IMG/VR virus record: IMGVR_UViG_3300017719_000032
Location: 1-42,393 of that record
Reading direction: 5' to 3' (one strand)
DNA: 42,393 nucleotides
Source of the DNA: a virus
Made by a program: the position numbers and the translations under genes. This document shows positions 1-42,393 of the stretch, one piece after another. Within the stretch, counting starts at the first letter, position 1. Each line of letters opens with the position of its first letter. Below the pieces are notes generated by a model that was given only the letters and a program-made list of their open reading frames with translations, was not told the origin of the DNA and did no database searches.

Positions 1-241
1 CAAGCGTGGGGTTAAGTAACTTTTGACCAGGTGTTGTTGTAAGAATATTCTTAACAGAATTAAGAACACATTGACCGTCTTGAATTTCATCCAAATCCTT
101 AGCAGACGCATCACCATACAACTCAGGACTTAAAAAGCGACTAGTGTTTAAGTCGAATTTTATATCTTTATACAGATACCCATTTTGAAGTGATTTCTGC
201 TCACTATCTGGTATCTTTAAATTATCTAACCTTACTGCCAT
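1..241 (-). CDS. 25: Baseplate wedge subunit gp25 (GPW/gp25 family), C-terminus outside window
   Basis: The first 80 codons of a leftward gene are present; it starts with ATG at 241 and runs off the window. The text IQDGQCVLNSVKNILTTTPG followed by QKLLNPTLG is the hallmark of the gp25/GPW family (in relatives, a run of the type 'AIxxSIxNILxTxxGERxxxPxFG'). In T4, gp25 is a core component of the baseplate wedge and of the contractile-tail sheath/baseplate junction. A TATAAATA box on the minus strand lies at 256-263, 14 nt upstream of the ATG, so a short leader is possible here, unlike most late genes in the window. The diverging gene at 283 shares this promoter region. Family assignment is firm; the missing C-terminus cannot be assessed. 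Confidence 0.85.
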   Translation of the reverse strand, partial: MAVRLDNLKIPDSEQKSLQNGYLYKDIKFDLNTSRFLSPELYGDASAKDLDEIQDGQCVLNSVKNILTTTPGQKLLNPTL

Positions 242-249
242 AAAATGTG

Positions 250-263
250 TATAAATATTTATA
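250..263. promoter_or_regulatory. Divergent overlapping late promoter boxes (perfect palindrome)
   Basis: TATAAATATTTATA is self-complementary, so it contains the T4-type late box TATAAATA on both strands (250-257 plus, 256-263 minus), sharing two bases. It sits between gp25 (leftward) and the gene at 283 (rightward). Confidence 0.65.
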
Positions 264-269
264 TGAGTG

Positions 270-277
270 ACTAAATA
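270..277 (+). promoter_or_regulatory. Late promoter box ACTAAATA for the gene at 283
   Basis: ACTAAATA followed by exactly 5 nt and then ATG at 283, the same geometry as the other late genes. A better-matching TATAAATA lies 20 nt further upstream, so either box may be used. Confidence 0.4.
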
Positions 278-282
278 ATAGT

Positions 283-807
283 ATGGCTAAATCGAACAAA
301 TTCACAACTCTTTTGGAGTCTTATATGAGACGCAACCAACGTGGTGGTTTTCTTGTAGGAGATGTATTCAAGTTTAATGATAACTTTAAAAGTGATGATG
401 CATATAAAGATCTTGCTGATGTGGTAAAGAAGTGTATTGACTCAATGATTGATTCTGGTCTTAATATACGTGTTATTAATATTAAAGACACATCACCTGC
501 TAGATATCCTGCATCTGATCAAACATCTTCACTAGATGTTGTACTTGATATTGCACTAGACACAGGTGGAGGCCGTTATACAGATGAAACTTCAATTCCT
601 TGCTGTCTTGGTAGTTGCGAGCAATATGCTCCAAACTTACCTCCTATTCCTGATGCACAGCGTCGTAAAGATACAGTTACAATTAAGCCTGAAGAAGTAG
701 AAGAGAATGAAGAGAATCTTTCTAACAAGACTGATCGTGGAGATGGTAAGCTTTCTCAAACTGAACTTACTCTTAAGAAGGAGAGCTACACCCAGCAGTA
801 TCTTTAA
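283..807 (+). CDS. Hypothetical late protein, 174 aa
   Basis: No family was recognised. The first half (residues 1-60) is mixed and basic near the N-terminus, with an RGGFLVGD segment near residue 20. Residues 85-125 include a short cysteine cluster (CCLGSC) and prolines. The C-terminal 45 residues are charged and look disordered (EEVEENEEN, then Lys/Asn-rich). A late promoter box precedes it and its stop overlaps the start of the zinc-ribbon gene at 807 (TAATG), so the two are probably translated together. Context with gp25 suggests a virion or assembly role, but that is only inference from position. Confidence 0.75.
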   Translation: MAKSNKFTTLLESYMRRNQRGGFLVGDVFKFNDNFKSDDAYKDLADVVKKCIDSMIDSGLNIRVINIKDTSPARYPASDQTSSLDVVLDIALDTGGGRYTDETSIPCCLGSCEQYAPNLPPIPDAQRRKDTVTIKPEEVEENEENLSNKTDRGDGKLSQTELTLKKESYTQQYL

Positions 808-971
808 TGCCTAAAGAAGTTGCTACTACAAAGTGGTGCCCCTGCTGTCATAGTTCGCAGAAGATAAAGGGGTTCCGCTCGTACTATTGTTACGAGTGTT
901 GGAAAGCAGCAGGCAAGCCTAAAATAAAGCCATTATTTAAGGCAATGGATAAACCTAAGGGTAAGAAGTAA
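807..971 (+). CDS. Small zinc-ribbon protein, 54 aa
   Basis: A 54-codon reading frame starts at the ATG overlapping the previous stop. It carries two cysteine clusters, CPCCH at residues 11-15 and CYEC at 28-31, separated by a basic linker, which is the layout of a zinc ribbon; the tail is Lys/Pro-rich (ends KGKK). Two Cys pairs about 15 residues apart would bind one zinc ion. Function is unknown; such proteins usually bind nucleic acid or a protein partner. Its TAA abuts the stop codon of the convergent gene at 972-1229 with no gap. Confidence 0.65.
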   Translation: MPKEVATTKWCPCCHSSQKIKGFRSYYCYECWKAAGKPKIKPLFKAMDKPKGKK

Positions 972-1229
972 TTACTTCTTTTTCTTCCAACTCTTTCTAG
1001 CTGGACCCCTCTTCTTGTACTTCTTGTTTTTGATCTTCTTGCAAGCTGCATGAGTTGGTCTACAAGCAGGATATGAAGCACCTTTCTTTCCAGCCTTCTT
1101 ACGCCCACAAGGACCCCCTGTCTTACAATTTACCCAACCTTTAAACTTCTTACCGGTCTTCTTATCGGTACGAGTCTTGAACCAGTCACGTAGGTTCTCA
1201 CTTAATCGTAATGTCTCTTGCTGTGTCAT
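972..1229 (-). CDS. Small basic Cys-containing protein (DUF5872-like), 85 aa
   Basis: An 85-residue, strongly basic protein. The core reads FKGWVNCKTGGPCGRKK, then SYPACRPTHAACKK, ending in a KKKK tail. The 'VxxKTGxPCGR...YPACRPT' pattern is one I associate with the DUF5872-type domain seen in marine phages and giant algal viruses; the exact family name needs a profile search. Four cysteines could bind metal. Its ATG at 1229 overlaps the stop of the 477-aa gene upstream, so both form one late transcript. The related cysteine-containing modules in that neighbour suggest the pair works together, possibly as DNA-associated virion proteins (inference). Confidence 0.65.
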   Translation of the reverse strand: MTQQETLRLSENLRDWFKTRTDKKTGKKFKGWVNCKTGGPCGRKKAGKKGASYPACRPTHAACKKIKNKKYKKRGPARKSWKKKK

Positions 1230-2662
1230 TATTTAATTTTACCACCACGGTTAACACATTTCTGAACGTATCCAGAAGCATAAGCTGAAGGCCATACATC
1301 ATACTTACGCTTTGCTTTAGCTCGGCACTTAGCACGAAGCTTTGATACTTTCTTTTTCTTTTCAGCGTCTTCTTCTGGTAATCTTTTCTTTTTCTTTGAG
1401 GATACCTCTTCATCACCGGAGAGTTTACTAATAGCTTTATCAGCAGCTTGACCAGCTTGATCTAAACCTTTAATAGCAGCCTTACCAACACCCATTGCAG
1501 CTTGACCAGCTGCCTTTAGACCTGCACCACCAACCTCACCTGCAACAATAGCAGCTTCTTTACCAACTGCTTTAAGACCACGTTTAGCTAATTTACCAAT
1601 ACCACCGGCAATAGCACCTATACCTTCTTGTTGAACTTCTTCACTCTCAGACTTCTTCTTACCACCCTTCATGTTTGCACACCAGTGATACATCTTCGCC
1701 TTCTCACCGCTAGCGTTTTTTGCTTTCTTACGAAGCTCTGTTACTGAACCATTACAACTAGCACCTGATTTCTTAACTCTTCCTGGTCTACTCTTACCTT
1801 TCTTCTTACCATCCTTAAAGTTTTCTAATAACCCATCAAGCTCATTGCTAAGATCTTCAAATACTGACTCTTCATCTTCTTCACTCTCTTGTAGCTGATC
1901 GTTAGAAACAGCCATCGTCATACCTCTTGCAAACTTAATCTCTGATTTACCATTTCCTAGATCCTCTATATATGTTACAGTCTTTACATCACCCTTCTTA
2001 TTTGTATAGGTAACTTTAGATTCTGGCTCAAATGTCACCTCCGCAGGCTTTGCTGGCTCTGCTGGCTTTGCTGGCTCCGTATTAACTTGAGCTGGTGTAT
2101 CCTGCTCCTTACTTGCTTGATTATAATCTGGATAAACCTCAAACTCAAGACCTTCAATTGGATGTATCTTACGTCTACCAGATTCATCAAATGTAGTAAG
2201 TGATTTCGTATTATGTGTATCGTAATGGTAATCAATATCACCAATCTTGATTGGATATCCATAACCTAAAGCTTCTAATTTATCTAGGGTAGCTAACTTT
2301 TCCTCTGCTGGTGTTGCAGGATTAACATCAACTGGTGTAGTAATGCCTAAAGATGTTAATGCTTTTGATAGTAAATCTTGACCTTCTTTATCATCAGTAT
2401 ACTTTGTATTACTACTACCTGAACTACTACCTGAACTACTAGATTGTCCTTTCTTTTTACCTTTCTTACCTTTTCTGTCTCCCCTACCAAATCCATCAGC
2501 TACTGCTGAAGCAGTTGCATCTACAGCCCCTGTTGCTTTAGGTGCTATATCTCTTGCTACAGCTCCAATAGCTTTATCAGCTACCCCACCGATTGCTTTG
2601 AACAAACCTTCTTCAATCGCGTGCTCTTTAAGTAGCTTTATGTATAGCTCATCAAATGTCAT
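1229..2662 (-). CDS. Multidomain basic late protein with two short Cys-containing modules, 477 aa
   Basis: I place the start at the ATG at 2662, which lies 5 nt after a TATAAATA box; a longer frame exists upstream but would contain the promoter. The N-terminus and a middle stretch contain Ala/Gly amphipathic helices (AIGGVADKAIGAVARD; GIGAIAGGIGKLAKRGLKAVG), separated by Ser-rich and Pro/Ala-rich (AKPAEPAKPAE) linkers. Two compact modules follow: SCNGSVTELRKKAKNASGEK with a nearby MYHWCANMK, and the C-terminal YDVWPSAYASGYVQKC. I have seen similar modules in marine phage and algal-virus proteins, without assigned function. Glycine-rich helices resemble tail or capsid internal proteins. Probably a virion protein; no enzyme motif seen. 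Confidence 0.7.
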   Translation of the reverse strand: MTFDELYIKLLKEHAIEEGLFKAIGGVADKAIGAVARDIAPKATGAVDATASAVADGFGRGDRKGKKGKKKGQSSSSGSSSGSSNTKYTDDKEGQDLLSKALTSLGITTPVDVNPATPAEEKLATLDKLEALGYGYPIKIGDIDYHYDTHNTKSLTTFDESGRRKIHPIEGLEFEVYPDYNQASKEQDTPAQVNTEPAKPAEPAKPAEVTFEPESKVTYTNKKGDVKTVTYIEDLGNGKSEIKFARGMTMAVSNDQLQESEEDEESVFEDLSNELDGLLENFKDGKKKGKSRPGRVKKSGASCNGSVTELRKKAKNASGEKAKMYHWCANMKGGKKKSESEEVQQEGIGAIAGGIGKLAKRGLKAVGKEAAIVAGEVGGAGLKAAGQAAMGVGKAAIKGLDQAGQAADKAISKLSGDEEVSSKKKKRLPEEDAEKKKKVSKLRAKCRAKAKRKYDVWPSAYASGYVQKCVNRGGKIK

Positions 2663-2667
2663 ACATA

Positions 2668-2675
2668 TATTTATA
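2668..2675 (-). promoter_or_regulatory. Late promoter box TATAAATA for 1229-2662
   Basis: Read on the minus strand: TATAAATA, then TATGT (5 nt), then ATG at 2662. Confidence 0.7.
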
Positions 2676-2715
2676 TTAAGGAGAGTAAAATTCTCTTTAT
2701 TTTTAGCACCTTTGA

Positions 2716-2723
2716 TATAAATA
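2716..2723 (+). promoter_or_regulatory. Late promoter box TATAAATA for the gene at 2729
   Basis: TATAAATA, then CTAGT (5 nt), then ATG at 2729. Confidence 0.7.
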
Positions 2724-2728
2724 CTAGT

Positions 2729-3295
2729 ATGGCTAAACATAATACAAGTTTCAAGAAAGATATTAAAAATCTTTCTCATCTAGCATTCTCAGTTCTTAAT
2801 GAGAATACCAATGGAGTAATTGACGGCGGAGCTGCTTATAAGGGTGGTGATGTCGAGCATGATTGAGCGTCTCATATTAAAGCTCCTCCGTTTGGGGAGT
2901 CAATTAAGAAGATCCTTCACCACAATCTTACTGAAGAGGGCATCGTTGAAGAGTATTACGTTGAGCATAACGGCAAACTCGTTGGTCTTTTAGCAGAAGA
3001 TGTAGAGATTGTTCACTTGATGGAGCATGGTGGTTCATCAGATGAAGAGAAAGAAGATGAAGAAGGTGGAAAACAAGAGTATAAAAAGGCTCTACAAACT
3101 TTTAATAATGATATGCATGAGTATATGGGAAACGGGGATTTTAATCCAGAAGGCCCGGTTAATGAAAAGGGACAACCGGAAAAGCCAAATCCTGCAGACT
3201 ATGGGTTAAGTGAAAGTGAAGAAGACGAAGAGACTGTAGTAAGTTCTGCACATGGTGCACGTCCTAAACTTCAAGGTGTACCCATCCTTAGGTGA
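2729..3295 (+). pseudogene. Late gene interrupted by one in-frame TGA (188 codons if read through)
   Basis: From the ATG at 2729 the frame runs 45 codons (MAKHNTSFKKDIKNLSHLAF...) to a TGA at 2864-2866, then continues in the same frame for 142 open codons to TAA-independent end at 3295 (TGA stop). The part after the stop is clearly coding: KKILHHNLTEEGIVEEYYVE, then an acidic tail rich in Glu/Asp. A good late promoter precedes the ATG, so the upstream part is real. A single-base change of a TGG Trp codon would explain the stop. Options are a nonsense mutation, a sequencing or assembly error, or programmed readthrough. No family recognised. The 3' end overlaps the convergent clamp-loader gene by 8 nt. 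Confidence 0.6.
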
Positions 3296-4211
3296 TAGCT
3301 TTCTCAAGTGATACTAGACATGCAAATGCATTAATCTCTTTATCTACTACAAAAGCACTCTTATAGAGATGATCGGCAATTATGACGATCATCTCTTTCT
3401 TTTTCATATCAGGTAGATCTTGCTCATATAGAAAGTCAAGGAAGTTAGCCAATAGAGTATCGTAGTCACCTTGAAACCTATCCTCATTCTCAATAAGATA
3501 CTTACGTAGTCCTAGAGAGTTAGTTCTAACACCTTGCATAACTTTAGCCAGTAGCTCATTATCACTAGCATTAGAGTCAATACATAGCTCACCATCTACA
3601 ATAGACTTTTGAATCTCATTAATAGTCTTACGAAGATCAGGGAAATGCTTCTTAACTAAGATAACAAACTTCTTCTTCTGCTCTTCACTTACCTTTACAT
3701 TCTCAAGTCTAAGGATATTAAAGCATCGCTTAGCAGCTTGATCTACAACAGGTTTAAGGTCTAATGACTGACATCTAGATTGAAGAGCTGGAATAATCTT
3801 ATGCTTATAGTTAGCAGTAAGAATAAACCTACAATACTTAGCATACGTCTCCATAGTATTACGAAGAGCAGCTTGAGCTTGAGGAGTTAATCCATCTGCC
3901 TCATCGAGGATAACTACTTTGATACCACCATCGAATGATTTAGTTTGAGCAAAGTTAGTAATATTATGCCGAATAACATCAATACCAGATTCATCAGAAG
4001 CATTAATGTATAAGAAGTTACATCCAAGTATATCATTAACAATAATCCTAGCAAGAGTAGTCTTACCTGTACCAGGGCTTCCAACAAACAACAAGTTAGG
4101 AATCTCATCCTCAAATTGCTTAACAATACGTAAAGACTTATCATCTAAGATAAGATCATCCAGCTTATGAGGACGATACTTCTCTACCCAAATCTTATCA
4201 AAATCAACCAT
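3288..4211 (-). CDS. 44: Sliding-clamp loader large subunit gp44 (AAA+ ATPase)
   Basis: A 307-residue AAA+ clamp loader of the T4 gp44/RFC-small-subunit type, which opens the gp45 clamp and loads it onto primed DNA. Visible motifs: WVEKYRP near residue 8 (typical of RFC-like loaders), Walker A GSPGTGKT at 44-51, Walker B VILDEAD ending at 106, sensor 1 ILTANYK near 130-136, and the arginine-finger SRC at 145-147. Length fits T4 gp44 (about 320 aa). It lies just downstream of dUTPase with a 2-nt gap, so both share the promoter at 4636-4672. No gp62 or gp45 gene is in the window. Assignment is firm. Confidence 0.93.
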   Translation of the reverse strand: MVDFDKIWVEKYRPHKLDDLILDDKSLRIVKQFEDEIPNLLFVGSPGTGKTTLARIIVNDILGCNFLYINASDESGIDVIRHNITNFAQTKSFDGGIKVVILDEADGLTPQAQAALRNTMETYAKYCRFILTANYKHKIIPALQSRCQSLDLKPVVDQAAKRCFNILRLENVKVSEEQKKKFVILVKKHFPDLRKTINEIQKSIVDGELCIDSNASDNELLAKVMQGVRTNSLGLRKYLIENEDRFQGDYDTLLANFLDFLYEQDLPDMKKKEMIVIIADHLYKSAFVVDKEINAFACLVSLEKAIT

Positions 4212-4213
4212 AA

Positions 4214-4636
4214 TTACTTACCTGATGAGCCAAAGCCCTTTTCACCACGATCTGATTCAACTGCAGAGCCTTCACTCACCTCAACAGGGAAGTTAGCATA
4301 TACAACAAACTGCGCAATACGATCACCAGCCTTACCTTCATAGTCTTTATCAGTAAGGTTATAGAGCTTAATACCAGCATCACCACGATAACCTTGATCA
4401 ATAATACCTGGATGAGGCATAATGCCATGCTTAAAGCCAAGACCTGAACGACCTTCTACTTTAACCCAGTAGCCAGGTTCAATAAAGGCAAACTTAAGTC
4501 CTACACCAACAACAGTAGATCCACCAGCAGGAATAGTAAAGTCTTCAATACAAGTAACATCCATACCAGTATCGCTATCATGATTCTTATCAGGTAGCAC
4601 AGCATCTACGTGAGTCTTTTCAAATTGTAACTTCAT
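4214..4636 (-). CDS. dut: Trimeric dUTP diphosphatase (dUTPase)
   Basis: A 140-residue trimeric dUTPase, hydrolysing dUTP to dUMP and pyrophosphate, which keeps uracil out of phage DNA and feeds dTMP synthesis. All five family motifs are present: motif 1 SDTGMD (21-26), motif 2 GRSGLG (62-67) with the catalytic Ser, motif 3 GIIDQGYRGD (77-86) with the catalytic Asp, motif 4 GDRIAQ (104-109) and the C-terminal motif 5 GEKGFGSSG (131-139). I start at the ATG at 4636, since the frame extended to 4681 adds a hydrophobic stretch read through the promoter. Co-transcribed with the clamp loader. Confidence 0.93.
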   Translation of the reverse strand: MKLQFEKTHVDAVLPDKNHDSDTGMDVTCIEDFTIPAGGSTVVGVGLKFAFIEPGYWVKVEGRSGLGFKHGIMPHPGIIDQGYRGDAGIKLYNLTDKDYEGKAGDRIAQFVVYANFPVEVSEGSAVESDRGEKGFGSSGK

Positions 4637-4644
4637 ATATACAT

Positions 4645-4672
4645 ATAATACTATAGGTATTGCAAAAATCAA
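4645..4672 (-). promoter_or_regulatory. Sigma70-like promoter for dUTPase and clamp loader
   Basis: Minus strand: TTGATT (4672-4667), 16-nt spacer, TATTAT (4650-4645), then 8 nt to the ATG at 4636. Close to leaderless spacing. Confidence 0.5.
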
Positions 4673-4679
4673 CTGTAAC

Positions 4680-4687
4680 ATTAAATA
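4680..4687 (+). promoter_or_regulatory. Late-type box ATTAAATA for the gene at 4693
   Basis: ATTAAATA, then TGTAT (5 nt), then ATG at 4693. The same ATTAAATATGTAT text precedes the large terminase gene. Confidence 0.5.
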
Positions 4688-4692
4688 TGTAT

Positions 4693-5175
4693 ATGGACGA
4701 AGTTAATAATGAGATTGATGATGCGGTAGACGACATCTTAACTCAGCTTAAAACCCAAAATCATTCTGTTACTAAAGAGGAAAAGCAAGAAGCTACTCTT
4801 GAAGTAGAGGATATTGAGGAGTTTCTATTAAAGCGTACTGCTACTCTCGTTGATGTATCTCTTAATAATGTTAAAGAACATTCTGACTATATTGCCTCTG
4901 CACCAGAAGCTAGAGACGCTGAGGCTAATGCAGCTCTCCTTAAGGCTGCTACTGGGGCAATAGAAACATTACAGAAGATCCATGCTAATAAGGAGAATAA
5001 TGATGCCCGAAAAGAGCTCAAGGAAATGGATATTAAAGCTAAGAAAGAGATTAACACTGCTGACAATACAACAAGGCTAGCCCTCTCGCAGCAAGAGGTT
5101 ATGAAGATGCTTATGGGTGAAGAAGAGCCAGTTCTTACTAAAGAAGATAAAGAGCAAGCAATTGAGTTAGACTAA
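4693..5175 (+). CDS. Candidate terminase small subunit (gp16-like), 160 aa
   Basis: I start at the ATG at 4693, 5 nt after the late-type box; an in-frame ATG at 4687 overlaps that box. The protein is acidic at the N-terminus, then strongly helical. Residues 45-115 read like the T4-type small-terminase core: a helix LVDVSLNNVKEHSDYIASAP, then EARDAEANAALLKAATGAIETLQKIH and a Lys/Glu-rich helix. In gp16 proteins a comparable arrangement (helix, '...RxyExxxxLxKxxxxxxxxLLxLQK...', charged helix) forms the oligomerising coiled coil. Length (160 vs 164 aa in T4) and the promoter text shared with the large terminase support this, but sequence identity is weak. It could be another helical assembly protein. 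Confidence 0.45.
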   Translation: MDEVNNEIDDAVDDILTQLKTQNHSVTKEEKQEATLEVEDIEEFLLKRTATLVDVSLNNVKEHSDYIASAPEARDAEANAALLKAATGAIETLQKIHANKENNDARKELKEMDIKAKKEINTADNTTRLALSQQEVMKMLMGEEEPVLTKEDKEQAIELD

Positions 5176-5182
5176 TGAACTC

Positions 5183-7441
5183 CTAGGAGTTGCTTTCAAA
5201 TCTATAATCTCGAACTACTTGATCTCTTTCAGGGATCCAATTAGCCTTCTTCCTAACCGCTGGTATTCCGCCCTCCTTCCCAGGAGGTATCCAATACTCA
5301 TAACTTAAGTTTCTGTTGGCAAGATTAGATTTCTCAACACGTAGCTTGTTGGCCTCAGCTCTATCCATGCCATTAGCAATGTTTTGTCTAAATTCTGCTC
5401 TAGCTTCTCTCTTGGTATCAACACGAAATTTATCTTCTGCCTTTATTTTAGCTTCTTGTTGTTCCTTTGTAGTAAGTACACGTTCACCACCACTCTGAAC
5501 AAGAGCGACTGAAGTTTTAACTGCTTTATTTCCCTCTAAACTACCAGCATCGATATTGGCTTGAGAGAATGGATCATCTTCCAAACTACCAGCATCGATA
5601 TTGGCTTGAGAGAATGGATCATCTTCTATTGCTACCTCTCCTCCTGTATCAGCAATTGTAGGTGCTGCACCAAGTTTAGCCTTGATATCATTAATATTAC
5701 CTTGACATAATCTTACTTCAAGAGGTCCTAGGTTATCGTGAGATATCTTTTTAACACTTGACCATTCAGTACCTTTAATATGTTTTTGTGTACCCTTGGG
5801 TATACCAAGTGGACCAAGTCCGTTAACATCCATAAAGTGTTGATAAGCACCAACAGTAAGATCAACATTAGCATCCTTTTGCCCATTCCAATCAATTACT
5901 TTATAATAATACCACTCACCGTTAGGAACGCGAAGAGCAGCAAAAAACTGATTTTTTAATTGAAGCTTTTTATATGTAGTAACTAGCGGTTTAACTTCTG
6001 GATCATTTACAAAATCCTTAAATAATGTTTGACTAATTGCTACCCCATCGTTAAGATAGTAGTTTGGTGCTCTTCGTGTATTATAAAGAGTCTCCATACC
6101 TTCAGTAGTTAAGTTATGTCTATATCCACGAGCATATGCACCCGGTATAATATATGCATTTGAGCTTGCTGCTTGTTCTGGTGTTATATTACCATTCAAA
6201 GCATCTTTAAGAAGTCTATCATCTGAACCAAAGTATGATATACCAATTCGGTAATCTGTCTCGTTCATATTATTAATACCTTTGAGAGTCATAATATCAC
6301 CAGCTAACTTACTGTAGTTCTCATACCATAAGATATTATTAGTTTCATCAATAAGTCCAGCAAACACTGAGTAGTGAGCTCTTACACCATTACCCTTAGG
6401 ACTAAGATTGTAGACTTTAGATATAGCAATTGAACCATCTGAGATTGCATTACCAGCTGAAGGTACAATAGTTCTCGGTGGTAAAGCTGATACGTTACCA
6501 GTTTGACCTTTAAAGTTTTTATTATTATTAGTAGTTCGGTGAACCTTACCTGTACCATCAGCTTCAATATCTTTACCATTAACACTTGCCACTCTATCTC
6601 CAGATGGGAATTGGCCATTATCATTGTATGGATTATATCGATACTTGTATTGAAACTTATCAAAGCATCCTCCAAGACTCTCTTTAATCTTATTAAGGAT
6701 CATTGATCCTGAAGCAGAGTAATCATTATAAGATTTGATATCTGGTGTATATCTATACACTTTATCTGTATTCCTGAATGATCGACCCTCTTGTGCAAGT
6801 TTATTAAGTTCTGAAATATTCTTTTTACCAGCTAATACTGCTTGTGTGTTTGTCCAAGCTTTGTTAGCAACACCAGTAATCTCAACAAACCCATCTTGAA
6901 ATAATGCTGGTATCTTATTAAAGATTGTTTGATCTAAATCATCAAGCATGTTAGTCATTGATGCACTCATAGTACCTACTCCGAAGGTGTTACCTGAATT
7001 TTTTGTAGAAGCAGCTTGTGCCATCCTGCCTACACTATCAGAAGTTTGCAAAAATAAGTTGCAAGGTGAATTAAGACAATCTTTAAGCTGTTGATTTAAT
7101 GATTGTTGATAACCATCATCAAACATCGCTGGGGTATCAAATCTATTTTGCATCTCTCTTATAGAAGAAGCAAAGATAGGATTATTAGATGTCTTCTTTG
7201 TATAATAATCTAAAGTAGACCAGTCAAGAAATGCACTGTTGAGAGTTAGATTCTTAATAAAGCTATCAGCAGCTGATAAGTTACCATTAATAGCACTGTT
7301 GTATCCAATTGCTAAATCAAAATCTAACTCAAATTCTGGATCATCAACAATATCGCAAAAAGGGGTATTATACTTTAAGTATTCTTTACTTATAGCAATT
7401 CCCTGAAGCTTCTGATGAAGATTGTTACTGTATATTACCAT
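5183..7441 (-). CDS. Large late structural protein of the baseplate operon, 752 aa
   Basis: Last gene of the leftward baseplate operon; its ATG overlaps the stop of the gp53-like gene (TAATG at 7441). No family can be named with confidence. Residues 1-280 are mixed, with a Cys at CDIV and CLNSPC; the central 330-560 region is beta-rich with many Tyr, Gly and Asn. The segment VAISQTLFKDFVNDP... ending VIDWNGQKDANVDLTVGAYQHF loosely resembles a double-psi-barrel (3D/RlpA-like) domain, a weak reading. A 15-residue unit EDDPFSQANIDAGSL is duplicated in tandem near residue 625, and the C-terminal 90 residues are charged. Position suggests a baseplate or hub component, perhaps a cell-wall-acting one. 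Confidence 0.7.
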   Translation of the reverse strand: MVIYSNNLHQKLQGIAISKEYLKYNTPFCDIVDDPEFELDFDLAIGYNSAINGNLSAADSFIKNLTLNSAFLDWSTLDYYTKKTSNNPIFASSIREMQNRFDTPAMFDDGYQQSLNQQLKDCLNSPCNLFLQTSDSVGRMAQAASTKNSGNTFGVGTMSASMTNMLDDLDQTIFNKIPALFQDGFVEITGVANKAWTNTQAVLAGKKNISELNKLAQEGRSFRNTDKVYRYTPDIKSYNDYSASGSMILNKIKESLGGCFDKFQYKYRYNPYNDNGQFPSGDRVASVNGKDIEADGTGKVHRTTNNNKNFKGQTGNVSALPPRTIVPSAGNAISDGSIAISKVYNLSPKGNGVRAHYSVFAGLIDETNNILWYENYSKLAGDIMTLKGINNMNETDYRIGISYFGSDDRLLKDALNGNITPEQAASSNAYIIPGAYARGYRHNLTTEGMETLYNTRRAPNYYLNDGVAISQTLFKDFVNDPEVKPLVTTYKKLQLKNQFFAALRVPNGEWYYYKVIDWNGQKDANVDLTVGAYQHFMDVNGLGPLGIPKGTQKHIKGTEWSSVKKISHDNLGPLEVRLCQGNINDIKAKLGAAPTIADTGGEVAIEDDPFSQANIDAGSLEDDPFSQANIDAGSLEGNKAVKTSVALVQSGGERVLTTKEQQEAKIKAEDKFRVDTKREARAEFRQNIANGMDRAEANKLRVEKSNLANRNLSYEYWIPPGKEGGIPAVRKKANWIPERDQVVRDYRFESNS
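5538..5627. repeat. Tandem 45-bp repeat, two copies, in frame
   Basis: Two near-identical 45-bp units (5538-5582 and 5583-5627) encode EDDPFSQANIDAGSL twice in the 752-aa protein. The length is a multiple of three, so copy number can vary without a frameshift. Confidence 0.85.
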
Positions 7442-7818
7442 TACTGACTTTGTGTGATTTGCTGCAGCACATTAGAAATAAAGTCTGACTTTATAAATTT
7501 ATACGGTGTATTGGCTTTAGCTTTAAATATATAGTCTGGTTTGTTCAAAAGGTAAACTACCCACCATAACTCAATAGTACCATACAACTGAAATGATAAC
7601 ATAGTCCATGGTTTATCACTAGTTAGAGTTATTTCATCAATAACGTTAGAGTCAATAGTCTCTGGAAAAATAACTTTGTTTAATAGATTATACGTATAAA
7701 AAGACTTACCATCATTATTAACAAGACCAACGTTAAATATATTTTCATATAGATTACGACTTAGCCCTTCAAGCTCTTCAACTTGATTTCTTTTTGCTCC
7801 ATTGATTATTGTGCTCAT
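7441..7818 (-). CDS. Baseplate wedge gp53-like protein, 125 aa
   Basis: A short protein in the middle of the baseplate operon. The signature is the segment YGTIELWWVVYLLNKPDYIF at residues 79-98, followed by a PYKFI motif; T4 gp53 and its relatives have the equivalent '(Y)Gxxx(L)YWVxLxxN' core. T4 gp53 is 196 aa, so this is a compact version, as often seen in environmental T4-like phages. In T4, gp53 joins neighbouring wedges with gp25 into the baseplate inner ring. The start at 7818 lies 3 nt after the stop of the upstream gene, so it depends on the same late mRNA. A LysM-like or unrelated small wedge protein is the alternative. Confidence 0.5.
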   Translation of the reverse strand: MSTIINGAKRNQVEELEGLSRNLYENIFNVGLVNNDGKSFYTYNLLNKVIFPETIDSNVIDEITLTSDKPWTMLSFQLYGTIELWWVVYLLNKPDYIFKAKANTPYKFIKSDFISNVLQQITQSQ

Positions 7819-7820
7819 AA

Positions 7821-8957
7821 TTAACTACCGAAAGATACTGTTCCGTTACTAATGTTTGTGTTAAATGCAGGTGACATCATGGTATTACCATAATCACCTA
7901 TAAGAGATTCAAATGTTAATGATACATTATATGCATCTGGTACTGGTACCGATATATCTGTTGTTACAACATTACCACTCTTGTTAAGAGACGGTACTGT
8001 AACTGTAGAACGTCTAATAGTTCCGAGAAACTCAACACTCATATTACTAATATAAGCATATGGCATGGAAAATTGACCAGGTACAGATATAGTATATAGC
8101 TTTGGTGGAGGTGTTCTTGAAAATGATGTTTTGTATGATTTATTCTGGAAAGTTAAAAGCCAGAGGAGCTCATAGTTCTGTTGAATAGGATTTTGTGTAC
8201 CACGTTGGATGGTATTGATAAGCGGAAATGTTATAGTTTGAGACTCACCTGTCTGCCCTGTTTGAAAATATTTAGGTTTTTCAATATAAACACCTGGTTG
8301 TGAAATATTAAGATAACCTGTTGAAAAATTCTCAACGATTTCTGTTGCTCCATCAATTAAGCCTGTCAATACACTATCTTTTTGTCTATCACCCCAAGTG
8401 CTACCAACACTTTGACTTATATTATACATAGGTAATCTATACTGAAAACCTGTAGGTTCAGTTAAGTAAATACCTTGTATAGAGTTAAGGTTATGATTTT
8501 CAAGAAGACCTGAGTCAGATTCTGTTATACCAGTGCCAGTAGAGCTTGTAAACTTATCTATCAAATCAGAAGCTTTTTGAAAGAGAGGATTTTCTGTCAT
8601 TGTACCTAAAAGTGATTGAACTGTATCGTTACCGTTCAATACATCACCAGCTTGTTTAAGTGCTTTTTTTGAAGCATTAAGGTAATATAAAGCACCAGAT
8701 ATAAGAGAGCTTAATCTCTGTTCTCGTTCAATAAGAAAAGCACATGGCTGTTTATCTAAAGCTACAGGTGATGCTTTTGGTCCTGAATACCAAGAAAAAT
8801 TATTAACTACATCAATCACATTATTAGCAGGCTTAAGAAGTGGTTGTGCATCCTCATCCTTTAATTGTATAGTTGAGACACCATCTACACCAGGTGCAGC
8901 TATATCCACACCAGTTCTTGTAGTTGAATCTTCTGTATTTATTAGTAATGTGCTCAT
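7821..8957 (-). CDS. Baseplate tail-tube cap candidate (gp48-like), 378 aa
   Basis: 378 aa, close to the 364 aa of T4 gp48, and placed directly downstream of the tape-measure candidate, as gene 48 follows gene 29 in T4. The C-terminal 200 residues carry what I read as the gp48/gp54 core: PGVYIEKPKYFQ, ITFPLINT, then PYAYISNMSVEFLGTIRR and VPDAYNVSLTFESLIGD, a beta-strand series ending in a 'pxayxvsltfxsl' motif common to these tube-cap proteins. The N-terminal half is poorly conserved. gp48 caps the hub and starts tube polymerisation. Assignment rests on length, order and the C-terminal motif, not on a search. Confidence 0.5.
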   Translation of the reverse strand: MSTLLINTEDSTTRTGVDIAAPGVDGVSTIQLKDEDAQPLLKPANNVIDVVNNFSWYSGPKASPVALDKQPCAFLIEREQRLSSLISGALYYLNASKKALKQAGDVLNGNDTVQSLLGTMTENPLFQKASDLIDKFTSSTGTGITESDSGLLENHNLNSIQGIYLTEPTGFQYRLPMYNISQSVGSTWGDRQKDSVLTGLIDGATEIVENFSTGYLNISQPGVYIEKPKYFQTGQTGESQTITFPLINTIQRGTQNPIQQNYELLWLLTFQNKSYKTSFSRTPPPKLYTISVPGQFSMPYAYISNMSVEFLGTIRRSTVTVPSLNKSGNVVTTDISVPVPDAYNVSLTFESLIGDYGNTMMSPAFNTNISNGTVSFGS

Positions 8958-8963
8958 TAAATT

Positions 8964-10604
8964 TTAAGTAAATTGTTCATTCTTATAAAACATATCAGTA
9001 AGTTTGTCTCGTTTTAAATCAATTTCCATAGGACCTGCTGGACTTTGACCTCCTTTAGCAGCTAGTGCAATAATACCATTCTTAATTGCTACTAGAGTCT
9101 GAAGTTGTGCCTTTCCTAACTCTCTCATATCATCAAATACTTGTGCTGAACCAATATCAAGTGTAGAAGGCCTCATAAGCTTATCAAGAGGTCCACCAGT
9201 CTTCAGAGCTAATACATCATCTTTACTATTAATTCTTACTGTCTTACCACCATGCATAATTACACCATCATTAATTTTTGGTTTTACTCCTGATGCAGCA
9301 TCAGCAGGTGAAATGCCAAATGCATTCATCACCATACCTCCAATATTGGTTGTATCAAAATTATCTGAAACAATTTCAGCTACTTTTCTTCCTAACATAT
9401 CACCAAGGAAATATGCTGGAAGAGATAATATTGGGACAGGTGCTACTAAAGCTGCAGCAAGAGCACCACCACCAACTCCACCAATACCTTCTACAACTCG
9501 GTCACCTATTTTTTTCTTTAACACTTCAACTCCATTTTCTGGGTCATTAGCATATTTCTTTATATCGTGAGAAGCGAATGCTGTTTCAATAAGACCTCCA
9601 ATAATAGGTATTCTCTTAGCTATGCTTTTTAATACAGGCTTTACTTTAGGTAATAAATGCTTTGCTATCATTCCTTTAGCACCTTTAGCTGTATTTATTA
9701 CTGCTCCTTTGACTGTTTGAAAGGCCTGACCAGCTCTACCTGCAACAGCTCTTGTACCTCTGACAATAGTGTCTTTTGCTTGAACAACCTTACCACCAAC
9801 AAACCTTGCAGCTTGAGTTGTTTTTTCTACTCCCTTAACAGCAACATCTTTTACAAACCCAGCACTTTTTTTCAAAAAGTCTAAAGCCTTTTGTCCGCCA
9901 GGAATAGACTTTACTACATTTTTAGCAGCGTTAACTACAAAGTCCTTTATACCCCTAAAAAAGTTTCCTAAGCTTCTAAATGCTGAAGTAAATGCACCTT
10001 TAAGAGCTTGTACTACTTTAGAGTTTTTGATTTTATCAAACACTTTACCTATAGCTCTACCAGCAGCTCTAAATGCTTTAAGAGCAGCTCGGCCAATACT
10101 ACTAAGCACTTTTTTTGCTGCTTTAAATGCAGCTCTAAATGCTTTTATAGCTACATCTTTTAGCTTCTTAAGTAATTTAGGTATTTGCTTTTTAAGATAT
10201 CCCCACAGCATCTTTATAAATGGTAACAATGCTAGCCCACCAAGTAATTTATCAATAAAGCTCTTACCTTCTTTCTCTGCAGTTTTATTGCCGGTAGCTT
10301 CTTTTGCAGCGTTTGAAACATTACCTTCTTTCTTTACTCTAGATGTAGTGGATGACTTACCTGCTTCTGGACCTGGATCAATAACATCTTTAAGAATTTT
10401 AAAGATGCTTTCATATCTAGATTTCTCATTAGATGATAGAGTTGGGCTAACAGCTTTAGCTTTTTTACCAGACTTACTATCAACTACAACCCCTTTTGTT
10501 CTAGGATTACCAACAGCTGCACCTGCTGCAGCCATTTCTTGCTGAGCATTAATTATGCCCAACCCGTCCATTAAACTTTCTAGTGCTGATCTTTCTTCTG
10601 CCAC
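8964..10604 (-). CDS. Tape-measure candidate (gp29-like), 546 aa, GTG start
   Basis: Starts with GTG at 10604, supported by the ATTAAATA box 5 nt upstream. Length 546 aa is near T4 gp29 (590 aa). Residues 115-330 are a long run of Lys/Ala-rich amphipathic helices (AFRAAFKAAKKVLSSIGRAA and similar), and residues 330-410 contain Gly/Ala/Pro-rich hydrophobic segments (GIGGVGGGALAAALVAPVPI) able to insert in a membrane. Both are typical of tail tape-measure proteins, which set tail length and may form the DNA conduit in the inner membrane. Gene order (tape measure, then gp48-like) matches T4. Sequence-level identity to gp29 is not visible, so the call rests on composition and position. Confidence 0.55.
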   Translation of the reverse strand: MAEERSALESLMDGLGIINAQQEMAAAGAAVGNPRTKGVVVDSKSGKKAKAVSPTLSSNEKSRYESIFKILKDVIDPGPEAGKSSTTSRVKKEGNVSNAAKEATGNKTAEKEGKSFIDKLLGGLALLPFIKMLWGYLKKQIPKLLKKLKDVAIKAFRAAFKAAKKVLSSIGRAALKAFRAAGRAIGKVFDKIKNSKVVQALKGAFTSAFRSLGNFFRGIKDFVVNAAKNVVKSIPGGQKALDFLKKSAGFVKDVAVKGVEKTTQAARFVGGKVVQAKDTIVRGTRAVAGRAGQAFQTVKGAVINTAKGAKGMIAKHLLPKVKPVLKSIAKRIPIIGGLIETAFASHDIKKYANDPENGVEVLKKKIGDRVVEGIGGVGGGALAAALVAPVPILSLPAYFLGDMLGRKVAEIVSDNFDTTNIGGMVMNAFGISPADAASGVKPKINDGVIMHGGKTVRINSKDDVLALKTGGPLDKLMRPSTLDIGSAQVFDDMRELGKAQLQTLVAIKNGIIALAAKGGQSPAGPMEIDLKRDKLTDMFYKNEQFT

Positions 10605-10609
10605 ATAGA

Positions 10610-10617
10610 TATTTAAT
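10610..10617 (-). promoter_or_regulatory. Late-type box ATTAAATA for the tape-measure candidate
   Basis: Minus strand: ATTAAATA, then TCTAT (5 nt), then GTG at 10604. It is useful because it decides a GTG start. Confidence 0.55.
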
Positions 10618-10626
10618 CATAGAGCT

Positions 10627-11364
10627 TTAGTCTGCAGCCAAGAAACCTGCATCTATCTCTATAACCTTACCATCATCAAAGGTGAGAGATTCTGTTTCTA
10701 TTGATTTAGTACCTGAGATATAATCAATAATACTATTATTTAATGCAAGTGGTAACTCATTAACAATACTAACTCTCTCATAAACACTAATATCGTTAAA
10801 GTTTATAACTACATCACTGATCTTAATACTATCAATATACTTAACAATTTCGTAGATAAGAACTAGCTCTATACTCTGTGTCTGTTTCTGATCATCAGTA
10901 AGCTTACCAAACTCTGCAATTAATTTTGTATTAATCTTTGTATCAGTATCAAGAGTAGGCACTCTTAATGATACCTCAACACCATTAACTTCAATCTTCT
11001 TTGTAAGCTCAATTTCTTTAATATCGTATGGCTTAAGAGTTGATAGTTCATACTGCTGTTCATCAATTGAAAACTTATCACCGATAGATCCCTTACGCAA
11101 CTCAATAAGAATAGGAGCACGATCACATAGTAGAAATTTAATATCTTCTTCACAGTTATCTTTTATCATACTATTAAAGATACTACCAGTTTCGATAGAA
11201 CCTTCAACACCATCAAAAGCAGAACGTAGCAGCTTCTTCTGCTGAGTAACATTAAACTGTTTAAATGTTGCTTTCTTGTTTGTAGATGGTACCTTAATAG
11301 AAATAGTATTTGCCTCACTTACCTCTTTTAGATCCACTAAAAAGTTCTTTACATCTGCCTTCAC
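10627..11364 (-). CDS. T4-type baseplate protein of the gp26/gp51 family, 245 aa
   Basis: The N-terminal 90 residues fit the T4 baseplate (gp26/gp51) family: ISIKVPSTNKKATFKQFNVT, then QQKKLLRSAF, a stretch ending IKDNCEEDIKFLLCDRAPIL and IELRKGSIGDKF. Relatives read 'vplPSxGkxxxxrpltvkExKxLxxA...il.nCi....ldpxxLpxfDxxyLflxlRaxSxGe'. These T4 proteins help assemble the baseplate hub. I prefer the GTG at 11364, 4 nt past the upstream stop; an in-frame TTG at 11397 would add 11 residues and overlap it. The product of 11369-12187 belongs to the same family, so this may be an ancient tandem pair. Confidence 0.65.
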   Translation of the reverse strand: MKADVKNFLVDLKEVSEANTISIKVPSTNKKATFKQFNVTQQKKLLRSAFDGVEGSIETGSIFNSMIKDNCEEDIKFLLCDRAPILIELRKGSIGDKFSIDEQQYELSTLKPYDIKEIELTKKIEVNGVEVSLRVPTLDTDTKINTKLIAEFGKLTDDQKQTQSIELVLIYEIVKYIDSIKISDVVINFNDISVYERVSIVNELPLALNNSIIDYISGTKSIETESLTFDDGKVIEIDAGFLAAD

Positions 11365-11368
11365 ACTA

Positions 11369-12187
11369 TTAATTATTCTCTTGTTGCTGTTTTGCAAGTC
11401 GATCGTTTTCTTCTTTTACCTTCTTATTATGGTGGTTCATAATAATTTTAGATTCTATTGGTGACATTTTAAAAAATAGATCAGAGCCTGGGGTAATTAC
11501 ATTCTGGAAAAAGTATATCATATTATAGAACTGATCTAAGTCAGTAGTATAAATGTTACTTATAAAATCAATAACACCATTACCAATTACATCTATACCA
11601 AATCGTTCAACTCCTATAGATTTATTCTCATCAATAATTGTAACATCTAAAAGATCACTAGCAATAGTATTTATAAATTGTTTTATTCTACTAAAGATAC
11701 TAGAAGGTAGATTATCAAGAACATCTGCTTGCTCTTTACTAGTAAGCTCATAGAAGTTGAGGGTCTTATCACCGATAGTTAAATTCTTAATTGAACTCGT
11801 AAGTAAATCATCTACCTTATTAAAATATGATAGTGTAGGTAAGTCTAATGTAATATGTACACCATCTTCTATAAAGCTAGTCTCAAGATCTTTATAGTTA
11901 GATTCAAGTGAGTCAAGCAGTGCAACTAGACTAATATCTATTTGCCTTTCATTACTGTTAATAATTAACTTTTCATCAACAAATAGCATTCTAATATAGA
12001 TTAATATATAGAACCTATCAAAGATATTTAGATCAGCATCTAATACTGTACTCTCAAAGAAAGAATTAAGGCCTTCATAGTCTTTATTCTCTGCAAACTT
12101 AGCTATAGTTAAATACTGTTGATTGCTAAGTTCAGGTATTCTACGTTCTTTACCACTTGGTAACCTTATCTTAACACTAAAGCTCAT
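11369..12187 (-). CDS. T4-type baseplate hub assembly protein (gp26/gp51-like), 272 aa
   Basis: Starts at the ATG at 12187 (MSFSVKIRLPSGKERRIPEL), preceded by TATAAATA and a purine-rich AGGTAGGG run that could act as a ribosome-binding site. The N-terminus repeats the layout of its neighbour: a basic beta strand with 'LPSGKxRRIPEL', then a helix QYLTIAKFAENKDYEGLNSFFES, a 'DRFYILIYIRMLFVDEKL' helix, and charged linkers. The C-terminus ends in a Lys/Glu/Gln-rich coil (NHHNKKVKEENDRLAKQQQ). Likely a hub-assembly protein of the gp26/gp51/gp28 group; which T4 gene it equals cannot be told from sequence alone. Confidence 0.5.
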   Translation of the reverse strand: MSFSVKIRLPSGKERRIPELSNQQYLTIAKFAENKDYEGLNSFFESTVLDADLNIFDRFYILIYIRMLFVDEKLIINSNERQIDISLVALLDSLESNYKDLETSFIEDGVHITLDLPTLSYFNKVDDLLTSSIKNLTIGDKTLNFYELTSKEQADVLDNLPSSIFSRIKQFINTIASDLLDVTIIDENKSIGVERFGIDVIGNGVIDFISNIYTTDLDQFYNMIYFFQNVITPGSDLFFKMSPIESKIIMNHHNKKVKEENDRLAKQQQENN

Positions 12188-12189
12188 CC

Positions 12190-12894
12190 CTACCTGGGAA
12201 TATTTATATCGTAGTGTGAGAAAGTCCAACCTACAGACCTCTTAATATCACTCTCAGATAGCTCACCATAACTCATTTGATCAGCTGCCATACTTACTGG
12301 CACACAATTATGAAAATTAGTTTGCTTACGTACTTTATACTCATGAAAACCACGTCTAGGGTTCTGAGATGATCCCCATTTATCACCATAGAAAGCATCT
12401 GTTCTAGAATACTGAGCAACAGTTATATTACATTTTATATCATTCTCACCATCTTCAATTAAGCCTTTATAAGAAGTAGCCACGATCCAAGGTCTAATAA
12501 AGAAGTCAAAAATATCTGTATTGGTTTCTAGAAAGTCAATAGAGAGTCCATTGGTACCATACTTACCTCTTGACTCTCCATAGTAACCTTGAATGAATCC
12601 ACCTGCACCTCGTATATCGGTAGTGTTTACTTGTACATTTTCAGTAGGCATAGATACACCTTGTGCAAGTAAATAACCTTCATCATTACTAGAGAACTTA
12701 TCTATAAGCCCTGTCTCTACATGAAATGATCCAGGTTGGAAATCATCAAGAGTTTGTTTAATATTTGAGCCAACATTAGTTAGAGTACCATCACCATCAC
12801 GTCCAGAGAAATAAACCCCCCAAAGATTCTTGAGGGGAATATCACCGGCCCAGTCCTGGTGGACTTTGATCCTCTGTTTAATTGGCTGTGCCAT
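12190..12894 (-). CDS. Tube-like baseplate protein (possible gp54 equivalent), 234 aa
   Basis: Lies 5 nt downstream of the tail-tube gene. It shows the tube-domain style: LKNLWGVYFSG near the N-terminus, then GVSMPTENVQVNT, LSIDFLETNTDIFDFFIRPWIV, a C-terminal IKCNITVAQYSRT and a long final strand region. In T4 the tube initiator gp54 shares the gp19 fold, and contractile systems often have one extra tube-like protein at the baseplate. The last strand codes through a late promoter (12201-12208) for the next gene. Alternative: a specialised tube or tail-terminator subunit. Confidence 0.45.
   Translation of the reverse strand: MAQPIKQRIKVHQDWAGDIPLKNLWGVYFSGRDGDGTLTNVGSNIKQTLDDFQPGSFHVETGLIDKFSSNDEGYLLAQGVSMPTENVQVNTTDIRGAGGFIQGYYGESRGKYGTNGLSIDFLETNTDIFDFFIRPWIVATSYKGLIEDGENDIKCNITVAQYSRTDAFYGDKWGSSQNPRRGFHEYKVRKQTNFHNCVPVSMAADQMSYGELSESDIKRSVGWTFSHYDINIPR
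12201..12208 (-). promoter_or_regulatory. Late promoter box TATAAATA for 11369-12187
   Basis: Minus strand TATAAATA, inside the 3' end of the upstream gene, 13 nt before the ATG at 12187. One of the few late starts here with room for a leader and an AGG-type ribosome-binding site. Confidence 0.6.
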
Positions 12895-12899
12895 CTATC

Positions 12900-13439
12900 T
12901 TACTGCTCTTTTGTGTAGTAGTGGTACGAAACTGTTGAGTTAACTTCAACTGTAGCACCGGTACCATCAGAGATATTATAAGCAATGTTATCAATATTAC
13001 GAATGGAAGCACCAACAAGCTTATATTGAGCTACTGGCTCAAGCTCTTTGTCGAGCTGTGCAAGTTGGATAAAGAAATCATCATCTGGAGTACCATACTC
13101 ACCAGTAGAGTTAAGGTCATCAAACACTGAACGAGAAGCACCTTCAAAGTAGTTACGAAGTTCACTATCAGCATCAAGATAGAAGTTAAGAGCATAAGCA
13201 TCTGAACCTGGGTAGGTTGCAGCACCTGGAATGTTCAACTGAAGACCCATATAAGGTACAGGAACGTTAGTAATGTTACGTCCTGGAAGAGAAGCTGTCT
13301 TGACATATACAAGATCATTCTCACCAAGAGCTGGAACACCTTGAAGCTGCATTTGCGTTACCCTGAAGAGAAAGTCTCTTGAGAAGTCACGATCAGCTGC
13401 AGCACGATAGAAATTCTGAATTGTCTGGTTTACGGGCAT
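12900..13439 (-). CDS. 19: Tail tube protein gp19
   Basis: 179 residues (T4 gp19: 163). Diagnostic segments are FLFRVTQMQ near residue 23, then YVKTASLPGRNITNVPVPYM (44-64), LNIPGAATYPG, ALNFYLDADSELRNYFE, a C-terminal LVGASIRNIDNIAYN and VNSTVSYHYY. This is the T4-type tail tube family (PF06841): its hexameric rings form the inner tube that passes DNA. The gene has its own strong late promoter and is separated from the sheath gene by a terminator, so tube and sheath can be expressed at different levels. Assignment is firm. Confidence 0.9.
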   Translation of the reverse strand: MPVNQTIQNFYRAAADRDFSRDFLFRVTQMQLQGVPALGENDLVYVKTASLPGRNITNVPVPYMGLQLNIPGAATYPGSDAYALNFYLDADSELRNYFEGASRSVFDDLNSTGEYGTPDDDFFIQLAQLDKELEPVAQYKLVGASIRNIDNIAYNISDGTGATVEVNSTVSYHYYTKEQ

Positions 13440-13444
13440 ACTAA

Positions 13445-13452
13445 TATTTATG
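13445..13452 (-). promoter_or_regulatory. Late promoter box CATAAATA for gp19
   Basis: Minus strand: CATAAATA, then TTAGT (5 nt), then ATG at 13439. The same text, CATAAATATTAGTATG, precedes the scaffold-like gene at 18696. Confidence 0.7.
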
Positions 13453-13473
13453 CGTTATACATGTAAATTGTAC

Positions 13474-13504
13474 AAAAAAAGAGGAGGTCTTTCGACCCCC
13501 TCTT
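13474..13504 (-). terminator. Rho-independent terminator after the tail sheath gene
   Basis: Read on the minus strand: a 12-bp GC-rich stem (one mismatch) closed by a GAAA tetraloop (GGTC-GAAA-GACC), followed by seven T. It ends the sheath transcript just before the tube promoter. Confidence 0.85.
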
Positions 13505-13527
13505 TATGGTTTATAACTATTGAACTA

Positions 13528-16290
13528 TTAGTTAGATACAATTTCCTCAAAATTCGTTCCTGTTCTTACAGCAGCGAAGTTAACGAGGATAAATTCAGCA
13601 GTACGTACTGGCTTGAGATAAATGTCAACAACAAGCTCGTTCTGGTCAATGACCTCTGGAGTGTTGTTACGATCATCACAAACAAGCATGAAGTCATATA
13701 GACCGTCATCAGCTTTAACACGCTCAAAGAACGGTGTCAAAGTATTAATGACTCTTGTACGTGTAAACAATGTATTGTTCTCAAAGAGGAAGAATTGCAT
13801 TGTCTTCTTCGTAATCTTCTCAAGATAGAGGAAAGTACGACGAACATTAACTCTATCAAATGCACTTGGCTTCTTAAGCAATGTCTTCTGTCCGAAGATT
13901 ACATTACCTTGATCAGCAAAGTTAGCAACAGGGTTAAGATTAACTGTATACAAATCATCACGTTGACGTTGGTTTGGTGTGATTGCTATATCAGAAGCAT
14001 CAGTAACTATACCTCGATTGAATCCAGCAGGTGCACCCCATGGTCCGACTGCAGCATCTGTCGAAGCCATCTTAGCAGCAGCAAAGCCAGAAGATGGGAC
14101 ATATGTTTGTAATCCTGTATAGTTATCATATACTGACATCCAGTTAGCATACACAGTTGCATACGAAGTATTGGCTAGTGAGAATTGATGACGCATTGGC
14201 CAGTAAATGTCTGTATAGAAATTCCTATTAGGATCTTTCTGTACTTTACTATTCTTACCAGTAACAAGCAATTGACGAATTGGATCAGCAATGAAAAGAA
14301 CATCACCACGACCACCATCCTTAACTGGACCTGCAAATGTTGCAAAGCGATTAAAGATAGTAGTATAAGCTGTACGAGCTGTAACATCAGTAGGATCATT
14401 AGATGTTCTTAATGCTTCAATAGGCAATGTTGTTTTAGTATCATCAAATGTACTTGCATCAACACCGGTGGCAGTTTGCTGATATGTATGAATGGTACCT
14501 AGACCACCTTCAGCCATAATATCGATATCAAACTTACGATCATTTCTAACACGATTGAAAGCACGATCAAGCTTTAATGGAATACTACCTAGATCTTTAG
14601 CACTTAATGTACCAGTTGGCTCATGAGTACCAATCGGGACAAGTGATTCAGCAAGACCTATAGTACTTAAATTAAAGGTCGTAGTAACATTACCTCTGAA
14701 ACCGGCGCCGACATTTTCAGTTGCTGTGCCTGTTCCACTACCTGCGCCTGTTGCTGTAAATTCTGTACCAACAGCAAATGTACCTGCTTTGCCTGTTCCA
14801 CTACCTGCGCCTGTTGCTGTAAATGTAACACCTATTGTATCTGCACTAGCACCTATTGCTTGGAAGTCTGTACTACCTACTGATGTAATTGTATATACTG
14901 TTCCAACTTCAAATGCACCAGCTGTTGCTTCAGCACCTGCACCAATTAGCGTAAAGTTTGTAGTGCCTGTTGTTGTAATTGTATATACTATTCCAACGTC
15001 GAATGCACCAGCTGTTACAGCTGCACCTGTACCATTATTATTCTGTAGAAAAAAGAAGTTTTCTGGAAGCCCTACACTCGGAACAACTCCTGAGACAGCT
15101 ACAGTAGCTGTTGAATCATCAGTGTTAGAGCCTAGAGTCTGTGATATCAATGCTCCTGATAATGAAGTTGTATAAACTCGTATTTTAGCTTTCGGGGTAC
15201 CATCTGGATTAAGATCTACTCCGGAGAATCTATCTGAAATGTATGGATTAACAACAACATCGATGTTACGTGATTGATCTTCTATAGTGTCAAGTGAGTA
15301 ATTAATGGGAGAACCACCATTTTCAGAATTGCGTTGACGGAAAGCACCAATAGAACCATTATAACCTTCTTCAAGAAGATAGTTAAGATTACCAGACTCT
15401 TTTGAGAAGGTAGAAGGCCCTAATTTAAACACTCCAATATTCAATGAATCATCAAACTCACGAGTAGCAATATCATATCCTACAATACGATCTTCCAAGA
15501 CTTGCGAGATGGAATTAGTAGCAGGGTTAGTACCATCTTCTGGAGTAGCAGAGAGTTGGAACTCAAAACGACTAGTAGGTATTTTTGTAAATGGCGCGCC
15601 AGCACTTATTGCAGCTGCAGAACTAGTTACAGTAAATGCTTCAACAATAGCATCAAAGTTTCTTGCTGGGTTAATATTAGAGTTATCACCAACACCAATA
15701 TAGTAACCATTAAATTGATTATCAATAGTTGATTGTCCTTTGTTAAATACAAGAACTGCTGCTCCACTCAAAGCTGCAAGAGATTTCCATTTTGCTGGAT
15801 CTGTAACTCGGTCTGACCATCCCCATTCAAAAAGCTCACCAGATTTAATCTGGCGATATTCTTCTGGTGTGACTTCATATAATTGTGGTTTTCCTAAAAT
15901 ATAAACAGGATGTGATGGCTCAGAAAATTTTGCTGATAATGCACCTCCATTTGAAGCATCTGCTACAAGTGCTGGATAAGCAAGAACACCTAATTTTGTA
16001 CCAAAACCAGCTCCATTACCTCCACCATATGGTAGTCGGTTAACAAGAAGTGATCCGGAAGAGTTAAGAGCAGCACGTGCCGTGTGATAGAAATATCTTT
16101 CAGCTGGTGTCTTTGGAGTACCATAGATTTGCTCAAACTCAGAAATATTTCCAAGTCCAATAACTTCATCCGTAGGTCCTTCAGAGGCAAATCCAGCTAT
16201 GTAAGTTGTAGTCCCGGTCTGAGCTGTGCGTAGTGATAAATCACTTTCACGAATCTCTACACCAGGAGATTGAATTGTTCGTCTAGCCAT
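13528..16290 (-). CDS. 18: Tail sheath protein gp18, with a repetitive insertion, 920 aa
   Basis: Contractile tail sheath subunit. N-terminus ARRTIQSPGVEIRESDLS with the universal 'SPGVxxxExD' sheath start; C-terminal third has INTLTPFFERVKADDGLYDF, CDDRNNTPEVIDQNELVVDI and a final YLKPVRTAEFILVNF strand, all standard for the sheath core (handshake domain). T4 gp18 is 659 aa; the extra length lies mainly in residues about 420-530, a Gly/Thr/Ala-rich repeat (AGAFEVGTVYTITSVGSTDF and shorter copies) probably exposed on the outer sheath surface. Own late promoter, own terminator. Sheath call is firm; the role of the insertion is unknown. Confidence 0.92.
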   Translation of the reverse strand: MARRTIQSPGVEIRESDLSLRTAQTGTTTYIAGFASEGPTDEVIGLGNISEFEQIYGTPKTPAERYFYHTARAALNSSGSLLVNRLPYGGGNGAGFGTKLGVLAYPALVADASNGGALSAKFSEPSHPVYILGKPQLYEVTPEEYRQIKSGELFEWGWSDRVTDPAKWKSLAALSGAAVLVFNKGQSTIDNQFNGYYIGVGDNSNINPARNFDAIVEAFTVTSSAAAISAGAPFTKIPTSRFEFQLSATPEDGTNPATNSISQVLEDRIVGYDIATREFDDSLNIGVFKLGPSTFSKESGNLNYLLEEGYNGSIGAFRQRNSENGGSPINYSLDTIEDQSRNIDVVVNPYISDRFSGVDLNPDGTPKAKIRVYTTSLSGALISQTLGSNTDDSTATVAVSGVVPSVGLPENFFFLQNNNGTGAAVTAGAFDVGIVYTITTTGTTNFTLIGAGAEATAGAFEVGTVYTITSVGSTDFQAIGASADTIGVTFTATGAGSGTGKAGTFAVGTEFTATGAGSGTGTATENVGAGFRGNVTTTFNLSTIGLAESLVPIGTHEPTGTLSAKDLGSIPLKLDRAFNRVRNDRKFDIDIMAEGGLGTIHTYQQTATGVDASTFDDTKTTLPIEALRTSNDPTDVTARTAYTTIFNRFATFAGPVKDGGRGDVLFIADPIRQLLVTGKNSKVQKDPNRNFYTDIYWPMRHQFSLANTSYATVYANWMSVYDNYTGLQTYVPSSGFAAAKMASTDAAVGPWGAPAGFNRGIVTDASDIAITPNQRQRDDLYTVNLNPVANFADQGNVIFGQKTLLKKPSAFDRVNVRRTFLYLEKITKKTMQFFLFENNTLFTRTRVINTLTPFFERVKADDGLYDFMLVCDDRNNTPEVIDQNELVVDIYLKPVRTAEFILVNFAAVRTGTNFEEIVSN
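14728..14824. repeat. Direct repeat, 34 bp, two copies 63 bp apart, in the sheath gene
   Basis: Identical 34-bp units at 14728-14761 and 14791-14824, encoding FTATGAGSGTG (read on the minus strand) twice. They mark recent duplication inside the sheath insertion. Confidence 0.85.
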
Positions 16291-16295
16291 AACAT

Positions 16296-16303
16296 TATTT
16301 ATG
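16296..16303 (-). promoter_or_regulatory. Late promoter box CATAAATA for the tail sheath gene
   Basis: Minus strand: CATAAATA, then ATGTT (5 nt), then ATG at 16290. Confidence 0.65.
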
Positions 16304-16340
16304 CCTTTTTGAGCATAAATCTGTCAAATCTTAAATTTAA

Positions 16341-16919
16341 TTAGTAATTTATCAGCTTAGAATGGATCTGGGAGTATACAAAAGTCATTGAGCTCTCAAT
16401 CTCTGATGAGTCTCTATAATTATAATTCATTGCTCCAACATTAATTGGAAAAGCTTTGGTGTAAGTGAACTCAATTCGCTTATTATCATACTCATCCAAG
16501 CCATATAAAGTCATATCAGTTTGATAAGAAGCAAAGCGTTCATCTATTGAAAGACCATCTACATCATATAGACCTTCTTTCTCATCATGCATTAAATCTA
16601 GCCACTTATAAATAGTCCAGTAGTTATTGAATTCATTATCAACTGTAAAGTTTACAGTCACCGGTGGATATGGCTCTTTAGCATGCGATGAGTTATACAG
16701 ATTAGATCCTGCATACCCTATTTGAATAGATGGTACGGTAATCTCTGGAACAACTGAACCATATACAGAGAACTGAAATGAATCCTCATTTAAATTAAAG
16801 GTACGCCTCTCAGTTTTACTATCAATCTTCTTAAGTGCTTGTGGTATTTGAAAGACCATAAGAAACTTATCAAGACGGCTCTTGTTAAGAAAGGATTGGT
16901 TGTTAGAGTTAGTTGCCAT
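16341..16919 (-). CDS. Tail tube-like structural protein, 192 aa
   Basis: Between the large terminase and the sheath. N-terminus MATNSNNQSFLNKSRLDKFL is basic; the rest is beta-rich with QFSVYGSVVPEITVPSIQIG, PPVTVNFTVDNEFNNYWTIYKWLDLM, and a C-terminal IEFTYTKAFPINVGAMNYNY followed by a final strand SSMTFVYSQIHS. The alternation 'VPxIxxxxxG...vnFtvDxexxNYxxiyxWm' and 'ftxaFPxxvgxxxyxyxdss' is the one used by tube-fold proteins of T4-like phages, so this is probably a third tube-like subunit (a tail-completion or tube-terminator type). It has its own late promoter overlapping the terminase stop. Confidence 0.5.
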   Translation of the reverse strand: MATNSNNQSFLNKSRLDKFLMVFQIPQALKKIDSKTERRTFNLNEDSFQFSVYGSVVPEITVPSIQIGYAGSNLYNSSHAKEPYPPVTVNFTVDNEFNNYWTIYKWLDLMHDEKEGLYDVDGLSIDERFASYQTDMTLYGLDEYDNKRIEFTYTKAFPINVGAMNYNYRDSSEIESSMTFVYSQIHSKLINY

Positions 16920-16924
16920 ATTAT

Positions 16925-16932
16925 TATTTATC
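16925..16932 (-). promoter_or_regulatory. Late promoter box GATAAATA for 16341-16919
   Basis: Minus strand: GATAAATA, then ATAAT (5 nt), then ATG at 16919. The box overlaps the TAA stop of the large terminase gene. Confidence 0.6.
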
Positions 16933-18631
16933 CTAAAGGTGTATAACCTGCTGCTTCTAGCTCACCAAAGTCTTCATGTATCTGATCTGTATCCATACCA
17001 AAGAAGCAAGGATTCAAATTGTGATTTGTATCACCAACAACTTCATTGTCTGTATAGATAGATGTAGGATCTTCAAAGAGAGATACACCAAAGTCCATTG
17101 GTGAAATAACTTTAGGTCTACCTGTTAAGTCAACCTCGTTAATATCAAAGTATTTCTCAGCTATATCATTATCTAATACATACAATGAATATAGAAGAGC
17201 CATAACTAAGTCATCATTCTCACCATGACGAGCCTTCCAAGTACCATTAGGGTAACGAACAAAATGTTTTAACTCATGTAAAGTTCTTTGATCTTTTAGA
17301 GTAAGAGCTCTACAATCATTAATCCAATAGCGCATGTTAAGAACACCTTTATGCTTTGTATTAGTATGAGCAATCATACCTTGCATACGATTCTTTCTAT
17401 GAGCAGCTGAATTACCATAAGATACAATCTTTGGATAACCCAAATCAACAGCAAGTCTATCTACAACTTGAGCACCGCAGTTATTACGTTCAATTAATGC
17501 AAGAGGATTACCATAGTTTTTTAATATACTATGTACCTTATTAGAAAATTCTAGAGGAGAAATCATATTGCTTCTATAAACAGCTACTTGTCTTATATCA
17601 ACTGGATCAGTTATATCTAAAATCTGAACAATAGATGAATCTTTACCTACACCTTCTGATGTATCAACACCAGCAACATATATACGAGATGGGTCAGCTT
17701 CTTCCCATACCTTATAAGCTCCATCATCTAAAACTACAGCTGGATCACATATCTGTCTCTCCATTATCTCAAATAGCTCATCATCTATAGAGGACTCTCC
17801 ACTGTTAACAAACTCACAGTTAAACTCTTGCATCCAAGCTTCATGAGAGCCAATAGCTTGTTTAGTACTAGCAGCCCATTTTTCATCTCTACCTGGTACT
17901 TCATTCCACATTATCTTACCATGCCCCCAACCATTATCACCATTAACAGCTCCTGTATAAAGTTTATGAAATAGGTTATGCGTACCATTTGCAGTAGAGC
18001 ATATGAATACTTTAGACTTTTTCGATGAAGAGATAATAGGAAAGACTGATTTCCAGAACTCATCTACTAAATGAGATTCAATAAAGGCACACTCATCAAT
18101 AACTAAGCAGTTAACAGATTGTCCACGAGCAGCTGTACCAGTTGTAGTTGTAATACCAATGCGTGAACCATTCTCAAGAGTCATTGATGTCTTAGCATAC
18201 TCTTTTACTGGAGGTTTAAGCCAGTTAGGTAACTCTTCATAAGCCATTCTTACTCGTTGAAAGATTTCAATAGCAGTAGCCTCTTTGTTCGCTACAAGAA
18301 GAATACGTTGATCACTCTTAAAGCATGCCTGCCATAGAAGATAGATAGTCATAAGAGTAGACTTACCAATCTGTCTTGATGCTAATAGAATATAATATCT
18401 ATTATCACGCATAGCCCTTAAAGCTGTTTTCTGAGCAGGGTAAAGTTTAATCTTTTCCTTACCAGTATCCAAGTTAACAATATGAAAGAAGTTCTCGGCA
18501 AAGTATAGAATATTACGCTTTGCTTTTTTAAGCATTGCTACCTGTTCTTTGGTATACTCACCTTTCCATTTAGCATTAGGCAAATGTTTATTGCCCATGT
18601 AATATTGACTGTCTTTATTAGTAGTAGCCAT
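16928..18631 (-). CDS. 17: Terminase large subunit gp17 (packaging ATPase-nuclease)
   Basis: Headful DNA-packaging motor, 567 aa (T4 gp17: 610). ATPase half: Walker A SRQIGKS (85-91), Walker B LVIDE (176-180) with the catalytic Glu180, coupling motif CSTANG (211-216). Nuclease half of RNase H fold: Asp323 in GVDTSEG, Glu381 in LIERNNCG and Asp473/474 in HGENDDLVMA form the metal-binding triad. All key residues are present, so it should be active. A late-type ATTAAATA box lies 6 nt upstream. No intein or frameshift. Assignment is firm. Confidence 0.95.
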   Translation of the reverse strand: MATTNKDSQYYMGNKHLPNAKWKGEYTKEQVAMLKKAKRNILYFAENFFHIVNLDTGKEKIKLYPAQKTALRAMRDNRYYILLASRQIGKSTLMTIYLLWQACFKSDQRILLVANKEATAIEIFQRVRMAYEELPNWLKPPVKEYAKTSMTLENGSRIGITTTTGTAARGQSVNCLVIDECAFIESHLVDEFWKSVFPIISSSKKSKVFICSTANGTHNLFHKLYTGAVNGDNGWGHGKIMWNEVPGRDEKWAASTKQAIGSHEAWMQEFNCEFVNSGESSIDDELFEIMERQICDPAVVLDDGAYKVWEEADPSRIYVAGVDTSEGVGKDSSIVQILDITDPVDIRQVAVYRSNMISPLEFSNKVHSILKNYGNPLALIERNNCGAQVVDRLAVDLGYPKIVSYGNSAAHRKNRMQGMIAHTNTKHKGVLNMRYWINDCRALTLKDQRTLHELKHFVRYPNGTWKARHGENDDLVMALLYSLYVLDNDIAEKYFDINEVDLTGRPKVISPMDFGVSLFEDPTSIYTDNEVVGDTNHNLNPCFFGMDTDQIHEDFGELEAAGYTPLG

Positions 18632-18637
18632 TATACA

Positions 18638-18645
18638 TATTTAAT
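18638..18645 (-). promoter_or_regulatory. Late-type box ATTAAATA for the large terminase
   Basis: Minus strand: ATTAAATA, then 6 nt (TGTATA), then ATG at 18631. Confidence 0.45.
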
Positions 18646-18682
18646 CTTTATTCTGTTTTTTGTAGACTTTTTTTGCCTTTTG

Positions 18683-18690
18683 CATAAATA
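18683..18690 (+). promoter_or_regulatory. Late promoter box CATAAATA for the gene at 18696
   Basis: CATAAATA, then TTAGT (5 nt), then ATG at 18696. Confidence 0.7.
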
Positions 18691-18695
18691 TTAGT

Positions 18696-19781
18696 ATGGC
18701 TAAACAATATGACCTTAAAGATCTTGGTGAGGTCTACGGTAATCTCGGTAAAGAGACTGCAGTACTTGCTGAGGATACCCAATCACTTACAGTCGGCGAT
18801 GCAAAAGCTGGTATTGGAAGTGCAGATATTTTACCCGGAGGACCTACTAAGGAAGGAGGTTTCGAGGAACCAACAGTTGATGTAACAAAGTGTGGAGATA
18901 AGAATCCATATAATGTTAAAGCATATTCATATGGAGCAGGTAATGATCCAGGTGTAGGTGCAGAAGAGCCAGCACCAACAGGTGAAGATGCACTGCATGG
19001 TGAAGAAGATGAAGAGAATAAAAAGCCAGATGCAGATGGTGATGGAGTTCCAGATTGGGCAGATAAGAAGCCTGGTAAAGATGACCACGCTGATAAGAAG
19101 AAAAAGAAGGGTGAAGAGGAAGAAGCTGAAGAAGATGAAGAAAGTTCAGAAAACGTGTCGCAAATCGCGCAAAATGGATTAAATAATTTTATGTCCAAAA
19201 AATCTGTATTTGACCGCCTTTATGATAAGGTAATGGTTAACGAAAATTACGGCGAGATGGAAGAGATGGATGATCTCGATGCTCTCGGCCTTGATGATGC
19301 CACACCTGATGCTGAAGTTGATGAAGCAGATGGTGAGGAAGAAGTAACAATCACTCTTGATAAAGAGCTTGCACAACACCTTTGTGATATTCTCAAAGAT
19401 GCCTGCGGTGATGAAGAAGCTGATGATGAAGCTGGTGATGAAGTTGAAGATGGTGAAGGTCATCATGAAGACGGTGAAGGTCATCACGCACATCATGAAG
19501 CTGAAGAAGATGAAGAAGGAGCTCCACATGCTCTTAGCACTCACTATAATGATGGTAAGAGCAATAAAGTTGGTAACCTTGGTGATGGCTTCGGTCAACC
19601 TAAAGTTCAAGCTCTTAACAAGGTACATCACAAGCCTACAGCTGGTGCATCTGACAAAGATATTGCCCCAAAACCATTAAACCACACAGTTAATGATGGC
19701 AAGAATAATAAAGTTGGTAACCAGGGAGATGGTTTCGGTCAACCTAAAGTTGAGCCAATGAATAAGTCTGTCAAAGCTTAA
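18696..19781 (+). CDS. Very acidic scaffold-like late protein, 361 aa
   Basis: About one third Asp/Glu in the middle (EEEEAEEDEESSEN; DDEAGDEVEDGEGHHEDGEGHH). Contains one DADGDGVPDWADKKPG segment, the calcium-binding pattern of thrombospondin type-3-like repeats, a short helical region GLNNFMSKKSVFDRLYDKVM near residue 163, and a His-rich patch. Two copies of a NDGKxNKVGNxGDGFGQPKV cassette end the protein. High acidity, no cysteine pairs and a late promoter with its own terminator suit a prohead core or internal head protein such as T4 gp67/gp68, but no direct similarity is visible. A calcium-binding virion protein is the alternative. Confidence 0.7.
   Translation: MAKQYDLKDLGEVYGNLGKETAVLAEDTQSLTVGDAKAGIGSADILPGGPTKEGGFEEPTVDVTKCGDKNPYNVKAYSYGAGNDPGVGAEEPAPTGEDALHGEEDEENKKPDADGDGVPDWADKKPGKDDHADKKKKKGEEEEAEEDEESSENVSQIAQNGLNNFMSKKSVFDRLYDKVMVNENYGEMEEMDDLDALGLDDATPDAEVDEADGEEEVTITLDKELAQHLCDILKDACGDEEADDEAGDEVEDGEGHHEDGEGHHAHHEAEEDEEGAPHALSTHYNDGKSNKVGNLGDGFGQPKVQALNKVHHKPTAGASDKDIAPKPLNHTVNDGKNNKVGNQGDGFGQPKVEPMNKSVKA
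19546..19751. repeat. Duplicated 62-bp cassette in the acidic protein gene
   Basis: Copies at 19546-19607 and 19690-19751 encode NDGK(S/N)NKVGN(L/Q)GDGFGQPKV. The sequences differ at several bases but not in frame. Confidence 0.8.
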
Positions 19782-19801
19782 TTTTTAACAACACATTAAA
19801 G

Positions 19802-19834
19802 AGGCTCATGATTATAAATCATGAGTCTTTTTTT
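19802..19834 (+). terminator. Rho-independent terminator after 18696-19781
   Basis: 11-bp stem GGCTCATGATT / AATCATGAGTC (one G-U pair), 3-nt loop, then seven T. Confidence 0.85.
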
Positions 19835-19852
19835 GTATTCTATACAAGGGGG

Positions 19853-19860
19853 CATAAATA
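19853..19860 (+). promoter_or_regulatory. Late promoter box CATAAATA for the gene at 19866
   Basis: CATAAATA, then TACAT (5 nt), then ATG at 19866. Confidence 0.65.
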
Positions 19861-19865
19861 TACAT

Positions 19866-20210
19866 ATGGTAACCTTCAAAGAATACTATCAAGGTGATAA
19901 TATGATGAATGCTGGAGCTGTTTCTGCAACTACAAGTGGTAAATCTATTATGCGTACAGGTAGAAAGCATGAAAACTTGAAGCGTAAAGAGCATAGTCAT
20001 GCATGTCCACATGTTAAAAACCTTATCAATGGAGGTGCTTCACAAATTAAGTTGATGGGCATGCCTTTACAACAGACATTAGATATATATGGTATGGATT
20101 TTGCACCAGGAAAAACCAATGGATGTGGTAATTCTGGTGTTGAGATACAGATGTTTGAAGATGAAGAAGGTAACCAGTGCGGAATGTTAAGAGTGAAACC
20201 AACTAGATAG
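19866..20210 (+). CDS. Hypothetical late protein, 114 aa
   Basis: The ATG at 19866 is chosen because it lies 5 nt after a late box; the frame extends upstream but through the terminator. Sequence: Gly/Ala and basic N-terminal third (SGKSIMRTGRKHENLKRKEH), then HACPHVKN, and a C-terminal half with GMPLQQTLDIYGMDFAPGKT and a Gly-rich GCGNSG, ending GMLRVKPTR. Three cysteines and four histidines in the middle could bind metal, but no known fold is recognisable. Directly upstream of the gp14-like neck gene with a 1-nt gap, so probably head-tail connector related. Confidence 0.65.
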   Translation: MVTFKEYYQGDNMMNAGAVSATTSGKSIMRTGRKHENLKRKEHSHACPHVKNLINGGASQIKLMGMPLQQTLDIYGMDFAPGKTNGCGNSGVEIQMFEDEEGNQCGMLRVKPTR

Positions 20211-20211
20211 T

Positions 20212-21003
20212 ATGGCATGCAACACCGAAAGAGCTAATTGTACGCCAGAAGAAATTATGGCTGCTGGGCAATTGCCTTGTGGTAAGTTTGTGAATGGTGA
20301 GAATTTACAAGCAGAGCAGCTTGTATATGATCTTGCGTATAGGGATCTCATTAACAATATGGGTATTGAAATTAACTATTATGTTAATACATTTACTCTA
20401 ACAGGTGGTAATCTTTTATATGGTGAACAACCTACAGCAGCATTCCTTGATGCTATACCAATGCAAATGTATGTTGAGCTGTCTCAAGATGCTCTAACAT
20501 TAAGTCAATTTGGTTTTGATCCTGGTGATGACTTTACAGGCTTTCTACATATAGAAACATTTACTGACACTATGAGTGCATTAAGTGGAGTGGTTGATTA
20601 CTTCTCTTTACTTGATACATTCTCTGCTATTGAACCTCGTGCTGGTGATCTTATTGAGCTTACTGCTCTTGGTTGTGATAGGCCAGGTGGTAGAGGTCCA
20701 AAGATATATGAGATTACTGAGCGTGTTGATGAGGATATATCAGCTATTAACCCAATGCTAGGTCACTATGTATACCGAGTAAGGGCTAAGCGTTATGACT
20801 ATTCATACAAGCCTAACTCACCGAAAGAGAAGCAAAACGAGCAGGTATATGATGATACCTTTACAGGTGTATTAAGTACAAATATTACTGATGATGCAGT
20901 GTCTCCATCAAAACGTTATGTATATGATATTGATGACATATCAAAAGATGATGTTTATGATATGGATAAGAATAATACTGACATCTACGGTGGCTATTAT
21001 TAA
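20212..21003 (+). CDS. Neck/head-tail connector protein gp14-like, 263 aa
   Basis: Size fits T4 gp14 (256 aa). The order of features follows the neck family: a helix LVYDLAYRDLINNMGIEINYYVNTF, then LYGEQPTAAF, LSQFGFDPGDDF, PRAGDLIELTALGCD, KIYEITERVDED and PMLGHYVYRVRAKRYDYS, with an acidic, Tyr-rich tail. In T4, 'LxxEsIqxxGxExYYVPR' followed by 'gEd', 'FxnFG', 'PxxGDLIyfP', 'fEixxVe' and 'P.yqlG...y.i.a..f.Y.g' occurs in the same order. gp14 with gp13 completes filled heads before tail joining. Good structural match by eye, not verified by search. Confidence 0.6.
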   Translation: MACNTERANCTPEEIMAAGQLPCGKFVNGENLQAEQLVYDLAYRDLINNMGIEINYYVNTFTLTGGNLLYGEQPTAAFLDAIPMQMYVELSQDALTLSQFGFDPGDDFTGFLHIETFTDTMSALSGVVDYFSLLDTFSAIEPRAGDLIELTALGCDRPGGRGPKIYEITERVDEDISAINPMLGHYVYRVRAKRYDYSYKPNSPKEKQNEQVYDDTFTGVLSTNITDDAVSPSKRYVYDIDDISKDDVYDMDKNNTDIYGGYY

Positions 21004-21009
21004 AAGAAA

Positions 21010-21041
21010 AAACTCGTAAGCAGCGAACCACTTACGAGTTT
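21010..21041. terminator. Bidirectional terminator between convergent genes
   Basis: Perfect 11-bp stem AAACTCGTAAG / CTTACGAGTTT with a 10-nt loop. On the minus strand it is followed by six T; on the plus strand by TTTAAG. Confidence 0.8.
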
Positions 21042-21058
21042 AAGAGCTTTAAAAATAT

Positions 21059-22045
21059 TTATTTGCGACCCTTTTTATGTTTACCTGTCTTAACGTTCGG
21101 TGCAGAGGTCTGCACTTCTGTTGGTTTAGGAACATTCTGCTGACGTGGTGGTTGTAAGAGCGAGTTAATTATACCATCCACATCAAACATCTGAGATACA
21201 TCATCATATGGGCACTCATGAATAGCGCCTGTAAAGTTATAATCATGTAAGTAAGAATCAATTGTACCATTTGGAAACTCTACTGGTGGTGTAAAATTAT
21301 CATGCAACTCATATCCAAAGGATTGAGGTTGTGTACCAATCCATACAACAGTAGAGGGCTTATTGAAAGCAGCAGCTGCATGTTGGAATGATGAATCAAC
21401 AAAGAGGCATCGATCAGCAAAACGTAGTAAGTTAAAGAGATTCTTCTTTGGTACTACCTTTTCATATCGAATAACATCATTAAGTCTAGTGTGGAAATCA
21501 TAACATACATGTAGAATCTGATAGTGCTCTTTGAGCTGATCAACCATATATTGAGCAACATCTGGATGAATATCTCTTACCCATGAGTAGTTATCTGCTT
21601 GATGTTCTTTACCTGGACCACCAAATGGTTGGAAGAGTAATATTGGTTTTGTTTTTTGAATAGCTGCTAACTCTGGATCAATATAATTCTTCTCACGTAA
21701 GTTCATTTCAAGCTTTGGCATCTCACCATTATATTTGGTACCAATCATATCACACCAGGTCTCAATAAGCTGCTTCTTCTTACCAATATGTGATGTTTGC
21801 CTGTAAGGTTCTTGTGCAAAGACGTCTGTATCTTTACCATTAATGTAATCCTCATAGAAGTAAGGTACGTTACCTAAACGATATACTCGATGTACATCCT
21901 TGTTATGTAAGAATACTTCTGGCCAAGCACATACTACAACAATCTTCTTTTTAGGATTGTTATTTTTATATGCTGCAACAACAGCAGTACTTAAGATATG
22001 CTTACCAATACCCCCTTCAATATTAAAAACTGTATACTCGCTCAT
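21059..22045 (-). CDS. GT-B glycosyltransferase, heptosyltransferase (GT9)-like, 328 aa
   Basis: N-terminus MSEYTVFNIEGGIGKHILST shows a Gly-rich 'GGxGDxLL' style turn typical of GT9-type enzymes, followed by a KKKIVVVCAWPEVFLHNKDV strand-helix. The C-terminal nucleotide-sugar site is FVDSSFQHAAAAFNKPSTVVWIG, the pattern 'fVxxdSgxxHlaaAxnxPxvxlfG' of GT9 enzymes. The tail (after residue 300) is Lys/Pro-rich and likely disordered. It should transfer a sugar, possibly onto host surface glycan or a virion protein; the donor is unknown, but nucleotide-sugar genes lie 5 kb away. Late-type box 5 nt before the ATG. Confidence 0.6.
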   Translation of the reverse strand: MSEYTVFNIEGGIGKHILSTAVVAAYKNNNPKKKIVVVCAWPEVFLHNKDVHRVYRLGNVPYFYEDYINGKDTDVFAQEPYRQTSHIGKKKQLIETWCDMIGTKYNGEMPKLEMNLREKNYIDPELAAIQKTKPILLFQPFGGPGKEHQADNYSWVRDIHPDVAQYMVDQLKEHYQILHVCYDFHTRLNDVIRYEKVVPKKNLFNLLRFADRCLFVDSSFQHAAAAFNKPSTVVWIGTQPQSFGYELHDNFTPPVEFPNGTIDSYLHDYNFTGAIHECPYDDVSQMFDVDGIINSLLQPPRQQNVPKPTEVQTSAPNVKTGKHKKGRK

Positions 22046-22050
22046 ATAAA

Positions 22051-22058
22051 GATTTATT
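22051..22058 (-). promoter_or_regulatory. Degenerate late box AATAAATC for the glycosyltransferase
   Basis: Minus strand: AATAAATC, then TTTAT (5 nt), then ATG at 22045. Differs from the consensus at the last base but keeps the spacing. Confidence 0.4.
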
Positions 22059-22081
22059 CTTTAACGAGCAAATATCAACTA

Positions 22082-25000
22082 CTACCCAGCAGATACTTTA
22101 AGAGTTCCGCATTGATTATATAATCTACCAGCTACTGCTGGGTCAGATACAGGTAGATTTGACATTGTAAGATCAGAACCTGTAATGGTTAATCCAGCAA
22201 ATGATGGTGTAGCTGATGCAACCATACCAGTTACATCTATAGTACCTGTACCTCCACCAATCTGTGCAAAGCTAACTTGACCTTGACTACCTCCACAAGA
22301 AATTGCATTAAGAGCATTATCTGTTACTGTAGTTGTAGTATAACTACTGTCATTAGTCCATTGACTTATATTACCAGACTTATTGGTAAAGGTCTCTGTG
22401 CTTGTAGGTGTTGTAGTACCTGTATTACACGTATAACCTGCATCGTTAGTCCACTGACTATTGCTACCAGATTTATTAGTAAAGGTCTGAGTGTTAGAAG
22501 GAGTTGTTGTACCAGTACCTTTAGCATCTAACTGTGTTTGGATATCTGATGTAACATTAGTTGTGTAGTTAAGTTCAGTTGCAGTAGCAGTAATACTTAA
22601 ATCTCCTAGACTGCATACAGTACCAGTACCTTTAGCATCCAACTGCGCTTGTATATCAGATGTAACATTAGTTGTGTAGTTAAGTTCAGTTGCAGTAGCA
22701 GTAATACTTAAATCACCTAAACTACATACTGTTCCTGAACCTTTAGCATCTAACTGTGCTTGAATGTTGGATGTAACATCTGTAGTATAATTTAACTCAG
22801 TTGCAGTAGCAGTAATACTTAAATCACCTAAATTACTTACTGTACCTGTATTACATGTATACCCTTGATCATTTGTCCACTGACTATTGCTACCAGATTT
22901 ATTAGTAAAGGTCTGTGTATTACTTGGAGTTGTTGTACCACCTCCGCCTCCAGCACCGTTTGCTGCAGCAGTAATTCTTCCTTGCGCATCAACAGTAATA
23001 TCTGCTGCTGTATATGAACCAGCTGATACAGATGTAGCATCTAGGGATAATGCAGGAGTAGTACCACCTGATGAGGTTAAACCTGTACCACCTGTTACAG
23101 ATGTAACAGTACCTGCTCTAGCAGCATTTATTTCAGCTCCTGTTCTTGTTATTGTTGTGCCATCTAATGATAAAGCATCAGTTTCAAGAGTACCATCAAC
23201 ATCAACATCTCCAGATATATCAAGCGAAGCAGCTTCTATTTCACCAAAGGCTTTAAATGTAACACCATCTGCACCAGCAACTTCAAATGTTATTTCATTA
23301 TCAGTATCAAATTTAATTAAATTATCACTATCACGACCTATTTCCAAACTTGTATTCTTAACACTAGTTATAGATGTCTGTCCAGCTGCAATAGTAATTT
23401 CTGGTGTTGTGCCACCTGATGAAGCAATTCCTGTCCCTCCTGTTACAGATGTAATAGTACCTGTATTACAAGTATAACCAGCATCATTTGTCCACTGGCT
23501 ATTGCTACCAGATTTATTAGTAAAGGTCTCCGTGCTTGTAGGTGTTGTTGTACCTGTATTACAAGTATAACCAGCATCATTTGTCCATTGTGAGTTACTA
23601 CCACTCTTATTGGTAAAGGTTTGTACATTACTTGGAGTTGTTGTACCACCTCCACCACCACTTCCATTTGCTGCAGCAGTAATTCTACCTTGGGCATCAA
23701 CAGTAATATCAGCTGCTGTATAAGAGCCAGCTGATACAGATGTATTATCAAGACATAAGGATGGTGTAGTGCCTCCAGATGAGGTTAGACCTGTACCTCC
23801 TGTTACAGCTGTAACAGTACCAACCTTAAGAAGACCTGGGCAACCACTTTGATCGAATGGAGTGAGTGTACCTGAGTCAATACCAATTGTAGCATCACCA
23901 GCAAAGGCTGTACCTGATAGACCTGCTACACCATAAATTGCTGTAATGTCACCAACACAATCAATACCTAAGCAAGCACTCTGGTTAAGATAATTTAAAG
24001 CACCAGTATCAACACCAATGGTTGTTGCATCAGCAGAGAGTAAAGCACCAGCTGTTGTTACTGTACCTGTATTACATGTATAACCTCGATCGTTAGTCCA
24101 CTGGCTATTACTACCAGTTTTGTTAGTAAAGTTTTGACTATTAGAAGCTGTAGTTGTACCTGTATTATTTGTAAATCCTGGCGTATTAGCAAATACTCCA
24201 AGACTAACACATCCAACAGCAATTTGCTTTACATCATCATTAGCAATACCAATCATTAATTTACAAGCATCAGATCCTAACGTAGTTGCTGTAAAGTTAT
24301 CTAAGAATGTTGTTGGATCAATACTACCCCCACCGCTTGTTCCATTAGCAGCTGCAGTTATTCTACCTTGACCATCAACTGTAATGTTTGTATTGGTATA
24401 AGCACCTGGAGTTACAGTTGTGTCAGTTAGGTTAACAGTAGCAGGTCCAGAAGTTGCTCCACCACATAGACCTGTTCCTGCTACAACAGCAGTAATGTCT
24501 CCTGTATTATTAGTCCAACCTGCACTGTTATCAAAGCAGGCAAGATCAACATTTGCTACAGGAATCTGAAAAACATTCCCAATAGAACTTTCAACCAAAA
24601 TATCCTGAACATTAGAATTGTTTGTTGTGCAGCATGCTGCATCAAAAAGAGTATTAGCATTAACACAAATAGTAGGGTCAGTTGTATTATTATTCGAACT
24701 AAGTCCGTTACCAACAGTAAGTGTGTTAAGGGCTCCACCTCCACCAGACCAGGTAGCTGAGTTAGCTTGAACTGTTGAATACGTTCCTGTCCAAGCTGTA
24801 TTACATGGGCATGCTACTCTAACAGTAGGAGCTGTTGTACCAGCAACAGTTATAGTACTATCTGCAGCTGTAACACCTGTTACTGTACCAGTACAAGCAG
24901 TAAAGGATTGATCATTATTAAAACATCCAAGATTAACAGTACATGTTGGAATATCATATGTTACTCCTAATGAGTTTGTAACTAAAAGATTATTGGCATT

Positions 25001-25771
25001 AGCAGAGCTAGTTGTATCAGGGAATGCAGCTGCAAAGTTGCAAGTATCAATACAAAGTGCAAGTGTTGTACCTGTACCCCCTCCTGCTAGTCCAGTACAA
25101 GTATTAACAGCTGTAAGAGTGCCAGATCCAGCACCTCCACCAGACCAGGTAGCAGAGTTAGCTCTTACTGTAGTAGTTGTTCCATTCCACTCTGTAGTGA
25201 ATGTGCAATCAATTGCAAGGCTAGTATCAGGTCCGGTGGCATTGCTAACTGTTAAAGGTGAAGCAACACAAATACTTTCTATTGTTCCAGTGCAATTAGT
25301 CCATCCTAGAGCATTATCGAAGCATCCAAGATTAACATTATTAGTTGGAATAATAAATGAGCAAGCAACACTTTCACAGCAGCAATTAGTATACCCACAT
25401 GACCCAACTATACATTGAATTTTACTTGAGTTGTTTGTACTAACAAAATTATCAAATACTGTATCTTGGTTAACGCAAATTGTTGGGCCAGTTGCATTAC
25501 CATTTGAACTTAAACCAGTTGATGTACCAAGAGTTAAAACACCTCCACATGCACCTCCTGTCCATGAAGCACTATTTGCTTGAACTGTAGTGTAAACACC
25601 TGATTGAGCTGCATATGTGGTCTTCTTAAGGTAATCATCACACACTGTATTAGTAATATCGCAAACTTGAGCTTTAAAAGTTGTACTTCCTTGTACAAGA
25701 GCAACCTGCTCATTCCCTGCCAGAGGTGTACAAGCACTTGTAAGTTCACTAATCTTGATTTTGCTGGACAT
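22082..25771 (-). CDS. Very long repeat-rich tail-fibre-like protein, 1229 aa
   Basis: Phage fibre built from low-complexity beta repeats. Repeats: ITVDAQGRITAAANG (three close copies), NKSGSNSQWTNDAGYTCNTG (about five), LSITATATELNYTT (three). The C-terminus LPVSDPAVAGRLYNQCGTLK is the classic ending of phage fibre proteins. The N-terminal 400 residues hold many cysteines (for example CGYTNCCCESVACSF) and conserved LGCFDN...GWTNCTG units. It probably forms a trimeric adhesin or a long decoration; no intramolecular chaperone domain was seen. Its ATG lies 5 nt from a late box. The strong repeats mean copy number in an assembly may not be exact. Confidence 0.75.
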   Translation of the reverse strand: MSSKIKISELTSACTPLAGNEQVALVQGSTTFKAQVCDITNTVCDDYLKKTTYAAQSGVYTTVQANSASWTGGACGGVLTLGTSTGLSSNGNATGPTICVNQDTVFDNFVSTNNSSKIQCIVGSCGYTNCCCESVACSFIIPTNNVNLGCFDNALGWTNCTGTIESICVASPLTVSNATGPDTSLAIDCTFTTEWNGTTTTVRANSATWSGGGAGSGTLTAVNTCTGLAGGGTGTTLALCIDTCNFAAAFPDTTSSANANNLLVTNSLGVTYDIPTCTVNLGCFNNDQSFTACTGTVTGVTAADSTITVAGTTAPTVRVACPCNTAWTGTYSTVQANSATWSGGGGALNTLTVGNGLSSNNNTTDPTICVNANTLFDAACCTTNNSNVQDILVESSIGNVFQIPVANVDLACFDNSAGWTNNTGDITAVVAGTGLCGGATSGPATVNLTDTTVTPGAYTNTNITVDGQGRITAAANGTSGGGSIDPTTFLDNFTATTLGSDACKLMIGIANDDVKQIAVGCVSLGVFANTPGFTNNTGTTTASNSQNFTNKTGSNSQWTNDRGYTCNTGTVTTAGALLSADATTIGVDTGALNYLNQSACLGIDCVGDITAIYGVAGLSGTAFAGDATIGIDSGTLTPFDQSGCPGLLKVGTVTAVTGGTGLTSSGGTTPSLCLDNTSVSAGSYTAADITVDAQGRITAAANGSGGGGGTTTPSNVQTFTNKSGSNSQWTNDAGYTCNTGTTTPTSTETFTNKSGSNSQWTNDAGYTCNTGTITSVTGGTGIASSGGTTPEITIAAGQTSITSVKNTSLEIGRDSDNLIKFDTDNEITFEVAGADGVTFKAFGEIEAASLDISGDVDVDGTLETDALSLDGTTITRTGAEINAARAGTVTSVTGGTGLTSSGGTTPALSLDATSVSAGSYTAADITVDAQGRITAAANGAGGGGGTTTPSNTQTFTNKSGSNSQWTNDQGYTCNTGTVSNLGDLSITATATELNYTTDVTSNIQAQLDAKGSGTVCSLGDLSITATATELNYTTNVTSDIQAQLDAKGTGTVCSLGDLSITATATELNYTTNVTSDIQTQLDAKGTGTTTPSNTQTFTNKSGSNSQWTNDAGYTCNTGTTTPTSTETFTNKSGNISQWTNDSSYTTTTVTDNALNAISCGGSQGQVSFAQIGGGTGTIDVTGMVASATPSFAGLTITGSDLTMSNLPVSDPAVAGRLYNQCGTLKVSAG
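22330..24145. repeat. Interspersed protein-coding repeats in the fibre gene
   Basis: Recurring DNA units that encode FTNKSGSNSQWTND-AGYTCNTG (near 22340, 22430, 22860, 23470, 23570 and 24070) and ATATELNYTT (three units between 22520 and 22850, about 115 bp apart). Confidence 0.75.
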
Positions 25772-25776
25772 ACATA

Positions 25777-25784
25777 TATTTATG
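25777..25784 (-). promoter_or_regulatory. Late promoter box CATAAATA for the fibre gene
   Basis: Minus strand: CATAAATA, then TATGT (5 nt), then ATG at 25771. Confidence 0.65.
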
Positions 25785-25805
25785 TCAAAAACATGTTGAT
25801 TTCAT

Positions 25806-25823
25806 AAGGAACGTAGATATAAT
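25806..25823 (+). promoter_or_regulatory. AAGGAACT-type promoter for the PD-(D/E)XK nuclease
   Basis: AAGGAACG, 4 nt, TATAAT (25818-25823), 6 nt, ATG at 25830. First of eleven such sites. Confidence 0.65.
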
Positions 25824-25829
25824 TATAAT

Positions 25830-26564
25830 ATGAAGAAGCCTCCTATAACGTTTACTGAATGGAACCACACATATACTCATAATGAGACAGGTGAGAAGTT
25901 TACATCAGTTACAACTATACTAGGCAAGTATAAAAAACCGTTTGATTCTGATGGTGCTGCTACAAGAGTAGCAAAAAGAGAGGGAGTTTCAAAGGAAATG
26001 GTTTTAGAGATGTGGGAGAAAGAAAAAAATAAGGCTTGTGATAGGGGTACGAGTTTGCATAAGCTTCTTGAGGACTATATTACTGTAGGTGAGCAGGTTG
26101 ATGATTATGGTTGGCTCTATAAGACATATGATAGATGTGCAGAGTATAATGTAGATAGGTATAAAAAGGTTCTTTGTGAACAATTGCTATGGAATGAAGA
26201 GCTTAAAGTGTCTGGTCTTGCTGATCTAATATATGAGCATAAGGATGGAACGTTTACTGTAGGAGACTTTAAGACTAATAAAAGGTATCGATTCAGCTCT
26301 GACTACAATGAGTGGATGTTACCACCTCTAGATCATTTAACTGTGTGTGAGCATTCAACATATACAATGCAGTTATCTATATATGCTTGGTTGTATGAGC
26401 AACTTACAGGTAAGAAATGTCGTAAGCTAGTTATATACTACTTAAAGGGTGATAGGTTTGTAGCTCATCATGGAAACTATATGAAAGCTGAGGTAGAGAA
26501 TCTATTGAAAGACTTTAATGCAGCTAGAGAGGCAGCAGAGTTAGAGGTATCTATCAAGAAATAG
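25830..26564 (+). CDS. PD-(D/E)XK exonuclease, Cas4/RecB-like, 244 aa
   Basis: Nuclease of the PD-(D/E)XK superfamily: His77 in GTSLHKLLE, an acidic residue at Asp132 within VSGLADLIYE, the catalytic FTVGDFKTNKR (Asp146, Lys148), and the QxxxY motif MQLSIYAWLYE (Gln181, Tyr185) typical of RecB/Cas4/AddB-type enzymes. These digest or end-process linear dsDNA or ssDNA. No iron-sulphur cysteine cluster is present. An early promoter places it in the early/middle programme, so a role in recombination or host-DNA degradation is more likely than in packaging. Which phage exonuclease it corresponds to cannot be told. Confidence 0.75.
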   Translation: MKKPPITFTEWNHTYTHNETGEKFTSVTTILGKYKKPFDSDGAATRVAKREGVSKEMVLEMWEKEKNKACDRGTSLHKLLEDYITVGEQVDDYGWLYKTYDRCAEYNVDRYKKVLCEQLLWNEELKVSGLADLIYEHKDGTFTVGDFKTNKRYRFSSDYNEWMLPPLDHLTVCEHSTYTMQLSIYAWLYEQLTGKKCRKLVIYYLKGDRFVAHHGNYMKAEVENLLKDFNAAREAAELEVSIKK

Positions 26565-26601
26565 TTGAAAAGTAGATCTATTTGATTATATATTATATCA
26601 T
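26565..26601 (+). promoter_or_regulatory. Sigma70-like promoter for the gene at 26602
   Basis: TTGAAA (26565-26570), 18-nt spacer, TATATT (26589-26594), 7 nt, ATG at 26602. Confidence 0.5.
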
Positions 26602-26805
26602 ATGAAGAAGACTACTCTGATTAGTAAGTTTGAAAAGAAGATAGATGAAGCACTTGATGGTCTTTACCAAGCACGTGATGTAATATCTGCAGCAGATGAC
26701 TATGAGCTTGATGAGCTTGTTAATGAAGTTGTTGAAGACTTGGAGTGTGAGATTGCTGATAAGGTTGCAACTATTATTTCAGCAGTTGATAATGCACTTG
26801 AATAG
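26602..26805 (+). CDS. Small acidic helical protein, 67 aa
   Basis: A 67-residue, strongly acidic protein with two predicted helices (FEKKIDEALDGLYQARDVIS and ELVNEVVEDLECEIADKVAT). No family recognised. Start follows a leaderless sigma70-type promoter. The 3' end contains the -35 element of the next promoter. A host-takeover or regulatory small protein is plausible from position only. Confidence 0.6.
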   Translation: MKKTTLISKFEKKIDEALDGLYQARDVISAADDYELDELVNEVVEDLECEIADKVATIISAVDNALE

Positions 26806-26819
26806 TCTATAATACTTTT
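26786..26819 (+). promoter_or_regulatory. Sigma70-like promoter for the RmlD-like gene
   Basis: TTGATA (26786-26791, inside the upstream gene), 16-nt spacer, TATAAT (26808-26813), 6 nt, ATG at 26820. Confidence 0.6.
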
Positions 26820-27668
26820 ATGAAGAAAGTTCTTATCTTGGGTAATGGTTATGTTGGTGGGTATGTTTATGCACAGCTTTCAAGGAATCCAGAGCTTGAT
26901 GTATCATTAGAGTCTAAGGCAGTACTTGACTATACTGATGAGTATTACCTTCGTGACTATATGAAGGAGCAACGCTTTGATTATCTTATCAATGCACAAG
27001 GATTTACTGGTAGACCAAATGTAGATCAAGCAGAGCAAGAGAAGGAAGCTTGTTGGAAGTATAATGTTCAAGTACCTCTAATGTTCAATACTGTATGTAG
27101 AGAGCTGCATGTACAGCCTATTCACATTACTTCAGGATGTATCTTTACAGGTTATGATAAAGCTTGGTCTGAAGTAGATGAGCCTAACTTCGGAGTGTTT
27201 AATCCTACTTCATCATTCTACTCTACAAGTAAACACGCCTTTGAGTCTGTAAGTGATAATGGTATCACTATTCGTATACGGATGCCTTTCTGTGATACGC
27301 TTAATGATAGGTCATATCTTACAAAGATTCATAAGTATGACAATCTCATTAGTGCTGTTAACTCAAAGACATATATTCCAGAGCTTGTTGACTTCATTGA
27401 GCAGATTATTGAGGATGAGAGAAAGGGTCATGATGTGGTTCACTTTACAAACTCAGAGCCATTAGAGACAGCTGGTGTTGTTGAGCTTATGAAAGAGTAT
27501 GAGTTAGAGAATCCTAACTGGTCTTGGGTTGATATTGAGGAGCTTGATCTCGCTGCTGGAAGATCTAACTGCGTGCTTGATACCACAAAGGTTAAAGAAG
27601 AGTATGGCTTTATTCAGTTAACAGAGACTGAAGCTTTGAGAAAGGCTCTCAAAGCAATTGCTTCTTGA
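26820..27668 (+). CDS. RmlD-like NAD(P)-dependent sugar-nucleotide reductase, 282 aa
   Basis: Extended SDR-type Rossmann enzyme. N-terminal LGNGYVGGY is the nucleotide-binding 'GxxGxxG' turn; ITSGCIFTGYDK holds the structural 'S(T)DyVFdG' position and FYSTSKHAFE contributes the catalytic Tyr134 and Lys138 (YxxxK). This is the layout of dTDP-4-dehydrorhamnose reductases (RmlD/RfbD), which reduce a 4-keto-6-deoxysugar nucleotide. With the 4,6-dehydratase at 30233 it could make an activated deoxysugar for host or virion glycans. The 4-keto substrate is inferred; a 3,5-epimerase is not in the window. Confidence 0.7.
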   Translation: MKKVLILGNGYVGGYVYAQLSRNPELDVSLESKAVLDYTDEYYLRDYMKEQRFDYLINAQGFTGRPNVDQAEQEKEACWKYNVQVPLMFNTVCRELHVQPIHITSGCIFTGYDKAWSEVDEPNFGVFNPTSSFYSTSKHAFESVSDNGITIRIRMPFCDTLNDRSYLTKIHKYDNLISAVNSKTYIPELVDFIEQIIEDERKGHDVVHFTNSEPLETAGVVELMKEYELENPNWSWVDIEELDLAAGRSNCVLDTTKVKEEYGFIQLTETEALRKALKAIAS

Positions 27669-27675
27669 TTAAATA
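27668..27675 (+). promoter_or_regulatory. Possible late-type box ATTAAATA for the hub-like gene
   Basis: ATTAAATA, 7 nt, ATG at 27683. It begins in the stop codon of the RmlD-like gene. Confidence 0.35.
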
Positions 27676-27682
27676 AGTATGC

Positions 27683-29608
27683 ATGAGCTTTAACATACTA
27701 GGTGACCATGGTCTCGATATTAACATTACCATTCTCAAAATGGTTAGACGTCTGGAGGGCGATCAACTAGTTGAAAAAATAGAACAAGCTATTCCTATAG
27801 ATGTTAGTGCTATCTCTTCTCTAAAGATAGATGATAATCTAATGCGCTCAGGTATGTTTGGTGCTATTGAGATTAATAACCAAACAAGTATTCTTGATCA
27901 ACTTGGTATTGCAACTAAGAGCTCTGATGATTTATATATTAGTGTTCTAATTAAAGATGATTCTCTGGTGAAGGCTGGGCTTAAACCTCATCAAGCAAAG
28001 ATTGACTTCCTTGGTCTAATAGAAAAGACTGTAACTGGTTCAGCTAATTTTCAAGATAATGTTATTATATTTCAATTCGAAGAAGCATTTATTGCAGAAA
28101 TGCGTCATACATCATGGGAGAACTTTCTTAGAGATAGTCAACTATCAGAGGATCAATCAGTAACTGACTTAGTTAAGAACTATTATGATATAGTTTGGAA
28201 GAAGAAAAATGATACTATTGCTAGTGATGCTGTAATTGTAGATCTTAGTGAAGGTGAACCTATTAACAAGTTACCTATTGTTGTAAATACAAAACCCAAA
28301 GCACCAGATAAAGAGGAAAGCTTTTTTGATGTATTTAAGAGAACTCTTAATCGAACAAATGCTGCTGGAGTAGCAACTTTCAACGTTGGCTTTGGGGATG
28401 TATCTGGTAGAACTTCTGGTGATAGAAAGCTTTTACCTTCATTTAGATTTACTAATGGTGTTGATGGTAAGAGAGTAATGAAATTCAAACCTTACTATAC
28501 TGCTAAGCATAGAGAGTTTATTGAGGAAATGAGACTAGCAGGTATACAAGGATCTAAAATAAACTTCAGCGATATATATACTGAAAAATTTACGTGTGGA
28601 CCTTTAGCCCAAATTAAAGGAGCATTAGATCCTAATACAAACTGGCATAATTCAATTGAGGGTGAGACTATAACTAGACCAGATGTTGGAACTTTACGTA
28701 AGGAAATATGGACAAACTTCCTAGTAATTAATGCGAAGGAGAGTGATTTTGATGAAGATTTTGACATTACTGACTCAAACTCAGAACCACATTTGTATGC
28801 AGATGTTGTTAAGAGCTTTATTGAGGATGAATTAGCACTCAAGGGTGAAGCAGGTGTAAATTTGCCTTTAATAGATGCTGATCGTCAACCTAAACAATAT
28901 AAATTTGCACCAGAGGGTGATACAAAAAATCCTGCTGAAGCAATTGTAAATGAATTAAACAATAGTATTAAACTTAGCTTTGTAAATGTTAACGAGAAAA
29001 TATCCTTTTCTTGTAAGGGTGCAATTTATAGAACACCAGGTAAATTTATTTGGGTAGAAAGATCAGGTAACTCAGAGTCACTTTTAGAGAAGATTTGGTA
29101 TGTTAATGCTGTTGAGCATAGTATAATAGATGGTGAATATCAAACAGAGATTATTGCTAATCGTGTGTTTGGTGAGAATACTCTAAGAGCATTTGAACTG
29201 TTAGCAGAGGATGCAAGGGTGGCTATTAACGGAACCTTAAATGATCGAAGTGAACGTCTAAAGGCAAGGTTAGAGGCTGAAGCAGAAATAGAGGCTTTAG
29301 AAACAGAATCAGCTCCTCCAGAACCGAAGAAATATTATTTTGCAGAAGAGGTAGAAGTGTATAAGGAAAGTGATGAGTATAAGGATCTATCAGCTCAAGA
29401 GCAGGCTGAATGGAATAAAGAAAATGATCCAGCTGAAATAAAGAAACAAAATATTGAGACAGCAGAGTTACAAAAGATTTTGCGTGAGAGAGATCCAGAA
29501 GGATACACAGCAGCTTTCCGACAACGCAATATTATCGGTGAATCAGGTCAAAACCTTTTTAAAGAATATATTGAAGCTAACCGAGCTGGTGTTGAGGTTA
29601 CGAATTAG
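27683..29608 (+). CDS. Baseplate hub-like protein, 641 aa
   Basis: Long late-type protein inside an otherwise early gene block. The portion around residues 430-500 reads SFSCKGAIYRTPGKFIWVER, then SLLEKIWYVNAVEHSIIDGEYQTEIIANRV: in gp27/gpD-type hub proteins the second barrel is followed by 'RxPGxfixI...g...yxV..vxHxfxxgxYxnxixxv'. N-terminal LKIDDNLMRSGMFGAIEIN and QTSILDQLGI fit the first hub barrel. The 100 C-terminal residues are charged and coiled (EAEAEIEALETES). A hub-type structural protein is the best reading; T4 gp27 (391 aa) is shorter, so this may be an alternative hub or a wedge protein. Confidence 0.5.
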   Translation: MSFNILGDHGLDINITILKMVRRLEGDQLVEKIEQAIPIDVSAISSLKIDDNLMRSGMFGAIEINNQTSILDQLGIATKSSDDLYISVLIKDDSLVKAGLKPHQAKIDFLGLIEKTVTGSANFQDNVIIFQFEEAFIAEMRHTSWENFLRDSQLSEDQSVTDLVKNYYDIVWKKKNDTIASDAVIVDLSEGEPINKLPIVVNTKPKAPDKEESFFDVFKRTLNRTNAAGVATFNVGFGDVSGRTSGDRKLLPSFRFTNGVDGKRVMKFKPYYTAKHREFIEEMRLAGIQGSKINFSDIYTEKFTCGPLAQIKGALDPNTNWHNSIEGETITRPDVGTLRKEIWTNFLVINAKESDFDEDFDITDSNSEPHLYADVVKSFIEDELALKGEAGVNLPLIDADRQPKQYKFAPEGDTKNPAEAIVNELNNSIKLSFVNVNEKISFSCKGAIYRTPGKFIWVERSGNSESLLEKIWYVNAVEHSIIDGEYQTEIIANRVFGENTLRAFELLAEDARVAINGTLNDRSERLKARLEAEAEIEALETESAPPEPKKYYFAEEVEVYKESDEYKDLSAQEQAEWNKENDPAEIKKQNIETAELQKILRERDPEGYTAAFRQRNIIGESGQNLFKEYIEANRAGVEVTN

Positions 29609-29628
29609 AACCTCTATATAATTAATAG

Positions 29629-29663
29629 TTGATTTCCACATTACCATACATTAATATATATGT
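29629..29663 (+). promoter_or_regulatory. Sigma70-like promoter for the cytidylyltransferase-like gene
   Basis: TTGATT (29629-29634), 17-nt spacer, TAATAT (29652-29657), 6 nt, ATG at 29664. All distances are canonical if +1 is the A of the ATG. Confidence 0.6.
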
Positions 29664-30236
29664 ATGTATAACCCTTTAGCTGACTCACATAAGAGTACTG
29701 TCTATAAAAAGCTTAAGTCTGTTAAGCCTCATAAGGATGTAGTTGCATTTACAGCAGGTAACTTTGATATCATTCATCCGGGCTATACAGCTACCTTTGA
29801 AGAGGCTAAGAGACATTGTGATAAGTTCATTGTCTTCTTGCATGGTGACCCTTCTGCTACGCGTAATACTAAATATAAGCCTGTAGTACCTTATTATGAT
29901 CGTTACAAGATGCTTATGTCTATTAGTCATATTGATGAGGTCTATATGTATCAGACAGAGGATGAACTCTTACATCTTATGAAGACCTTTGATCTTGATG
30001 TGCGCATCTTAGGAGAGGATTACCTTAATAAGTACTTCACTGGTGGTGATCTTGGTCATGAGGTTATTTATACTACACGTTCTCATGAGTGGAGTACTAC
30101 TAAGTTTAAGAATCGCATTACAGCCATGACTATGATTCAGAATGAGAAGCTGCGTGATAGGGTATTAGCTTTACTCAATGATGAAGATACTTGTGAGGAC
30201 ATACTCAATGGAGACTTTACACAATTAGAGAAATGA
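29664..30236 (+). CDS. Nucleotidyltransferase of the RfaE/TagD (cytidylyltransferase) type, HxGH altered, 190 aa
   Basis: The fold is clear: VVAFTAGNFDIIHPGYTATFEEAKR at residues 26-50 is the 'GxFDxxHxGHxxxLxxAk' motif of cytidylyltransferases; then FIVFLHGDPS, PVVPYYDRYKMLMSISHIDEV ('R...l..ihxVDeV') and a C-terminal STTKFKNRI in place of the 'TSTTxIxxRI' motif. The second His of HxGH is Tyr41 here, a key change in the nucleotide-binding site. It would activate a sugar phosphate (CDP or ADP). It precedes the 4,6-dehydratase with a 4-nt overlap, so both are made from one mRNA. Activity is uncertain because of the altered motif. Confidence 0.75.
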   Translation: MYNPLADSHKSTVYKKLKSVKPHKDVVAFTAGNFDIIHPGYTATFEEAKRHCDKFIVFLHGDPSATRNTKYKPVVPYYDRYKMLMSISHIDEVYMYQTEDELLHLMKTFDLDVRILGEDYLNKYFTGGDLGHEVIYTTRSHEWSTTKFKNRITAMTMIQNEKLRDRVLALLNDEDTCEDILNGDFTQLEK

Positions 30237-31168
30237 GAATAGAGAAATATAATTATGTTGTAACTGGTGGTGCTGGTTTTATTGGCTCACATGTGATTGA
30301 TGAGCTACTTAAGAGAGACGATATCAATAAGATATTTGTTATCGATAAACTTGGTATGGGCTCTGATATGGATAACATTGCTGATGATGAGCGTGTTAAG
30401 TTTGTCTTCGAAGACATTGCTTGTGATAGAGCATATGAAGACCTTCCAGGTATTGACTACATACTCCATCTAGCTGCCGAGTCTCATGTAGATAGATCTA
30501 TTACTGACCCTCTTGCTTGTATTACTAGTAACGTAATGGGTACTGCTAAGATTCTTGAACTAGCTCGTACTGATCATGCAAGATTAGTTCATGTATCTAC
30601 TGATGAGGTATACGGTCACCTCCAAATAGATGAGCCTCCCTTTACAGAAGAGACTGCACTTGCTCCTAGGAGCCCGTACTCTGCTACTAAGGCAGGGTCT
30701 GACCTATTAGTACAGTCGTACATTACAACCTTTGGTGTTGATGCAGTAATTACTCGATGCTGTAACAACTACGGACCAAGGCAGGCATGTGAGAAGCTCA
30801 TCCCTACCGTGATTGGTAAGCTACTCAAAAATGAGCCTATTCCTATTTATGGTAATGGTAAGAATATTCGTGAATGGATCCACGTTACTGATCACGCTAA
30901 GGCAATTATCGAAGTACTTCACACAGGCTTTGCAGATAATGTATATAACATTCCCGGTAGTATTCACCTAACTAATCTTGAAATGGTTGATAAGATTATT
31001 GAGAAGATTCTTGTGTTTAAGCCAAAGATTAATCCATCAATTGAGTTTGTAGATGACAGGGCAGGACATGACTTTAAGTACTCTATTAGTACAAAGCATT
31101 CTTTAAGCTCAGTTAAAGAGCAAAGAGACTTTGATCTATCTGATACAGTAGAGTTCTATCTAAAATAG
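30233..31168 (+). CDS. NDP-sugar 4,6-dehydratase (RmlB-like), 311 aa
   Basis: Extended SDR enzyme. NAD site GGAGFIGS (12-19), HLAAESHVDRSI (79-90), the catalytic STDEVYG (122-128) with the Thr-Asp-Glu of 4,6-dehydratases, YSATK (149-153) with Tyr/Lys, and NNYGPRQ, all typical of dTDP-glucose 4,6-dehydratase. It makes the 4-keto-6-deoxy intermediate of deoxysugar synthesis, probably feeding the RmlD-like reductase upstream. Some GDP- or UDP-sugar dehydratases share these motifs, so the substrate is not fixed. The 3' end overlaps the convergent late gene by 9 nt. Confidence 0.85.
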   Translation: MRIEKYNYVVTGGAGFIGSHVIDELLKRDDINKIFVIDKLGMGSDMDNIADDERVKFVFEDIACDRAYEDLPGIDYILHLAAESHVDRSITDPLACITSNVMGTAKILELARTDHARLVHVSTDEVYGHLQIDEPPFTEETALAPRSPYSATKAGSDLLVQSYITTFGVDAVITRCCNNYGPRQACEKLIPTVIGKLLKNEPIPIYGNGKNIREWIHVTDHAKAIIEVLHTGFADNVYNIPGSIHLTNLEMVDKIIEKILVFKPKINPSIEFVDDRAGHDFKYSISTKHSLSSVKEQRDFDLSDTVEFYLK

Positions 31169-31651
31169 ATACTTTAGAATAAGCTCTTCATCAGTAAGAG
31201 CACCTTCTTCACTACCCTCTTCATCAACTGTTTCATCTAGACCTTCTTCATACTCTTCATAGTATGAGTAGATGTCATCAGAGTCAGCTTCATAACTTAC
31301 AGCTGTTGTACCAGAGGATGTATGAATTACTTCATACTTTTGTTTAATATCAGAGATGATTAACTTCTTAAGTAACTGAGCTTCTGTATCAGTCTTAGCT
31401 CTCTCCAATAAGCTCTTGACTTCATTACTAGTAAACTTACCTTTAAGATCTAAAATGGGATCATCAAATAGGCCCCAAATATGTATTGCTAAGTACTTCT
31501 TTGTAATATTAGCACAGTCTCTAATAACATAATAGGCAGCTTTCTTCTTTATTTCTACACCAGTATCTGGTTTATCAGCTGCTCTAGCTGCAGAGCCATA
31601 CAGCTTGGCAATTTGTTGAGTACTATTTTCTAGTATTACTTCTTCAAACAT
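31160..31651 (-). CDS. Hypothetical late protein with acidic tail, 163 aa
   Basis: N-terminal 100 residues are mixed and helical (IKKKAAYYVIRDCANITKKY, then KFTSNEVKSLLERAKTD); the C-terminus is very acidic (SYYEEYEEGLDETVDEEGSEEG). No family recognised. A CATAAATA box lies 5 nt from the ATG, so it is late, probably virion-associated. It converges with the RmlB-like gene. Confidence 0.65.
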   Translation of the reverse strand: MFEEVILENSTQQIAKLYGSAARAADKPDTGVEIKKKAAYYVIRDCANITKKYLAIHIWGLFDDPILDLKGKFTSNEVKSLLERAKTDTEAQLLKKLIISDIKQKYEVIHTSSGTTAVSYEADSDDIYSYYEEYEEGLDETVDEEGSEEGALTDEELILKYLF

Positions 31652-31656
31652 ACATA

Positions 31657-31664
31657 TATTTATG
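31657..31664 (-). promoter_or_regulatory. Late promoter box CATAAATA for 31160-31651
   Basis: Minus strand: CATAAATA, then TATGT (5 nt), then ATG at 31651. Confidence 0.65.
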
Positions 31665-31680
31665 TTATAGTTTGTACTTC

Positions 31681-32166
31681 CTATAAAGTATCATATGTTT
31701 CATCGAAGATACCAGCCTCTACCACACCATAATCACCAGGACCGTATTGAACTAACCAATCACCTGGCTTACCATTTAGTTTATCAGGACTCCAGGACAC
31801 AGTAACAAAAAAGTCTTCCTGCATTTGCTTGGCTGGTACTGGGATAGCCTTCTTTGAAGCAGTCTTATCATCTATAATATCATATGTTTCTTTAAATTTA
31901 TCTGCTGGTATAGGCCAATTTTCTCCTTTTGTACCAGTCATAATGTATGCACCTTGTGGAGCCTCTACTGGACCTTCTAAGGTCTGCACAGTTTCTGGCT
32001 GCTCTGCAATTCTAAATTGTAAGGGTATAGCTTTCTTCTGTACCTGTTGTGCACTAGGGTCATTAGTGAGATCTATATCATTGCCATTAACAGCTTCTGT
32101 ATATATTCTCGTATAGGCTTCTGCCATTAAATGTGCTTCTCTAGCATTCTTATTATATATCTTCAC
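31681..32166 (-). CDS. PGDYG-type late protein, 161 aa, GTG start
   Basis: Starts at GTG 32166 (MKIYNKNAREAHLMAEAYTR). Two similar segments contain PIPADKFKETYDII and a C-terminal KPGDWLVQYGPGDYGVVEAG followed by IFDETY. This 'PGDWLVxxGPGDYGVVxxxxFxxTY' motif is that of the PGDYG family (a short phage/bacterial domain of unknown function); the first half carries a related, less perfect copy with YIMTGTKGENWPIP, suggesting internal duplication. A late-type box ACTAAATA lies 6 nt upstream. Function unknown; a capsid or tail accessory is an inference from expression class. Confidence 0.65.
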   Translation of the reverse strand: MKIYNKNAREAHLMAEAYTRIYTEAVNGNDIDLTNDPSAQQVQKKAIPLQFRIAEQPETVQTLEGPVEAPQGAYIMTGTKGENWPIPADKFKETYDIIDDKTASKKAIPVPAKQMQEDFFVTVSWSPDKLNGKPGDWLVQYGPGDYGVVEAGIFDETYDTL

Positions 32167-32172
32167 TACTAT

Positions 32173-32180
32173 TATTTAGT
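32173..32180 (-). promoter_or_regulatory. Late-type box ACTAAATA for 31681-32166
   Basis: Minus strand: ACTAAATA, then 6 nt, then GTG at 32166. Overlaps by one base the -35 element of the divergent promoter for the gene at 32214. Confidence 0.4.
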
Positions 32181-32213
32181 TGATTTTAGCTGTTTAGAGT
32201 ATAAAATAAAGAT
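32180..32213 (+). promoter_or_regulatory. Sigma70-like promoter for the MORN-like gene
   Basis: TTGATT (32180-32185), 16-nt spacer, TAAAAT (32202-32207), 6 nt, ATG at 32214. Confidence 0.5.
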
Positions 32214-32666
32214 ATGAAAACAGTCTTAGGTATAATTGTATTAGTAGCAGTGTTTATAGCAGTACCGTTTATAGTTAAAAAAGAGCCAACTTTTACAGGT
32301 AAGCAATATAATAGTGAAAATTTAACATGCAATATATTAGTTCACCCACCTACTTTTCGTGATAAAGAGGGTAACTTAATCACTGGGCATTCGGTAAGGT
32401 ATCATCCTAATGGGGAAGTTTATTCTAAAGCTCAAATGAAAGATGGGGTAATGCATGGACCTTTTATATCTTTCTGGGATAACGGTGATGTACAGATGTC
32501 ACTAGTATGGGATGAAGGAGTCCGTTATAAGAATATGCGTTCTTGGGATCGTGACGGGAAGCGTTTAAAAGGCTCCGGAGAAGAGCAGATGCAACAAATT
32601 TACAAGCTTGACGCAACCCTTAATTCTCAACTAGAGAGTCTCAATTTAGATGAAATTATTAATTAA
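32214..32666 (+). CDS. Membrane-anchored MORN-repeat-like (YwqK-type) protein, 150 aa
   Basis: Residues 3-21 (TVLGIIVLVAVFIAVPFIV) are a membrane anchor or uncleaved signal. The exported part carries YHPNGEVYSKAQMKDGVMHG followed by PFISFWDNGDVQMSLVWDEG, repeats of the 'fyxnGxxxxxxxyxnGxxxGxxxxw' MORN/YwqK type found in bacterial envelope proteins. It has a typical single-TM topology and no enzyme motif. Likely an inner-membrane or periplasmic protein made early, perhaps involved in exclusion of other phages or envelope modification (inference). Confidence 0.65.
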   Translation: MKTVLGIIVLVAVFIAVPFIVKKEPTFTGKQYNSENLTCNILVHPPTFRDKEGNLITGHSVRYHPNGEVYSKAQMKDGVMHGPFISFWDNGDVQMSLVWDEGVRYKNMRSWDRDGKRLKGSGEEQMQQIYKLDATLNSQLESLNLDEIIN

Positions 32667-32681
32667 TACAGTTGCCATCTA

Positions 32682-32699
32682 AAGGAACTACGATATAAT
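32682..32699 (+). promoter_or_regulatory. AAGGAACT promoter for the gene at 32706
   Basis: AAGGAACT (32682-32689), ACGA (4 nt), TATAAT (32694-32699), 6 nt, ATG at 32706. Confidence 0.75.
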
Positions 32700-32705
32700 A
32701 TTAGT

Positions 32706-32897
32706 ATGCCAAGAGCTAAAACATTTCCTAGAAAACCGTTTGTATTCGGTAAGTATATTGTAGAATACAAGGAGGAAGCTAAAAGTCCTGCTAATTTTTT
32801 AAAGGAAGAACTCAATACGGAGGCTGAAGCTGAAGCTGCAGCTGAGCGGCTAAAGGAACTCGGTTATAATAAGGTTGAGGTTAAGAAGATTGGATAA
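32706..32897 (+). CDS. Small basic/charged protein, 63 aa
   Basis: Basic N-terminus (PRAKTFPRKPF), a beta strand VFGKYIVEYKEE, then a helix EAEAEAAAERLKELGYNKVEV that looks like a short alpha/beta unit ('tEaEAexaaerLkelGyxxVxV') seen in small phage proteins that resemble SPOR-like or sporulation-type folds only loosely. No family named. Its stop overlaps the next ATG by one base, so both are co-translated. Confidence 0.55.
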   Translation: MPRAKTFPRKPFVFGKYIVEYKEEAKSPANFLKEELNTEAEAEAAAERLKELGYNKVEVKKIG

Positions 32898-33352
32898 TGA
32901 TTATACTAGAACCATCAGTTGGAGTTAAGAAAAAGACGGGAATCAACTTTGATATATTATCAGATATATTAACGCTTGTATTTGAACGAAACCATAAGCG
33001 TGATTTAAATATCTATGCAAAGGTTCATCTAAGTAGAGTACCAGATACATCTCTATGCGAGGCAATTAGTAATACACATTACTTAATTAAGTTAGATCAA
33101 ACAGCAAAGCAAACTAAGAAGTTTGTATTTAGCTCTCTATTGCATGAGTTGAGGCATTGCTTCCAGAATCATATTTGGAGCTACTGGCCTGACTCAACAA
33201 AGTTTAAGACATATACTGAGTATTTTAGATCTAAAGAAGAGGTTGATGCTCGTAAAGCAGAGAGGCTAACTCGAGAGATTATTAAAATGTATGATATGCA
33301 TTTAGCTTTTAACGAGAAGTTCCGTAAGGTTGGACTAAATAAACTTGGATGA
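32897..33352 (+). CDS. HExxH protein, putative zinc metallopeptidase, 151 aa
   Basis: LLHELRHCFQ at residues 81-90 contains the zinc-binding HExxH (His83, Glu84, His87); the segment YFRSKEEVDARKAERL at 109-124 offers Glu114/Glu115/Asp117 as a third ligand about 30 residues later, as in gluzincins ('HExxHxxxx...ExxAdxxA'). The Asp/Ala-rich second helix resembles the IrrE/ImmA and phage minimal metalloprotease style. The small size leaves only a minimal catalytic core. If active, it may cleave a host regulator or remodel the envelope; the function is not known. Stop overlaps the next gene by 4 nt. Confidence 0.6.
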   Translation: MIILEPSVGVKKKTGINFDILSDILTLVFERNHKRDLNIYAKVHLSRVPDTSLCEAISNTHYLIKLDQTAKQTKKFVFSSLLHELRHCFQNHIWSYWPDSTKFKTYTEYFRSKEEVDARKAERLTREIIKMYDMHLAFNEKFRKVGLNKLG

Positions 33353-33612
33353 AATATATTCATAGAAAAATATTTCCATCTCCTATGAATAAATCTGATG
33401 GCATTTTAACCCAGTTATGGTATAATTACAATAAAGAAACAAGACTAATATCAATAGAAGACTTTACAGTGCATTTTGTAATAGATAATAGAGTAGGTAA
33501 GAATGTTGGAGAGTATATGATCTCTAACGATTCTCTATATACAAAAATGGTAAAGGAAAGTTTTCAAGAGGTAACTCAAATACTAAAAAACGAATATGGA
33601 AGCAACGATTAA
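33349..33612 (+). CDS. Hypothetical protein, 87 aa
   Basis: ATGA overlap with the HExxH gene. Basic N-terminus (MKYIHRKIFPSPMNKSDG), then a strand-rich middle (TRLISIEDFTVHFVIDN) and a helix ESFQEVTQILKNEY. No motif recognised. Followed by an overlapping reading frame at 33596. Confidence 0.55.
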   Translation: MKYIHRKIFPSPMNKSDGILTQLWYNYNKETRLISIEDFTVHFVIDNRVGKNVGEYMISNDSLYTKMVKESFQEVTQILKNEYGSND

Positions 33613-33784
33613 CGCATTTAAATTTATTTTAAACAAGCATCTAGATCTTATCGAAGTTTATGATGATGCTAAAACATCAAGACCTTTTGCAACGATTAAG
33701 GTGGAGCATAGTATTAGTGAAAAGGATTTTCATTTTGAAATATCTGATTGGTATATGAACCATTCTAGTAACAGTGGTTTTTAA
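33596..33784 (+). CDS. Small hypothetical protein, 62 aa
   Basis: Overlaps the previous gene by 17 nt. Helical N-terminus (MEATINAFKFILNKHLDLIE), strands FATIKVEHS and DFHFEISDWYM. No family recognised. It is the last gene before the structured 33791-33880 region. Confidence 0.5.
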   Translation: MEATINAFKFILNKHLDLIEVYDDAKTSRPFATIKVEHSISEKDFHFEISDWYMNHSSNSGF

Positions 33785-33790
33785 ATTTTT

Positions 33791-33880
33791 GTGAGCCTGT
33801 TGGGAGTGATGTATGAACAAAGAACAGTATAGTTTTCGACCTTCTATATTGGTTCACTCACTCTCGACAGGTGAACTCAC
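33791..33880 (+). ncRNA. Candidate structured RNA, 90-nt imperfect hairpin
   Basis: Left arm 33791-33809 (GTGAGCCTGTTGGGAGTGA) pairs with the right arm 33858-33880: 19 base pairs with two G-U pairs and one 4-nt bulge (33872-33875). The 48-nt loop contains a second stem (GAAC-AGTATAG near 33822 with CTATATT-G-GTTC near 33844). It lies in the only gap of about 120 nt in this block, and no poly-T follows, so it is not a terminator. A small 29-codon frame inside it (33813-33902) looks accidental. Function unknown; strand chosen from the neighbouring genes. Confidence 0.5.
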
Positions 33881-33907
33881 TCTACCGAGCAAGACATTAT
33901 AAAACAA

Positions 33908-34087
33908 ATGAACTTTATACAGTTACCGAAGTTTAATACCAATCTTTGCATTGGTGATATGGTTATTATTAACGAGGGTGTTGGTATGATTATTAACATT
34001 AAAGGTACTGAACTAACATTAACTGACAATAGTCTACGTTGGACTATTTACATTAATGACATACAAACATTTGAGAGAGTTACATAA
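33908..34087 (+). CDS. Small SH3/KOW-like protein, 59 aa
   Basis: A 59-codon frame. LCIGDMVIINEGVGMIINIKG at residues 13-33 gives the 'GDxVxixxGxGxIxxIxG' pattern of SH3-barrel/KOW-like small proteins, followed by strands LTLTD, LRWTIYI and the end TFERVT. Such folds bind RNA, DNA or protein. No ribosomal identity. The TAA stop overlaps the AAGGAACT element at 34086. Confidence 0.5.
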   Translation: MNFIQLPKFNTNLCIGDMVIINEGVGMIINIKGTELTLTDNSLRWTIYINDIQTFERVT

Positions 34088-34103
34088 GGAACTTTGATAT
34101 AAT
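34086..34103 (+). promoter_or_regulatory. AAGGAACT promoter for the gene at 34110
   Basis: AAGGAACT (34086-34093), TTGA, TATAAT (34098-34103), 6 nt, ATG at 34110. Overlaps the upstream stop codon. Confidence 0.75.
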
Positions 34104-34109
34104 AAGAGT

Positions 34110-34328
34110 ATGAAGATTAAAGGTGCTGATGACCTCCCTACGAAAAAAGATGTATGGGGTCCTACATTTGCTAAAGGTAAGATTCGAATTGTATGGAGTC
34201 AGACTAGAGGAGGCCTAGCAACATTTGTTTCTGGTAGGATGGAAGGTGAGTTGCATGACAGTGAAGAAGATGCAATTAAATGGTTGAGAGAGGTTGGTGT
34301 GGAAGAGGAAAGAATTAATCTGTTATAA
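34110..34328 (+). CDS. Small hypothetical protein, 72 aa
   Basis: MKIKGADDLP then a beta segment KIRIVWSQTRGGLATFVSGR and a helix SEEDAIKWLREVGVEEERIN. No family recognised, but strand-helix order suggests a compact alpha/beta fold. Behind its own AAGGAACT promoter, and its stop overlaps the next one. Confidence 0.6.
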   Translation: MKIKGADDLPTKKDVWGPTFAKGKIRIVWSQTRGGLATFVSGRMEGELHDSEEDAIKWLREVGVEEERINLL

Positions 34329-34344
34329 GGAACTTAGTTATAAT
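34327..34344 (+). promoter_or_regulatory. AAGGAACT promoter for the gene at 34351
   Basis: AAGGAACT (34327-34334), TAGT, TATAAT (34339-34344), 6 nt, ATG at 34351. The upstream TAA is at 34326-34328. Confidence 0.75.
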
Positions 34345-34350
34345 AAGAGT

Positions 34351-34548
34351 ATGAAAGAGAGAGTTGAGAGTTTAGTTGAGTCAGGTGAGCATGTGTTCTT
34401 AGATATCCGCCCTAGGCGTGATGGTAAGATGTGGTCTGAAGAAGGAGTCATTAAGAGACTTGATGCTAATGGTTGGTTTCAGATTGAGTTTATGGGCTCT
34501 ACTAATGGTTGGCATGTTAATCAGATCGTAAACATTTCTACTGATTAA
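34351..34548 (+). CDS. Small hypothetical protein, 65 aa
   Basis: I start at the ATG at 34351, placed 6 nt after the -10 box; an upstream extension would read through the promoter. Segments GEHVFLDIRPRRDGKMW, GVIKRLDANGWFQIEFM and a final HVNQIVNIS suggest a small all-beta (SH3-like) protein. No family recognised. Confidence 0.6.
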   Translation: MKERVESLVESGEHVFLDIRPRRDGKMWSEEGVIKRLDANGWFQIEFMGSTNGWHVNQIVNISTD

Positions 34549-34551
34549 ATA
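34544..34551 (+). promoter_or_regulatory. Possible late-type box ATTAAATA for the gene at 34557
   Basis: ATTAAATA overlapping the upstream stop, then 5 nt, then ATG at 34557. In a region of early promoters; may be chance. Confidence 0.3.
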
Positions 34552-34556
34552 ACTTC

Positions 34557-34751
34557 ATGAATGCATCTGGAATAACTTTTGAGTTATATCATAAAATTAA
34601 TAATCTAACTGATGAGTGGGTGTTAAAGGCATTCATGAACTCGTTTGTTAATGTAGTTGAGGATATTAAGAAGAAAGATTCTATAGAGATAAATCGAGTA
34701 GTTGATTACCTCTATACACAAATGCTCAATAGTGTTGAGCAAGACAATTAA
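34557..34751 (+). CDS. Small helical hypothetical protein, 64 aa
   Basis: Mostly helical: FELYHKINNLTDEWVLKAFM, FVNVVEDIKKKDSIEINRVV, DYLYTQMLNSVEQ. No family recognised. Its TAA stop overlaps the AAGGAACT element at 34750, so it is immediately followed by the endolysin promoter. Confidence 0.55.
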   Translation: MNASGITFELYHKINNLTDEWVLKAFMNSFVNVVEDIKKKDSIEINRVVDYLYTQMLNSVEQDN

Positions 34752-34767
34752 GGAACTCCGATAGAAT
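34750..34767 (+). promoter_or_regulatory. AAGGAACT promoter for the endolysin
   Basis: AAGGAACT (34750-34757), CCGA, TAGAAT (34762-34767), 6 nt, ATG at 34774. Confidence 0.65.
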
Positions 34768-34773
34768 AATAGT

Positions 34774-35436
34774 ATGATAAAGATGGTTGTTGTAGGAGCT
34801 GCATCGATGGCAGGAGTAGTTCATTATTGTAAACCTGCTGAAGGTGTACAAGGTGCTCCTATTAAGTTAATTGAGGTACCTGTTAAAGTGGTAGAGTATA
34901 TTCAAGTACCTGTTGAGGTACCTAAAATAGTAGAAACATATTATGCTCAACCTATTTTAGTAAAGCCTAACATTGAAGATTACCCATCAGCAGATTATGA
35001 TATAGTTATGATTAGTGGGGTTAAGTTCTTTGAAGGCTTTAAACCTAAACGCTATAAGTGTTGTGCTGGTATACCTACTATTGGATATGGTTGTACTGAT
35101 AAGCGTATTGTATCGAAAGGTAGAATTGATGAGCTAACTGCTAATAGGTTGCTTGTAGATGAACTTACAGATACAAAAGAGAAGGTTAAAGCATATGTTA
35201 AGGTACCTCTTACTGAGAATCAGCTCAATGCTCTTACTTCCTTTGCATTTAATTGTGGGATGACTAACCTTAAGAAGTTAGTTAATGGTCAGGATAGACT
35301 TAACAATGGTAATTATGAAAGTGTAGAGCGCCTTCTACCGATGTATCGTAAGGCAGGTGGTAAGGTACGTGAAGGGTTAGTTAAGAGACGTTCCTGGGAG
35401 CTTGGCCTCTGGAAAGGTGAAACTCAAGTATTCTAA
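34774..35436 (+). CDS. T4-type endolysin (GH24), E-8-C-5-T triad, N-terminal hydrophobic region, 220 aa
   Basis: Muramidase of glycoside hydrolase family 24 that cuts the peptidoglycan glycan chain. The core is FFEGFKPKRYKCCAGIPTIGYGCT: Glu87, Cys96 (8 residues later) and Thr102 (5 later) form the E-8aa-C-5aa-T triad, with Cys where T4 lysozyme has Asp20; some phage endolysins use either residue. Later NQLNALTSFAFNCG and YRKAGGKVREGLVKRRSWE are conserved GH24 segments. The first 20 residues (VVVGAASMAGVV) are weakly hydrophobic and Gly/Ala-rich, like a signal-arrest-release anchor, then a Val/Pro-rich linker follows. Next gene is a small TM protein (holin candidate). Confidence 0.8.
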   Translation: MIKMVVVGAASMAGVVHYCKPAEGVQGAPIKLIEVPVKVVEYIQVPVEVPKIVETYYAQPILVKPNIEDYPSADYDIVMISGVKFFEGFKPKRYKCCAGIPTIGYGCTDKRIVSKGRIDELTANRLLVDELTDTKEKVKAYVKVPLTENQLNALTSFAFNCGMTNLKKLVNGQDRLNNGNYESVERLLPMYRKAGGKVREGLVKRRSWELGLWKGETQVF

Positions 35437-35437
35437 T

Positions 35438-35599
35438 ATGATTAAAAAGGCATGGAGAGTATGGTGTAAGACTATGGGTGAGAAGATATCCACCTCTTCT
35501 ACTGAATCAGATGCAGCAGCTGTTATTCGAACATTTTGGTGGTTGGTTCACATTACAACATGTGGATTTATTATCGCAAATACAATTAGGCACTGGTAG
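35438..35599 (+). CDS. Small single-TM protein next to endolysin (holin candidate), 53 aa
   Basis: Starts at ATG 35438, 1 nt after the endolysin stop. Basic N-terminus (MIKKAWRVWCKTMGEKIS), polar turn, and a hydrophobic helix of about 22 residues (VIRTFWWLVHITTCGFIIAN) ending in TIRHW. This 'KKAWRxW...R...FiiaNTIxxW' layout is one I associate with a small conserved protein of marine myoviruses. A position just after endolysin suggests a holin, antiholin or other lysis-timing membrane protein; function not shown by sequence. Confidence 0.55.
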   Translation: MIKKAWRVWCKTMGEKISTSSTESDAAAVIRTFWWLVHITTCGFIIANTIRHW

Positions 35600-35603
35600 T
35601 CAA

Positions 35604-35621
35604 AAGGAACTCCGATATAAT
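35604..35621 (+). promoter_or_regulatory. AAGGAACT promoter for the DUF932 gene (with leader)
   Basis: AAGGAACT (35604-35611), CCGA, TATAAT (35616-35621); the ATG at 35655 is 33 nt downstream with a purine-rich AAGAGGAAG leader, so this mRNA has an untranslated region. Confidence 0.75.
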
Positions 35622-35654
35622 AAAGAGGAAGAAAGAAACTAAACTAACAATACA

Positions 35655-36488
35655 ATGGGATTTTTTAGAGAAATAAACGGACTTGAAGAAGTTGAGCAAT
35701 TTGAGACAAAGAAAGTATCTATTCAAGATACAAATGGCAGGTCAATTCCTGGTGTATTTTCTTTGCAGCGAACAGATACTAATAAGCATCTCTCTGTAGT
35801 AAAGGAATCTTATCGACCTATTCAGATGGATGAGATGTTTGAGATTATTGATAAGGCATCAACAGAAATTGGTAATATTGAGCACACTGGTTGGGCTGAA
35901 TCAAGAGCTGGTCGCAAGATGGTGCTTCGATCTCGCTTGCTATCTGATATAGATTTAGGAGGTGATATTATTCAACCTCATTTCTATACTGTTATTGATA
36001 ATACGGGTATGGGTTCTAATAAGTCAATTGCTTCTACCCTACGAGTTGCTTGTGATAATGCAATGCATCTTATCGATACGGAAGAGGCTATTGCTAGAAC
36101 TTTAGGAGTTAGGCATGCTTTAACCTTTGATGGGAAGATTGAAGCAATGGTTGACAATATCAGAAGTAACGTTAATACTACTATCAAGTTTGGTGAGGTA
36201 GCTAATAAGTTGCGAATTGAAAAGTTTAGTAGAGAAGATATGGTTAAGTTAACAGGTGAACTTATTCCAGTAACAGATAAGGATTCTACTAAGCGGATTA
36301 ATAAACGTGAGAAGCTGGTTGAATTGTTTACTAATGGACGAGGTAATGTTGGTGAGAGTAAATGGGATGCTCTTAATGCAGTAACAGAGTATGAGACTCA
36401 TACAGGTAAGCAATCTACAGAGAAGTTCTTACGCTCATTCAATTCCAATACTATCTCACAGAGAGCTAGTAAGCTGCTCGTTGCATAA
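35655..36488 (+). CDS. DUF932-family phage protein, 277 aa
   Basis: Matches the DUF932 layout ('phage/plasmid-like protein'): N-terminal NKHLSVVKESYRPIQMDEMF, middle AGRKMVLRSRLL, FYTVIDNTGMGSNKSIAST and a C-terminal WDALNAVTEYETHTGKQSTE. These proteins are widespread in phages and plasmids with no proven enzyme activity. It has a 33-nt leader after the AAGGAACT promoter, unlike its neighbours, which suggests higher or differently controlled translation. Confidence 0.6.
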   Translation: MGFFREINGLEEVEQFETKKVSIQDTNGRSIPGVFSLQRTDTNKHLSVVKESYRPIQMDEMFEIIDKASTEIGNIEHTGWAESRAGRKMVLRSRLLSDIDLGGDIIQPHFYTVIDNTGMGSNKSIASTLRVACDNAMHLIDTEEAIARTLGVRHALTFDGKIEAMVDNIRSNVNTTIKFGEVANKLRIEKFSREDMVKLTGELIPVTDKDSTKRINKREKLVELFTNGRGNVGESKWDALNAVTEYETHTGKQSTEKFLRSFNSNTISQRASKLLVA

Positions 36489-36504
36489 GGAACTCTAATA
36501 TAAT
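36487..36504 (+). promoter_or_regulatory. AAGGAACT promoter for the zinc-ribbon gene
   Basis: AAGGAACT (36487-36494), CTAA, TATAAT (36499-36504), 6 nt, ATG at 36511. Starts in the upstream TAA. Confidence 0.75.
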
Positions 36505-36510
36505 AAGAGT

Positions 36511-36762
36511 ATGAAGATAGTATATTGTGTATGTGGAAGTCTGGTTAGACCATCTCGTGCTGAGTTAGGCTTTACTGACTGTGTGAGATGTGCTCATGAG
36601 AATCCAGTAGAGCCTCCTAAAGGTCGTATGGTATATGACGGTAAGGTAGGTGCTCAGATTGAGATTATGTCTGCTGAGACTTGGAGAGAGAATAAGGATA
36701 GGTTCTGTCCTAAGGGTGCTCGTAGCGCTGTTAAGAACTTCTCTAAGAATATATCTGCTTAA
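36511..36762 (+). CDS. Small zinc-ribbon protein, 83 aa
   Basis: YCVCGS and CVRCA give two cysteine pairs (C6, C8 and C24, C27) spaced about 15 apart, a treble-clef or zinc-ribbon arrangement like DksA/TraR-type or RNA-polymerase-binding phage proteins. The remainder is basic with a conserved GFTDCVRC. A transcription-modulating role is possible; none shown. Behind an AAGGAACT promoter, and its stop overlaps the next promoter. Confidence 0.6.
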   Translation: MKIVYCVCGSLVRPSRAELGFTDCVRCAHENPVEPPKGRMVYDGKVGAQIEIMSAETWRENKDRFCPKGARSAVKNFSKNISA

Positions 36763-36778
36763 GGAACTCCGATATAAT
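36761..36778 (+). promoter_or_regulatory. AAGGAACT promoter for the gene at 36784
   Basis: AAGGAACT (36761-36768), CCGA, TATAAT (36773-36778), 5 nt, ATG at 36784. The upstream TAA is 36760-36762. Confidence 0.75.
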
Positions 36779-36783
36779 TAGTT

Positions 36784-37038
36784 ATGGCAGCACAGAAAAA
36801 GGTTCAAGCTAGACGAATGGCTCAAGGCCATTATATGAAGGATGCATTCTTCTTTATGCAAGACTTGCAAGAGGCTCTAATGGAGTATGAGGTAGAAGAG
36901 TTTACTCAGACTGATGCTCGATATGCTCAGCGTCTTATTGAAGAGCTTGATGAGATGAGACCTTTGATTCAGAAGCTTGCTAATAACTTGGAAGCTAACT
37001 CACCTGCAGATATCATAACTAACTGGAAAGACCTCTAA
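36784..37038 (+). CDS. Small helical protein, 84 aa
   Basis: Basic N-terminus (MAAQKKVQARRMAQG), then amphipathic helices FFFMQDLQEALMEYEVEEFT and ARYAQRLIEELDEMRPLIQK. No family recognised; a coiled-coil binding protein is likely. Its TAA overlaps the ATG of the lipoprotein gene by one base. Confidence 0.55.
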   Translation: MAAQKKVQARRMAQGHYMKDAFFFMQDLQEALMEYEVEEFTQTDARYAQRLIEELDEMRPLIQKLANNLEANSPADIITNWKDL

Positions 37039-37244
37039 TGAAATACGTAATGCTAATACCTGTTTGTATGCTTATTGCCTCATGCGGTAGTTCTCATACA
37101 AAAGAAGAAATCAAAACTGAATACAAAGGTGGATACTATTTGAAAGGTACCGTTTGGGGTGATGATAAGATTAAGGAGATTCATAACAACAGTAACAACA
37201 AAACTTGGAGCAATCTTAAAAAGGAACTCCGATATAATAAATAA
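37038..37244 (+). CDS. Small lipoprotein, 68 aa
   Basis: Signal peptide MKYVMLIPVCMLIASC with lipobox LIAS-C16, so cleavage and lipid attachment at Cys16 are expected, leaving a 53-residue envelope protein. C-terminus NLKKELRYNK is coded by the same bases as the next AAGGAACT promoter (37221-37238). This could be an exclusion (superinfection immunity) or spanin-type lipoprotein; no partner gene was identified. The retained promoter within coding DNA limits its sequence. Confidence 0.6.
   Translation: MKYVMLIPVCMLIASCGSSHTKEEIKTEYKGGYYLKGTVWGDDKIKEIHNNSNNKTWSNLKKELRYNK
37221..37238 (+). promoter_or_regulatory. AAGGAACT promoter for the gene at 37246, inside the lipoprotein gene
   Basis: AAGGAACT (37221-37228), CCGA, TATAAT (37233-37238), 7 nt, ATG at 37246. 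Confidence 0.75.
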
Positions 37245-37245
37245 G

Positions 37246-37515
37246 ATGAGACCAACAAGAGAAGATTTAATTGAAATGGGATACCTTAAACCTGGAGATA
37301 CTCTAGCTAAGGCTCCTAAACGTGAACGTAAGATATTTCTTGATACTGTCGATCTTGAGTATGCTGAACGTCATGGCTTGACTAATCAAGAGATGAAAGA
37401 CTTCAAGAAAGATATGATAATCGAAGAAGAGATCATTCGTGACCATCATATCTTAGCTGCTCAGGATAAGAGCGAGACTTATAACTCACCTCAAGCTCAC
37501 TACTTCGGATGGTAA
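37246..37515 (+). CDS. Small charged protein, 89 aa
   Basis: Start chosen at 37246 (MRPTREDLIEMGYLKPGDTL), 7 nt after the -10 box; a longer frame starting upstream would read through the promoter. Rich in Lys/Glu; helix LEYAERHGLTNQEMKDFKKD. No family recognised. Stop overlaps the next frame by 7 nt. Confidence 0.6.
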   Translation: MRPTREDLIEMGYLKPGDTLAKAPKRERKIFLDTVDLEYAERHGLTNQEMKDFKKDMIIEEEIIRDHHILAAQDKSETYNSPQAHYFGW

Positions 37516-37859
37516 TTAAATCATTTGACTTTAAGACTAAAGTACGAGTAGGGGATTGCGCTCCTTCGTACTCTAGGAGTTGGGAGCTTGATGAGACTGA
37601 TGGAGTTTATACTCTAAAGATGGATGGCTTTGATGATGAGATCTTAGAAGAGAATGATCGAGAGCTATACTACTTCATTACTAAGGGTAAGAAGAAACCT
37701 ATCAAGGTTCTTGAGAGTAGAAGCTTCAAGCAATGGGTTTACGCTCAATGGCAATCAGGAGATGTTTGGGGATATGCCCCGTACCTTAGCAAGTTCAAGA
37801 GAGATATTCTCGTCTTTGGTAATGCTAAATGGACGGAGATAGATGCGTTTGGAGATTGA
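37509..37859 (+). CDS. Hypothetical protein, 116 aa
   Basis: Overlaps the previous stop. Strand-rich N-terminus (FDFKTKVRVGDCAPSYSRSW, GVYTLKMDGFDDEI) and an aromatic C-terminus (QWVYAQWQSGDVWGYAPYLS). No family recognised. Its 3' end precedes the AAGGAACT promoter of the RadA-like gene. Confidence 0.55.
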   Translation: MVIKSFDFKTKVRVGDCAPSYSRSWELDETDGVYTLKMDGFDDEILEENDRELYYFITKGKKKPIKVLESRSFKQWVYAQWQSGDVWGYAPYLSKFKRDILVFGNAKWTEIDAFGD

Positions 37860-37865
37860 CTTCAA

Positions 37866-37883
37866 AAGGAACTCTCTTATAAT
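37866..37883 (+). promoter_or_regulatory. AAGGAACT promoter for the RadA-like operon (with leader)
   Basis: AAGGAACT (37866-37873), CTCT, TATAAT (37878-37883); ATG at 37909 is 25 nt after the box with a purine-rich AGAGAGAGA leader. Confidence 0.75.
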
Positions 37884-37908
37884 TATAGTAGAGAGAGATA
37901 AAACATAA

Positions 37909-38817
37909 ATGGAATTAAATTACAAGAAAACAAGTTTCACTAAGGTAAGTGAATTAGAGATACCTGCTAGCTTCTTTAATAGAATGAAGACAGGTTCAGA
38001 TATGGATAAGGTTTTTGGTGAGGGTATCTTACCAGGAGCAGCAACTACAGTTACAGCAGTTGCAGGAGGAGGCAAGACTACCTTCTTGTTAGAGTTGATG
38101 GAGAAGTTAGATGCAAATGGTTACAAGACAGCATATGCATCAGGAGAAGAGAGTGTACATATGCTAGCTTATACTTGTAAGAGGCTAAATGTTACTAATG
38201 TTGCTGTAGCTAATGAGACAGATGTAGATAGGTTAGCTGCTGCTATGGAGAATCTAGATGCAATTGTTGTAGATAGTTTTCCTTCTTTAACCTCTACCAA
38301 GAAGATGAATACAAGAGAGCGAGAGAGCTATGCAGTAACTACTCTTACAAAGAAAGCTAAAGAGACTAACTGTGCAATCTTCTTTATTATGCATCTAACT
38401 AAAGCAGGTGTGTTGAAGGGTTCAACCTTAGTACCTCATATGGTTGATGTTAACATTAAGATTGAGAGAGATGCTGATGATGATAGGTTGAGAGTGTTTG
38501 ATACTTATAAGAATAGGTTTGGTGCAACTGGTGAAGTAGAAGCTGAGCTAGGTCGTGAAGGGTTTAGTGGGTTTGGTGAAAAGAAGAAACCCCTTACAGA
38601 TTCTGAGAAACTTGAGAAGGGAGTGCTTGAGATGGATCCACCTACCATTACTGAAGATGCTGTAATGGATACATTCAATATCTCAAAGAGCAAAGCATAT
38701 GTAACTCTTAGAAGTTTAGTAGAGAAGAATAAACTTAAGAAGTTTGGAAGAGGTAAAAGTGCTGTTTGGAAGAGAGTGTTAGTTGATAAACCTAAAGTAG
38801 CAGCTATACTTGTATAG
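37909..38817 (+). CDS. RadA/Sms-like RecA-fold ATPase with C-terminal winged helix, 302 aa
   Basis: RecA-fold ATPase: Walker A AVAGGGKT (50-57), YASGEES strand end (77-83), Walker B DAIVVDSFPS (117-126), MHLTKAGVLKGS loop (161-172) and the RadA signature KNRFG (201-205), which bacterial RadA/Sms uses for DNA branch migration. The N-terminal zinc finger and C-terminal Lon-like domain of cellular RadA are absent; instead residues 245-290 form a winged-helix (TEDAVMDTFNISKSKAYVTL, then VEKNKLKKFGRGKSAVWKR). It may remodel recombination intermediates or regulate a partner. The TAG stop abuts the next ATG, so it is coupled to the amidohydrolase. Confidence 0.75.
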   Translation: MELNYKKTSFTKVSELEIPASFFNRMKTGSDMDKVFGEGILPGAATTVTAVAGGGKTTFLLELMEKLDANGYKTAYASGEESVHMLAYTCKRLNVTNVAVANETDVDRLAAAMENLDAIVVDSFPSLTSTKKMNTRERESYAVTTLTKKAKETNCAIFFIMHLTKAGVLKGSTLVPHMVDVNIKIERDADDDRLRVFDTYKNRFGATGEVEAELGREGFSGFGEKKKPLTDSEKLEKGVLEMDPPTITEDAVMDTFNISKSKAYVTLRSLVEKNKLKKFGRGKSAVWKRVLVDKPKVAAILV

Positions 38818-39789
38818 ATGAAAGTTGACATTCATACTAACTTAGAATGGTTCCCGACTTCGAAGAGCTCTGATACTAGAGTGCATGCCTCTGTTCAGCA
38901 GATGGCAGACTTCTTAAATGTAAATGAAGTAACAGTTAACTTCTGCCTCTATCCTAGAGATGGTTATCATATGCTTGAGAAGTTAGCTAAGATTACTCCT
39001 CACATTAAGCATATTGGTGTGCAAGTACTCATGGGTGCAGAAGCAGCTGATGCTACAGCAATTGAGAGTGTTATGCTTGATGTAAATAATAGCATAAGAA
39101 CATTTAAGAATGGTGGTTTGTGTCATGGTATCAAGATAGCCTCTCATAGAGGTTGGTGGAATAGAAAAGGTGAAGTAGACTCAGGATTTGATTATGGTAG
39201 AGGAGATTGTAGGCAGCTTACTAAATGGTTAAGGTCTATGCCTGATGGTTCTATTTGTTCTATGCATATGCAAGGTGATCCTATTCAGAACTCTGCTTCT
39301 ATTCCTACTACTGTAGGTATGTATGCATATAAGAACCCTAACATTAAGTTCATTATCAATCATGCTGGTGACTTTGGTCAAGGTGGTCTTAGTAATAAAC
39401 CTAAAAAGTATAAGACAGTAACTAAGAAGGGTGAGGTTAACTTCTTCCCTGCTTATAGATATGCTCACTCACAAGGCCTTATTCATACTGCAGTAGCTAT
39501 GGCTAACACTATGCATAATGTTATGATTGATACTTCTGTCTATACTCCTTTCAAAGGTAAGATGATGGGTGAGTGTAGGTCATGGGCAATTGGTAGTGAT
39601 TATCCATTCCAGATCAAAGCTGATAATGATAAGCTTAAGAGTACTTCTAAGATGATGCTTAATGAAGAGAAGAAGTTCATTAAGGACTTAGGAGAAGAGA
39701 GAGTCAAGCAAGCACATAAAGATGCTTATCATTGGTTGACTGCTGATATTGATACTCTTATTAAAGAGAGTGAATGGTATGAAGAATAA
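38818..39789 (+). CDS. Amidohydrolase-like TIM-barrel metal hydrolase, 323 aa
   Basis: Starts right after the RadA-like stop. Motifs of the amidohydrolase superfamily in order: KVDIHTN (His6; the second metal ligand position is Asn8), GIKIASH (Lys107, His110), SMHMQGD (His150), IINHAGD (His182) and GSDYPF (Asp261). These supply metal ligands and the catalytic Asp of amidohydrolase-2-type enzymes, which cut amide or ester bonds or decarboxylate. HxN instead of HxH suggests a single-metal site. Stop overlaps the amidoligase start by 11 nt. The substrate is unknown; adjacency to an amidoligase suggests opposite or sequential handling of the same amide bond. Confidence 0.6.
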   Translation: MKVDIHTNLEWFPTSKSSDTRVHASVQQMADFLNVNEVTVNFCLYPRDGYHMLEKLAKITPHIKHIGVQVLMGAEAADATAIESVMLDVNNSIRTFKNGGLCHGIKIASHRGWWNRKGEVDSGFDYGRGDCRQLTKWLRSMPDGSICSMHMQGDPIQNSASIPTTVGMYAYKNPNIKFIINHAGDFGQGGLSNKPKKYKTVTKKGEVNFFPAYRYAHSQGLIHTAVAMANTMHNVMIDTSVYTPFKGKMMGECRSWAIGSDYPFQIKADNDKLKSTSKMMLNEEKKFIKDLGEERVKQAHKDAYHWLTADIDTLIKESEWYEE

Positions 39790-40672
39790 AATGACATTTG
39801 GATTAGAACTAGAACTACCTGATGTAGATACGAATGTAGAGATACCAGCTCATATTGGTAGCTTTGATATGAAAGACTTCACTATTGCTAACAGTGATGG
39901 GCTTGCTAATGATCCTAAGAAGAAGTACTTTTTAATTGGTTCAGAGGTCAATATGACTCCTACTGATAGCATTGATCAGATGATTGATAACGTAGAGAGC
40001 CTCTACTCTCTTGTTAGTACAAAGACTAATCATAAGTCTAACCTACATGTTCATATTGGTGTAGAGGGCCTTGTAGATGACTTTGAGAAGCTCCATAAGC
40101 TGCATGCATATACATACAAGCATGAGAAGTATATAATGAGTAAGGTTGATGCTCTTCCAGCATCTACTACTGATAAGATGGCAGAAAGAATTAAGCACTT
40201 ATTGAAGTCACATCAGTATACATATGCAAAGAGTTATCAGGAGAGAATCTTAGATGCTACAACTTGTAAAGATATAGGAGATGCTCATCAACCGATTAGG
40301 AAGAGAGATGGTAAGAGACTTACACACTTACACAAGAGGGCTGGAATTAATCTAAGATCTATCTTTAGTCGTGGTGCAATTGAGTTCAGACACTTCTTTG
40401 GTACAGATGACTTTGACCAATATAGAGATGCACTTGAGTGGTGTAAGTTGTATGTAGAGAATGCTATCGGAGATCAAAAGCATCCTAATAAACTACTTGC
40501 AAGTAGAGAGTGGAACTTCCCTAAGATGGCTCCTTGGAATGAAGAGTTACAAATTATGTGGGAGTATACTAACCTTGAGCATAATAAGCGAGGAGAAGTA
40601 AAAGACAGAATCAACCAATTACTAAATGAGAATAAAATCAACAGACAACATCTTGGTAGTATGTTCAGGTAA
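39779..40672 (+). CDS. Amidoligase (GS-fold, Amidoligase_2 family) protein, 297 aa
   Basis: ATP-dependent COOH-NH2 ligase of the glutamine-synthetase fold: N-terminal FGLELEL (Glu10, Glu12), central LHVHIG (His90, His92), EKYIMSKVDAL, and AINLRS-type INLRSIFSRGAIEFRHFFGT (Arg193, Glu202, Arg204), the ATP/metal residues of the Amidoligase_2 family. Phage members of this family have been proposed (Iyer and colleagues) to make peptide tags or modify cell-wall peptides. The start could also be the ATG at 39791, inside the overlap with the previous gene. The next gene begins within its 3' end (47-nt overlap). Confidence 0.65.
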   Translation: MKNKMTFGLELELPDVDTNVEIPAHIGSFDMKDFTIANSDGLANDPKKKYFLIGSEVNMTPTDSIDQMIDNVESLYSLVSTKTNHKSNLHVHIGVEGLVDDFEKLHKLHAYTYKHEKYIMSKVDALPASTTDKMAERIKHLLKSHQYTYAKSYQERILDATTCKDIGDAHQPIRKRDGKRLTHLHKRAGINLRSIFSRGAIEFRHFFGTDDFDQYRDALEWCKLYVENAIGDQKHPNKLLASREWNFPKMAPWNEELQIMWEYTNLEHNKRGEVKDRINQLLNENKINRQHLGSMFR

Positions 40673-41069
40673 CATTAACCGTTCAGCTATAGCAGAGTAT
40701 CTATTTAGAGCAGAAGGCTTTACTAGTGTAGACTCATGTGGTCTAGGTAAGACAGCAGCTAAAGGTTTACCTATGGCAAAAAAGATGAGAGCTCTTTTTA
40801 AAGAAGAGTTCAATCATACTAGCAAGCAGATTAATCAAGAGTTAGTTGATTGGGCTGATGTTGTCTTATGCATGGGACCAGGTCAGGTAAGGAAAACTAA
40901 TAAGTTATTCAATACAGATAAGGCAGAGCTCTTTGGAGGTAAGAAGGTAGATGATCCACACTTTACTAATAATCATAAGGAGGTTGCTGACTATATTGAT
41001 GTAGTCATTAAACACTACAAGTTGAGTGGTGATGTGCAGATGGTTGATAATATTGATGATTTCATCTAA
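40626..41069 (+). CDS. Low-molecular-weight protein tyrosine phosphatase, 147 aa
   Basis: LMW-PTP: catalytic P-loop VCSGNINRSAIAE (Cys13-X5-Arg19, then Ser20), the general-acid loop VDDPHF (Asp110) and a helix-rich fold of the normal size (about 150 aa). Cellular and bacterial enzymes remove phosphate from phosphotyrosine in polysaccharide-export kinases. Its gene overlaps the amidoligase gene, so it belongs to the same operon. A phage copy could reverse host Tyr phosphorylation or act on a phosphorylated small molecule. The P-loop has Ser-Gly-Asn-Ile-Asn in place of the common Leu-Gly-Asn-Ile-Cys. Confidence 0.8.
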   Translation: MRIKSTDNILVVCSGNINRSAIAEYLFRAEGFTSVDSCGLGKTAAKGLPMAKKMRALFKEEFNHTSKQINQELVDWADVVLCMGPGQVRKTNKLFNTDKAELFGGKKVDDPHFTNNHKEVADYIDVVIKHYKLSGDVQMVDNIDDFI

Positions 41070-41086
41070 AGGAACTCCGATATAAT
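41069..41086 (+). promoter_or_regulatory. AAGGAACT promoter for the gene at 41092
   Basis: AAGGAACT (41069-41076), CCGA, TATAAT (41081-41086), 5 nt, ATG at 41092. Abuts the phosphatase stop. Confidence 0.75.
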
Positions 41087-41091
41087 TAGGT

Positions 41092-41283
41092 ATGGAGAAA
41101 AAGAATAATTATACAGTAGTATGGTCTTACAAAGGACTTGAGCGTAGAGTTGTTGTTAAGGCAGAGACGAGAGCAGATGCTGAGGATGTAGTCTACGAGA
41201 AGAATAAGCATCTCTTTGATCATGATGCCATTCATGGTACAGAGAATTGTGAGATTAAGTCTGTACGTAAGAACCTTGGATAG
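41092..41283 (+). CDS. Small hypothetical protein, 63 aa
   Basis: Strand-helix-strand: YTVVWSYKGLERRVVVKAE, then TRADAEDVVYEKNKHLF and CEIKSVRKN. The TAG stop precedes the next ATG by 1 nt. Similar short beta-alpha-beta proteins are frequent in T4-like phages; no function recognised. Confidence 0.6.
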   Translation: MEKKNNYTVVWSYKGLERRVVVKAETRADAEDVVYEKNKHLFDHDAIHGTENCEIKSVRKNLG

Positions 41284-41284
41284 T

Positions 41285-41584
41285 ATGAGACCAACTAAGA
41301 AGAAAGCTTATCTAGATAAGAAGGAGTTGAAAGATAATATCAATAGACTTGCTGCAGAAATCAAAGGTGGTGAAGAAGATGTTATGGAAGAATATGAGGA
41401 AGCTGTTCAGCAATTTGCTGAGTTGACTCGTTGTCAAGCTCCTGCCTCTGAAACTGATCCAGTTGCTTGGGATTTATTTTGTGAGTTAGCTGGAGGTGAT
41501 CCAGGTAAGATTGTTTATGCAGGTGGTAGGAGAAGTTTAAACTATCTAGAAATGGTTAAGTTTAACCGTGGATATTGGAGATAG
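41285..41584 (+). CDS. Small hypothetical protein, 99 aa
   Basis: Start at 41285 (MRPTKKKAYLDKKELKDNIN), right after the previous stop; a frame starting earlier lies inside the previous gene. Charged coiled N-terminal half, then AELTRCQAPASETDPVAWDL and a Gly-rich GGDPGKIVYAGGRR. No family recognised. Confidence 0.55.
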   Translation: MRPTKKKAYLDKKELKDNINRLAAEIKGGEEDVMEEYEEAVQQFAELTRCQAPASETDPVAWDLFCELAGGDPGKIVYAGGRRSLNYLEMVKFNRGYWR

Positions 41585-41590
41585 AGAAGA

Positions 41591-41596
41591 TATAAT
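41591..41596 (+). promoter_or_regulatory. -10 box TATAAT before 41603, degenerate early promoter
   Basis: TATAAT (41591-41596) then 6 nt to ATG 41603. The upstream bases (GAGAAGA) do not match AAGGAACT well. Confidence 0.4.
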
Positions 41597-41602
41597 ATGA
41601 GT

Positions 41603-41923
41603 ATGCAATGGCATGGTGGTAAAGGTTCAAAGCAACGTACAACTAACTATAGCGCTTACTCAGATAACTTTGATAAAATATTTAGAAAGAAAGATATGAG
41701 AGAAGAACTACAATGGGATGTATATGGAGATGACTACGAGTGTCCAGAGGCAGTTGACTTGCTTGAGGATGATGTCATCTCTTGGAGTGAAGTCGATGAT
41801 GGTATTGAGATTAAGATTGTGCATGAATCTTACTCTGTAGGTGAGGCAGGTGCTCGAGGTGGTTCAGTCTTTACTGTACCTACTGCTAAGTTCAACTGTG
41901 AATACAAGCCAGCTTTCAGATGA
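41603..41923 (+). CDS. Hypothetical protein, 106 aa
   Basis: I prefer the ATG at 41603 because it lies 6 nt past TATAAT, the spacing used by the other early genes; an in-frame ATG at 41597 would place the start 0 nt from the box. Sequence has a basic N-terminus (MQWHGGKGSKQRTTNYSAYS), acidic middle and a Gly-rich VGEAGARGGSVFTV. No family recognised. Stop overlaps the next ATG (ATGA). Confidence 0.55.
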   Translation: MQWHGGKGSKQRTTNYSAYSDNFDKIFRKKDMREELQWDVYGDDYECPEAVDLLEDDVISWSEVDDGIEIKIVHESYSVGEAGARGGSVFTVPTAKFNCEYKPAFR

Positions 41924-42081
41924 TTGATCAAAGTACAATTGATAAGGTAACAGTAGAGGTTACTGATTTATGGAATGATAGAGAGCTGGATTCACAGCGT
42001 GAGACTTTTGAAGAGACTCTCTTCTGGTATTTATCACATCTAAACAATAGAGTTTTAGAGGACTATTATGAGCAAAAGTAA
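41920..42081 (+). CDS. Small hypothetical protein, 53 aa
   Basis: ATGA overlap with the previous gene; helical (TDLWNDRELDSQRETFEETL, then YLSHLNNRVLEDYYEQ). No family recognised. Overlaps the next start by 14 nt. Confidence 0.5.
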   Translation: MIDQSTIDKVTVEVTDLWNDRELDSQRETFEETLFWYLSHLNNRVLEDYYEQK

Positions 42082-42393
42082 ATTAAAGACTACAGGTGAA
42101 GCTAGACAGTTTGATACAGGAGCAATTCGGGATTGTGCTGAGGGTAAACCACGGATGAGTCTAGTACCTCATGCAGCGTTGACAGCTGTTATGCATAGAT
42201 ATCTTGCAGGTGCTGAAACCTATGGAGAGAACAATTGGAAGAAAGGTATGAAGAGCTCTGTACTGTATGACTCTTGCATGAGACATCTTATGGCAGATTG
42301 GACTGGTGATGCATCAGAAGATCATCTAGGAGCTGCTCTTTGGAATATTATGGGTATGATTGATAATAGAGTTAATCGTCCGGATATGGATGA
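42068..42393 (+). CDS. dATP/dGTP pyrophosphohydrolase N-terminal domain (PF18909-like), partial
   Basis: Begins at 42068 inside the end of the previous gene and runs off the window. The fragment contains RQFDTGAIRDCAEGKPRMSL, HRYLAGAETYGENNWKKGM, YDSCMRHLMADWTGDASEDH and LGAALWNIMGM: a 'FdtGAxRDxxxGKPrxsLxPxxAL...GAxkYgexNWxkG...SxxRHlxxxxxGxxdEDHLxAaaWN' layout that I know from the dATP/dGTP diphosphohydrolase N-terminal family found in phages. Such MazG-like enzymes remove dGTP or dATP to keep the dNTP pool suitable for modified-DNA phages or host degradation. Whether this phage has a modified base cannot be told here. Confidence 0.7.
   Translation, partial: MSKSKLKTTGEARQFDTGAIRDCAEGKPRMSLVPHAALTAVMHRYLAGAETYGENNWKKGMKSSVLYDSCMRHLMADWTGDASEDHLGAALWNIMGMIDNRVNRPDMD

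Follow-up and report, generated by a model that had tools for sequence, protein, structure and literature searches.

Comparison of genomes suggests that many early-type genes in a large family of uncultured T4-like phages are read from a kind of promoter not described before. The reading preferred here, to which we assign a probability of roughly 0.6, is that of a phage-family-specific promoter in which the box AAGGAACT stands in for the -35 element, is read by a phage factor that appropriates sigma, and gives rise to leaderless mRNAs.

The element in the window and in related phages

Examination of the window, that is, the whole stretch of 42,393 nucleotides analysed (IMG/VR record IMGVR_UViG_3300017719_000032), confirmed the position of all eleven copies of the element that had been listed in the original prediction, each with the claimed gap of 4 nt between box and TATAAT (in one case TAGAAT), and revealed one that had been overlooked, at 32853, bringing the count to 12. 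The sequence AAGGAACTN4TATAAT is exact in ten copies, nine of the eleven and the one at 32853; of the other two, the box at 25806 ends in ACG and the copy at 34750 has TAGAAT. The putative promoters formed by these copies are as follows.

25806..25823, + strand: AAGGAACG-taga-TATAAT, 6 nt before the ATG of 25830-26564 (PHROG exonuclease)
32682..32699, + strand: AAGGAACT-acga-TATAAT, 6 nt before the ATG of 32706-32897
32853..32870, + strand: the twelfth copy, exact, within gene 32706-32897 and 26 nt before the ATG of 32897-33352
34086..34103, + strand: 6 nt before the ATG of 34110-34328, upstream stop overlapped
34327..34344, + strand: 6 nt before the ATG of 34351-34548, upstream stop overlapped
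34750..34767, + strand: copy with TAGAAT, 6 nt before the ATG of 34774-35436 (endolysin), upstream stop overlapped
35604..35621, + strand: 33 nt before the ATG of 35655-36488 (phrog_1221)
36487..36504, + strand: 6 nt before the ATG of 36511-36762, upstream stop overlapped
36761..36778, + strand: 5 nt before the ATG of 36784-37038, upstream stop overlapped
37221..37238, + strand: 7 nt before the ATG of 37246-37515
37866..37883, + strand: 25 nt before the ATG of the helicase-like gene 37909-38817
41069..41086, + strand: 5 nt before the ATG of 41092-41283, abutting the upstream stop

Allowing one mismatch, 12 sites in the window fit the pattern and none fits it reversed; 100 dinucleotide shuffles gave an expectation of 0.10 (sd 0.33) and a highest count of 2. 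All 12 lie on the + strand, with no copy on the - strand, where the late and structural genes lie, and none at positions 1-25805. Copies on the late strand or inside genes had been named as evidence that would count against a promoter; the former are absent and only one copy is intragenic, that at 32853, which codes for KELGYN inside gene 32706-32897 and may be either a real promoter or a chance match. The described spacing of 5-7 nt between TATAAT and ATG holds in nine copies, with longer gaps at 35604, 37866 and 32853, and six copies overlap or adjoin the upstream stop codon, as had also been described. Regarding the position of the box, the statement that it is out of register with a -35 element stands, while its limits, given as -25 to -18, are corrected to -24 to -17, taking TATAAT as -12 to -7.

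Gene content identifies the window as part of the genome of an uncultured T4-like myophage: it encodes the clamp loader gp44, and gp43, gp32, uvsX, gp41 and gp23 are found in its relatives. The terminase of the window has 2,510 matches in phage records by tblastn, none above 60% identity and the first listed (38.7%) to T4-like phages, and megablast of the early half of the window against cultured phages gave no match. Terminase relatives in IMG/VR number at least 516 among 599 stretches. The search of related phages suggested with the original prediction identified 11 motif-positive IMG/VR records, most of the contigs compared being fragments with mechanical ORF calls, and among the relatives found through the motif one record of 42.6 kb has 36 copies, the highest number.

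The 18-base form AAGGAACTN4TATAATN5TATG is present in at least 119 IMG/VR stretches, while a scrambled core was found in one, and at 103 of the 115 loci examined more than 10% of the bases are covered by proteins of this phage group. In 12 cultured T4-like phages (P-SSM4, Syn9, P-SSM2, P-SSM7, S-PM2, T4, KVP40, HTVC008M, phiM9, OLIVR5, XG4 and C48C1), scanned together with Pelagibacter phage Lederberg (MT647605), the element is not enriched over the reversed control; a putative middle promoter was reported earlier in P-SSM4 and Syn9 (PMC2984593). Searching INPHARED with the consensus by short-query BLAST yielded chance-level hits only, and BLAST of the tmRNA against phages gave nothing.

The element is rigid. 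In the 11 motif-positive records GGAAC-N5-TATAAT occurs 161 times, compared with 0-7 occurrences at any other gap from 0 to 30, and CGAAC-N5-TATAAT occurs 48 times, compared with 0-2 at other gaps. In a hexamer census of every TATAAT, with no prior assumption on the box, AGGAAC ranked first at -11 to -6 relative to TATAAT in most motif-positive records; GGGAAC is also found in G017, ACGAAC in G002 and G008, and both ACGAAC and ATGAAC in G013. AAAAAC, with 6 copies in G014, is a possible additional variant. The same census detected no box in records G009, G010, G011 and G025.

Promoter function and the place of the -35 element

TATAAT is nearly invariant at the element sites, and nothing is conserved upstream of the box except A/T adjoining it, so no -35 element is conserved with the element. 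A TTG at the -35 position (spacer 16) is present in 7% of element sites as against 31% of element-less TATAAT boxes lying 5-7 nt before an ATG, and a 5/6 match to TTGACA at this spacer in 3% as against 14% of element-less ATG-proximal TATAAT. The element sites are thus not canonical sigma-70 -35/-10 promoters; 37866, where TTGACT lies 16 nt before TATAAT, and a few other sites have both boxes.

Phylogenetic footprinting at the helicase-like gene 37909-38817 showed that the element is kept upstream in 36 of 42 orthologues, most of them with about 40-58% protein identity to the protein of the window, with the ATG 6-67 nt downstream. Similarly, the G003 orthologue of the phrog_1221 gene (35655-36488) has the element about 28 nt upstream. 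Copies also precede RNA genes: in G003 they lie 13 nt before the 5' end of the tmRNA and 8 nt before tRNA-Arg, in G001 one lies 12 nt before tRNA-Met, and in G002 two lie 17 and 19 nt before tRNA genes. Position before tRNA and tmRNA genes, together with conservation at the orthologous helicase-like genes, indicates part of a promoter and not a ribosome-binding site.

It is very improbable, accordingly, that the block is a translation signal, with AAGGA serving as a Shine-Dalgarno sequence, or another control element at the mRNA level. AAGGA does resemble the Shine-Dalgarno core and the block stands just before the ATG in most copies, but AAGGA ends about 20 nt before the ATG in most copies and much further away in others, in a lineage that does not use Shine-Dalgarno signals; the variable distance to the ATG and the copies before tRNA and tmRNA genes rule out the ribosome-binding-site reading itself. 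Even less credible is that the block is repeated DNA serving recombination, homing or replication, for which multiple copies of similar sequence across contigs might be expected: only the promoter positions are conserved, with nothing upstream of the box, and copies are attached to start codons and RNA genes and are always codirectional in the close relatives of the window. The promoter proposed in the original prediction is strongly supported by the fixed spacing, co-orientation with genes, conservation at orthologues, the positions before RNA genes and the lack of a conserved -35.

Other genes of these phages use TTGAA-N16-TATAAT, and some orthologous genes exchange one promoter class for the other. 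The distant helicase relative L215 has a TTGAC-type promoter, and L206 and L207 combine a TTGA box with GGGAA at the same spacing. The exonuclease gene, preceded by the element in the window (25806), has TTGAAA in G003, where a correctly spaced element is absent. Because of this exchange the box appears to do the work of the -35 and to replace it. In G003 the element is found mostly in an early-type region of small ORFans, tRNAs and the tmRNA, and core replication genes have TTGAA-N16/17-TATAAT (gp32 at about 115 kb, uvsX at about 122.7 kb and gp55 at about 131 kb); we infer the early or middle label of the element-driven genes from gene content only.

Start codons and probable leaderless messages

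An ATG opening an ORF lies 5-7 nt after TATAAT in 150 of 257 element sites, and 4-8 nt after it in 153 of the 257 (94 at exactly 6) compared with 113 of 2,340 element-less TATAAT boxes. Start codons at element sites are ATG in 149 of 152 cases and TTG in three, with no GTG. Shine-Dalgarno signals precede 0-9% of genes in the lineage against 1-4% in shuffles, the values for HTVC008M and P-SSM4 being 47% and 23%; the element-free records also have no Shine-Dalgarno use, so its absence is not special to the element genes. TA-like boxes about 10-12 bp before the start are indicative of leaderless genes (PMC3160421). The spacing of 5-7 nt, the almost invariable ATG start and the absence of Shine-Dalgarno signals from the lineage make it probable that mRNAs made from the element are leaderless; a -10 box about 6 nt before an ATG start with no Shine-Dalgarno is the arrangement of leaderless genes. 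The element resembles TA-led leaderless bacterial genes (PMC3160421) in having TATAAT about 10-12 bp before the start codon, and differs in an additional phage-specific box common to the whole phage regulon.

Matches to another promoter class, with the T4-type late box TATAAATA, are present in the window at these putative sites.

250..257, + strand: T4-type late promoter match TATAAATA, upstream of gene 283-807
2716..2723, + strand: T4-type late promoter match TATAAATA, 5 nt before the ATG of ORF 2729-2866
2668..2675, - strand: T4-type late promoter match TATAAATA, about 5 nt before an in-frame ATG of ORF 1229-2779

The element promoters have TATAAT and TATAAATA occurs separately from them, so the element is not a T4-type late promoter. 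Late boxes that precede genes are also mostly 5-7 nt from the ATG, and this similar distance makes leaderless translation likely for several promoter classes of these phages.

Known systems and candidate readers of the box

The original prediction held that the element is neither a -35 nor a MotA box, and both parts of that statement are upheld. In T4, the distance between the MotA box, (a/t)(a/t)(a/t)TGCTTtA, and the -10 is 12 +/- 1 bp (PMC2988021). As in T4 middle promoters, a phage box replaces the -35 before an excellent host-type -10 in many copies per genome, a -35 being retained in a small minority of sites only. Unlike the MotA box, AAGGAACT lies exactly 4 bp from TATAAT, about 8 bp closer to the -10, and is the only conserved upstream block, no conserved block being centred near -30. 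No match to the AsiA and MotA domains (PF09010, PF09114) was detected at E<=1 in 10 relatives, although divergent factors of this kind could escape such a domain search in relatives that are mostly fragments and in a window of 42 kb. By both position and gene content the element is not a member of the T4 middle-promoter class.

Regarding other systems, extended -10 promoters of sigma-70 have TG at -15/-14, and the element resembles these TGn promoters in that a sequence close upstream of the -10 replaces the -35; however, conservation here spans -24 to -17 and TGn is found in 16% of the 257 element sites, which do not form an extended -10 class. The -35 box of ECF/RpoE-type sigmas contains the letters GGAAC, also found here, and lies about 16 bp from a different -10, whereas the gap here is 4 bp to TATAAT. 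GcrA needs m6A-methylated sites, and we know of no m6A-type GcrA site in the box. Caulobacter GcrA is a DNA-reading factor that activates through sigma domain 2 and not region 4 (PMC7403470), and is a precedent for the geometry of the element, by contact with sigma domain 2, not a relative.

In the proposed mechanism, TATAAT would be read as an ordinary -10 by RNA polymerase with a sigma-70-type factor, and AAGGAACT at -24 to -17 would, as the comparison of the related records indicates, take the place of the -35. The box would most likely be bound by a phage-encoded protein, a candidate factor made early or delivered with the virion, which would dock on sigma or polymerase beside the -10 as a form of sigma appropriation. 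Transcription would start about 7 nt downstream, for most copies at the A of the start codon, so that the mRNAs would be leaderless. A phage-encoded reader that diversified along with the box is favoured, as the box is a virus feature specific to this family and its third position varies by lineage. A more specific version of this reading, in which a sigma appropriation system of the phages' own relies on a factor that reads NNGAAC-like boxes at -24 to -17, touches sigma close to region 2/3 rather than region 4 and controls a regulon of leaderless genes in a host without Shine-Dalgarno use, box and reader having diversified together, is given about even odds; the lineage boxes would then be AGGAAC, ACGAAC, ATGAAC and GGGAAC, and possibly AAAAAC and AAACAC.

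That the phages encode an alternative sigma reading box and -10 together, without host sigma, is improbable. The rigid gap of 4 nt does suggest one rigid recognition surface, and the relatives encode a late sigma of the gp55 type, but the -10 is a perfect host-type TATAAT also used by the TTGAA-N16-TATAAT promoters of the same phages, and phmmer detected no second gp55 homologue in G003, G006 and G007.

Rather unlikely, though less so than an alternative sigma, is recognition by the host, in which a host sigma factor or regulator would bind AAGGAACT beside the -10 and the phages would copy this promoter type, the lineage variants of the box following differences between hosts. If the element-driven genes (small ORFans, tRNAs and the tmRNA) were transcribed immediately after infection, the factor would have to come from the host or be carried in the virion, since no phage protein would yet have been made; the search for a phage activator, in addition, gave none. 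Against this, the 18-base form is frequent in viral contigs but had five scattered single hits, the level of chance, in 84,980 bacterial and archaeal genomes of GTDB (257 Gb), although this strict pattern has limited power against a host regulon, as it required TATAAT and ATG at fixed spacing and would miss a divergent -10. The element-free records G009-G011, of the same phage group, use TTGA-type promoters.

Under the phage-encoded reading, relatives with the motif might share a gene for the activator, as the original prediction suggested, and two small families do fit this profile; clade-specific genes would show the same pattern, so both are leads only.

33596..33784, + strand: 62-aa gene of family A3/A4, present in motif-positive records and absent from four motif-negative records
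26602..26805, + strand: 67-aa acidic gene of family A5, with the same presence and absence profile

The A3/A4 gene is a candidate marker or co-factor, and the A5 gene a weaker candidate. Of 66 A3/A4 loci, 63 have the element on the same strand, with 261 copies compared with 5 on the opposite strand and 12 in the control. The predicted fold of A3/A4 is small and fairly confident (pLDDT 83), with four strands and a helix, and searches of PDB and BFVD gave it no significant match. Partial profiles were also seen for holin-like, head-protease and scaffold genes, which were dismissed as activator candidates because of their function.

Early and middle transcription in cyanomyoviruses has been described in a review as unclear (PMC2984593), and in a study of an OM43 phage middle promoters were sought with the MotA box only and none was found (PMC9004378). 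The element bears on how T4-like phages lacking MotA and AsiA run their early and middle genes. A rigid box beside the -10 that would replace the -35 offers a sharp test of a factor holding sigma from the spacer side, for which the lineage-specific versions of the box would be natural specificity variants, and with the box as a marker, uncultured members of the family can readily be identified and their transcription units annotated.

Sequence context of the promoter element

In two related IMG/VR records, the element AAGGAACTAGGTTAA, which is the promoter element of the next gene, lies within the 3' end of the gene for a 151-aa HELRH (metalloprotease-like) protein and encodes its C-terminal LKELG-stop, and this stretch is under two constraints at once, coding and promoter.

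G003, 44451-44468: element within the HELRH-protein gene
G001, 13754-13771: element within the HELRH-protein gene

Several element promoters of G003 (24915, 25117, 31981, 43150 (-)) are followed by similar short AATAGNATAAAGNAGTTGAAC-like sequences rather than by an adjacent ATG; these sequences may represent one family, either of small RNAs or of leaders. An element promoter also stands ahead of the tmRNA of G003, which is one-piece and has the tag AANKVVDFVLPQAEPQFALAA; a two-piece tmRNA has been reported for the marine phage Melnitz (PMC9004378).

L129 (IMG/VR stretch), 15777-16193, (-): one-piece tmRNA of G003 (RF00023, 132 bits)

In the contigs L011, L026, L029, L064 and L121, one element copy is flanked on either side by sequence that is alike from contig to contig (AGTGGAA.. 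upstream, GATGTA..GTAATGTAGT-like downstream), together forming a longer conserved block. In distant records with the 62-aa family (L427, L428, G014), the place of the box is taken by AAACAC or AAAAAC, which may be additional variants of the element.

Late promoters and translation initiation

T4-type late promoter boxes (TATAAATA) are present in the window.

250 (+): late promoter box
2716 (+): late promoter box
2675 (-): late promoter box

In the window and related records, the ATG is mostly 5-7 nt downstream of gene-preceding boxes, and judging from this spacing late genes, like element genes, appear leaderless. Shine-Dalgarno enrichment was little or none in the window and all 16 related records (0-9% vs. 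1-4% in shuffled sequence), a feature common to records with and without the element across the whole phage group; the comparison phages HTVC008M and P-SSM4 had 47% and 23%, respectively. This weak or absent enrichment suggests that the host of the phage group does not rely on Shine-Dalgarno sequences.
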